From: Campylobacterales bacterium
GTDB lineage: Bacteria; Campylobacterota; Campylobacteria; Campylobacterales; Sulfurimonadaceae
NCBI GenBank assembly: GCA_026390135.1
Contig: JAPLGN010000047.1
Span: 1-41,893 of the forward strand
Direction of reading: 5' to 3'
DNA: 41,893 nucleotides
Translations under genes and position numbers: made by a program
Shown here: positions 1-41,893 of the stretch, piece after piece
Numbering within the stretch: position 1 is the first letter of the stretch
Layout of the letters: each line of letters starts with the position of its first letter
Notes under the pieces: model-generated
The model's input: only the letters and a program-made list of their open reading frames with translations
What the model was told of the DNA's origin: nothing
The model's database searches: none

Positions 1-555
1 GATTGCCTGCACCGCATCCGTATGAAATAAAATCCCTTTTTCTTTTGCAATAGCAGACACTTCATCGACGGGGAAAATCATCCCTGTTTCATTGTTCGCC
101 CACATCATCGAAATGAGGATAGTTTTGTCCGTGATAGCAGCGGCTATACGCTCGGCACTCACATAACCGTATTGGTCAACATCGACAAAAGTGACTTCCG
201 CCCCATGCTCTTGTAAAAAATGGAGAGTTTCAAGCACGGAAGGGTGCTCAACAGCGGATGCAATAATGTGATTTCGGCTTGGATCGGGAAGAATATGTTT
301 GAAAAATATCCCTTTAAGAACCGTATTATTACTCTCGGTTGCACATGATGTGATGAGAATATCATCCGCATCAGGAGCATTAAGGGCATCGTACATGTAT
401 CCCATTGCCTCGTTCAAATAGGGGCGCACTTCTATGCCATATTGGTGAAGTGAGTTAGGATTTCCATAAAACTCTTCGAAAAACGGCTGCATTTTTACTT
501 TTACGATTGGGTCAAGCTTGGTGGTAGCATTGTTATCTAGGTAAACTCTTTTCAT
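1..555 (-). CDS. nifS: Cysteine desulfurase NifS-like, N-terminal part only (runs off the left edge)
   Basis: PLP-dependent class V aminotransferase-fold enzyme that takes sulfur from L-cysteine for Fe-S cluster assembly. The 185 codons present begin [16 protein letters not shown], the classic NifS/IscS start, continue with a FYGNPNSLH segment, the TSCATESNN motif and an HTDAVQAI motif near the PLP site, and are then cut by the window edge. The PLP lysine and active-site cysteine loop lie outside the window. The ATG overlaps the clpX stop by 4 nt (ATGA), with a GAGGAGA-like ribosome binding site inside clpX, so translation is probably coupled to clpX. Whether it is nif-dedicated or the general desulfurase (usually paired with nifU in this phylum) cannot be settled here; the next gene off the edge would help. 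Confidence 0.88.
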   Translation of the reverse strand, partial: MKRVYLDNNATTKLDPIVKVKMQPFFEEFYGNPNSLHQYGIEVRPYLNEAMGYMYDALNAPDADDILITSCATESNNTVLKGIFFKHILPDPSRNHIIASAVEHPSVLETLHFLQEHGAEVTFVDVDQYGYVSAERIAAAITDKTILISMMWANNETGMIFPVDEVSAIAKEKGILFHTDAVQAI

Positions 556-1769
556 GATTCTTTCTCCTCATTTTTATAGACATAAATCGGTTCATTCGTA
601 GGGTCTTCGATGACCGCCTCAGTGATTGTGAGGCTTTGCAGATTCTTTTTCGATGGGCAGCTAAATTGCAACGGAAGCATTGCTTCTTCGATAATACTGC
701 GTAGACCACGTGCTCCGACACCACGATCGATTGCTTTTTGGGCAACGGCATCGAGGGCTTTGGCTTCGAAATTTAGCTCGATACCGTCCATGTCAAACAG
801 TGCTTGGAACTGTTTGATGAGGGCATTGTCTGGTTCTTGGAGGATTTGTACCATTTGCTCTTTGGTCAGCTCGGTTAGCTGGGCAACGACGGGGATACGC
901 CCAATAAACTCAGGAATAATTCCATAATGGACGAGCGCTTTGGCATCGATCTTTTTAGGTTTAACGACGGTTTCTGCCGTACTTTTGCTAAATCCGACTT
1001 TATTGGACTTTTTAGTATGGGTATCGGGTACAAGACCAACAAACGCACCGCCACAGACGAAGAGGACGTGTGTGGTGTTGAACAATACCGTTTCGGTTGT
1101 GGAGTTTTTACGGCTCCCTTTGACTGGGACGTAGACTTCTGCACCTTCGAGAATTTTGAGTAACCCTTGCTGTACCCCTTCACCAGAGACATCACGCCCC
1201 ATGGTAGAAGATTCTGATTTTCGGGCGATTTTATCGATTTCATCGATGTAGATGATTCCCCGTTGTGCGAGCTCAATATCGTAGTTTGCTGCGGCAAGGA
1301 GACGAGATAGGATACTCTCAACGTCTTCTCCTACGTAGCCAGCTTCGGTGAGTGCGGTCGCATCGGCAACGGCAAACGGAACTTGCATGATTTTCGAAAG
1401 GGATTTGGCGAGGAGAGTTTTTCCACTACCTGTTGGTCCTACAAGGAGAATGTTACTTTTTTCCAATTCTACATTATTGTAAATCGGGTTTTCAATACGT
1501 TTGTAGTGATTGTACAACGCAACAGCTAGGACTTTTTTAGCATCGACTTGACCGATGATGTATTTGTCCAAAAATTCCACAATTTTTTCGGGAGTAGGGA
1601 GCTGTTGCTGCATGGCGGAACGTTGCTCATACCGTACTTCTTTTTGTAAAATTGCAGAACAGGTAGTGATGCACTCATTACAAATATGGGTTGTCTCCGA
1701 AGAAAACATTTTTTTCACTTCACTCTGTTTGCGACCGCAAAACGAGCAGGTTTTCTCAGTATTCATCAT
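552..1769 (-). CDS. clpX: ATP-dependent Clp protease ATP-binding subunit ClpX
   Basis: AAA+ unfoldase that recognises, unfolds and feeds substrates to ClpP in the cytoplasm. The 405-aa product has the N-terminal zinc-binding domain with four cysteines (C8, C11, C30, C33), Walker A GPTGSGKT at residues 111-118, the GYVGED pore-loop segment, Walker B IIYIDEID, the arginine-finger region EFIGRIPV and a GARGLR sensor 2. Length and domain order are normal for ClpX. It starts 4 nt inside the end of clpP and its stop overlaps the start of nifS, giving a tight clpP-clpX-nifS order. In many bacteria clpX follows clpP; a nifS directly behind it is less usual. Confidence 0.97.
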
Positions 1770-2362
1770 ACATCCTTCGCACTGAATTTAGTCAAAATCG
1801 TATCCGCCAAACCAAACTCGATCGCTTCATGGGCTTCCATGTAGTTGTCACGATCGGACTCTTTTTCGATGACTTTTGCACTTTTTCCTGTTGCATCCGC
1901 AAGGATGGCATACAAACGGCGCTTGAGATTGAGGATATGTTTCGTATGAATCTCGATGTCACTTGCCTGACCAGAATAACCGCCTAGTGGTTGATGAATC
2001 ATCACTTCCGCATTGGGGAGCATATAACGATGCCCCTTTTCCCCGCAGGTAAATAACACAGCCGCCATCGATGCAACCATCCCCATTGCATAGGTATGAA
2101 CGGGTGCATTAATTAAGTTCATAGTATCTAATATGGCTAATCCGCTCATGACCGAACCACCCGGTGAGCTGATGTAAACATGAATCGGTTCTTCGGAATC
2201 CATCGCTTCGAGATACAGCAGTTGAGAGACGACAATCCCCATCATCTGATCATCAATCGCTTCAGTAATAACGATGACACGATCGCCTAAAAGTTTGGAA
2301 AATAAATCGAAATAACGCTCTCCGCGAGGCGAAACATCTTTGACAGTTGGTAAGTACGGCAT
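1766..2362 (-). CDS. clpP: ATP-dependent Clp protease proteolytic subunit ClpP
   Basis: Serine protease that forms the double-heptamer barrel used by ClpX and ClpA. At 198 aa the mature length is normal. The catalytic triad is readable: S98 in the VASM segment, H123 in the VMIHQP segment, and D172 in the ESDRDNYM segment. The SSPGGSV loop (residues 65-71) is also present. Its stop overlaps the clpX start by 4 nt. The 118-nt gap upstream, towards the SIR2-like gene, is almost filled by a palindromic interspersed repeat, so the promoter is either very close to the ATG or further up; I could not see a clear one. Confidence 0.97.
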   Translation of the reverse strand: MPYLPTVKDVSPRGERYFDLFSKLLGDRVIVITEAIDDQMMGIVVSQLLYLEAMDSEEPIHVYISSPGGSVMSGLAILDTMNLINAPVHTYAMGMVASMAAVLFTCGEKGHRYMLPNAEVMIHQPLGGYSGQASDIEIHTKHILNLKRRLYAILADATGKSAKVIEKESDRDNYMEAHEAIEFGLADTILTKFSAKDV

Positions 2363-2382
2363 TTTGGCTCCTTAAATAGTTT

Positions 2383-2477
2383 CGTCATTCCCGCGAAGGC
2401 GGGCAAAGTGCCCTTGCGGTAAATCCAGCTCTGTATTTATGGGGATGGATCCCCGGGTTAGACCTGCGGATGACGGG
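2383..2477. repeat. Interspersed palindromic repeat, copy 1
   Basis: Starts CGTCATTCCCGCGAAGGCGGG and ends with the imperfect reverse complement around GGATGACGGG. It shares its outer arm and the AATCCAGCTCT segment with the copy at 17694-17796. A small extra hairpin (GGGC-AAAGT-GCCC) interrupts the left arm. It fills the gap between the SIR2-like gene and clpP. The type is common in proteobacterial genomes and is probably a MITE- or REP-like element; no transposase is nearby. Confidence 0.8.
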
Positions 2478-2480
2478 CAA

Positions 2481-3311
2481 TTAAATAAATGCATTGATAA
2501 ACTCCTGAAGTGACATAGGTATCACTTCAATATTGTGTTTCTCGATAAACTTTTTCTCTTTTTTCCCCAGCTCTTGATCAGTGATGACGTATCCGCCCTC
2601 CAAATCAAAGCTGAGTTCATTGGCAACCATCCGATCGGTATCGTGACCGAAGGATGTCCCTAAAAAGAGATATTTTTTCGCTTTACGGTAAGTCTTGAGT
2701 ACTTTTGGAACTGCAAATCCCCCCATCGCTTCCGTGAGCCAATCGACGTAATCGGCATCCGAAATAACAAAGGTTGGATTGGGTAGCGGTGAACCCATCG
2801 GTTTGAAGAGAATTTTTTCTGCATTGTCCAGCACCTCGTCGTCTACGAGAAAATACTTTTGGTTTTCAACATCGTACTCATACGTTTCATAGCGGTTGAG
2901 ATCACCCATAATACGTGATTTTCCGATGATGAGACAGTGCGGTGTAAATGCGAGAAGCTCTTGAAGCTTCGTGTCACGGTTGGTATCAACGATGTAGCGA
3001 GGAAGCATATCGACTATCGCTTTGTGCAATGGTGTCGGGTCAAACGGCTTGGTATAAATATGATTGATAAGCTGTGTCATATACTCCACACCGCGACGCT
3101 GTTCGAGATGCATCGCCGCACGTGAATACTCAAACATTAGCCGTGCAGCCATAGGACGACCACCATTCATTGCCAAAATCAGCGAATCACTGTCATGAGG
3201 AACTGCTTCACCCTCTTTAGTCATACAGCCCTCAAACACACCCAAGCCAAAATAGGGGATAGTGGTTTGATTGCGTAGCTCTTTTTTGATTGTCTCTATT
3301 TTTGTATCCAT
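2481..3311 (-). CDS. SIR2-like domain protein
   Basis: 276-aa cytoplasmic protein resembling the divergent SIR2_2 group. The first 30 residues contain IPYFGLGVFEG, in the place of the Rossmann entry loop of sirtuin-fold proteins. Later come ILFKPMGSPLPNP, TEAMGGFAVPK and KKYLFLGTSFGHDTDRM, which match the G-S-x-P and L-G-x-S-x-x-D pattern of that group. No zinc-binding cysteines of true sirtuins are present, so protein deacetylase activity is not supported; NADase-like or ligand-binding roles are possible. The gene has its own upstream 16-nt motif (3344-3359) shared with nifB and nifH, 32 nt before the ATG, so I infer a role linked to nitrogen fixation. The family call comes from recognised motifs only. 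Confidence 0.6.
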   Translation of the reverse strand: MDTKIETIKKELRNQTTIPYFGLGVFEGCMTKEGEAVPHDSDSLILAMNGGRPMAARLMFEYSRAAMHLEQRRGVEYMTQLINHIYTKPFDPTPLHKAIVDMLPRYIVDTNRDTKLQELLAFTPHCLIIGKSRIMGDLNRYETYEYDVENQKYFLVDDEVLDNAEKILFKPMGSPLPNPTFVISDADYVDWLTEAMGGFAVPKVLKTYRKAKKYLFLGTSFGHDTDRMVANELSFDLEGGYVITDQELGKKEKKFIEKHNIEVIPMSLQEFINAFI

Positions 3312-3343
3312 CGTGATCCCTTTTGGAACTTTTGCTAGAAGAT

Positions 3344-3359
3344 TGCATTTTGCGTTCTT
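3344..3359 (-). promoter_or_regulatory. nif-type -24/-12-like motif upstream of the SIR2-like gene
   Basis: On the minus strand reads AAGAACGCAAAATGCA. It matches the nifB copy (AAGAACGCTATTTGCA) at 13 of 16 positions and ends 32 nt before the ATG. The AG and GC dinucleotides have the 10-nt spacing of a sigma-54 -24/-12 element, but the first G of the usual GG is A. No TTGTC lies at the expected distance upstream. Confidence 0.55.
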
Positions 3360-3515
3360 GTTGGAAATAGGAGTAAAATTATCTTATTTTGTAGGATTTT
3401 GGAGATGCACAGTTGAAGTGGGACAAAAATGTCTAAGAATATGTTTTAAAGAGCAGTTGAATGATTATTTTATAATAAGCTGATAGAAGATTACTTTATC
3501 ATTACTTGTTTGAGT

Positions 3516-3521
3516 TATAAT
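3516..3521 (+). promoter_or_regulatory. Probable -10 element for the 3551 operon
   Basis: A perfect TATAAT lies 29 nt before the ATG at 3551, in an AT-rich stretch with no strong -35, as is usual for the vegetative promoters of this phylum. The rest of the 239-nt gap (3312-3550) holds the SIR2-side motif and nothing else I recognise. Confidence 0.55.
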
Positions 3522-3550
3522 CCAGTCAGTTACAATAAAAGAGGTTTAGT

Positions 3551-3877
3551 ATGGACATGTTGCTTGGATTTGAATTGTTTTTATTTTTTATTGTCGCCGG
3601 CTTATTTTTGATATGGATATGGGCTATGGTGGATATCATTACTTCCAAATTCAAAGAAGATCTAATGCAGATTATTTGGCTTTTGGTTGTTTTCTTTTTA
3701 CCTTTTATTGGTGTATTGCTATACCTTTTAATTGGTCGATCCATGAAGCAAATTCCTCTCGATGAAGATATTCATGGCAAAAAATATGATCATTTGATGA
3801 AACTTAAAGCACTTTTGGATGATGGAGCTCTCACTCCCGAAGAATACGAAATCGAAAAACAAAAGATATTGAGTTAA
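3551..3877 (+). CDS. Small membrane protein with PLDc_N and SHOCT domains
   Basis: 108 aa. Two hydrophobic segments (about residues 5-27 and 40-62) are followed by a cytosolic tail. The pattern WAMVDIITSKF...WLLVVFFLPFIGVLLYLLIGR is that of the phospholipase D N-terminal-like (PLDc_N) membrane domain. The last 30 residues (KLKALLDDGALTPEEYEIEK) are a SHOCT short helical domain. There is no PLD catalytic HKD motif, so this is not an enzyme of that family. Probably co-transcribed with corA, whose start is 17 nt downstream. Role unknown; an envelope stress or membrane-assembly function would fit but is inference. Confidence 0.8.
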   Translation: MDMLLGFELFLFFIVAGLFLIWIWAMVDIITSKFKEDLMQIIWLLVVFFLPFIGVLLYLLIGRSMKQIPLDEDIHGKKYDHLMKLKALLDDGALTPEEYEIEKQKILS

Positions 3878-3893
3878 TGATAGACAGGTACCT

Positions 3894-4961
3894 ATGTCTA
3901 AATCTTTAAGCAACCTATCCCATAAAGCAGGATTACCTCCCGGGGCTATTGTTCACGTAGGCAATGTTCATCAAGAGGATACAAAAATATCCCTAGTCAA
4001 TTACAATATTGAGAGTATCGAAGAACGCAATCTTGAGTCATTGGAAGAACTTTTAGAGTATAGAAACAGCAATATGGTTACATGGGTGAGGGTAGAAGGG
4101 TTGAGTGACGCTGATCTGATCGGAAGAATCGGAGATCTTTTTGATATTCATCCTCTCGTTATCGAAGATATTTTGACAACACACCAGAGACCTAAATTTG
4201 AAGAATATGACCACTACTTGTACATTGTCCTCAAAAGCCTCATATCTGAGGATGAGCAGTTTACGGTTAAAGATGAGCAAATCAGTATTTTGGTTCTTGA
4301 TCATTTTGTGTTCACCTTCAAAGAAAAATCGGATGAACTTTTTTCCCCTGTCATGCAGCGTATTAAAACCAGTAAAGGGCATTTTAGAAGCATGGGTGCA
4401 GATTATCTTACCTATGCGATATTGGATGTCATTGTGGATAACTTATTTGTTCTGATTGATTCTCTGGATGAGACAACTCTCGGCCTAGAAGACTCTCTTA
4501 TGGCGGATGAACCTACGCGTTTAACGCTCATTATGATTCAAAAACTCAAAAGAGAGCTCATTCAAATACGAAAATTTGTTTCGCCGCTTAGAGAGCTGAT
4601 GGCAGGAATGCTGCGCAGTGACTCGGAACTGATACATGAAAAAACGCACATTTATTTGAGAGATGTCTCCGATCATGCTATTCGTATCATCGAATCAATT
4701 GAATCGTACCAAAATGTTCTCGGCGGTTTATTGGATATCTATATCTCAAGTATCAGTAATAAAATGAATGAAGTGATGAAAGTCTTGACGGTATTCGCCT
4801 CGATCTTTATCCCTTTGACCTTTATAGCCGGTATCTATGGGATGAATTTTACCGATATGCCTGAGTTGCACTGGAAGTGGGGATACCCAGCCATTTGGGG
4901 CGTATTTATCATGACTACTGTCGGATTGCTTGTCTATTTCAAAAAGAAAAAATGGCTATAG
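3894..4961 (+). CDS. corA: CorA-family magnesium/cobalt transporter
   Basis: 355-aa inner-membrane channel for Mg2+ (also Co2+ or Ni2+). A large soluble N-terminal domain with the VIEDILTTHQRPKFEEY segment typical of the family is followed by the long stalk helix. Two C-terminal transmembrane segments flank the signature YGMNF, whose GMN selectivity motif is residues 316-318. The short C-terminal tail ends in lysines (FKKKKWL), as in CorA. It lies 17 nt after the PLDc_N/SHOCT gene. Length and ending are normal. Zn2+ efflux (ZntB) is less likely because the GMN motif is intact and the rest fits CorA. Confidence 0.95.
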   Translation: MSKSLSNLSHKAGLPPGAIVHVGNVHQEDTKISLVNYNIESIEERNLESLEELLEYRNSNMVTWVRVEGLSDADLIGRIGDLFDIHPLVIEDILTTHQRPKFEEYDHYLYIVLKSLISEDEQFTVKDEQISILVLDHFVFTFKEKSDELFSPVMQRIKTSKGHFRSMGADYLTYAILDVIVDNLFVLIDSLDETTLGLEDSLMADEPTRLTLIMIQKLKRELIQIRKFVSPLRELMAGMLRSDSELIHEKTHIYLRDVSDHAIRIIESIESYQNVLGGLLDIYISSISNKMNEVMKVLTVFASIFIPLTFIAGIYGMNFTDMPELHWKWGYPAIWGVFIMTTVGLLVYFKKKKWL

Positions 4962-5029
4962 GATTTTTTTGAATAGGCAGTTAACGTAATTTTGCTAAAA
5001 TGAATCTATACATTCCCTAAGGTATCACG

Positions 5030-6814
5030 ATGATTCCATTCATAAATTTTACACTTGTGCCTATACAGTTTGGTTATATCACTGCAGACATACAAGCAAA
5101 TCTACTCAAAAATATTTCTAATGAGACAACCATGATTTGGATGGGCATAGTCGCATCTCTGATTATGGCTATTTTGTTTATTCGAATAAAAATCAAACAT
5201 CATTGGAATAACACAAGCATTATTCCAATGTTTATCACCTCCTTTTCACCATTTATTGTAATAGTAGCGCTGCTTTTTGCGCTCTCAGATATGCCTGACA
5301 ACAGTGTCTTGATTATTCTCTATTCTCTTGCGTCTTTTTGGCTTGCTATGACTCTTCTGCAAATGCCGTTTAAGCTTTTAAATTTTTGCAATCGTATGCT
5401 TTTTTATACGTCAAGCAGTTTTTTTGCACTAGCGGGAAGTATTTTACTCTTCAAGCAGCTCAGTGAAATTGCTTCATACAATTTTTATTTGGATGCAGTC
5501 TCTTTGTTTACGTTACTTGCCATCGTATCAAAACTTGGAATAATCACTGGGTTGTATTTGTATGGGCATATGCTTGTACCTACACTGCTGAATCGATGGT
5601 CACATATTTTTCCGTCATGGATATCAATGTGGGTTATCCGACTGTTTTTACGTATACTCTTTTTCATATTTGCGCTCTTATGGCTTGGTAATTATCTGAA
5701 TTTTTCACTAAAAGTACTCATGCTTGTTTTTATTTTGTCAATGTTTATCGGGGTTTTTGTGATGATTCGTAATCACATGGATTGGCTTATGGATCACCTT
5801 TATACCTCCATGCATTACACACCGGTTGAATTGGACAATATTGCTTATAATTTTCAGAAGAGTAGCTTTTTGTTATTTTTGTTTTTCTTGTATACCATGA
5901 CTCCATTTTTTCCAGAGCTTTTAGGATTTCAAAAGGTACTCCAAACGGTTATTCTTATTAAAACATCTCTGTTGGAACTTTCACTGTTTCAGCTAATAAG
6001 TGCGATTTTTATTTTTAATCTTCTCTATAGTCTGCTCTATATTGTTACAAAAAGAGCACGACTCTTTAGAATGTTCCGAGACAGTATCAATGTTAAATCG
6101 CTTGAGGCATTGACTCTTAATCTTGGACTGTTAATAATTTTAATTTTGACTTTTATGCAAATGGATCTCTCTTGGCGTGTTTTTGTCCCTATAGCCGGGG
6201 CACTTGGGATAGGATTTGGATTTGGACTTCAGACAATTTTGAATAACTATATGAGTGGATTCATTGTCCTGTTCGCAAAAAAATTGCGCATTGGTGATAT
6301 CGTAGAGTTACCGGGGAATGCGGGAAGTAGCGTTGGAAATACAAGTGGTACGATTGTCGGGACCGTAGAAGCGATCGATATCCTATCTACTACATTGAGA
6401 ACAGTCGACGGAATCGAAATCTCTATTCCAAACTCCTTTTTTATTGCAGAAAAAATTATTAACTATTCACAAACAACCCCATATGTTCGAGTAAAAATTG
6501 CAATAGGTGTTGATTATGCAACGGATCTTGATCTTGCTGAACGTCTCATTGTCGAGGCAATGAGTGAATGTGATGAGATTGAGCAAGAAATGGAGAAAGG
6601 GATAATATTTATGCAATTTGGATCAAGTTCACTGGACCTGGCCCCTTACTTTTGGACCAATATTCGAAAGATACGAGGACTTGGAGTGCTAAAGGGAGAG
6701 CTTATGAGCCGTATTTTGAGTAAATTCCGTGAACATGGAGTAACGATTCCCTTCCCTCGAAGTGAAATCACCATTCGTAATCCAATTACGATCAATCAAG
6801 AAAATACGATTTAA
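5030..6814 (+). CDS. MscS-family mechanosensitive ion channel with long N-terminal membrane region
   Basis: 594 aa. About eight hydrophobic segments span residues 1-390. The conserved MscS core follows: a Gly/Ala-rich pore helix (PIAGALGIGFGFGLQTILNNYMSG, split here by the helix kink), the beta domain with KKLRIGDIVEL, a TVEAIDILSTTLRT segment and IPNSFFIAEKIINYS, and then the alpha/beta C-terminal domain. This is the larger multi-helix type (as in YbdG- or YjeP-like channels) rather than the small three-helix MscS. It would release solutes during hypo-osmotic shock. The stop overlaps the stop of the convergent gene at 6811 by 4 nt, leaving no room for a terminator between them. Confidence 0.93.
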   Translation: MIPFINFTLVPIQFGYITADIQANLLKNISNETTMIWMGIVASLIMAILFIRIKIKHHWNNTSIIPMFITSFSPFIVIVALLFALSDMPDNSVLIILYSLASFWLAMTLLQMPFKLLNFCNRMLFYTSSSFFALAGSILLFKQLSEIASYNFYLDAVSLFTLLAIVSKLGIITGLYLYGHMLVPTLLNRWSHIFPSWISMWVIRLFLRILFFIFALLWLGNYLNFSLKVLMLVFILSMFIGVFVMIRNHMDWLMDHLYTSMHYTPVELDNIAYNFQKSSFLLFLFFLYTMTPFFPELLGFQKVLQTVILIKTSLLELSLFQLISAIFIFNLLYSLLYIVTKRARLFRMFRDSINVKSLEALTLNLGLLIILILTFMQMDLSWRVFVPIAGALGIGFGFGLQTILNNYMSGFIVLFAKKLRIGDIVELPGNAGSSVGNTSGTIVGTVEAIDILSTTLRTVDGIEISIPNSFFIAEKIINYSQTTPYVRVKIAIGVDYATDLDLAERLIVEAMSECDEIEQEMEKGIIFMQFGSSSLDLAPYFWTNIRKIRGLGVLKGELMSRILSKFREHGVTIPFPRSEITIRNPITINQENTI

Positions 6815-7314
6815 TGACATCCTTTTCCCGTATAACAACTATTAGCTGCAACGATTTTTGAAAGTGCTTTGTCAAAACTAAATGGTGCGTTTAGATCGTC
6901 CAGTATTTCATGATAAAACACTGCTCCGTCTTTTGAAATGATAAATAGGGTTTTTGCAAGTTCTTTGTTGCTTAGACGAACTCCGTAATAATCTCCGAAT
7001 GCTTCGTCATAATCATATCCGCTCAACCACTCTTCAAGAGCCGGTATTTCATCTTTGTTATTAGCAACAATAAGTGCTTTCGTGATTCCGTTCAGTGCAT
7101 TGATAGAGAGGAGCGTATCAATTTCTTTTAGTTGTGAAATGAGAGCATTATCAATAAAAGGAGTAGTGATGAGGAGCTGCGTAAATCCGTTTTGCCCTCC
7201 GATGCTAAATGTCTCATTCTTGTGATTTTTAAGGCTCACTTTTTCAGAGGCATAACCGATATCGAGGGGCATATCTTCAAGATACAGCGTGGATGTGTTG
7301 TAATTTATCTGCAA
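6811..7314 (-). CDS. Thiol peroxidase (Tpx)-like redoxin lacking the peroxidatic cysteine
   Basis: 167 aa with a TTG start, supported by TAGGAG seven bases upstream. The fold signals match Tpx: a loop LLITTPFIDNALISQ where Tpx has F-P-S-x-D-T-x-V-C, then IVANNKD, a segment AFGDYYGVRLSNKELAKTLF, and VFYHEILDD near the end. The peroxidatic cysteine position (T-P-F-I-D-N-A-L-I) has no Cys and the resolving Cys is also missing. Instead the tail ends CYTGKGCH, a C-x5-C pair next to a terminal His. So peroxidase chemistry by the normal mechanism is not expected. It overlaps the NifX-like gene by 38 nt and is surely translated with it, which suggests a role in nitrogenase maturation or redox protection. 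Confidence 0.6.
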   Translation of the reverse strand: MQINYNTSTLYLEDMPLDIGYASEKVSLKNHKNETFSIGGQNGFTQLLITTPFIDNALISQLKEIDTLLSINALNGITKALIVANNKDEIPALEEWLSGYDYDEAFGDYYGVRLSNKELAKTLFIISKDGAVFYHEILDDLNAPFSFDKALSKIVAANSCYTGKGCH

Positions 7315-7720
7315 TTTCGACTCCTATAATAAAATGGTTCATTGCTTCGTGGGTCGTTTTCATAAAGGGAGGAATCTTATGAATTTTTATCCCGACGTTG
7401 CGCATCGCATAAAAGGTATTGAGACAATATTGACCTGTGATGAGATAGTCGCATTTGCCGATGACTTCCAAAAGTGCATAATGCTCACTGATGTGGTGAG
7501 GATCGAGGCTCTTATCTGTGTCACAGCTGCTTTCTTTCATCTTTGGATCACACACCATCTCCCCATCGCATTTCTTCCAAGGGTTAAGTTTGGACTCAAT
7601 ATGCCGATAGCGAATGTCGTTACGTTCTCCGGTAAGTTCATACAGTGCGAACATCATTGCGCTACACGGATTGTAGTGGTAGACACGCTTGAAGGCATCT
7701 ATCGGTATAGCAACGATCAT
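7277..7720 (-). CDS. NifX/NafY-type Nitro_FeMo-Co domain protein
   Basis: Start set at the internal ATG (7720), which has AAGGAG six bases upstream; the upstream in-frame ATG at 7753 has no such site. The 147-aa product opens MIVAIPIDAFKRVYHYNPCSA, and ends with CDYLITGQYCLNTFYAMRNVGIKI and a helix, the layout of the dinitrogenase iron-molybdenum cofactor biosynthesis domain (NifX, NafY, the NifB C-terminus). It is enriched in Cys and His between residues 45 and 80 (KKCDGEMVCD, ESSCDTD), which is not typical of NifX and could bind metal. It is divergent from nifB and shares the 16-nt promoter motif. Likely a carrier for NifB-co or FeMo-co; NifX proper is one option, so no symbol is given. Confidence 0.72.
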   Translation of the reverse strand: MIVAIPIDAFKRVYHYNPCSAMMFALYELTGERNDIRYRHIESKLNPWKKCDGEMVCDPKMKESSCDTDKSLDPHHISEHYALLEVIGKCDYLITGQYCLNTFYAMRNVGIKIHKIPPFMKTTHEAMNHFIIGVEIADKLQHIHAVS

Positions 7721-7748
7721 TGTCAGCTCCTTGTATTGACTGGATTTA

Positions 7749-7764
7749 TGCAATTTTTATTCTT
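7749..7764 (-). promoter_or_regulatory. nif-type -24/-12-like motif of the NifX-like operon
   Basis: On the minus strand reads AAGAATAAAAATTGCA, ending 28 nt before the ATG at 7720. A TTGTCA (minus strand, 7799 to 7794) begins 46 nt before the TTGCA half, close to the 47-nt spacing at nifB and nifH. Confidence 0.55.
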
Positions 7765-7824
7765 GCTTTCATTATGTATAGGGTTTAAAAAGATGACAAC
7801 GGCTTTGTTTGGATAAATACAAAA

Positions 7825-7876
7825 TTGTCACGATTGGTACACGATTACTTCCTAATCAATAAGAACGCTATTTGCA
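7825..7876 (+). promoter_or_regulatory. nifB promoter region: TTGTCACG element and -24/-12-like motif
   Basis: TTGTCACGATTG starts at 7825; a second CACGATT follows 11 nt after the first (7829 and 7840), one helical turn. AAGAACGCTATTTGCA lies at 7861-7876. The start-to-start distance from TTGTC to TTGCA is 47 nt, exactly as at nifH. A second candidate, TGGCAC at 7899-7904 followed by GGCA, has a better -24 half but 11 instead of 10 nt between GG and GC. Confidence 0.55.
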
Positions 7877-7917
7877 TAACTGGATTTCAGATAATGATTG
7901 GCACCGGATGAGGCAAG

Positions 7918-7933
7918 ATCATTGAAAAATGAT
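7918..7933. promoter_or_regulatory. Inverted repeat in the nifB leader
   Basis: ATCATT-GAAA-AATGAT, a perfect 6-bp stem with a 4-nt loop, 17 nt before the nifB ATG. It could be an RNA hairpin near the ribosome binding site or a small operator; the short stem makes chance possible. Confidence 0.35.
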
Positions 7934-7950
7934 AATAACAAGGAGATACT

Positions 7951-9366
7951 ATGAGCTGTTCATCAACTGGAACTGAAGCTTTTATGCCCGATGATATTAA
8001 GGAAAAGATCCACAATCATCCATGCTATTCTGAGGGTGCTCACCACCACTATGCGCGTATTCACGTAGCTGTTGCCCCTGCGTGTAATATCCAATGCAAT
8101 TACTGTAACCGTAAATACGACTGTTCGAACGAGTCACGCCCCGGTGTAACTTCTGAGCGTCTCTCCCCTGTGGAAGCTGCGAAGAAAGTTATGTTCGTCG
8201 GCGGAGAGGTTCAACGTATGAGTGTACTGGGGATTGCAGGTCCGGGAGATGCGTTGGCAAATCCGAAAAAGACATTTGAGACGTTTGGTATGGTGCGCGA
8301 ATTTGCCCCTGACCTTAAACTCTGTCTTTCTACAAATGGATTGGAATTGCCAAACTTTATCGATGAGATGGTTGAATACAACATCGATCACATTACCGTT
8401 ACGATCAACAGCGTTGATGAGACGGGTGAGATCGGAAGTTTAATCTATCCGTGGATTTTCCATGACAATAAACGTATCTATGGAAAAGAGGCATCAAAAA
8501 TCCTTTTGGCAAATCAGCTTGAAGGGATGCGTAAATGTGTCGAAAAAGGGATTTTGATTAAAGCAAACTCGGTTCTTATCCCGGGTATCAACGACCAACA
8601 TCTCCCTGAAGTATCGCGTAAACTCAAAGAGATTGGGGTATTTTTGCACAACATTATGCCAATCCTCTCAGAGCCTGAGTTCGGAACCAAATTTGCCCTT
8701 GATGGAGTTCCTAGTGCAACCGATCAAGAGCAAATGGCAGCGCAAGAAGCGTGCGGTCATGATATGAAACTGATGCAGCATTGCCGTCAGTGTCGTGCGG
8801 ATGCCGTAGGACTTATCGGTGAAGACCGAGGCGGAGAGTTTACGAAAGATACGTTTGCAGGGCTTAGTTTCGATGAACTACAAATCAAATACGATCTCGA
8901 AGCGCGTCAAGAAGCACAGGCGAAGATCGAAGAGTTCCGATTTTTCCTCGACCGTGCAAACGACCGTGTCCGAAAAGAAAAAGAAGAACTCAGCTCCAAT
9001 GGTGTGACGATTCTCGTTGCGGTTACGACTGCGGGTGAGGGGATGATCAACATGCACTTCGGAAGCGTTAAAGAGTTCTTGATCTATGAAGCAGGAGACA
9101 AAGGGATTCGATTTATCCATCATCGTAAAGTCGATGCAGAATATTGTGCAGGTCCTGATGGGACGAATCCGCTTGCTCCGATATTAGAGAAACTTAAAGA
9201 CGTACAGATGGTTCTAACGGCTAAAATCGGCGGATGCCCGCAAGATGATCTAAAAGCAGCGGGAATCGTTGCCGATCAAAGTTATGCGTATGAGCCTATT
9301 GAGATTTCAGTTCTTAAAGCATCACGCAAATATTTCGGTGTGGATGAAAACGCGGAAGTGAATTAA
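7951..9366 (+). CDS. nifB: Nitrogenase cofactor biosynthesis protein NifB, with C-terminal NifX-like domain
   Basis: Radical SAM enzyme that makes NifB-co, the 8Fe-9S-C core of FeMo-co. 471 aa. The radical SAM cluster motif C-x3-C-x2-C is at C45, C49, C52 (CNIQCNYC), preceded by the conserved NHPCYSEGAHHHYARIH region. GIAGPGDALANP and LCLSTNGL are typical NifB segments, and a further cysteine cluster HCRQCRADAVG lies near residue 275. From about residue 350 a Nitro_FeMo-Co domain follows (TTAGEGMINMHFGSVKEF...IGGCPQDDLKAAGI), the two-domain form found in many bacteria. Start ATG has AAGGAGA upstream. First gene of the nifB-nifV run, led by the motif at 7861-7876. Confidence 0.97.
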   Translation: MSCSSTGTEAFMPDDIKEKIHNHPCYSEGAHHHYARIHVAVAPACNIQCNYCNRKYDCSNESRPGVTSERLSPVEAAKKVMFVGGEVQRMSVLGIAGPGDALANPKKTFETFGMVREFAPDLKLCLSTNGLELPNFIDEMVEYNIDHITVTINSVDETGEIGSLIYPWIFHDNKRIYGKEASKILLANQLEGMRKCVEKGILIKANSVLIPGINDQHLPEVSRKLKEIGVFLHNIMPILSEPEFGTKFALDGVPSATDQEQMAAQEACGHDMKLMQHCRQCRADAVGLIGEDRGGEFTKDTFAGLSFDELQIKYDLEARQEAQAKIEEFRFFLDRANDRVRKEKEELSSNGVTILVAVTTAGEGMINMHFGSVKEFLIYEAGDKGIRFIHHRKVDAEYCAGPDGTNPLAPILEKLKDVQMVLTAKIGGCPQDDLKAAGIVADQSYAYEPIEISVLKASRKYFGVDENAEVN

Positions 9367-9381
9367 TACATTTATGTTATG

Positions 9382-9463
9382 CATCCAAATCGGCAAAGCC
9401 ACTTTGGATGGCGGGGACACTTTTGTCCCCTGCACCCCCCTAAAGCTTTCCGCATAAATGCGG
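9382..9463 (+). other. Three successive hairpins between nifB and nifV
   Basis: CATCCAAA (9382-9389) pairs with TTTGGATG (9403-9410), with an inner GGC-AAA-GCC. GGGGACA-CTTT-TGTCCCC spans 9413-9430. CCGCA-TAAA-TGCGG spans 9450-9463. None is followed by a T-run, so simple rho-independent termination is not shown; mRNA processing or partial attenuation between nifB and nifV is more likely. Confidence 0.6.
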
Positions 9464-9487
9464 AAGATGATGGAAAAGGAAAATGTT

Positions 9488-10603
9488 ATGGCTCTAATCA
9501 ATGACACCACATTACGCGACGGTGAGCAAGCCGCTTACGTCGCGTTCAATACCGAGGAAAAAATCCGTATCGCAACATTGCTGGATGCGTGCGGAGCGGA
9601 TGAACTCGAAATCGGTATTGCGGCAATGGGTGTCAAAGAACGTGAGGATATAAAAACGCTTCTTTCCCTGGGTTTGAGAGCGCGTATGATGACATGGAAT
9701 CGAATGAAAATGGAAGACCTTGATGCATCGCTTTCTTGCGGTATTGGAGCGGTTGATTTATCGATTCCCATTTCGGATCTTTTGATCGATGTCAAATTCG
9801 GCGGAAGTAAAATAAAAGTATTACGCGAACTTGAACGAGTCGTCACTGCTGCCACTCGCGAAGGACTGTTTGTTTGTATTGGCGGTGAAGACAGCTCACG
9901 GGGCAGTTTTGAATTTATCAAAGATGTGATGGAACTCTCACGTGAATGCGGAGCACAGCGTTTCCGCTATTGCGATACGATCGGTATTATGACACCTACA
10001 CAAACATATAAAGCGGTCAAGTCACTGACGGATTTAAATCTCCTCCCGATAGAAATGCACACGCACAACGATTTTGGACTCGCCAATGCGAATGCCCTCA
10101 GCGGCATCGACGCAGGGGCAATCAGCATGAACACTACGGTAATGGGATTAGGTGAGAGGGCAGGTAATGCTTCATTTGAACAGATTCTCATGGCATTGAA
10201 ACATCTATATGGTGAGGCACGTCCCATCGATCCTATCCTTATTCGAAATTTAGTAGGTACGGTTGCGGGTGCGGCTAATATGACGCTTGCACCCAATGCA
10301 CCTATCCTGGGTGAACATATTTTTGCCCACGAGAGCGGCATTCACGCAAGCGGTATGATGAAAGACTCTAACGCGTATGAACCGTATGAAGCGAGTGAAA
10401 TGGGATTAGAAAGTACGTACCCCATCGGTAAACACTCTGGCAGTGCAACGATACGCTACCATCTTAAAAGGATGGGAATCAGTGCGGATAGCACTATATT
10501 GAGTGATCTTCTCCCTAAAATTCGAGAGATCGTCACTTCACGTAAACGAGTCTTGGATCTGTTCGAACTTAAATCTCTCTATCAGGACGCAGCATGTATA
10601 TAG
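9488..10603 (+). CDS. nifV: Homocitrate synthase NifV
   Basis: DRE-TIM metallolyase that condenses acetyl-CoA and 2-oxoglutarate to homocitrate, the organic ligand of FeMo-co. I chose the ATG at 9488 (AAGGA seven nt before, protein beginning MALINDTTLRDGEQ) rather than upstream in-frame ATGs, giving 371 aa. Visible motifs are DTTLRDGEQ, the RYCDTIG strand, EMHTHNDFGLANAN (metal-binding HTH), GLGERAGN and HESGIHASGMM. The absence of a long regulatory C-terminal domain fits NifV or short homocitrate synthases, and its place right after nifB makes nifV the best name. Its last 10 nt overlap the GNAT gene. Confidence 0.95.
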   Translation: MALINDTTLRDGEQAAYVAFNTEEKIRIATLLDACGADELEIGIAAMGVKEREDIKTLLSLGLRARMMTWNRMKMEDLDASLSCGIGAVDLSIPISDLLIDVKFGGSKIKVLRELERVVTAATREGLFVCIGGEDSSRGSFEFIKDVMELSRECGAQRFRYCDTIGIMTPTQTYKAVKSLTDLNLLPIEMHTHNDFGLANANALSGIDAGAISMNTTVMGLGERAGNASFEQILMALKHLYGEARPIDPILIRNLVGTVAGAANMTLAPNAPILGEHIFAHESGIHASGMMKDSNAYEPYEASEMGLESTYPIGKHSGSATIRYHLKRMGISADSTILSDLLPKIREIVTSRKRVLDLFELKSLYQDAACI

Positions 10604-11421
10604 GGTGGTTAAAGTTCGTTGATGTACCTGATTTGATTAAAATTTCCGAGGAGACGGGATGGCTGCTGGATGGCTATCATGTCAAACTGATGATGATGCA
10701 CGCCCCACATCTGTGTTACGGTGCGTATGATGAGGGGGTACTTGTCGGTGCAGTCATGGCAATTGAGTTTGAATCCTCCGCGATGATAAAATATTTCATG
10801 GTCAAACCCACCCACCAAAAGCAAGGGATTGGAGGACGTTTATTTAATACCCTTTTTGGTGTTTTAAAAGAGGAACATCCATCGCTGTATTTACATGCCA
10901 ATCCTCATTTACAAGATTTTTTTGAGCAGAACGGGTTTAAAGCAGTTATGGAAGTAGGGCGCTTTCTCAATGTCGGTAAAGTTCCTCCATTTAGTTTCAC
11001 GAATGCACAGGCCAAAGAACTTGACGGCGGAAACTTTGACGCGATGATTCGTAAAATTGATTTTGAGACGTTTGGTGAAGACCGCATGAGTTTTATGCTT
11101 GATGAGATGGAACGTAACAGTTCGTTAAAATTTGCACTTCCAAATTCATTCCAACACTCCAGTGTTATCAATGCTCGTGGTGTATATTTAGGTCCATGGC
11201 AATGTCGGCAAGGGTTTGAAGAGGAAGCGGAGAAAATGATGCAGGGCGTTTTATATTTCCGTGGATTGAAAAAAGTCCTTGCCGATGTTCCGATGGGGAA
11301 TACAAAAGCAGTCAATTTGTACGAGAAATACCACTTTCAACAAAAAGGGACGTTTGTCCACATGTCGTATGGAGAAGTGCATACTGTTAAATTTGAAAAC
11401 ATATATGCATTTTCACTGTGA
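10594..11421 (+). CDS. GNAT-family protein with two acetyltransferase-like halves
   Basis: 275 aa. The N-terminal GNAT domain shows IKYFMVKPTHQKQGIGGRLF (acetyl-CoA loop Q-x-x-G-I-G, about residues 71-84) and then FFEQNGFKAVME. The second half ends ADVPMGNTKAVNLYEKYHFQQKGTFVHM, the N-x-x-A-x-x-L-Y-x-x-x-x-F signature of a second GNAT fold whose acetyl-CoA loop is weak. It overlaps nifV by 10 nt (translation coupling), so it is made with the nif enzymes. The substrate is unknown; acetylation of a nitrogenase maturation partner or a metabolite is speculation. Confidence 0.78.
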   Translation: MYIGWLKFVDVPDLIKISEETGWLLDGYHVKLMMMHAPHLCYGAYDEGVLVGAVMAIEFESSAMIKYFMVKPTHQKQGIGGRLFNTLFGVLKEEHPSLYLHANPHLQDFFEQNGFKAVMEVGRFLNVGKVPPFSFTNAQAKELDGGNFDAMIRKIDFETFGEDRMSFMLDEMERNSSLKFALPNSFQHSSVINARGVYLGPWQCRQGFEEEAEKMMQGVLYFRGLKKVLADVPMGNTKAVNLYEKYHFQQKGTFVHMSYGEVHTVKFENIYAFSL

Positions 11422-11456
11422 ACAAAATTTGCATTTAATACAAAAAAAGGATTATT

Positions 11457-11654
11457 ATGTCAGATATGACCGAACAAGAACAAAGAAAAGAGTTAGCAAA
11501 ACTTAAACGCTTGGCAATTGAAGTTGCCTCTGAAATTCACGATATTGTTGAAGATACTGTTTGGAGTAATCATGTGAAAATGCCTGAACTGGCTGAAAAA
11601 CTCTACATTGCAGTTGAAAAAGCAAATGCGTATAAAGCAGAGCATTCTCTGTAA
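11457..11654 (+). CDS. Small DUF683/CCE_0567-like nif-associated protein
   Basis: 65 aa, strongly helical. LKRLAIEVASEIHDIVED...MPELAEKLYIAVEKANAYK matches the pattern of the small DUF683 family, which is often next to nifX in nif clusters and forms a two-helix hairpin. There is no cysteine. ATG has AAAGGATT upstream, and the gene sits 35 nt after the GNAT gene and 11 nt before the next. The exact role of the family is not established. Confidence 0.62.
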   Translation: MSDMTEQEQRKELAKLKRLAIEVASEIHDIVEDTVWSNHVKMPELAEKLYIAVEKANAYKAEHSL

Positions 11655-11665
11655 AGGAGGCTTTC

Positions 11666-11944
11666 GTGCCTACTAAAGAAGAAATTTTAGCTACTGAAAT
11701 TTGCGAATGCGGCAGCAAAAGTGTAGCCGATGCAATCAAAATTTTCCAAGAAACCTCACTTCCCTACAAAAAAGCCAAAAAACTCGTCACAGAGTGTGAC
11801 AAGAGCTGCTGTCGTGCAGCCCTTCTCAGAATCTTTGACATGGCCTATATGGGTAATTTTGATTACGATGAGATTGAACGTCTTATCCAACTGCGCAATG
11901 ATAGACTTGGAGAAATCCTTGAGAGGATGAAAAGTGGGCGTTGA
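11666..11944 (+). CDS. Small cysteine-motif protein, possible BFD-like [2Fe-2S] protein
   Basis: 92 aa with a GTG start, fixed by a perfect AAAGGAGG five nt upstream that overlaps the previous stop. Cysteines are C13, C15, C44, C48 and C49: ICECGSKSVADAI, then ECDKSCCRAA. The C-x-C near the N-terminus followed about 30 residues later by a second Cys group resembles the bacterioferritin-associated-ferredoxin [2Fe-2S] domain (also found inside NifU), but the second pair is C-x3-C-C instead of C-x2-C. So Fe-S binding is likely but the family is unsure. It lies between the DUF683-like and GNAT genes in the nifB run, with 11 nt overlap downstream. Confidence 0.6.
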   Translation: MPTKEEILATEICECGSKSVADAIKIFQETSLPYKKAKKLVTECDKSCCRAALLRIFDMAYMGNFDYDEIERLIQLRNDRLGEILERMKSGR

Positions 11945-12395
11945 AATTAACATTCGAGATGCTTGTCATGATGATGTTGGTGTTATGGCGGAGCTACTGG
12001 CAGAGTTATTTCTTATTGAAGATGATTTTATTATTGACATTGAGAAACAAATACAGGGTATTGAGCTCCTACTAGAAACAGAAAATTGCCTTATTTTGGT
12101 TGCTGAAATTTCTGGACAGGTGATTGGAATGATTTCCATGCAAAGTCTTGTTTCTACTGCCATTGGTGAACGGGTAGGTTTAATCGAAGACATGATTGTA
12201 TCGCATGAGTTTCGCGGTATCGGTGTTGGTCGCTTGCTTGTGAGTTCCATGATTGAAAATGCTAACAGTCTTGGGTATGGACGTATTGCATTAGGAGCTG
12301 ATAGACGTAATAAGTGTGCTATTGATTTTTATCGAACCTTTGGATTTGAGGTGAGTAATATGGGATTGATGTATTATCTCCCCCTTGCCCCATAA
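11934..12395 (+). CDS. GNAT-family N-acetyltransferase
   Basis: 153 aa, GTG start overlapping the previous gene by 11 nt. Classic single-domain GNAT: IRDACHDDVGVMAELLAELF at the start, LIEDMIVSHEFRGIGVGRLLV (acetyl-CoA loop R-G-x-G-V-G, near residue 95) and a C-terminal NKCAIDFYRTFGFE motif. The IEDxxVxxxxRGxGxG pattern is common in general acetyltransferases. It closes the nifB-nifV run and its 3' end overlaps the convergent CZB gene by 22 nt. Its substrate is not predictable. Confidence 0.85.
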   Translation: MGVEINIRDACHDDVGVMAELLAELFLIEDDFIIDIEKQIQGIELLLETENCLILVAEISGQVIGMISMQSLVSTAIGERVGLIEDMIVSHEFRGIGVGRLLVSSMIENANSLGYGRIALGADRRNKCAIDFYRTFGFEVSNMGLMYYLPLAP

Positions 12396-12931
12396 TGATA
12401 AGATCCCTCATCGATAGAAGCTGCAAGGATATTTGGTTCTATTGATATACTTTTCTCTTGTTGTGTAAAACGGATTAATTCATCATACTTTTCATCAGTC
12501 AAACTCATTAGTTGTGCTTCAAAAATACGGAGTTTATGTTTGAGTTTATCAGAGAGCTGAATGATATCTTCATAAAATCGTTGCGATAGCTCGATTTCGT
12601 GTGCGCTGGCACGCGTTCTTCCACCCAAAAAATCACTCAGAAGATTACGTTTTCGATTTCCATAATAGATAGGATAAATTTTCGTATATTTATCATGAAG
12701 CTCTGTTAAAAAGTTTTCGATCTCTTCGAGTACCAATTGACTTGTTCCTAAGCTGAAAAGCATTGCTTCATTGTAATACCATAAACCAAATTGTGAATGG
12801 GTCGCATCAAGTGTGATTTGTTTTTCATCGACATCAATACCGGAAACGAGCAGTTTGATTGCGTTGACCCAGCGTATATGTGCGGTTCTGGCTTGATGCA
12901 TGTTATGTATGAATTTTTCTTTATTTGTCAT
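12374..12931 (-). CDS. CZB-domain (chemoreceptor zinc-binding) protein
   Basis: 185 aa, soluble. The N-terminal 75 residues show the CZB pattern: H-x3-R-x2-H-x2-W (MHQARTAHIRWVN), then a DATHSQFGLWYYN segment in place of H-x-x-C-x-F-G-x-W-Y; the usual cysteine ligand is replaced by a glutamine or serine, so zinc affinity may differ. The rest is helical with no GGDEF, HAMP or methyl-accepting domain. Stand-alone CZB proteins are thought to sense zinc or hypochlorite in signalling. It sits between two nif transcription units in opposite orientation to both, without the shared motif. Confidence 0.65.
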   Translation of the reverse strand: MTNKEKFIHNMHQARTAHIRWVNAIKLLVSGIDVDEKQITLDATHSQFGLWYYNEAMLFSLGTSQLVLEEIENFLTELHDKYTKIYPIYYGNRKRNLLSDFLGGRTRASAHEIELSQRFYEDIIQLSDKLKHKLRIFEAQLMSLTDEKYDELIRFTQQEKSISIEPNILAASIDEGSYHYGARGR

Positions 12932-13084
12932 AGTAGGCTCTTTTTACCTAAGTTTAACCATTTAAGATGATTTATTAGGAGATAGACAGTCTAATTTTTA
13001 ATCAGTTGATAAATCTAGGATCTAAAATGTCGTAATTTTAAAGAAGATCACCCCTGCATCACCTATTCCTACAATTTTGTTTCA

Positions 13085-13147
13085 TTGTCGTACCTTTGTC
13101 ACGGTTGTTTTGCAAAATGTCCAAAAAAGCTTAGAACACCCTTTGCA
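13085..13147 (+). promoter_or_regulatory. nifH promoter region: paired TTGTC elements and -24/-12-like motif
   Basis: TTGTC at 13085 and again at 13096 (11 nt apart), the second in TTGTCACGGTTG. TAGAACACCCTTTGCA lies at 13132-13147, 35 nt before the nifH ATG. TTGTC (13096) to TTGCA (13143) is 47 nt, the same as at nifB. A short palindrome TCAC-A-GTGA at 13152-13160 lies near the predicted transcript start. There is no TGT-N10-ACA NifA site in this gap that I can see. Confidence 0.6.
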
Positions 13148-13173
13148 TCTATCACAGTGAAGTTCAAAAATAA

Positions 13174-14097
<924 letters not shown>

Positions 14098-14104
14098 AGA
14101 AAAC

Positions 14105-14124
14105 GGTTCCTCTTTTGAGGAATC
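14105..14124 (+). other. Stem-loop just after nifH
   Basis: GGTTCCTC-TTTT-GAGGAATC: 8-bp stem (one G-U pair), 4-nt loop, 8 nt after the nifH stop and with no T-run. Such hairpins behind nifH often stabilise or process the message so that more NifH than NifDK is made; that role is inferred here. Confidence 0.6.
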
Positions 14125-14199
14125 TTCAATGGCTGTCATGCAAATGACCAATAACATCTTGTTAATAATGAAAAGAAAACAACAGAAAAAGGAGATTAG

Positions 14200-14559
14200 A
14201 TGTTTGTATTAGGTTTTCACTTCCCAGCTTCAATGGGGAATCACATTCCAGACGAATTAGTTGCAGAAAAAATTGCCGATGTTGATATCAGTGACGTTAA
14301 AGAGATTAAACTTTTGATGGGCACTAAAGAGAGAGATAAAGAATGGTTGAGCTACACGAATAAAGATACTTTCTTGTTCCGTGCAATGGTTCATTATTTC
14401 AAAGAAGAGAATCCAGACAGAGTACAAAAGTACATGATTTATATGAATCGTTACCAAATGTCAGAAATCTCAAAACGCGTTGATGCAGCAGACGATGAGA
14501 CAATGAAATTGTGTCATAACCTCGATAATATGGAACAATTCCGTATCGAAGTCGCGTAA
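14200..14559 (+). CDS. Unrecognised 119-aa protein encoded between nifH and nifD
   Basis: I do not recognise the family. It begins [20 protein letters not shown], has a mixed alpha/beta first third, and from about residue 60 is helical and rich in charged residues and tyrosine or methionine ([16 protein letters not shown]). One cysteine (LCHNLDN). There is no signal peptide or membrane segment. AAAGGAG precedes the ATG, the nifD start is 14 nt after the stop, and the codon use matches nifHDK, so it is a real, well-expressed member of the operon. It is not a PII-type NifI, and I see no match to the delta subunit (AnfG/VnfG) despite the similar length. A nitrogenase-binding or assembly role is a guess from position. 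Confidence 0.8.
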
Positions 14560-14573
14560 GGAAGAGGTGTATT

Positions 14574-16040
14574 ATGGGACCAGAATCACTAGAAGCCAAA
14601 CAAAAAGCGGCCATTGAAGAGATCTTAAAAGCGTATCCTGAGAAAGCGGCGAAAAACCGTGAAAAACATCTCGGTGTCGGATCTCCAAATGATGAAAATC
14701 AAAAAACGTGCGGCGATGTCCGTTCAAACAAAAAAACCGTTCCCGGAGTTATGAGCCAACGTGGTTGTGCTTATGCAGGTTCTAAAGGGGTTGTATGGGG
14801 TCCTGTCAAAGACATGATTCACATCAGCCACGGTCCTATCGGATGCGGTCAATACAGCCGTGCAGGTCGTCGTAACTATTACATCGGTGTAACGGGTGTT
14901 GATACGTTTGTAACGATGAACTTTAGCTCGGATTTCCAAGAGAACAACATCGTTTTCGGTGGAGACAAAAAATTGGGTAAATGTATCGATGAAATCGAAG
15001 AACTTTTCCCACTTAATAACGGTATCACTGTTCAATCAGAATGTCCAATCGGTTTGATCGGGGATGATATCGGTGCAGTAGCACGTGTCAAAGCAAAAGA
15101 GCTTGATAAAACAATCGTTCCAGTTAACTGTGAAGGTTTCCGTGGGGTTTCTCAATCCCTTGGTCACCACATTGCTAATGATACGGTTCGTGACTTTATC
15201 TTTGATGCTAAAGTAAATGTAGATACCAGTGACGTAATAGCAACCGATTATGACGTAGCCATCATCGGAGACTATAACATCGGTGGTGACGCATGGTCAA
15301 GCCGTATTCTTTTAGAAGAGATGGGTCTTCGTGTTGTAGCACAATGGTCAGGAGATGCAACTCTTAAAGAGATGGCATTGACACCAAAAGTAAAATTGAA
15401 CTTGCTTCACTGCTACCGTTCAATGAACTACATCAGCCGTCACATGGAAAAAGAGTACGGGATTCCTTGGATCGAGTACAACTTCTTCGGGCCGTCACAA
15501 ACCATCAAATCACTCCGTAAAATCGCGGCGTTCTTTGACGAGGGTGTACAAGCTAAATGTGAGGAAGTTATCGCTAAATATCAACCAATGATTGATCAAG
15601 TGATTGCAAAATACAAACCTCGTCTCGAAGGTAAAACAGTAATGTTGTTCGTCGGCGGTCTTCGTCCTCGTCACGTTATCGGTGCTTACGAAGATTTAGG
15701 TATGGAAGTAATCGGTACAGGTTATGAGTTCGCTCATGATGATGACTACAAACGTACTAAAGAAGAGATTTTCCGTTCAACCGTTATCTACGATGACGTC
15801 AACGAGTATGAGCTTGAAGCGTTCGTGAAAAAACTTCAACCTGACCTTGTAGCTTCAGGGATCAAAGAGAAGTATGTATTCCAAAAAATGGGTCTTCCGT
15901 ATCGTCAGATGCACTCATGGGATTACAGCGGACCGTATCACGGGTACGATGGATTTGCTATCTTCGCACAAGATATGGATTTAGCGATTAACTCACCAGT
16001 ATGGGCACATTCAAAAGCACCATGGGAAAAGGAAGGATAA
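14574..16040 (+). CDS. nifD: Nitrogenase molybdenum-iron protein alpha chain
   Basis: 488 aa, half of the catalytic alpha2-beta2 MoFe protein. P-cluster ligands C65 (RGCAYAG), C91 (GPIGCGQ) and C157 (SECPIG) keep the family spacing. FeMo-co ligands are C280 ([10 protein letters not shown]) and H447 ([13 protein letters not shown]). [16 protein letters not shown] is also conserved, supporting the Mo type rather than V or Fe-only nitrogenase. RBS GGAAGAGG precedes the ATG. Four nt separate it from nifK. Confidence 0.99.
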
Positions 16041-16044
16041 TACG

Positions 16045-17589
16045 ATGCAAGAAATAGAAAAAATCGTAAACGGGAAAGACCTGTTTAAACGCCCTGAGTA
16101 CCAAGAGGTGCTCGCAAACAAAAAACAATTCGAGTCTTCTATGCTTGCAGTTAACCCTGCAAAAGTAGATGAGATCGCAGAGTGGACAAAATCATGGGAT
16201 TACCGTGAGAAAAACCTTGCTCGTGAAGCGATTACAGTTAATCCAGCAAAAGCATGTCAGCCTCTTGGTGCTGTTATGGTTGCGCTTGGATTTGAAGGTA
16301 CAATGCCGTATGTTCATGGTTCTCATGGATGTGTAGCATATTTCCGTTCTTACTTTACCCGTCACTTCAAAGAGCCGACTCCTTGTGTTTCTGACTCTAT
16401 GACTGAAGATGCTGCGGTATTTGGTGGTTTGGTAAATATGAAAGAGGGTCTTAAAAACTGTGCTGCTGTTTATAAACCTAAAATGATCGCTGTTTCTACC
16501 ACTTGTATGGCAGAAGTTATCGGTGATGACTTGATGGCGTTTATTATTGCAGCAAAAGAAGAGGATGGCGGAGAATACCTAGCGGCTGATTATCCAATCC
16601 CTTATGCGCACACTCCTTCATTCGTAGGTAGCCATATCACTGGATATGACAACATGATGCACGGTATCATGTCTCAGCTTACTGAAGGACAAAAAGGCGA
16701 AACAAAACAACGTATCAACATCATTCCTGGTTTTGAAACGTACATCGGAAGCCTTCGTTCAGTAAAAACTATCGTAGAAGCGTTCGGCACAGACTATATC
16801 ATGTTGGGCGACCACTCTGATCAATGGGATATGCCAGCGGGTCAATACGAAATGTTCCAAGGCGGAACAAAAATTGAAGACGCAAAAGATTGTATCAACT
16901 CAAGTGCTACTATCTCTCTTCAAAAATACGCTACCGTTAAAACGATGAAAATGGTCGATAAACGTTGGAAACACCCGGGCGGATTCTCTAACCCAGTCGG
17001 TCTCAAAGGGACGGATGAGTTCGTAATGAAACTCGCAGAGCTTACTGGTACAGAAGTACCACAAAAACTCAAAGTAGAGCGCGGCCGTTTGGTTGATGCT
17101 ATGCAAGACAGCTATCCGTACATGCACGGTAAAAAATTTGCTATCTGGGGTGATCCTGACTTCCTAATCGGTGCAGTATCATTCCTCCTTGAGATGGGTG
17201 CAGAGCCGACTCACGTTCTTTGCCACAATGCACCAAACGGTTGGGAAGCAGAGATGAGAGCAATGCTCGATACGTCTCCTGCAAAAGACAGTTTGAATGT
17301 ATGGGCTGGTAAAGACTTGTGGGCAATGCGTTCACTTCTCTTCACTGAGCCTGTCGATTTCATGATCGGTAACAGCTACGGTAAAGAGTTGATGCGCGAC
17401 ACCGGCACTCCGTTGATCTACATTGGATTCCCGATTTTCGACCGTCACCACCTACACCGTTACTCTATCAGCGGATACGATGGTGCGTTGAACCTTCTTA
17501 CTTGGATCACGAACAAAGTTCTTGACCAGTTGGATGAAGATACCAAAGGTATCGCAACAACCGACTACTTCTTCGACCTTATACGCTAA
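16045..17589 (+). CDS. nifK: Nitrogenase molybdenum-iron protein beta chain
   Basis: 514 aa, the partner of NifD. P-cluster cysteines are C71 (NPAKACQPLG), C96 (HGSHGCVAYF) and C154 (STTCMAEVIGDD). The segments CVSDSMTEDAAVFGG and GFPIFDRHHLHR are also typical. The N-terminal extension that wraps the alpha chain is present (residues 1-60). It is the last gene before a strong terminator; nifE and nifN do not follow, so they must lie elsewhere in the genome. Confidence 0.99.
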   Translation: MQEIEKIVNGKDLFKRPEYQEVLANKKQFESSMLAVNPAKVDEIAEWTKSWDYREKNLAREAITVNPAKACQPLGAVMVALGFEGTMPYVHGSHGCVAYFRSYFTRHFKEPTPCVSDSMTEDAAVFGGLVNMKEGLKNCAAVYKPKMIAVSTTCMAEVIGDDLMAFIIAAKEEDGGEYLAADYPIPYAHTPSFVGSHITGYDNMMHGIMSQLTEGQKGETKQRINIIPGFETYIGSLRSVKTIVEAFGTDYIMLGDHSDQWDMPAGQYEMFQGGTKIEDAKDCINSSATISLQKYATVKTMKMVDKRWKHPGGFSNPVGLKGTDEFVMKLAELTGTEVPQKLKVERGRLVDAMQDSYPYMHGKKFAIWGDPDFLIGAVSFLLEMGAEPTHVLCHNAPNGWEAEMRAMLDTSPAKDSLNVWAGKDLWAMRSLLFTEPVDFMIGNSYGKELMRDTGTPLIYIGFPIFDRHHLHRYSISGYDGALNLLTWITNKVLDQLDEDTKGIATTDYFFDLIR

Positions 17590-17595
17590 ACCTTA

Positions 17596-17656
17596 GTCCC
17601 TCTTGGGACAAAATTTCATTGATTCTCGTCACTTTCTCCCTTTGGGGAGATTTTTT
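17596..17656 (+). terminator. nifHDK terminator, with a preceding hairpin
   Basis: GTCCC-TCTT-GGGAC (17596-17609) seven nt after the stop, followed by TCTCCC-TTTG-GGGAGA (17635-17650) and six T residues to 17656. The second is a textbook rho-independent terminator. Confidence 0.85.
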
Positions 17657-17693
17657 GGTTGAATATTCTTAGGAATGTTGAGTCAAAAACTTT

Positions 17694-17796
17694 CGTCATT
17701 CCCGCGAAGGCGGGAATCCAGCTCTTAGTTGAAGATGGATTCCCGGGTCAAGCCCGAGGACCTCATAAGAGGTTCTTTTGCCCTACGGGAATGACG
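17694..17796. repeat. Interspersed palindromic repeat, copy 2
   Basis: CGTCATTCCCGCGAAGGCGGG at the left is the reverse complement, imperfectly, of the right end CTACGGGAATGACGG. Centre: AATCCAGCTC...GGATTCCCGGG. In this copy the right arm is interrupted by a hairpin (GACCTC-ATAA-GAGGTTC). It pairs with the copy at 2383-2477. Confidence 0.85.
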
Positions 17797-17812
17797 GCTT
17801 ATAGGATAATTT

Positions 17813-18001
17813 ATGGCAGACGTTCACGAAAAGATAAAAGAGCAGCTTATGGTTGAAATCTATGCGAGTATCGATCGCATCTACGACTCAATCGAACAGC
17901 ATTTCGAGATGGATGAAACACGACGTGATAATGTTATCAAACATCTCAACACCCTCAAAGACGAACTGTATTTTGTGGTTCAGACGACACCGCTGTCTTA
18001 A
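17813..18001 (+). CDS. Small helical protein of unknown function
   Basis: 62 aa, beginning MADVHEKIKEQLMVEIYASIDRI-; all helical, acidic, no cysteine. AGGAT precedes the ATG by 6 nt. It starts 16 nt after the palindromic repeat and its stop overlaps the stop of the convergent 17998-18237 gene by 4 nt. I do not recognise the family. Placement behind nifHDK does not by itself link it to nitrogen fixation, as a strong terminator and the repeat lie between. Confidence 0.55.
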   Translation: MADVHEKIKEQLMVEIYASIDRIYDSIEQHFEMDETRRDNVIKHLNTLKDELYFVVQTTPLS

Positions 18002-18237
18002 AGTGATTCTTCGTCTTCAAATTCTTGAAATGCTTCGGTAAGGTCAGAGGGATTGACAATTTCTTTCTCCATCTTCTCTGCATATTGGGCTTCTTCGACT
18101 TTTGCATGCGCTTCTTCGACATAATCAATAAATGTTTCGATATCTTGTTCGGGTATATAAAATTGTGCATACCCCAACGCAATATCAATAAATTCTGCCC
18201 CACACCCGTAGTTCACTAATTGCTGTTTTAAATCCAT
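17998..18237 (-). CDS. Small acidic protein of unknown function
   Basis: 79 aa; starts MDLKQQLVNYGCGAEFIDIALGY- and ends in a very acidic tail (EAFQEFEDEESL). GAGG lies 8 nt before the ATG, and a TTGTTTATAAT stretch upstream could be its promoter. No membrane segment. Family not recognised. Confidence 0.55.
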   Translation of the reverse strand: MDLKQQLVNYGCGAEFIDIALGYAQFYIPEQDIETFIDYVEEAHAKVEEAQYAEKMEKEIVNPSDLTEAFQEFEDEESL

Positions 18238-18310
18238 AATAGTTACCTCGTATTTTAATGGGCGGTATTATAAACAAGAACAGTTGAAATACTAATGTAT
18301 TACGAATTAC

Positions 18311-18862
18311 TTACTTTTCTTTTAGATCATCTCGAAGTTTTGGGAGTTCTTTACGATAACGTTCACCGTCTCCGTAAGGGGTAAATTTAAAGTAATGGGC
18401 ATGGTGAAAGCGCAGTTTACGGGCGTGCCGAATCGGACACCAAAACTGTTCTGTTCGTGCGACTATTTCAGTCGTATAACCTAAAAGACCGCTAAAATAG
18501 GAACAATATAGGCAGTTGATTTTTTCAACAATATTTAGAAATTCCAAACCTGCACGATCAAAGGCAAAATAATCTTTGCGAAGAACGGGAGCAATCTTAT
18601 AGACCCTAAAATTGATCATTTGAAATATAAACAAGAAAAATTCTAAAATAAATGCAGGGATAATACCGACATAGATAAGAGGAGCTGTCAAAAGATGGAG
18701 GAACGGTGCGCGAGTAAAATAAACAAGGAGATTTACTTTAAACTTTTTTTGTGCAGTGAGAAGATCGCGTGAAAGCTTTTGCTCTTCTTGGTCAATCTCT
18801 TTTAACAGGTTCTCTTCCAGAATACGCATTGCCTGAAAAAGTTCATCTATTTTTGGGTTCAT
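18311..18862 (-). CDS. Conserved membrane protein with Cys/His-rich C-terminus
   Basis: 183 aa. An N-terminal coiled-coil-like helix (residues 1-40) is followed by two membrane segments (about 45-90) and a cytoplasmic part with CLYCSYFSGLL, QFWCPIRHARK and HHAHYFKF motifs. The C-x2-C, a third cysteine and several histidines suggest a metal site. The FWCPIRHA pattern is one I associate with conserved bacterial proteins of unknown function, not a named family. No partner gene is obvious. Confidence 0.65.
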   Translation of the reverse strand: MNPKIDELFQAMRILEENLLKEIDQEEQKLSRDLLTAQKKFKVNLLVYFTRAPFLHLLTAPLIYVGIIPAFILEFFLFIFQMINFRVYKIAPVLRKDYFAFDRAGLEFLNIVEKINCLYCSYFSGLLGYTTEIVARTEQFWCPIRHARKLRFHHAHYFKFTPYGDGERYRKELPKLRDDLKEK

Positions 18863-18942
18863 GTTGTATCTTTGAATCTAGGATACATAATACTATCAGG
18901 AGAACCCTCAAAGCTTTATGATTTTTACTTTTTAGACAATAA

Positions 18943-19449
18943 TTAATGAATCAAGATTTTTTTTGCTGTCTTATTCGCTGTTTTTGGGATAGTAATCATC
19001 ACTGAATCCTTTTTAAAGGTTGCCTCTATTTTATCAATGTCTGCATTTTCAGGTAAGACAAGGCTTTGGTGATAAGAGCTGTACGATTGCTGTGTTTTCT
19101 CTTTTGTTTTTTCCACAACTTTTCGTTCAGCTGCAATAACCAACAGATCATTGATGATATTGATAGAAATATTTTTTTTCTCAATATCAGGTAGAAGAAC
19201 ATTAATCGTATACGACTGACTATTTTCCTTGAAACTCATGGATGATTGATAGTGAATCGCAGGATTAACGCTAATTGAGCGGCTGAATATCTTATCAAAA
19301 TCGGGAAGCCACCACCCTTGACAGCCCCATTCGCATTCATTAGGTACTGAGTTTTTATCCGTAACGGTACTGACAGCAGAAGAAACTGCCAATGTTGTTA
19401 AGATTAAACTTGAGAGAAATACGCTTTTTATTGTTGAATAAGTAGACAT
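18943..19449 (-). CDS. Exported Hsp20/alpha-crystallin-like protein
   Basis: 168 aa. Residues 1-25 form a signal peptide (STIKSVFLSSLILTTLAVSSA). Residues 70-168 form an alpha-crystallin domain: YTINVLLPDIEKKNISINI, LLVIAAERKV, YHQSLVLPENADIDKIEATF and SVMITIPKT, ending KKILIH with an I-x-I-like tail. Most small heat-shock proteins are cytoplasmic, so a periplasmic one is unusual. The mid region ECEWGCQGWWLPDF has two cysteines that could be oxidised in the periplasm. AAGGAG precedes the ATG. A degraded Hsp20 C-terminus lies just upstream on the same strand. Confidence 0.85.
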   Translation of the reverse strand: MSTYSTIKSVFLSSLILTTLAVSSAVSTVTDKNSVPNECEWGCQGWWLPDFDKIFSRSISVNPAIHYQSSMSFKENSQSYTINVLLPDIEKKNISINIINDLLVIAAERKVVEKTKEKTQQSYSSYHQSLVLPENADIDKIEATFKKDSVMITIPKTANKTAKKILIH

Positions 19450-19473
19450 TTTTACTCCTTAAAGTTTTAAAGT

Positions 19474-19614
19474 CTATTTGACTTTAATCTTTTTCGTCTC
19501 TTTTGGAGCCGTTTTAGAGATGGTGATGTTTAACACACCATTATCTGTTTTTGTATCTGCATCGTAACGTTTGATAGAAAATAATTCTATAGTATTAAAA
19601 TGAGCTTTAAATGA
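19474..19614 (-). pseudogene. Remnant of an Hsp20 gene (C-terminal end)
   Basis: Reading the minus strand in one frame gives about 46 codons ending at TAG (19474-19476): ...ELFSIKRYDADTKTDNG and VLNITISKTAPKETKK. This matches the last part of the alpha-crystallin domain (N-G-V-L-x-I-T-I-x-K) and parallels the tail of the neighbouring exported protein. There is no start codon or ribosome binding site and the frame is closed upstream by TAA (19615-19617). It looks like the leftover of a cytoplasmic Hsp20 gene once directly upstream of the exported one. Confidence 0.7.
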
Positions 19615-19642
19615 TTAATTATGAATGATTAATGTTGGAAAA

Positions 19643-20263
19643 TTATGCTGAAGTTATGAGAGGAACAAAGCGAAAGCCTGGTAATTCATAGGCGTTTATT
19701 TCACCGTTTATTTCTTTTGTAATACGCCAAACACTCTCTAAAATCGGAATAACCAAAATTCCATCAGGTTTGAGCTGATCCAATAATTCCATTGGCATAT
19801 CGAAGGCACTCGCAGAGACGAGGATACGGTCATACAGATGATCAGGTTTTCCAAGAGCAGATGGATTTGCTAATTCAATTGATGCATTGTCAATATGCAC
19901 CTTTTTTAAACTTTTTTGTCCATACTCTACGAGATAAGGAATACGCTCAATGCCTTCTATAAATCCATTTTTACCGACTACTGAAGCTAAAAGAGCGGTT
20001 GTCCATCCTGAACCTGAACCAATATCTAAAATATTCTCTCCCGGTTTAGGTTGTAAAAGCTCCAGCATAATTGCGACTGTTGTGGGTTGAGAAATAGTTT
20101 GTCCCATACCAATTGACAGGGGATAATCACTGTATATCTCACTACTTGGTTCTTCTGGAACAAAAAAAATACGGTCACATTCTCGAAATGCTTTTATCAG
20201 TACAGGGGAATGAAGAACGCCCGCACTAATGAGATGGTGAATAAGTTCTTGATTGGTGTTCAT
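19643..20263 (-). CDS. pcm: Protein-L-isoaspartate O-methyltransferase
   Basis: SAM-dependent enzyme that methylates L-isoaspartyl residues in aged proteins. 206 aa. Motif I LDIGSGSGWTTALLA binds SAM; SIGMGQTISQPTTVAIMLELL is the family-specific region before it; EGIERIPYLVEYGQ and DRILVSASAFDMP follow. Length is normal. It lies in a small leftward group with the DksA-like and AmrS-like genes, 24 nt after the former. Confidence 0.92.
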   Translation of the reverse strand: MNTNQELIHHLISAGVLHSPVLIKAFRECDRIFFVPEEPSSEIYSDYPLSIGMGQTISQPTTVAIMLELLQPKPGENILDIGSGSGWTTALLASVVGKNGFIEGIERIPYLVEYGQKSLKKVHIDNASIELANPSALGKPDHLYDRILVSASAFDMPMELLDQLKPDGILVIPILESVWRITKEINGEINAYELPGFRFVPLITSA

Positions 20264-20287
20264 CGTATTACAATCTACCGTACATAT

Positions 20288-20626
20288 TTAGACATGAACA
20301 ACAGTCCTTGCGGATGGATTTGCGATCAATCGCTCAATGGGAATCTTTTTAGCTGTTTTTTCACATATACCGTAAACTCTTAATTTGATACGACTTAATG
20401 CAGCATTAATCTCAGCCAATTCTGTTTCAAGCCTATGCAGAAGTGCTTGATCTGAAGTGTTATTTATCTGCAAGTCGGCCATATCTTCGACATCGTTAAT
20501 GTCATCGTCACTTACAAGCGCATTAATTTCTGCTTTTAAAGATTCAATATTACTAATAATCTTCTTCTTATCCGCAATCAGCATTTTTTCAAAAACCTTG
20601 TGATTTAAATCATTTCGTGTATGCAT
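20288..20626 (-). CDS. DksA/TraR-like protein with a lost zinc finger
   Basis: 112 aa. A long coiled coil (residues 10-85) has the D-D-I-N-D-x-E-D-M-A-D segment near its turn, then the DksA-type end YGICEKTAKKIPIERLIANPSART. Of the four zinc cysteines only the first (GIC) survives; the C-x2-C partner and both distal cysteines are missing. Zinc-free DksA forms exist, so it may still bind RNA polymerase through the secondary channel. AAAGGAC precedes the ATG. Confidence 0.8.
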   Translation of the reverse strand: MHTRNDLNHKVFEKMLIADKKKIISNIESLKAEINALVSDDDINDVEDMADLQINNTSDQALLHRLETELAEINAALSRIKLRVYGICEKTAKKIPIERLIANPSARTVVHV

Positions 20627-20650
20627 TATTTGTCCTTTTAGGGTTAAATA

Positions 20651-21676
20651 CTAGTGCCAAATTCCATGAAGTGTATAACTGCATGAGGGACACTGGTTAT
20701 TGTTGATTAAATGATTTGTTACATACTGACCGATCTGACCGTGACGGTCGATGACCAGTTTTCCGCATTTTGGACAGTAGGTTGATTCTCTTTCCTCATC
20801 ATCAATATTTCCGACATACACATACTTTAATCCAACGTCTTTGCCGATATCATAAGCACGACGCAGTGTTTGGGGCGGTGTTCGAGGAACATTTAACATT
20901 TTATACATTGGGTGAAAAGCACTGATGTGCCACGGCATATTCGTATCAAGATTGGCTTGAAATTGTGCAATTGCCCGAATCTCTTCATCCGAATCGTTGT
21001 ATCCCGGAATGAGAAGAGTCGTTGTCTCTATCCATATCCCTTTTTTATGGGCGTATTCAATCGTATCCAGCACAGGTTTGAGAGATGCACCGCAGATATC
21101 TTTGTAAAACGACTGGCTATATCCTTTAATATCAATATTCATTCCATCCAAATAAGGCGCTATTGTATCAATGGCTTTGTGCGTTTCATACCCACTCGTG
21201 ACGTAGATATTTTTTAAACCTGCTTCATGCGCAAGTTTCGCAGTATCATAGGTATATTCGAAAAAGACAACCGGTTCGTTGTACGTGTAGGCAATGCTTT
21301 GACAGCCGTTTTTAAGTGCATAATCAACGGCTCGCTGAGGAGATAAAGGGTGCCCGATTATTTCATGATTGTGTTCTTTTGGATATTGAGAAATATCTGC
21401 ATTTTGACAAAATTTACAGGATAAATTGCACCCGACCGTTCCAAATGAAAAAACGCTTGAACCGGGTAAAAAATGAAACATCGGTTTTTTTTCTATCGGA
21501 TCAACATTGACTGCTGCTGCAAGTCCATACGTCAGCAAATAAAGCTCTCCGTTTTCGACTTTACGAATCCCGCAAATACCATATTCGCCTTCGCTTAGTT
21601 TGCAGTGCTGATTACATGCTTCACACGCAATTCTTCCATCGTCTAGTTTTGTGGAAAGCCATGCTATGTGTGGCAT
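20651..21676 (-). CDS. AmrS-type radical SAM enzyme (AmmeMemoRadiSam system / PFL-activase-like)
   Basis: 341 aa. Radical SAM motif C83-x3-C87-x2-C90 (GCNLSCKFCQN), preceded by an N-terminal ACEACNQHCKLSEGEYGICG cysteine region, and followed by AYTYNEPVVFFEYTYDTA, TSGYETHKA and WIETTTLLIPGYND, all typical of AmrS. The C-terminus carries another Cys set (CPKCG...CPSC) that may bind zinc or iron. The Memo and AMMECR1 partners are not in this window. AAAGGAG lies before the ATG. Confidence 0.88.
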   Translation of the reverse strand: MPHIAWLSTKLDDGRIACEACNQHCKLSEGEYGICGIRKVENGELYLLTYGLAAAVNVDPIEKKPMFHFLPGSSVFSFGTVGCNLSCKFCQNADISQYPKEHNHEIIGHPLSPQRAVDYALKNGCQSIAYTYNEPVVFFEYTYDTAKLAHEAGLKNIYVTSGYETHKAIDTIAPYLDGMNIDIKGYSQSFYKDICGASLKPVLDTIEYAHKKGIWIETTTLLIPGYNDSDEEIRAIAQFQANLDTNMPWHISAFHPMYKMLNVPRTPPQTLRRAYDIGKDVGLKYVYVGNIDDEERESTYCPKCGKLVIDRHGQIGQYVTNHLINNNQCPSCSYTLHGIWH

Positions 21677-21704
21677 TGGGACTCCTTTAAAAAAATCATC
21701 TGCG

Positions 21705-22175
21705 TTATTTAATAAAATGTTCTAATAGCTGATCATCAGGAATTTTAGTTAAATCCGAATGAAGGTTCATAATCATAGTCATTTTGACTGCTGGATTCAG
21801 TAATTCGACTATTTTGTTATTAATGGCTTTTGGGGCTGCAAAATACCATGATCGTACCGCCTGCTGCTCAATTGTTTTATTGATTTGTTCTGCGATATCT
21901 TTAATACGACGGCGCTCTTCTTCCAGTCTTATATTATGATCCTCACCTGATCCTTTGGCACCTACTCCTATATCATGATTCCCACCAGTTCCGCTGGCGC
22001 CTGCGCCTTCAAAATTCCCCTGTTGATCTGAAACTTTCTCGCTTAATCGTTGATGAATATCTAGGCTTTCACTGCCTTCCATGAGTTCAACCGCTTCTCT
22101 TCCTAGTGGATCCACTTTGGTAACAAAGAATTTAAAACGCTGTAGATCAGCTACGATAATAAGTTTTGATGACAT
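21705..22175 (-). CDS. Host-attachment-family protein
   Basis: 156 aa. Opens with KLIIVADLQRFKFFV and ends VRSWYFAAPKAINNKIVELLNPAVKMTMIMNLHSDLTKIP; the A-P-x-x-x-x-x-x-x-L and L-x-x-D-L-T pattern is that of the bacterial Host_attach family, a release-factor eRF1-like fold. The middle (residues 50-85) is a Gly-rich flexible loop. The name is historical; the molecular role is unknown. AGGGG lies before the ATG. Confidence 0.78.
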   Translation of the reverse strand: MSSKLIIVADLQRFKFFVTKVDPLGREAVELMEGSESLDIHQRLSEKVSDQQGNFEGAGASGTGGNHDIGVGAKGSGEDHNIRLEEERRRIKDIAEQINKTIEQQAVRSWYFAAPKAINNKIVELLNPAVKMTMIMNLHSDLTKIPDDQLLEHFIK

Positions 22176-22276
22176 AATAACCCCTTTTATTAAACTGGAA
22201 ATTTAAATCTGATTAAACAGATATTTATTGATCCGTTTGGTTTATCGTAACAAAAAGTAATGAGTTAAATATGATT

Positions 22277-22525
22277 TTATCTCTCCGACCGCTCTAGAAA
22301 ATACTCGCACATATGGTCCACCGTATCCACCTTCGCATAATCAGATTCGGGAACCTCGATTTCCAGTATCTCGCTCAAACCCGTCAATATTTTTAGAAAA
22401 TCAAACGAATCAATTTCTAGCGAACGTTGAATATTTTTATCGGAAATGATATCCGCTTCGTCGATATCAGGTGCAATTTCCTGTATTTCTTCGATGATGG
22501 CTGTTTTTATTTGCTCTTTAGTCAT
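22277..22525 (-). CDS. Acyl carrier protein-like
   Basis: 82 aa. The 4'-phosphopantetheine serine is S40 in EIDSFDFLKIL, the D-S-x-x-x-x motif of carrier proteins. The sequence is acidic and helical. It is the last gene of the dehydrogenase operon, with its ATG overlapping the E2 stop by 4 nt. That position suggests a dedicated carrier, probably of octanoyl groups for lipoate assembly, rather than the general fatty-acid ACP. No such pairing is proved here. Confidence 0.85.
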   Translation of the reverse strand: MTKEQIKTAIIEEIQEIAPDIDEADIISDKNIQRSLEIDSFDFLKILTGLSEILEIEVPESDYAKVDTVDHMCEYFLERSER

Positions 22526-23598
22526 AGTAGCTCCTGTGGATGTTGTAAGAGATCGTTTAATTTTTCCAGAAATTTCGCTCCGGTTCGTCCATCTGTAGCT
22601 CGATGATCACCTGCGAGTGTTGCCCGCATCACTTTTCGCACACTCAGAGCATCGCCCTCAGCCCACGGAGAGTCCGTAATTCGTCCCAATCCTACAAGAG
22701 CGACCTGGGGAGGATAGATGACACCGTACACACTCTCAACGCCTAAATCGCCAAGGTTAGTAATCGTGATGGTTTGCTGGGTGATTTCGGTGTTTCGCAG
22801 TTTTCCCGCACGGGTGCGTGTGATGAGATCATCAAGCTGATGCATTGTCTCATCTAGCCCCATGCTATCGGCAGCGAGAAGGGCTGGAGTCATAAGCCCC
22901 TCTTTACGTAATGCTATGGCGATTCCGGGATTAATCTCTGCACTGATTCTTGGAGTATCATTTTCCCAAAAGCCGTTGAGTTCAGGTACTGTTTTGAGGG
23001 AAAGAACGACAGCCCGTATCAGTAAGGCAGCAGGGAGAATCCGTTCTTTGATGCTTCGTGTGGAATTGAGTGTTTCGAGCCAGTGAAGTGCTGGGGTCAT
23101 GTTAATGGAGGTGGTGAGATAATAGTGAGGAATTTCGGCGTTGGAACGGCTCATGACACGAGCGATAGCCTGACGCATACTACTTGTATGGGAAGAATTG
23201 GAGGGCGGTTTTGAGCTGGATTCTATTTGTGCAAGTCCGACTGCCCCTGTACCTGAGGCTAAACTGGCAAGTTCGATCCCAAGCTCTTTAGCTTTTTTAC
23301 GTGCTGCAGGGGAAGCTTTAATCCGTTGGTCTGGAGGGGCTTCTTTTGTGACAGGCGTTTCTCCCTCAGTGCGGATTATCGCCAGAGGGGTACCTACCGT
23401 ACATTCTGTCTCTTCATTTACGAGAATCTTTTCAACAATTCCCTCTTCGAATACTTCTATCTCTATAACCCCTTTGTTCGTTTCAACCTCTGCGATGACT
23501 TGTCCTTTGGTGACGTGATCCCCCTCTTTGACATGCCATTCCATCAAAACGGCGGATTCCATATCGGCGCCCAAACTGGGCATTACAAAGCTGCTCAT
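22522..23598 (-). CDS. Dihydrolipoyl acyltransferase (E2) of a 2-oxoacid or acetoin dehydrogenase complex
   Basis: 358 aa. One lipoyl domain (residues 1-78) with lipoyl lysine K42 in [13 protein letters not shown]; a short E1/E3-binding domain ([17 protein letters not shown], about 92-110); and a catalytic domain from about 135 ending [13 protein letters not shown] with H332 and D336 (H-x3-D-G). It transfers the acyl group to CoA. One lipoyl domain and the small size resemble AcoC or compact PDH E2 types. Starts by ATGA overlap with E1 beta and ends by ATGA overlap with ACP. Confidence 0.93.
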
Positions 23599-24578
23599 GA
23601 TTTCTCCATCAGTTTTTTTGCCATGGCCACAATTTTATCCGGTTGCGGGAGAGCGGCGTCTTCGAGATGTTTGGGGTAGGGCAGAGGTATTTCAGTAGTG
23701 CATAAGCGTGCCATCGGGGCATCAAGTTCAAAAAAAGCCTGTTCGTTGATTCGTGCCATAATCTCTGCAGAGATACTTCCCGATTTCCACCCCTCATCAA
23801 CTATCATTACACGATGGGTTTTACTAACTGATTTCATGATACTTTCATTATCCAAAGGACGAAGTGAACGCAAGTCAATAACTTCAGCATCAATCCCTTC
23901 AGCGATTAGAGTTTTCGCAGCTAGAAGTACTTTGAAAAGACTGCTTCCATAGGTTAAAATAGTTAAATCTTTACCTGCTCGCTGTATTCGTGCTTTTCCA
24001 ATAGGCAAAGGAAGTGCTTGGGTATCTAATGCTCCCTTGGAGTTGTAAATCATCGCGCTCTCAAAAATTAATACCGGATCAGGATCCGCAAGCGCCAAAC
24101 CTATCATATTGTGCGCATCTTGTATGGTTGCAGGGGTTAGCACTTTGAGTCCTGGGATATGAGCATACCACCCTTCCAGAGAGTGAGAGTGTTGTGCGGC
24201 GAGCTGTTTACCTCCTCCTGTTGCCATGCGTATCACCAGCGGAACGTTAAACTGGCCGCCGGACATGTGCAGGAGAGTCGCGGCATTGTTCATGATCTGA
24301 TCAAGTGCCAAAAGGCTGAAGTTGACCGTCATGATCTCGACGATGGGACGCATACCGCCTAAAGCTGCACCAATACCCGCACCGGTAAACGCCGATTCAG
24401 ACAAGGGGGTATCAATAATTCGCTGTGGACCAAAGTGTTCCAACAGTCCCATGCTGACTGCATAACTTCCCCCATAATGACCAACGTCTTCGCCCATCAA
24501 AAAAACTCGCTCATCGTGTTCCATTGCTTCTCTCAATGCTTGGCGTACTGCTTCTCGATAAGTTATGATTGAGCTCAT
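23595..24578 (-). CDS. 2-oxoacid/acetoin dehydrogenase E1 component, beta subunit
   Basis: 327 aa. The transketolase pyrimidine-binding and C-terminal domains are clear: [47 protein letters not shown], then [22 protein letters not shown] and the C-terminal [12 protein letters not shown] and [13 protein letters not shown]. With E1 alpha it binds thiamine diphosphate and decarboxylates the substrate. Overlaps E2 (4 nt) downstream and the chimeric remnant (4 nt) upstream. Substrate (pyruvate, acetoin or branched-chain) cannot be told from this reading. Confidence 0.95.
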
Positions 24579-24760
24579 TGCGCAACCTTAGAAAAATAAA
24601 TATTTTTTTCCAAATCTTCATTGGATTCCAATATACTGTTTTCGTATAAGGGCACCGCTTCGTTGATGATATCGGTAATTTCAGTTTCAGGTTTATTATA
24701 TTCCATTGCTTCTTGCAATGCTTGGCGTAGTGCTTCTTGATAAGTCATAATTGATTTCAT
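24575..24760 (-). CDS. Chimeric 61-aa remnant: E1-beta start fused to E1-alpha end
   Basis: The first 20 residues ([20 protein letters not shown]) copy the E1 beta start ([20 protein letters not shown]). The rest ([25 protein letters not shown]...VAQ) copies the E1 alpha end ([25 protein letters not shown]...VAQ). It overlaps E1 alpha and E1 beta by 4 nt each, at identical junctions (CAATGA). So alpha-beta was tandemly duplicated and most of the inner beta and alpha was deleted. The fragment is still in frame and translatable but carries no catalytic part; whether the peptide does anything is unknown. Confidence 0.85.
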
Positions 24761-25707
24761 TGTGCAACCTCCAAAGAGTAAATAAATTTTTCCAAATCCT
24801 CGATGGGTTCCAATGTACCGTTTTCGGCAAAGTTGACCGCTTCGTCGATAATATTGGAAATTTCTGATTCATATTTATTGATATCAATATCTTGCCACTC
24901 TTGATGTAACAGGATAAGGGGATCTTTTTTCTTCCACTCTTCAACCTCTGCTTTGTTGCGGTAAAGCTCAGCATCGAACATGGAGTGGGCTCGAAAACGG
25001 TAAGTGAGGTATTCGATAAATATCGGGCCATTTCCCAACCGAATTTCTGCTACTGCTTGTTGAGCTGATTTTGCGACCTCTGTAACATCCATGCCATCTA
25101 CTTGTCGGGAACTGATACGGTACGAAGCTGCTTTTTTAGCAAGGTTTGTTTCCGATTGAGTGAACTCCAGTGCAGTTCCCATCGCGTAGAGGTTGTTTTC
25201 ACAGACGAAGAGAACCGGAAGATGCCATAAAGCGGCTAGATTCAACGATTCATGAAACTCACCCTCTGCCACAGCACCATCCCCGAAAATACAAACGGTG
25301 ACTCGGTTGCGTTTCATCATCTTATCTGAGAGTGCCATCCCGACCGCCAATGGCAAACCTCCTGCTACAATAGCACTGCCTCCGTAAAATCGTGTTGCCG
25401 CATCAAAAAGGTGCATGGAACCACCTCTCCCTCGAGAACATCCTTCTACTTTGCCGTACATCTCCGCCATGATTTTTTTCGGATCAATTCCGCGTGCGAG
25501 GGCTTGCCCATGTTCACGATAGGTAGCAAAAACGGTATCTTCAGGGGAAAAGGAATCCATAAGACCCACAGCAATTGCTTCTTCCCCAATGTAGAGATGC
25601 AAAAAACCTCTGATTTTTTCTTTGCTATAAAGCTCTACACATCTTTCTTCAAATCGACGAATTAAAAGCATCTTTCGATAAAACTTGTTTGCTAAAGCTA
25701 GATCCAT
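24757..25707 (-). CDS. 2-oxoacid/acetoin dehydrogenase E1 component, alpha subunit
   Basis: 316 aa thiamine-diphosphate enzyme subunit. The ThDP motif is [31 protein letters not shown] split by the usual 30-residue spacing; also [31 protein letters not shown] at the start, [12 protein letters not shown] and [16 protein letters not shown] (phosphorylation-loop region). Length fits bacterial E1 alpha. It starts 11 nt after the acs stop with AAGGAAAA before the ATG. Confidence 0.95.
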
Positions 25708-25718
25708 TTTTTTTCCTT

Positions 25719-27470
25719 TTAATCTTCCAATGTTGAGGTATCGCCCTCAGGCAATCCCATTTCCCGAGCTTTTAGTAAACGTCGCATGATTTTTCCGCTT
25801 CGTGTTTTTGGTATATTTTGAGTAAATTCTATCTCTTTAGGCGCTACGGCACTGCCCAGTCTTTTACGTCCAAATCCGATTAGTTCGCGTCTGAGTTCTT
25901 CGCTTGGCTCAAAACCGGTTTTTAGTGAGACAAATGCTTTAACCAGCTGACCGATCATCTCATCAGGTTTGCCAATGACACCAACTTCTGCAACTGCGGG
26001 ATGCTCCATCAAGCAGCTTTCAACTTCAAATGGTCCAACCATGTGTCCGGAAGTTTTGATGATATCATCCGAGCGCCCGACAAACCAAAAATATCCGTCC
26101 TCATCTTTATAAGCGAGGTCGCCAGAGAGATACCAGCCACCGATAAAGCATTTAGCATAGCGTTCATCATCATGGAGATAGTTTCGAAACATCGAAGGCC
26201 ATCCCGGTTTGAGAGAAAGTTCACCCTCTTTACCAGCTTCCGTCACTTCGGTAACGGTGCCATCATCGTTGTGGCGGAGAATTGCGGCGTCGATTCCAGG
26301 GATAGGCCGTCCCATCGAGCCTGGACGAATTTCTTGTGAGAGGAAATTTGCGATCATGATTCCGCCGGTTTCCGTCTGCCACCAGTTATCATGGATCGGC
26401 ATTTTGAGTTTGTCCACTCCCCAGATCACAGCTTCGGGATTGAGCGGTTCACCAACACTTTGAATCAGGCGCAAATGGGACAGATTATATTCTTTGATCG
26501 GCTCATTATCCAGTCTCATTAAGCGTCTGATTGCTGTTGGGGCTGTATACCATATGCTTATTTTTTCATTTTCCAGCGTGGTGTACCAGCGTACTGCATC
26601 AAACTCCGATTCATCCACGACATTGGTGATTCCATGCAGCCATGGGGTGATGATTCCATAAGAAGTTCCCGTAACCCACCCCGGATCAGCCGTACACCAA
26701 TAGATATCACTGGGATGGAAATCGAGTACATATTTTCCGCTTGCCCAATGGGTGAAGATAGCTTTGTGCACATGTACTACCCCTTTTGGCATTCCGGTTG
26801 TACCGCTGGTAAAATGGAGAATTGACATATCTTCAGCATCGGTGGGGAGAATTTCGTAGATATCGGATGCTTTCTCCATCAGACGTTTCAAGGAACGTAC
26901 TTGTTCGCTTTCGTCTTCTTCGGCATCGATTAAGAATACTGTTTGCAGTTCCGGAAGCTGATCCAGAAGAGGTCGTATTTTTTTCTCAAAAAGAGCTTGT
27001 GTCGTAAGGAGCGCTTTGGCATTTCCACGTAATAGTCGCTGTAATATTGGTTCAGGTCCAAATTGTGAGAAGAGAGGACACATGACACTGCGGTTTTTGA
27101 GGATACCCATTGCGGCGATATAGAGTTCTGGCAACCGTGTAGAGAGAGTGAAAATACAATCGCCTTTGGAAAATCCAAGCAATGCCAGAACATTGGCAAA
27201 CTTGGAGGTCTCTTTTTTCATATCCAAAAAAGTATATACCTTTCTATCCCTACGTTCACCAATCCATATCAAAGCAGCTTTATTGGCTAACATGTTGTTG
27301 GCATGGCGGTCAATTGCTTCATGGGCAATGTTGAGCCCTCCTGAGGGTAATCCATCAAACTCTTTGGCAACCTTTTCCCATGTAAAAATTTCTCTCTCTT
27401 TATCATAATCAATTAAGCACGGGCGTATTGTCATCGTACTGAGTTCTTTATGAATCTCATTGATTTTCAT
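25719..27470 (-). CDS. Acetyl-CoA synthetase-like AMP-binding ligase
   Basis: 583 aa. ANL adenylating enzyme: P-loop [15 protein letters not shown]5 motif [12 protein letters not shown], hinge and A8 region [30 protein letters not shown], and C-terminal [11 protein letters not shown] with the catalytic (acetylatable) lysine. The NWWQTETGG and WVTGTSYG patterns point to acetate or propionate as substrate. Shorter than the 650-aa Acs, so closer to the AcsA type. First gene of the leftward operon; would turn free acetate, including that from an acetoin-type pathway, into acetyl-CoA. Confidence 0.88.
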
Positions 27471-27585
27471 TTTGATATCCCCTCATTTAAAACTTCTTTC
27501 TTTAAGGTAGAATCGACGACATAGCTATCATGAAAAAGAGTATATTTAACAAAAGTGATAAAAAAATGAGTTAAAAGAGTTGATC

Positions 27586-28380
27586 ATGATATCTCATAAT
27601 ATGTGGCGTTTTCTAGATACCGGTATGCAAACTGCGCAATGGAATATGGCAGTGGATGAAGTACTTTTAGACGACTTTAAAGAGGGTAATAGACCTATTA
27701 TAAGACTGTATGGATGGGAAAGTGCATTGAGTCTAGGACGTTTTTCTACAGTTTCTAAAAATCTGAATTGGGGAAAAATCCAGAACGAAAATATTCCGTG
27801 CGTTCGGCGTATGAGCGGCGGAGGAATTTTGATTCATGGCGGTGATCTCTCATACAGTCTAATTATGCCGCGCAGTTGGATGAGAGGAAGAGCTGTTAAA
27901 GAGAGTTATCGGTATGTATGCGGATTTCTCATCTCTTTGTATCAGAAGCTGGGGTATGAGGCTCAATTTGCGTGTGATCTTCATCTCAATGAAGAACAAT
28001 CGGACATTTGTCTTGCAGGAATTGAGCCCTATGATATTGTAATTGAAGGAAAAAAGATGGGAGGAAATGCTCAACGTTATACGAGACGTGCTGTATTTCA
28101 GCACGGTAGTATCCCAATGCGAATTGATGAATTCTTTTTTGAATCTCTATTTATAGAAGATTCTGGATTGAACAACGCAGCAACGCTGGAGAAATTAGGA
28201 ACAACCAGGTCGTATGAGGAGCTTTCCGCATTGCTGCTAGAAGCCTTTTGTGAAACGTTTGATGTCGAACTCATACCGTATTCTCTCAATGCATCGCAAG
28301 TACAACGTGCAATGCAACTAATCACGGATAAATATACTCAGGAAAGCTGGAATGCACATGGAAAACACACTTATTCATAA
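27586..28380 (+). CDS. LipM-like octanoyltransferase / lipoate-protein ligase family
   Basis: 264 aa. Start set at ATG 27586, six nt after AAAAGAG; a TTG at 27580 has no such spacing. The BPL/LplA fold shows RLYGWESALSLGRF, RRMSGGGILIHGGDLSYS, then DICLAGIEPYDIVIEGKKMGGNAQRYTRRAVFQHGSIPM. The cysteine C142 in that segment and the F-Q-H-G-S-I follow the LipM pattern (octanoyl-ACP to protein transfer through Cys), while classic LplA lacks it. The ACP gene in the divergent operon fits an octanoyl-ACP donor. Overlaps lipA by 29 nt. Confidence 0.75.
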   Translation: MISHNMWRFLDTGMQTAQWNMAVDEVLLDDFKEGNRPIIRLYGWESALSLGRFSTVSKNLNWGKIQNENIPCVRRMSGGGILIHGGDLSYSLIMPRSWMRGRAVKESYRYVCGFLISLYQKLGYEAQFACDLHLNEEQSDICLAGIEPYDIVIEGKKMGGNAQRYTRRAVFQHGSIPMRIDEFFFESLFIEDSGLNNAATLEKLGTTRSYEELSALLLEAFCETFDVELIPYSLNASQVQRAMQLITDKYTQESWNAHGKHTYS

Positions 28381-29215
28381 ACCTCTATGGCTTCGTAAAA
28401 AGATTATTTTAGGTGACCTAAAACCGATGGAAAAGTTATTGTCTCAAGGGCGTGTTCACACGATTTGTGAAGAGGCGATGTGTCCTAATATCAGCGAGTG
28501 TTTTAGTCAAAATGTGGCAAGCTTTATGATTTTAGGGACGGTTTGTACACGTGCTTGCAGTTTTTGCGCTGTAAGCAGGGGAATTCCCTTGGCTTTAAAC
28601 CCTTATGAACCTGAGAATGTTGCAAATACGGTTCAACATCTGGGATTAAGACATGTGGTCATTACGAGTTCTACCCGTGATGATTTGAGTGGCGGAGGAG
28701 CCGATCATTTTTCTAAAACTGTCCGTGCTATCAAAGCATTGGACGATTCTATACTCGTAGAGTTGTTAATACCTGATATGAAAGAAAACCTTTTGGCACT
28801 TCAGCAGGTGGCTGTAAGCGGTGCTGAGATTATCGGACATAACCTCGAGACGGTAGCGCGCTTGTATCATGTGCGCAAAGGATCTGATTATGAACGTTCC
28901 CTTCGTGTAATAGGGAAGCTTCACATCCTGAATCCTGACATAGCAATCAAAAGCGGTATTATGCTCGGATTCGGTGAGCGTGATGATGAAGTGTTTAGCC
29001 TTATGGAAGATTTACGGGAGGTGGGATGTCACTATTTGAGTATTGGACAGTATCTTTCCCCCTCGCATAAACATGAAACAGTAGTAGAGTATGTGGAGCC
29101 AAAACGGTTTGAGTATCTTCGAAATCGGGGAATGGAAATGGGATTTTCGTATATCAAAAGCTCTCCGTATACCCGCAGCAGCTATATGGCACATGAATAT
29201 TTGGAGACAAGATGA
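28352..29215 (+). CDS. lipA: Lipoyl synthase
   Basis: Radical SAM enzyme inserting two sulfurs into protein-bound octanoyl groups. 287 aa. Auxiliary cluster C39-x4-C44-x5-C50 (CEEAMCPNISEC) and radical SAM cluster C65-x3-C69-x2-C72 (CTRACSFC). SSTRDDLSGGGADHF and IGQYLSPSHKH are also conserved, as is the final R-S-S-Y segment. It starts inside the end of the lipM-like gene and overlaps lpd by 4 nt, so the three are one transcript. Confidence 0.97.
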   Translation: MHMENTLIHKPLWLRKKIILGDLKPMEKLLSQGRVHTICEEAMCPNISECFSQNVASFMILGTVCTRACSFCAVSRGIPLALNPYEPENVANTVQHLGLRHVVITSSTRDDLSGGGADHFSKTVRAIKALDDSILVELLIPDMKENLLALQQVAVSGAEIIGHNLETVARLYHVRKGSDYERSLRVIGKLHILNPDIAIKSGIMLGFGERDDEVFSLMEDLREVGCHYLSIGQYLSPSHKHETVVEYVEPKRFEYLRNRGMEMGFSYIKSSPYTRSSYMAHEYLETR

Positions 29216-30558
29216 AACATTTTGATACCGTCGTGATCGGCGCAGGACCTGGGGGATATGAAGCGGCTATTGAGCTTGGACGTGCAGGATTGAAAACGCT
29301 TTTGATTGATAAAAGTAAAGAGCGCATCGGCGGAACGTGTCTGAATGAGGGGTGTATCTCAACCAAAAATTATTTGGAGAGTGCTTCATATGTGTCAAAA
29401 GCTTCCTATTTTACCGATTGCGGATTGGACGTAGAGGTCAGGGGATTGAATATGGAGCGTCTTCGCGAGAAGACCATAGCACTTAAAAATGAGCTGCGTT
29501 CAGGTGTTGTATGGTTACTGGATCAAGCAGGGGTTGAAACTTTTTTTGGCGAAGCAACTTTTATAGATTTTCATACGATTGATGTTTCGGGTGAGAAAAT
29601 TGGTTTTGAGAAGTGTATTATTGCCACGGGTGCTAAAGTTCGAGAAATACCACTGCTTCCTCTGGATGGTAAACGAATACTTTCTAGCCGAGAGGTATTT
29701 GATCTGACGACTCTTCCTAAATCGATTGCAATCATCGGAGGTGGAGCCGTCGGATGCGAATTTGCGACATTTTTTAGTGCTTTTGGTGTAAATGTGACCC
29801 TCATAGCGCGCGGTGCTCAGCTCCTCACCGGTGAAGATGAAGACATATCCAAGGCTTTAATCCGGTCTTTTAAAAAATCCGGTATTACGGTTATGACTTC
29901 AACCTCGATTTTAAAAGTTCACGTGCATACCGAAGGGGTAACATTGAGTGTTCAAGGGCAAATAGAAGAGGATATTGAGTGTGAACTCGTACTGAGCGCG
30001 ATAGGTAGAGATCCTAATACCCAAGACCTTCATCTTGAAAATGCAGGAGTGCAATCGTCTTCTAAAGGTTACATTATAGTTAATGCATCCTTTCAAACCA
30101 TCCAGCAGAATATTTATGCACTCGGTGACTGCATCGATACACCGGCTTATGCCCATACCGCGTATGCTGAAGCAAAAATTGCAGCTCGTAACCTCATCAA
30201 CGGCACTTCAGAATGTAATCACCATATCAATCCCTCCACCGTTTTTTCGAATCCTCAAATTGCATGCTGTGGATTGAGTGAAAAAGATGCAAAAGAGCAG
30301 GGACGATCCATACACATAAAAAAAGCCTTTTTGAAAGTCAATGCAAAAGCGAAGATAAACGGGGATGATTCCGGATTTGTGAAGATGATTGTCTGTTCAC
30401 ACAGTGATACGATTTTAGGTGCTACCATTATTGGAGGGGAAGCGACGGAAATTATTCATGAAATGGTCATGGCGGTTGAGCAAAAACTCACCTCGAAAGA
30501 CCTTGCAAATATGATTCATGTCCACCCGAGTGTCTCTGAAATTTTTAGATATCTTTAA
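29212..30558 (+). CDS. lpdA: Dihydrolipoyl dehydrogenase (E3)
   Basis: 448-aa FAD flavoprotein that reoxidises the lipoyl group of E2 with NAD+. FAD motif VVIGAGPGGYEAAIELGRAG; redox disulfide C43-x4-C48 (GGTCLNEGCIS); NAD motif IAIIGGGAVGCEFATFFSAFG; second FAD segment YALGDCIDTPAYAHTAYAEA; C-terminal base region MIHVHPSVSEIF (His-x-His). Length is normal. It overlaps lipA by 4 nt and is 27 nt before the P-type ATPase gene. Confidence 0.96.
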   Translation: MKHFDTVVIGAGPGGYEAAIELGRAGLKTLLIDKSKERIGGTCLNEGCISTKNYLESASYVSKASYFTDCGLDVEVRGLNMERLREKTIALKNELRSGVVWLLDQAGVETFFGEATFIDFHTIDVSGEKIGFEKCIIATGAKVREIPLLPLDGKRILSSREVFDLTTLPKSIAIIGGGAVGCEFATFFSAFGVNVTLIARGAQLLTGEDEDISKALIRSFKKSGITVMTSTSILKVHVHTEGVTLSVQGQIEEDIECELVLSAIGRDPNTQDLHLENAGVQSSSKGYIIVNASFQTIQQNIYALGDCIDTPAYAHTAYAEAKIAARNLINGTSECNHHINPSTVFSNPQIACCGLSEKDAKEQGRSIHIKKAFLKVNAKAKINGDDSGFVKMIVCSHSDTILGATIIGGEATEIIHEMVMAVEQKLTSKDLANMIHVHPSVSEIFRYL

Positions 30559-30585
30559 GACCTGATAGAAGAATAGGGAATACAA

Positions 30586-33195
30586 ATGAATAGTATGACT
30601 CTTCCTGAATTATTTTCGACCTATGAGACATCTGAGGATGGGTTGAACGATCCTGAAGTCAAACAAAGACAGCTGCATCATGGGCTTAATGCACTTCCAG
30701 CAATCCCAACTAAACCATGGTATTCTAAATTAGCTGCTCAATTCACCCATTTTTTTGCTCTTTTGCTCTGGGCTGCTGCGGCCATCAGTTTTGCGGCAGC
30801 TTGGTTCGACCCCGCTTCCAATATGTTACCGATCGGATGGGCTATTGTCATTGTCATCGTTTTGAACGGGGCCTTTGGTTTTTATCAAGAGTATCGCACC
30901 GAAAAAAGTTTGGAAGCTTTGAGAAACATGCTCCCACTAAAAGTGACAGTGTGCCGTCAAGGCAGTGAACGCATGATATTGGCAACCCAGCTTGTCCCTG
31001 GTGATGTTGTAATCCTTAAAGAGGGTGATAAGGTTCCTGCAGATGTGTATATCATTCATGCCTCCGATGTGTGGGTCAATGAAAGCACTTTAACGGGAGA
31101 GAGTGAATTGGTTTCGGCAGATGCACTCGAGAGTGATCATGCAAAAAATATCCTCTATTCAGGAACCTATGTAGTCAAGGGTGAAGCCAGAGGTTTGGTG
31201 TTCGCCACTGGTAAGGAAAGCCGATATGGAACAATAGCGGCATTGACACAAACGGTGGATTCGGGTGTGAGTCATTTGCAAAAAGAGATTGCCCATATAT
31301 CCAAAGTCATTGCTTTGACATCGTTAGTAATAGCCGGAAGTTTGATTCTCTTATCAGGGTTGGGAGAGAATGAATTATGGAAAACTTTTCTATTTTCACT
31401 TGGTGTACTGGTTGCATTGATCCCAGAGGGATTGTTACCGACCGTAACTCTCTCATTAGCATTTGGTGCACAGAGAATGGCATCCAAAGGTTTTTTAGTG
31501 AACGGTCTTTCTGTTATCGAAAATCTGGGAGCCATAACGGTGATTGCGACCGATAAAACAGGGACAATCACTCAAAATAATATGGAAGTAGCTGCATGGG
31601 CAGAAGATGAGACACAAGACCCCTCGCCAGAACTTCTCGATGCTGCTTTATTATGTAATCTTGCTGACGCGAACAGTGGGGATCCGGTAGAACAGGCTCT
31701 TTACAAATTTGCGGGTAACTATATCGATGTTGAATCTCGTCGCAGTGCATATCCTCTCGTGAATGACTATCCTTTTGATTATCATCTCAAACGAATGAGC
31801 ACGGTACACGCCGGAAAAGAAGGTTTTTCTATTCTTTGCAAAGGGGCACCCGAAGTAATTTTGCAGTTATGTGATGAGGTCTATACACAAAATGGTAAGA
31901 AAGTGATACTGGAGGATGAATATCAAAAATTGATGGAAAAACATGACACGATGGCAGCGAGCGGGTATCGTGTCATCGGTTTTGCCAAACGTCAGAGCGA
32001 CACATTGCCATCGTCACGGGAAGAGGCTGAACGCGCTTTGATCTTTATAGGGTTTATCGCAATGGTAGATCCTTTACGTGACGATATCATAGAAGCGGTC
32101 GAGCTATGCCATAAAGCGGGTATCAGAGTGCTGATGATTACCGGAGATCATCCGCTCACCGCTGGATCAATCGGAATGAGTGCGAAAATTATTACCAAAC
32201 ATACTGAGGTAACAACAGGGGAATATCTTGACCAACTACCCCCCTCAGCCATCAAGCGACTGTTGAGGCATAGTCATGTATTCGCGCGTGTATCACCCGA
32301 ACAAAAGCTCTATCTTGTGACGTTGCTTAAAGAGATGGGGGAAACCGTGGCGGTAACGGGAGATGGTGTTAACGATGCACCGTCTCTTAAAAAAGCCGAT
32401 GTCGGAATTGCAATGGGATCAGGAACGGATGTGGCAAAACAATCAGCGGATGCTGTTTTGATGGACGATCATTTTGCCACGATTGTCAAGGCGATAGAAG
32501 AGGGAAGAACAGTGTATGAAAACATACGTCGCTTCATTACGTACATGCTCTCCAGCAATCTTCCAGAAGCCGTTCCCTACGTACTTTTTTTCTCGATGGG
32601 GCTTCCGCTGGCACTCCCCGTCCCTCTGGTCTTGGCGATCGATTTGGGAACGGATATTATCCCTGGAATGGCTCTTGGAGCAGAATTACCGCACAAAGGA
32701 TTGATGCATGAAGGTCCCAGAAGTCGCAAAGAGCATATCCTAACAATGGGTGTTTATCTAAGAGCCTTTGGATTTTTAGGATTTTTGAGTGGAGTGCTGT
32801 CTATGGGACTTTTTTGGTTTTATCTTCAAGCTCATGGTTGGAGCGGAGAGTCATTAGCGTGGGATAATCCTCTCTATTTACAAGCAACAACATTGACATT
32901 TAGCGCGATTGTCTTTGCACAGATTGGGAATGGACTTTCCTGCCGTAGCAGACAAGATTCTGTGTTTTCAATAGGAATTTTGAGCAACCGATTCTATTGG
33001 ATTGGTGTCGCCGCAGAATTAGGCTTGCTGGGTCTTCTTATCTTTCTTGCACCGTTAGCCCATATTTTTGGAACCGTTGCGTTTGATCCGATCTATTGGT
33101 GGGCTGTAATTGCGGTTGCGATCATTGTCTTTTTTGCTGAAGAGGGTAGAAAAGGTGTGATTCGATATTTTAATACGACTAAAAGATTAAACTAA
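30586..33195 (+). CDS. P-type cation-transporting ATPase (P2 type)
   Basis: 869 aa. N-terminal cation-ATPase domain, TLTGESELV (actuator TGES), PEGLLPTVTLSLAFGAQRM (M4), phosphorylation site D323 in ATDKTGTITQNN, KGAPEVIL (nucleotide site), MITGDHPLTA and TGDGVNDAPSLKKADVGIAMG. About ten membrane segments. The PEGL helix and the absence of N-terminal metal-binding Cys motifs put it with the Ca2+, Na+ or Mg2+ pumps (P2A/P2C-like), not heavy-metal P1B. The ion cannot be assigned. It follows lpd by 27 nt; whether it belongs to the dehydrogenase transcript is open. Confidence 0.93.
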   Translation: MNSMTLPELFSTYETSEDGLNDPEVKQRQLHHGLNALPAIPTKPWYSKLAAQFTHFFALLLWAAAAISFAAAWFDPASNMLPIGWAIVIVIVLNGAFGFYQEYRTEKSLEALRNMLPLKVTVCRQGSERMILATQLVPGDVVILKEGDKVPADVYIIHASDVWVNESTLTGESELVSADALESDHAKNILYSGTYVVKGEARGLVFATGKESRYGTIAALTQTVDSGVSHLQKEIAHISKVIALTSLVIAGSLILLSGLGENELWKTFLFSLGVLVALIPEGLLPTVTLSLAFGAQRMASKGFLVNGLSVIENLGAITVIATDKTGTITQNNMEVAAWAEDETQDPSPELLDAALLCNLADANSGDPVEQALYKFAGNYIDVESRRSAYPLVNDYPFDYHLKRMSTVHAGKEGFSILCKGAPEVILQLCDEVYTQNGKKVILEDEYQKLMEKHDTMAASGYRVIGFAKRQSDTLPSSREEAERALIFIGFIAMVDPLRDDIIEAVELCHKAGIRVLMITGDHPLTAGSIGMSAKIITKHTEVTTGEYLDQLPPSAIKRLLRHSHVFARVSPEQKLYLVTLLKEMGETVAVTGDGVNDAPSLKKADVGIAMGSGTDVAKQSADAVLMDDHFATIVKAIEEGRTVYENIRRFITYMLSSNLPEAVPYVLFFSMGLPLALPVPLVLAIDLGTDIIPGMALGAELPHKGLMHEGPRSRKEHILTMGVYLRAFGFLGFLSGVLSMGLFWFYLQAHGWSGESLAWDNPLYLQATTLTFSAIVFAQIGNGLSCRSRQDSVFSIGILSNRFYWIGVAAELGLLGLLIFLAPLAHIFGTVAFDPIYWWAVIAVAIIVFFAEEGRKGVIRYFNTTKRLN

Positions 33196-33265
33196 ATCTA
33201 CCTTTTTTGACATCACATAAGCGATTTGGGTACACTAAACAACTTTATAAATCGGAACATAGCCA

Positions 33266-34123
33266 ATGAAACAGATGATGCAGATATATCGTGATAACCG
33301 AGAAGCAGTAGAGGGGTTTTTACTGACCACGATCAGTGACAACCCTCACCAAGATTTGGATGAGGGACAGGTACGAAACTTCTTTAAACGTCTCCCTTGT
33401 TTGAGCGATATGTATCTAATTGACGAAAATGGGGAACAAATTACCCCAACGTGGCGAAGAAAAAGTCATGATATGAGCATGAAAGGGACGGATAGAGGAT
33501 ATTTTATCAACCGTATCCAGTTTAATGAGAACGGTAACTACGTTTCCAGTCCCTATATCTGTGCCAACAGTGGTCAGCCGAAAGTCTCGATAGCTCGTAA
33601 ATACCCTGATGGAAAGATTGCTGTATTTGATCTGGATGTTGTTGCGGTCTTGACCAAAATGCATTTGATCGACAGCAATCGCCTCATTTCCAAACTATCA
33701 GTTTGGGTATACGCACTGTTGGGTGGAGGATTAGTCTTATTGGCATTATTTTTAGGCATCTATGGCCTGATCGGATTTGTAAAAGCAGTCCTCTATTACG
33801 GGGATGAAACACTCCATTATGTCTTCAAATCCATTATCGGAATAACCCTTGCGATTGCGATCTACGATTTGGCGAAAACGATTTTGGAACAAGAAGTATT
33901 CTATCGTTCTTTGACGCTCGAAGAGGGGAGCGAATACAAAACCCTCACCAAATTTCTCACCTCGATCATCATCGCTCTCTCTATCGAATCGCTTATGGTC
34001 GTATTTAAAGTAGCGATTGACGATATCCGTAACATGAATTATGCTTTTTATCTTATCAGCGGAGTCGGTATTTTGATCGTCTCCATGGCAGTTTTAAATT
34101 ATGTCAGCCGGAAAAAGCAGTGA
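33266..34123 (+). CDS. Membrane protein with PDC/Cache-like sensor domain
   Basis: 285 aa. Residues 1-130 look like a PDC/Cache sensor half (LSDMYLIDENGEQITPTWRR, DRGYFINRIQF, YVSSPYICANSGQPKVSIARKY-), followed by four hydrophobic segments from about residue 150. There is no HAMP, kinase, GGDEF or methyl-accepting domain. The PDC ends in a possible ligand pocket. The GGDEF-EAL gene is convergent 6 nt downstream. Output function unknown. Confidence 0.7.
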   Translation: MKQMMQIYRDNREAVEGFLLTTISDNPHQDLDEGQVRNFFKRLPCLSDMYLIDENGEQITPTWRRKSHDMSMKGTDRGYFINRIQFNENGNYVSSPYICANSGQPKVSIARKYPDGKIAVFDLDVVAVLTKMHLIDSNRLISKLSVWVYALLGGGLVLLALFLGIYGLIGFVKAVLYYGDETLHYVFKSIIGITLAIAIYDLAKTILEQEVFYRSLTLEEGSEYKTLTKFLTSIIIALSIESLMVVFKVAIDDIRNMNYAFYLISGVGILIVSMAVLNYVSRKKQ

Positions 34124-34129
34124 CTTTTA

Positions 34130-35710
34130 CTAGCTGATGTTACGCAGCAGTTCTTCCATTACGTCGCTAGCCATTGGCTTGTGATAGTAGTATCCTTGGA
34201 TCGAGTCAATGTCGTTCTTACGTAAAAACTCAAGCTCTTCTTCGGATTCCACCCCTTCTGCTAACACTTGCATATTTAAACCTTTAGCCAGCGCAATAAT
34301 AGTTTTAACGATGATCTGATTTTTGGGTTCATGGGTCACATTTCGGACAAAGGAGATATCGATTTTTAGTTTATCGATGGGGAGATTTTTGAGATAGGAG
34401 AGTGAGGAATAACCGGTGCCGAAATCATCGATCGAAATGTAAAATCCTTTGCTTTTAATTACCCACAGTAAAGCAATGATTTTTTCGGGATTTTCTAAAA
34501 TTGAGCTTTCGGTGATTTCCAGTTCAAGCCACTGCGGATTACAATTTGTTTCCTCTAGTATGACCTCTAAGATAGAGATAAAATTTGGATGGATCAGTTG
34601 ACGTGCTGAAACATTTATGGCAATACGTCCCTGCAATATTCCTTCTTCATGCCATCTTGTTGCAGTTTTGCACCCCTCACGAAGTACAAGTTCCCCAATT
34701 TCTAAAATAAGACCTGTATCTTCTGCTACAGGAATAAAGAGTGAAGGAGCAATCAGCCCTGTGGGACTAAACCACCGGAGTAATGCTTCCATGCCGAGTA
34801 TTTTTTGATTTTCAGGATCAATTTGAGGTTGATAATAGAGACTAAACTCTCCATTTTGAAGTGCTTTTTTTAAATTGGTAGTCATGGTTGTTTGTTGGAG
34901 AGCTTTTAGTGTCAAATTTTGAGTATAAAAACTAAAGGTATTTTTACCCATTCTTTTTGCATTGTACATAGCCGCATCGGCTTTTTGGAGAAGTTCTTCA
35001 GCGTTATTGGCATCGTTTGGATACATGACAATGCCGATACTTGCCGTGATATAAACATCAGTTTCTTCGATATGAAGAGGATGATTGAGTATCTCTATTA
35101 GCCGATTCATTGTAAGGTTAATGATATCCTGATTTTTTTGACATGACAGCAGTATGACAAACTCATCGCCTCCGGTACGAACAATAAAGGTTTCAGGCGG
35201 AAATATTTCCTGCAATAAGTAGGAAACACGAATCAAAAGTTCATCTCCAAATCGGTGACCGTAGGAATCATTGATTTCTTTGAAGCCATCCAAATCGAGG
35301 AAGAAAAGGGCAAAAGGGTGATCTTCCATTTCGAATGTTTTGAGTTTCAATGTTTCGGTTAAACTGAGGCGATTAGGGAGATTGGTGAGGGTATCGAAGT
35401 GTGCTAAACGATCAAATCGTTCTTTGGCTTCAAAAATTTTGATTTCATGCTTTTTTTGTTCGCTGATGTGCTGTGTGTACTCAATAAATCGTTTATGAAA
35501 AAAACGGTAGTTTAAAAAATAAAGCAATAAAGCGGTACTTACAATGAAAAACCAACCTTTATAGTTTTGTAGAAGGTTGATCTCCGTAGCATTTTTAGAT
35601 ACTAATACTACAAAAAAATCTGAAAAATAAATCCAAGGGACTCCACAAATAAGATAAATGAATGAGATATTTAAAGCACTTTTAACACTCTTTAAATCTC
35701 TTGTGTCCAT
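34130..35710 (-). CDS. Membrane-anchored GGDEF-EAL protein
   Basis: 526 aa. Two N-terminal membrane segments (about 12-36 and 50-68), then a GGDEF domain with an intact RTGGDEF site and an EAL domain with EALLRW, ITESSI, DDFGTGYSSL and EGVESEEEL, all needed for c-di-GMP hydrolysis. No R-x-x-D inhibitory site precedes GGDEF. It may act as cyclase, phosphodiesterase or both; the intact EAL set makes phosphodiesterase the safer call. Confidence 0.94.
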   Translation of the reverse strand: MDTRDLKSVKSALNISFIYLICGVPWIYFSDFFVVLVSKNATEINLLQNYKGWFFIVSTALLLYFLNYRFFHKRFIEYTQHISEQKKHEIKIFEAKERFDRLAHFDTLTNLPNRLSLTETLKLKTFEMEDHPFALFFLDLDGFKEINDSYGHRFGDELLIRVSYLLQEIFPPETFIVRTGGDEFVILLSCQKNQDIINLTMNRLIEILNHPLHIEETDVYITASIGIVMYPNDANNAEELLQKADAAMYNAKRMGKNTFSFYTQNLTLKALQQTTMTTNLKKALQNGEFSLYYQPQIDPENQKILGMEALLRWFSPTGLIAPSLFIPVAEDTGLILEIGELVLREGCKTATRWHEEGILQGRIAINVSARQLIHPNFISILEVILEETNCNPQWLELEITESSILENPEKIIALLWVIKSKGFYISIDDFGTGYSSLSYLKNLPIDKLKIDISFVRNVTHEPKNQIIVKTIIALAKGLNMQVLAEGVESEEELEFLRKNDIDSIQGYYYHKPMASDVMEELLRNIS

Positions 35711-35860
35711 GTTTATCCTTATCGGCTGTTAATCTGGATATTATACACTTTTATAAAAAAATAGTATTGCAATACAGAGAACTCATAATAAAATCATATA
35801 AAATGAAAGTGATAGCAATAACTGTATTGTTAAATAAGTAAACATTGGATTCTTTTTATC

Positions 35861-35866
35861 TATAAT
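35861..35866 (+). promoter_or_regulatory. Probable -10 element of trpB
   Basis: TATAAT, 37 nt before the trpB ATG. No clear -35; the surroundings are very AT-rich. AAAGGAA just before the ATG is the ribosome binding site. Confidence 0.5.
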
Positions 35867-35903
35867 GACTCAATTTTTTTAAAATAATAAAAGGAAATAA
35901 CAT

Positions 35904-37121
35904 ATGGAAACTTCATATTTAGAGTCACATCCAGATGAAAACGGGTATTTCGGTAAATTTGGAGGGGCATATATTCCTCCAGTCTTAGAGCAGCCATTTG
36001 CCGATATCACCCAAGCGTATGCCGAGCTAAAAAACTCACCGGCATTTATTGAAGAGCTAAAATATGTTCGAAAACATTATCAAGGTCGTCCTACTCCTAT
36101 TTCATTTGCTAAAAATCTTACCGAACACTGCGGTGGAGCCAAGATTTATCTTAAACGTGAAGATCTAAATCATACAGGTGCGCACAAGCTCAACCACTGC
36201 ATGGCCGAAGTCATCCTTGCGAAACATTTGGGTAAGAAAAAAGTGATTGCAGAAACGGGTGCAGGACAGCATGGTGTTGCATTAGCGACGGCAGCAGCGT
36301 ATTTTGGTCTGGAGTGTGAGATCCACATGGGAGAAGTAGACATTGCCAAAGAATATCCCAATGTCGTACGGATGAAGATTTTAGGCGCACGTGTAGTTCC
36401 TGCGACACACGGGCTTAAAACACTCAAAGAAGCAGTTGACTCAGCGTTTGAGGCATACATCAAAGACCCTGTAAATGCAATGTATTGTATTGGTTCGGTC
36501 GTCGGCCCTCATCCGTTTCCGATGATGGTACGTGATTTTCAGTCAGTAATCGGCTTTGAAGCCAAAGAGCAGTTTCATGAAATGGAAGGGAAGCTTCCTG
36601 ATAATGTCATCGCCTGCATCGGTGGAGGATCAAATGCAATGGGTATTTTTGCAGGATTTATCGATGATGCAGCTGTCAATCTTTATGGAGTAGAGCCATT
36701 GGGTCGAGGTGAAGCATTAGGAAATCATGCCGCTACTTTAACCTATGGAGAAGAGGGGATAATGCATGGCTTTAATTCCATCATGCTCAAAGATGCCAAC
36801 GGCGATCCAGCTCCTGTATACTCGATCGGTTCAGGGATTGATTATCCGTCTGTAGGACCTGAACATGCTTACTTAAAAGAGATCGGACGAACAAAAGTAG
36901 GCCTTTGCAATGATGATGAAGCAGTAGATGCGTTTTATAAACTCTCACAATTAGAGGGAATAATCCCAGCACTCGAATCGGCTCATGCTGTAGCCTATGC
37001 TATGAAACTGGCAAAAACATTAGGTAAAGAGAAAACTATTTTGGTCAATCTAAGCGGGAGAGGTGATAAAGATATCGATTACGTGATCGAACACTATCCT
37101 ATACCCAATGCAAAGTTTTAA
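35904..37121 (+). CDS. trpB: Tryptophan synthase beta chain
   Basis: 405 aa PLP enzyme joining indole and serine. PLP lysine K95 in [11 protein letters not shown], the GAGQHGVA loop, the phosphate loop IGGGSNAMG, and [16 protein letters not shown] are present. It starts [21 protein letters not shown], as in TrpB1 proteins. trpA does not follow, so this gene stands alone; it may be a second trpB or one of a scattered trp set. Confidence 0.95.
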
Positions 37122-37134
37122 ATGTAGGTGATTA

Positions 37135-37150
37135 TAGAACGCATTATGCA
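37135..37150 (+). promoter_or_regulatory. nif-type -24/-12-like motif upstream of the tandem small Cys genes
   Basis: TAGAACGCATTATGCA; 14 nt after the trpB stop and 32 nt before the ATG at 37183, the same leader length as the SIR2-side copy. Fixed positions AGAA and TGCA agree with the four other copies. No TTGTC at the expected upstream place, which lies in trpB. Confidence 0.55.
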
Positions 37151-37182
37151 GTTATTCTTCAAATTACTGTTGGAGAATGACT

Positions 37183-37404
37183 ATGGAACATCATGTTGTA
37201 ATCGAAAAACTTTGCAGTTGTGCAAAAAAAGAGGGACTTTCCCAAATCGACACCTATGAAGCAAAAGATACCGCACTTGAAGCGGCAGAAACGAAGCTTG
37301 CACATATGAATGGAAGCTTTTGCGGTAAACATGAGTTTCAACTGGTAGAAGTAAACGACAATTTTGTTATAGGTATGGTCGGCGGCGGCTGTGGCTGTAA
37401 ATAG
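37183..37404 (+). CDS. Small Cys-motif protein, first of a tandem pair
   Basis: 73 aa. I chose the ATG at 37183 (GGAG seven nt before) over one two codons earlier, and the partner protein begins at the same point. MEHHVVIEKLCSCAKK has C11 and C13 (C-x-C) with two histidines before it; GSFCGKH has C47; the tail GGGCGCK has C70 and C72. Five cysteines in 73 residues, with paired C-x-C, suggest metal or Fe-S binding. Family not recognised. It stands behind a promoter motif otherwise seen at nif genes. Confidence 0.75.
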   Translation: MEHHVVIEKLCSCAKKEGLSQIDTYEAKDTALEAAETKLAHMNGSFCGKHEFQLVEVNDNFVIGMVGGGCGCK

Positions 37405-37413
37405 GGGGACAGT

Positions 37414-37626
37414 ATGGATCATCATGTTGTTGTTGAAAAACTATGCGCGTGCGCAAAACGTAAACAAATGCCTCAGATTAAAACATTAGACGATAAAGAA
37501 AATGCTATGCGTATCGCACGAGCATGGGCACAAGAGATGAATGAAAGCTTTTGTGGACAACACTCGTTTGGCGTTGTAGAAGTGGATGACAACTATGTCA
37601 TTACGGTAGGTGAGGGGAGTTATTAA
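37414..37626 (+). CDS. Small Cys-motif protein, second of a tandem pair
   Basis: 70 aa, 9 nt after the first. It aligns with its neighbour end to end without gaps: MDHHVVVEKLCACAKR, then NESFCGQHSFGVVEVDDNYVI. C11, C13 and C47 are kept, but the C-terminal C-x-C tail is lost (GEGSY). So an ancestral gene was duplicated and the copies diverged. GGGG precedes the ATG. Function unknown; the conserved H-H, C-x-C and S-F-C-G-x-H look like a shared metal site. Confidence 0.75.
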   Translation: MDHHVVVEKLCACAKRKQMPQIKTLDDKENAMRIARAWAQEMNESFCGQHSFGVVEVDDNYVITVGEGSY

Positions 37627-37636
37627 AACTCTCCTT

Positions 37637-38866
37637 TTACTTTGCCGCTTGCTCTCTTAGTTTATCTTTTTTACTTTTTCCCTTCCCTTTGACAGGTTCT
37701 GGCCCTTTTTCTCTTACAGGCGCATTTCCGGTAAGCTCATATCCCTCTATTTGTTCTCGTTGCAATTTGATTCCCGAGCGTTTTTCGATAAGAGCGAAAT
37801 GATCTTTATCTTCGTGGGCGATGAAGGAGACGGCCATTCCTGATTTTCCTGCCCTGCCTGTGCGACCGATACGATGGATATAGTCAGCAGGAGATCGAGG
37901 AAGGTCGAAGTTGATGACGCAGGTGATGTCGTCAATGTCCAATCCGCGTGCGGCAATGTCGGTAGCAAAGAGGATACGAATTTTTTTAGTCTTGAACTGT
38001 GATAAAGTAAAGTTGCGTTCGTCTTGGAGCAAATCACCATGAAAAGATTCCGCCAAAAAGCCATACTTTTTAAACTTTGCAGCGATGTTGTCTGTGGCTC
38101 TTTTGTTCGCCATAAAGACCAGCACTTGCTCCCATTTTTCAGTCTCCAAAAGATTGCGAAGCAGAGGACCGCGATTTTCATGGTTGACTTCGATAACCCG
38201 TTGGACGATACTCTCAACAGTCGGCTCTTCATAATCGAGGGTAACTTCTACAGGATTTTGTGTGATTCGAGAAGCAATGGTTTGCATTTTAGGGGGATAG
38301 GTTGCAGAGAACAATAGGTTTTGACGCTTAGTCGGAATCTCTTTTAAAATAAGTTCAAGTTCTTCCGCGAAACCAAGATCCAGCATTTTGTCTGCTTCAT
38401 CCAGAACAAAAAATTCCAAATGGGAGAGATTCATTTGCTTTTTTTTCACTACTTCGAGCAATCTTCCCGAGGTTGCTACGACGATGTCACACCCTTTTTG
38501 AATGCTGAAGAGTTGATCACTGAGGCTTTCCCCGCCGATGATGCTCACGACTTTTGGCTTTCTTGGCAAGTAGGTTCCAAACGTTTCGAAAGTCTGGGCA
38601 ACCTGAAGCGTCAGCTCCCGTGTCGGAGTCAATACCAGCGCTTTTATTTTTGGTTTGCCTTCCCCTATGTTTTTTGACCAAAGTTCCAAAATGGGCAAAA
38701 CGAAGCTTGCGCTTTTACCGCTTCCCGTCTGCGCACGTGCTAATACATCATCCCCAGCCAGTACGACTGGAATGACTTCGCTTTGAATTGTTGTTGGTTC
38801 ATTGTAGTTGCTTTCGTGAAGAGAGCGCAGTATTTGATCTGTGAGTCCGAGTGTGGAAAATGACAT
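37637..38866 (-). CDS. DEAD-box ATP-dependent RNA helicase (RhlE-like)
   Basis: 409 aa. Q-motif (YNEPTTIQSEVIP), ARAQTGSGKSASF, PTRELTLQ, ATSGRLLE, DEAD in VLDEADKM, SAT in LFSATYP, ATDIAARGLDID and HRIGRTGRAG are all present. The short basic C-terminal tail (KGKGKSKKDKLREQ) binds RNA and resembles RhlE. It remodels RNA structures and ribosome intermediates. Ends 10 nt from the convergent second Cys gene. Confidence 0.95.
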   Translation of the reverse strand: MSFSTLGLTDQILRSLHESNYNEPTTIQSEVIPVVLAGDDVLARAQTGSGKSASFVLPILELWSKNIGEGKPKIKALVLTPTRELTLQVAQTFETFGTYLPRKPKVVSIIGGESLSDQLFSIQKGCDIVVATSGRLLEVVKKKQMNLSHLEFFVLDEADKMLDLGFAEELELILKEIPTKRQNLLFSATYPPKMQTIASRITQNPVEVTLDYEEPTVESIVQRVIEVNHENRGPLLRNLLETEKWEQVLVFMANKRATDNIAAKFKKYGFLAESFHGDLLQDERNFTLSQFKTKKIRILFATDIAARGLDIDDITCVINFDLPRSPADYIHRIGRTGRAGKSGMAVSFIAHEDKDHFALIEKRSGIKLQREQIEGYELTGNAPVREKGPEPVKGKGKSKKDKLREQAAK

Positions 38867-38895
38867 CGAGGGTTTCCTTGTATTAAAAGTTTATT

Positions 38896-39000
38896 TTATT
38901 CGCAATCTTCATTGTCATCGTCTGGTGTCTTACGGAAAAGTAGTTTGAAGAGAAGAAATACAACTGCCAAAATACTTAGCCACATCCAATAGGTATTCAT
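38896..39000 (-). CDS. 34-aa single-span membrane protein
   Basis: Too short for ordinary gene calling. ATG (39000) is preceded by TTGGAGG five nt upstream. Translation: MNTYWMWLSILAVVFLLFKL, then LFRKTPDDDNEDCE and TAA. One hydrophobic helix (residues 4-22), a positive stop (RK) and an acidic tail with one cysteine: a convincing small membrane protein. A TATAAT lies 27 nt before the ATG. Located between the helicase and the aldo/keto reductase; role unknown. Confidence 0.72.
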   Translation of the reverse strand: MNTYWMWLSILAVVFLLFKLLFRKTPDDDNEDCE

Positions 39001-39014
39001 TCGATCCTCCAACT

Positions 39015-39033
39015 ATGATAGTGTATCATTATA
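39015..39033 (-). promoter_or_regulatory. Promoter with operator-like inverted repeat for the 34-aa gene
   Basis: ATGATA-GTG-TATCAT (39015-39029) is a perfect 6-bp inverted repeat; it abuts TATAAT on the minus strand (39033-39028). A third ATGATA follows at about 39036. Position over the -10 and start site suggests a repressor site. Confidence 0.5.
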
Positions 39034-39150
39034 GCATGATAGGGTATTTTTAAATTTCCTCTGAAGAGTATAAACGACAAAAGTTGCAAAGTTAATTCTT
39101 TAGTTTGCATCGACTATACTGCGATGAGTTTCAACTTATAGGAGATACTC

Positions 39151-39993
39151 ATGCACGTCCACCCTTACGTTATGACGAATGCAAATGTCAAGATGCCAGC
39201 GCTTATCTATGGTACAGCATGGAAAAAAGAGCATACCGCTGATTTGGTTGTTCAGGCAGTTTTGAATGGATTTCGAGGCATTGATACAGCATGTCAACCC
39301 AAACATTATGAAGAATTACTTGTGGGTGAGGCGATTAGGCGTTTGAAAGATCACGGTATTATGCGAGAAGAATTGTTTATCCAAACCAAATTTACACCTC
39401 TCCAAGGGCAGGATCCTCAACGTATTCCCTATGATCCCAATGCTGCATTAGATGTTCAAGTAGCAAATTCTTTCGAAGTATCAAAACATAATCTTGGCAC
39501 TAACTATGTAGATTCTCTGGTTTTACATTCTCCTATTTTTCCGTATGCCAATCTCCTTAAAGTATGGAAGGCCATGGAAGCTATTTATCATAGTAGCGGA
39601 GCACGCCAGCTTGGAATTAGCAACTGTTATGATTTGGAACTCTTGCAGCGCCTGTATTTTGATGCGGATATTAAACCCTCTGTCGTGCAAAATCGATTTT
39701 ATTCCGAGAGTGGATACGATGTCGAATTACGCCAATGGTGCGATGAGCAGGGAATTATTTATCAGAGTTTTTGGAGCTTAACTGCAAATCCTCATATTCT
39801 AGGAAGTAAGGCTGTCGTTGATTTGGCACTAAAGTATGATAAAACTCAAGCACAAATTCTATATCGATACCTGAATCAAATGGGGATCGTCCCTTTGATC
39901 GGTTCAACGTCGCAACAGCATATGAAAGAAGATTTGGAAATTTTCAGCTTTGAGCTTACTTCTGACGAGATTATAGGAATTCAGTTGGTTTAG
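39151..39993 (+). CDS. Aldo/keto reductase
   Basis: 280-aa NADPH-dependent carbonyl reductase. The catalytic tetrad can be read: Asp in FRGIDTA, Tyr in PKHYEE, Lys in IQTKFTP, His in LVLHSP. RQLGISNCY and VPLIGSTSQQHMKEDL (cofactor binding) are also normal. Substrate not predictable; detoxification of aldehydes is common. A TATACT at 39115-39120 may be the -10. Confidence 0.9.
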   Translation: MHVHPYVMTNANVKMPALIYGTAWKKEHTADLVVQAVLNGFRGIDTACQPKHYEELLVGEAIRRLKDHGIMREELFIQTKFTPLQGQDPQRIPYDPNAALDVQVANSFEVSKHNLGTNYVDSLVLHSPIFPYANLLKVWKAMEAIYHSSGARQLGISNCYDLELLQRLYFDADIKPSVVQNRFYSESGYDVELRQWCDEQGIIYQSFWSLTANPHILGSKAVVDLALKYDKTQAQILYRYLNQMGIVPLIGSTSQQHMKEDLEIFSFELTSDEIIGIQLV

Positions 39994-40081
39994 GATCTTC
40001 ATAAAATTAGGTCTCAAATAGAGAGCAATGGCCATACGTGTAAAACTTTTTCAAAAAAACATCAAAAAACATTTTAATTTA

Positions 40082-40097
40082 ATATCTATTTAGATAT
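40082..40097. promoter_or_regulatory. Palindrome upstream of vgrG
   Basis: ATATCTA-TT-TAGATAT, a perfect 7-bp inverted repeat, 45 nt before the vgrG start in very AT-rich DNA (39994-40142). Possible operator; no more can be said. Confidence 0.35.
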
Positions 40098-40142
40098 AGT
40101 TTGCAAATTTAAAATAACATCTATTATTATAAAAGGTTTGTC

Positions 40143-41893
40143 GTGGATCTTCTTTCGACTCTCACGGGAGCCTCCCCCCTAATCAACCGACGAATAAACT
40201 GCCGAGTACGATTAACCGAGTATAAACCAGGCACCTCTATCCTAGCCCCCGATAGCTACAGCGTCTACAGCCTTGTGGGAAAGAGTGAAGTAGCCCGAAG
40301 CTATGAATATACCATCGTATTTGTTTCCGATGAAGCGATCCCCGTAGAGTCTATCGCGGATACTGTATGTGAAATAACCCTGCGTGATGAGATCAAACCT
40401 CTCTCCAGTAAAAAAATAGCAGGACGAATCTCCCACGCCAAAGAGTCTGGAAGTGTAGGACGTAAACACCTCTACGAGATCACCGTTGTCTCTCCGCTGC
40501 ATTATCTCTCTCTCAATAGACGCAGTGAAATCTATATGGATAAAAGCGTACCCGATATCATCTCAACACTCATCAAACGCTACGACGCACTCCTAAACCT
40601 AAACCTAACCGTAAAAACCGATCCTCTCCGTTACCCAACACGTCACTACACCACCCAGTATGAACAAAGCGATTATGAGTTTATCACCATGCTCTGTGAA
40701 GAAGAGGGGATAGTCCTACTCGTAGATGAGAGTTCAAGCGAACCCTTTAACCTAACCCTGTGTGAACTCACTCCCCACGCCCCAATGCACAACGGTATGA
40801 TCGAAGCGACCTATAACCTCCATAAAGCGTTCAACGTCTCCAACCAAACCCATGACTACTATGATCCAAGCAAACCTTCTTTGGATATGTCTCATAACTC
40901 TAAAGCCACCACCAGCTTTTTAAAAGACAATAGCTCCACCACCCAACTAAGATCCGAGCTCACCCGCCATAGCCTCAAAGATCGTTTAGATACCATGGAA
41001 GGCTCTCTCAGTAAAGACTTAAACCGTTACGGCACCATCAACGCAGAACGCTCCTATACCCCCAATGAGAACATCAGCGGTATTTCCCAAGAGTTAGACC
41101 TCAAAGAGGGGATAAACGTAAAACTCAATGACACAAAGGTATTCAAACAAACCGACGCTATCATCCTAAGTGTAGAATACAACGGCTTCTTCCCTAACGC
41201 CCTAGACGAACTCATAAATGATGACCATGACCATAAAGAACAATACACCGCAACCTTCAGCGCAATCCCATCAACCGTAACCTACCGACCCCCATACACC
41301 ATCACCAAACCCAAAATAGAAGGTGTACACACCGCCATCGTCTCCAAGGGTGATAAAGAGACCACCAAAGGTGCCAATGAGATAGATGTAAACGCCAAAG
41401 GGGAGATTCGAGTGATTATGCACTTCGATCCCAAATACCCCACCACCTGCTATATCCCCCTCAACACCCTCTACGCAGGTGACCACTACGGAATGCGTTT
41501 TCTTCCACGAGTAAACAGTGAAGTAATTATCAGTTACATCAATGGTAATATTGATAGACCCATCATTATAGGAATGCTCCATAACGGTGAAAACACCATC
41601 CCCTACGATCTACCCAACACCAAAACCCAATCCTATATCAAAACCCAAACCACCCCTCAATACACCGATACCGAAGGGTACAACGAGATACTGTTCGAAG
41701 ACGCTAACTCAAACGAACAATTTAACATGCGAGCCCAAAAAGATTACAGCCTCTTAGTCCTAAATGATGCCACCGAACATATCCAACATGATAGAAGCGA
41801 AACGGTAGACAATAACGAAGACGTCACCATCCACGGCTACAGACAAGAGAGAGTCAACAAAAGCAAAACCGAAACAATAGATATCGCTAAAGC
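40143..41893 (+). CDS. vgrG: VgrG-like type VI secretion spike protein, partial (runs off the right edge)
   Basis: GTG start with AAAGG upstream; 583 codons are present and the frame is still open. N-terminal gp27-like part: SLVGKSEVARSYEYTIVFVS, ISTLIKRYDALL, YEQSDYEFITMLCEEEGIVLL (Q-x-E-S-D-x-x-F family motif). OB-fold gp5 part: EGVHTAIVSKGDKET, GEIRVIMHFDPK, FLPRVNSEVIISYINGNIDRPIIIGMLHN, then the start of the beta-helix spike. Its coding strand is rich in CC-ending codons (ACC, CCC, AAC) unlike the other genes here, a sign of transfer or of a different selection. Toxin, if any, lies beyond the window. Confidence 0.88.
   Translation, partial: MDLLSTLTGASPLINRRINCRVRLTEYKPGTSILAPDSYSVYSLVGKSEVARSYEYTIVFVSDEAIPVESIADTVCEITLRDEIKPLSSKKIAGRISHAKESGSVGRKHLYEITVVSPLHYLSLNRRSEIYMDKSVPDIISTLIKRYDALLNLNLTVKTDPLRYPTRHYTTQYEQSDYEFITMLCEEEGIVLLVDESSSEPFNLTLCELTPHAPMHNGMIEATYNLHKAFNVSNQTHDYYDPSKPSLDMSHNSKATTSFLKDNSSTTQLRSELTRHSLKDRLDTMEGSLSKDLNRYGTINAERSYTPNENISGISQELDLKEGINVKLNDTKVFKQTDAIILSVEYNGFFPNALDELINDDHDHKEQYTATFSAIPSTVTYRPPYTITKPKIEGVHTAIVSKGDKETTKGANEIDVNAKGEIRVIMHFDPKYPTTCYIPLNTLYAGDHYGMRFLPRVNSEVIISYINGNIDRPIIIGMLHNGENTIPYDLPNTKTQSYIKTQTTPQYTDTEGYNEILFEDANSNEQFNMRAQKDYSLLVLNDATEHIQHDRSETVDNNEDVTIHGYRQERVNKSKTETIDIAK

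Follow-up and report, generated by a model that had tools for sequence, protein, structure and literature searches.

The five sites described here are probably -24/-12 promoters of a sigma-54 factor dedicated to nitrogen fixation (RpoN2) whose specificity at the -24 element has been altered, a reading drawn from sequence comparison. They lie in a stretch of 41,893 nucleotides (the window), positions 1-41,893 of contig JAPLGN010000047.1 from a Campylobacterales bacterium of the family Sulfurimonadaceae (genome G000). The features of the window are as follows.

2481..3311, minus strand: SIR2-like domain gene (PF13289, 28.4 bits; cut-off, 24.5)
3344..3359, minus strand: AG-type -24/-12 element before the SIR2-like gene (pattern match)
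6811..7314, minus strand: thiol-peroxidase-like (Tpx-like) gene (weak family match, far under the cut-off)
7277..7720, minus strand: "NifX-like" gene, ATG at 7720 (label of the first-pass annotation; no Pfam or NCBIfam match)
7749..7764, minus strand: AG-type element before the "NifX-like" gene (pattern match)
7819..7829, plus strand: ACAAAATTGTC, a tentative candidate for an activator site, flanked by two divergent AG promoters (exact match)
7861..7876, plus strand: AG-type element before nifB (pattern match)
7951..9366, plus strand: nifB (TIGR01290, 554.6 bits)
9458..10603, plus strand: nifV-like homocitrate synthase gene (456.7 bits; cut-off, 462.9)
11418..11433, plus strand: variant element of TG form; the Rop-like gene follows after 23 nt (free-letter scan)
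11457..11654, plus strand: small Rop-like gene (PF05082)
13055..13070, minus strand: GG-form element in inverted orientation upstream of nifH, separated by 61 nt from the forward one
13132..13147, plus strand: AG-type element before nifH (pattern match)
13183..14097, plus strand: nifH (TIGR01287, 417.6 bits)
14574..16040, plus strand: nifD (TIGR01282)
16045..17589, plus strand: nifK (TIGR01286)
26932..26947, plus strand: sixth pattern match, inside an ORF (25719-27470, minus strand), taken as chance
37135..37150, plus strand: AG-type element before the tandem small Cys genes (pattern match)
37177..37626, plus strand: tandem small Cys-containing genes, 75 and 70 amino acids (no Pfam match)

Pattern matching on the window recovered the five sites of the 16-mer at exactly the coordinates and on the strands given by the first-pass annotation, together with the sixth match at 26932-26947, which was missing from its list. 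Six matches compare with 0.15 expected from dinucleotide shuffles, and none of 100 shuffles reached six. The AG-N10-GC architecture that had been described is correct in all five sites: the GC of the -12 element and the 10 nt between the dinucleotides are present throughout, and the GG of the -24 element is replaced by AG in every case. The distance from element to ATG, claimed to be 28 to 35 nt in four cases and 74 nt at nifB, was counted as 32 nt for the SIR2-like gene, 28 nt for the NifX-like gene, 35 nt for nifH, and 74 nt for nifB; the Cys gene element lies 26 nt from the first and 32 nt from the second ATG. These distances fit the start predicted for a sigma-54 promoter, about 12 nt after the GC. 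We file the five sites as a variant of the sigma-54 promoter that probably works like one, not as the canonical site. Across the G000 assembly (1.87 Mb, 82% complete), the pattern matched nine times, compared with once for the pattern read backwards. All five promoter-placed matches are on the window contig, in line with the proposal that matches should be confined to nif loci, while the remaining four (at 26932 and those labeled C5, C18, and C31) lie inside ORFs. The "WAG" start of the motif is a preference, not a rule, and a window scan with the first letters left free returned one additional promoter-placed site, of TG form, at 11418-11433.

In the other families of the order, the nifH promoter element reads GG in 42 of 45 genomes and is positioned 35 to 46 nt before the ATG, as found with a score that treats G and A at the first -24 place alike and marks down C and T. 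No nifH element was recognizable in the other three genomes, all from family f15; each encodes a single RpoN that falls outside the nif-type tree groups and whose gene is on a different contig. Since the same element occurs with GG at this position elsewhere, the site belongs to sigma-54 and not to another factor. The alternative, in which the motif is the binding site of another regulator and not a promoter element at all, draws on the missing first G; it is hardly credible in view of the bipartite GG-form element in those 42 genomes and of the sites in Sulfurimonadaceae loci, which face their gene at short distance. The earlier proposal of a shared unusual sigma-54 or other factor is thus supported, by the GG-form nifH element elsewhere and by a distinct, nif-linked RpoN in relatives.

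Within Sulfurimonadaceae, the nifH element carries A in 19 of the 23 genomes that encode the family RpoN2, as it does in the window, and GG in all four members with a different nif-type RpoN. With the first letter left free and loci fetched without using the motif, promoter-placed sites in groups g1, g18, g20, and g21 have A in 88 of 98 cases (3 T, 3 C, and 4 G) and sites in other families have G in 36 of 36; the sites are orthologous across genomes, and Fisher values on these letter counts are hence overstated. A wider free-letter count in the AG lineages, with the window and motif-fetched loci included, gave A in 110 of 125. Orthologues of the genes in the window agree: the letter is A in 5/5 sites before SIR2-like genes, 5/5 before NifX-like genes, and 4/5 before Cys genes (the fifth is G), counts that include motif-fetched loci and may include the window. 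Loci fetched without the motif gave 2 A and 1 G (n = 3) for the Cys genes and A in 8/8 for nifB; both nifB sites of group g22 have GG. In g1, GG was found at the Cys promoter of genome G365, at the site before a NifU-like gene of G001, and, in 8/8 cases, at the inverted element that precedes nifH.

Flagellar promoters served as a control. Again with the first letter free, flgI sites in Sulfurimonadaceae have G in 23/23; for flgE, the core matched in 16 of 23 genomes, always with G, so that A never occurs among the 39 core matches. Adding two f19 genomes brought the counts to 25/25 G for flgI and 18/18 G for flgE, with T following the core in every case; the base after the GC is T at flagellar promoters and A at nif promoters. 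Of the seven genomes without an flgE core match, six show GG and TGCT in a looser site, and in G215 no flgE site was found, either core or looser. These results bear on the possibility that the ordinary flagellar sigma-54 serves the AG promoters as well, the A being neutral or merely weakening. Single changes in GG are known from characterized sigma-54 promoters, according to the part of the source consulted (PMC7910581), but we consider this explanation quite improbable. The family's flgI and flgE core matches are G in 39/39; A-form sites precede 18 of 25 downstream gene families in the fetched Sulfurimonadaceae loci (motif-fetched loci included; eight of the 18 seen once only); a distinct RpoN is encoded among the nif genes; and the nifH element is AG in genome G003, where neither RpoN1 nor flgI nor flgE was found.

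The distinct factor, RpoN2, is encoded by 23 of the 27 other nifH-bearing members of Sulfurimonadaceae, and the family's RpoN2 proteins form one group with a support of 100 in a quick tree whose deep branches are weak. In G020, rpoN2 lies near nifE, nifN, nifX, a NifU-like gene, and nifA (TIGR01817, over the cut-off), and in G016 it lies near nifN, nifX, and nifA. Its own gene is preceded by an A-form element in 32 of the 34 Sulfurimonadaceae genomes with a located rpoN2; of the two exceptions, G388 has no core match and G394 has no upstream DNA. RpoN2 possesses the activator-interacting, core-binding, and DNA-binding domains of the RpoN family, and precomputed matches to PF00309, PF04963, and PF04552 are present in 119 of 120 listed homologues, with PF00309 absent from the 375-amino-acid P0029. 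The link between the window sites and this factor was made through relatives, because no rpoN of either type was found in the 82%-complete G000 assembly. The organism presumably carries rpoN2 outside the assembled portion, and RpoN2 would be the factor that reads the five sites. As for other genomes, G011 has RpoN2 with no nifH found, and G267 and G323 have flgI with no RpoN1 found.

To compare the two factors, residues were numbered as in Escherichia coli. The RpoN box is given as ARRTVAKYRE (PMC2725144, PMC6755734), its residues R455 and R456 are required for binding of the -24 element (PMC7175178), and E378 serves recognition of the -12 element (PMC4496707), each as stated in the portions of these reports consulted. 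Residue 457 is T in 43/43 RpoN1 sequences. In RpoN2, it is S in 15/15 sequences of g18, g20, g21, and g22 (a further sequence is truncated at this position) and V or L in 20/20 sequences of g1, while R455 and R456 are kept in all 35; the box reads MVRR(S/V/L)IAKYR, with both arginines retained and the threonine replaced. RpoN2 resembles the canonical sigma-54 of E. coli, Klebsiella, and Aquifex in its three domains, R455/R456, and -24/-12 spacing but differs from it in having S, V, or L for T457. Residue 470 is S in RpoN1 and F or Y in Sulfurimonadaceae RpoN2. Unlike in Sulfurimonadaceae, the RpoNs of nif genomes examined from other families have Thr at 457 in 41 of 43, and the nifH promoters there are GG. 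Across the order, most RpoNs of nif genomes have E at residue 378 of the helix-turn-helix (HTH), and most RpoN1 proteins have P. The changed RpoN2 residues may be the cause of the letter change at the promoters.

Three simple rules were tried and rejected. A strict correspondence of residue and letter fails as Ser457 occurs with both GG and AG; it accompanies GG at nifH of g22 (4/4) and in G164 and G363. Group g22, with no flagella, no RpoN1, and mostly GG sites, also speaks against a strict rule. That the loss of flagella always restores GG is contradicted by the AG of G003. Nor is AG the simple outcome of having two RpoNs: with both kinds present, f19 still has a GG element at nifH, which shows that two RpoNs need not come with a -24 difference. 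Furthermore, the -24 shift is confined to one clade, and the coupling of residue and letter therefore rests on one or two events. RpoN2 might also be merely relaxed at the first G, with A arising from mutational bias. RpoN2 with Ser does coexist with GG, AG, and TG sites in g22, and the Rop-like gene promoters of g1 have T or C at the first place in 5/5 cases; nevertheless, the preponderance of A over T and C at loci fetched without the motif (88/98 versus 3 each) and the uniform A in single genomes (G193, 6/6 sites; G384, 5/5 sites) make relaxation unlikely.

For an altered specificity of RpoN2, the following mechanism is proposed. The RpoN box of the RpoN2 holoenzyme would bind the -24 half and its HTH the -12 half, and the DNA would be opened once the linked NifA remodels the holoenzyme. 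An older, order-wide difference may pair E or P at residue 378 with the base that follows the GC (A at nif promoters, T at flagellar promoters). In Sulfurimonadaceae, T457 of the RpoN2 box would then have changed to S, and later to V or L in Sulfuricurvum, and S470 to F or Y; most RpoN2 promoters would have changed along with the factor, from GG to AG, while the flagellar RpoN1 would have kept T457 and S470, and its promoters GG. This second switch appears to have spread over some ten or more promoters, including that of the sigma factor itself, and to have been reversed in part in g22, a group lacking flagella and RpoN1. Given an altered promoter and an altered second RpoN, nitrogen fixation and swimming may run on separate control channels in the cell, and the effect of the altered code would be to insulate nif from flagellar control. 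We place at somewhat better than even the chance that there are two orthogonal sigma-54 channels set by a two-point code, residue 378 with the base after the GC and residues 457 and 470 with the first -24 base, the second switch having been born in Sulfurimonadaceae and partly undone in g22.

Several known systems are comparable, as described in the parts of the cited reports consulted. Cereibacter (Rhodobacter) sphaeroides likewise has two sigma-54 paralogues, RpoN1 for nif and RpoN2 for flagella, which discriminate promoters by the -11 position and the cognate activator (PMC11999139). Nif and flagellar promoters of Sulfurimonadaceae similarly differ at the base after the GC; however, they also differ in the -24 change from GG to AG, accompanied by RpoN-box changes, and neither is described in the consulted part of that report. 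The comparison with such an insulated pair is drawn here from promoters and linkage. In the same phylum, Wolinella succinogenes also has a second rpoN beside its nif genes, but no promoter code is given in the part consulted (PMC3372290). In Mesorhizobium loti and Rhizobium etli, RpoN2 is a nif-dedicated second rpoN product under NifA control, and an atypical nifH promoter was suggested to be used by RpoN2 only; the odd base there is at -12, whereas in Sulfurimonadaceae it is at -24 and regulon-wide (PMC3538637). A changed -24 code in Campylobacterota was not found in the titles and abstract openings of the open-licence literature, which is a weak negative.

In Sulfuricurvum and its relatives, the A-form nif promoters are modified versions of a well-known signal. 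Promoter searches that insist on GG would miss the Sulfurimonadaceae nif regulon. The -24 GG has been called a hallmark of sigma-54 promoters (PMC7910581, in the part consulted), and the two-point code, if true, would be a natural specificity change at a hallmark base pair. The RpoN2 differences point to residues that may read the first -24 base pair, for which natural variants are at hand (T paired with GG, S with either GG or AG, and V or L with AG). The pair may also serve as a source of an orthogonal sigma-54 with matching promoters. It also illustrates how two regulons dependent on one rare form of polymerase might be kept apart within a cell.

Finally, the upstream regions were searched for activator sites. 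The classical NifA site, TGT-N10-ACA, was not enriched before nifH, either in Sulfurimonadaceae (1/28 versus 1.5 in shuffled sequence) or in other families (3/42 versus 2.0). Before the AG sites of g1, a set chosen by the motif, it was found in 6 of 38 cases (mean of 1.9 and maximum of 5 in 200 shuffles), four of these matches being two nifB/NifX-like intergenic regions (including that of the window), each counted from both sides. Within the window, ACAAAWTTGTC was not above chance, with seven one-mismatch matches against 3.6 expected and 9 of 100 shuffles as high. An ACA-N4-TGT block was not enriched before rpoN2 (2/30), Tpx-like (1/4), or Cys (0/4) genes. The same block was enriched before nifH (23/23 versus 1.1 shuffled), nifB (9/11), P-II-like (5/6), and SIR2-like (3/4) genes, and it is retained as a candidate activator site, as a lead only.

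The 16-nt AG-N10-GC motif was found at all five positions claimed for it in the first-pass annotation:

3344-3359, minus strand, AG-N10-GC motif
7749-7764, minus strand, AG-N10-GC motif
7861-7876, plus strand, AG-N10-GC motif
13132-13147, plus strand, AG-N10-GC motif
37135-37150, plus strand, AG-N10-GC motif

The window holds one further match, within an ORF, where 0.15 matches were expected. The whole assembly (56 contigs, 1.87 Mb, 82% completeness) was then covered by the genome-wide scan that the annotation had suggested, and it returned nine matches. The five that precede genes are all restricted to the contig of the window, which carries nifB, a nifV-like gene, nifH, nifD, and nifK; the other four lie inside ORFs.

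To place these sites among other promoters, nifH was searched for in 397 genomes drawn evenly over the class. It was present in 75, and upstream regions were covered in 73, with two genomes holding partial nifH matches (G252 and G404) left out. In families other than Sulfurimonadaceae, which in the NCBI taxonomy contains both Sulfuricurvum and Sulfurimonas, a GGAAY-N5-NTGYA element lies 35-46 nt upstream of the nifH ATG in 42 of 45 genomes. No recognisable sigma-54 element was found upstream of nifH in the three genomes of family f15 (G038, G148, and G420); each of these has a single RpoN, on a contig other than that of nifH. The window's genus is taken to be Sulfuricurvum; the RpoN2 of its member G020 is identical to one encoded on a named Sulfuricurvum contig. 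The nifH site reads AG in all eight Sulfuricurvum genomes, the window among them, and in 12/12 genomes of three other Sulfurimonadaceae groups (g18, g20, and g21) with the family's own type of RpoN2, the candidate nif-dedicated sigma-54. It reads GG in the fourth group, g22 (4/4), and in the g18 genomes with a different nif-type RpoN (4/4). By this comparison, the window element is predicted to be a sigma-54 promoter with one letter altered, and the shift to AG is an event of a single lineage.

Letters were next counted at loci fetched independently of the motif, with the first letter of the -24 dinucleotide left free. This letter is A at 44 of 51 Sulfuricurvum sites (T, 3; C, 1; G, 3), A at 44 of 47 sites in g18, g20, and g21 (C, 2; G, 1), and G at all 36 sites of other families. 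The g22 sites are mixed (G, 10; A, 4; T, 3; n = 17), and all four A-form sites there precede rpoN2. In this set of 151 sites, 150 carry A as the base after the GC; one additional site, from a g18 genome of the different-RpoN type, has G first and T after GC. At flagellar genes, G first with T after GC was seen at flgI in 25/25 genomes and at flgE in 18/25, with no core match at flgE in the other seven. An A-form site precedes rpoN2 in 32 of 34 genomes examined. With motif-fetched loci included, A-form sites lie upstream of 18 of 25 downstream gene families, among them rpoN2, nifH, nifB, and the P-II-like, NifU-like, Tpx-like, SIR2-like, NifX-like, and Cys genes.

In 24 other Sulfuricurvum genomes, at least one RpoN match was found in 22, two or more in 17, and one in 5. 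RpoN2 was used as a query against the 75 nifH-bearing genomes, 28 of them from Sulfurimonadaceae. A relative at 70-100% identity was present in 23 of the 28, while four carry an RpoN at 45-48% that clusters in the tree with the nif-type RpoNs of other families; the window genome, the one other, gave no RpoN relative. The four (G173, G310, G353, and G405, all g18) also have RpoN1, the flagellar or unlinked sigma-54, together with GG at nifH, and their nif cluster looks as though it was replaced through transfer. A close RpoN2 relative was absent from each of five Sulfurimonadaceae genomes without a nifH match; in one Sulfuricurvum genome (G011) RpoN2 was present and nifH was not found. The neighbourhood of rpoN2 contains nifE, nifN, nifX, nifA, and NifU-like and P-II-like genes (the last two below the cut-off) in G020, nifN, nifX, and nifA in G016, and a NifU-like gene in G003. 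A search of the 82% complete window assembly for RpoN found none, and a search for activator domains gave one strong match of 241.8 bits, a receiver-type protein read by eye as FlgR, and seven more at 20-29 bits. Since flgI and flgE are both present and flgI has a GG site, the missing rpoN and nifA are taken to be assembly gaps. In each of the four g22 genomes and in G003, the RpoN search gave one match, which is of RpoN2 type; flgI and flgE were looked for in these five genomes and not found.

An alignment with solved structures, on which residue numbers were counted by hand, places RpoN2 V396 at Klebsiella/E. coli T457, next to R456. Part of PMC7175178 describes the RpoN box as sitting in the -24 major groove, with R455 and R456 required. 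Residue 457 is T in 43/43 RpoN1 proteins, in 41 of 43 nif-genome RpoNs of other families (S in 2), and in the different-type RpoN of g18 (4/4); it is S in 15/15 RpoN2 proteins from g18, g20, g21, and g22, and V (16) or L (4) in 20 from Sulfuricurvum. Among the best 120 of 2079 matches, 92 carry S at the equivalent position, 21 carry V, and 7 carry L. At residue 470, the 43 RpoN1 proteins have S, the same 15 RpoN2 have F, and the 20 from Sulfuricurvum have Y. Residue 378, for which a portion of PMC4496707 gives E378 a role in -12 recognition, is E in all 35 RpoN2 and in 41 of 43 nif-genome RpoNs of other families (I, 1; Q, 1), and P in RpoN1 (26/26 in Sulfurimonadaceae, 13/17 in other families). 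Differences occur at further positions too.

Most likely, the RpoN2 holoenzyme, driven by the linked NifA, would recognise A at the first -24 place via its altered RpoN box. By reasoning only, a top-strand A would put a thymine methyl on the opposite strand in the major groove, a contact that Val/Leu and Tyr/Phe of RpoN2 could fit. As rpoN2 would belong to its own regulon, positive feedback would follow. In a simple order, T would have changed to S with relaxed reading, promoters would then have moved to A, and S would have become V or L in Sulfuricurvum. The g22 proteins cluster with those of Sulfuricurvum in the RpoN tree; in this order of events, a return to GG at most g22 promoters would come after the A shift. 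Several observations do not fit. GG-form promoters are present in G365 and G001; family f19 has two RpoNs, yet GG; G003 has AG despite flagellar genes not being found; and G267 and G323 have flgI, while RpoN1 was looked for and not found. Sulfuricurvum also has the GG form at an inverted site upstream of nifH.

This inverted sigma-54-like element, at 13055-13070 on the minus strand of the window, occurs in 24/24 Sulfurimonadaceae genomes, the window among them, that are not of the different-RpoN type, and was found in 0/4 of that type and 0/45 genomes of other families. Its spacing to the forward element (n = 23) is 61 nt in 9, 71-72 in 13, and 81 in 1, in steps of about one helical turn. The upstream neighbour gene of nifH is variable and, by crude ORF calls, often co-directional with nifH. 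Across the family, the promoters of nifH and nifB are also preceded by TTTTGTC repeats and by a ACAAATTTGTC-like block that is conserved; in the window these lie at:

7819-7829, ACAAATTTGTC-like block / TTTTGTC repeats, upstream of the nifB promoter
~13066-13125, ACAAATTTGTC-like block / TTTTGTC repeats, upstream of the nifH promoter

The block is a candidate site for the linked activator and differs from TGT-N10-ACA.

A second rpoN linked to nif genes is noted for Wolinella in part of PMC3372290. In C. sphaeroides, nif and flagellar sigma-54s are split and differ at -11, according to sections of PMC11999139, and a nif/flagellar division is likewise proposed here for RpoN2 and RpoN1. Within the open-licence papers searched, a regulon-wide -24 dinucleotide change together with RpoN-box changes appears to be new.

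Elsewhere in the window, a 61-aa ORF (24575-24760, minus strand) is flanked by two dehydrogenase-subunit ORFs. By eye, it looks like a remnant of duplication and deletion: its start resembles that of one neighbour, and its end that of the other.
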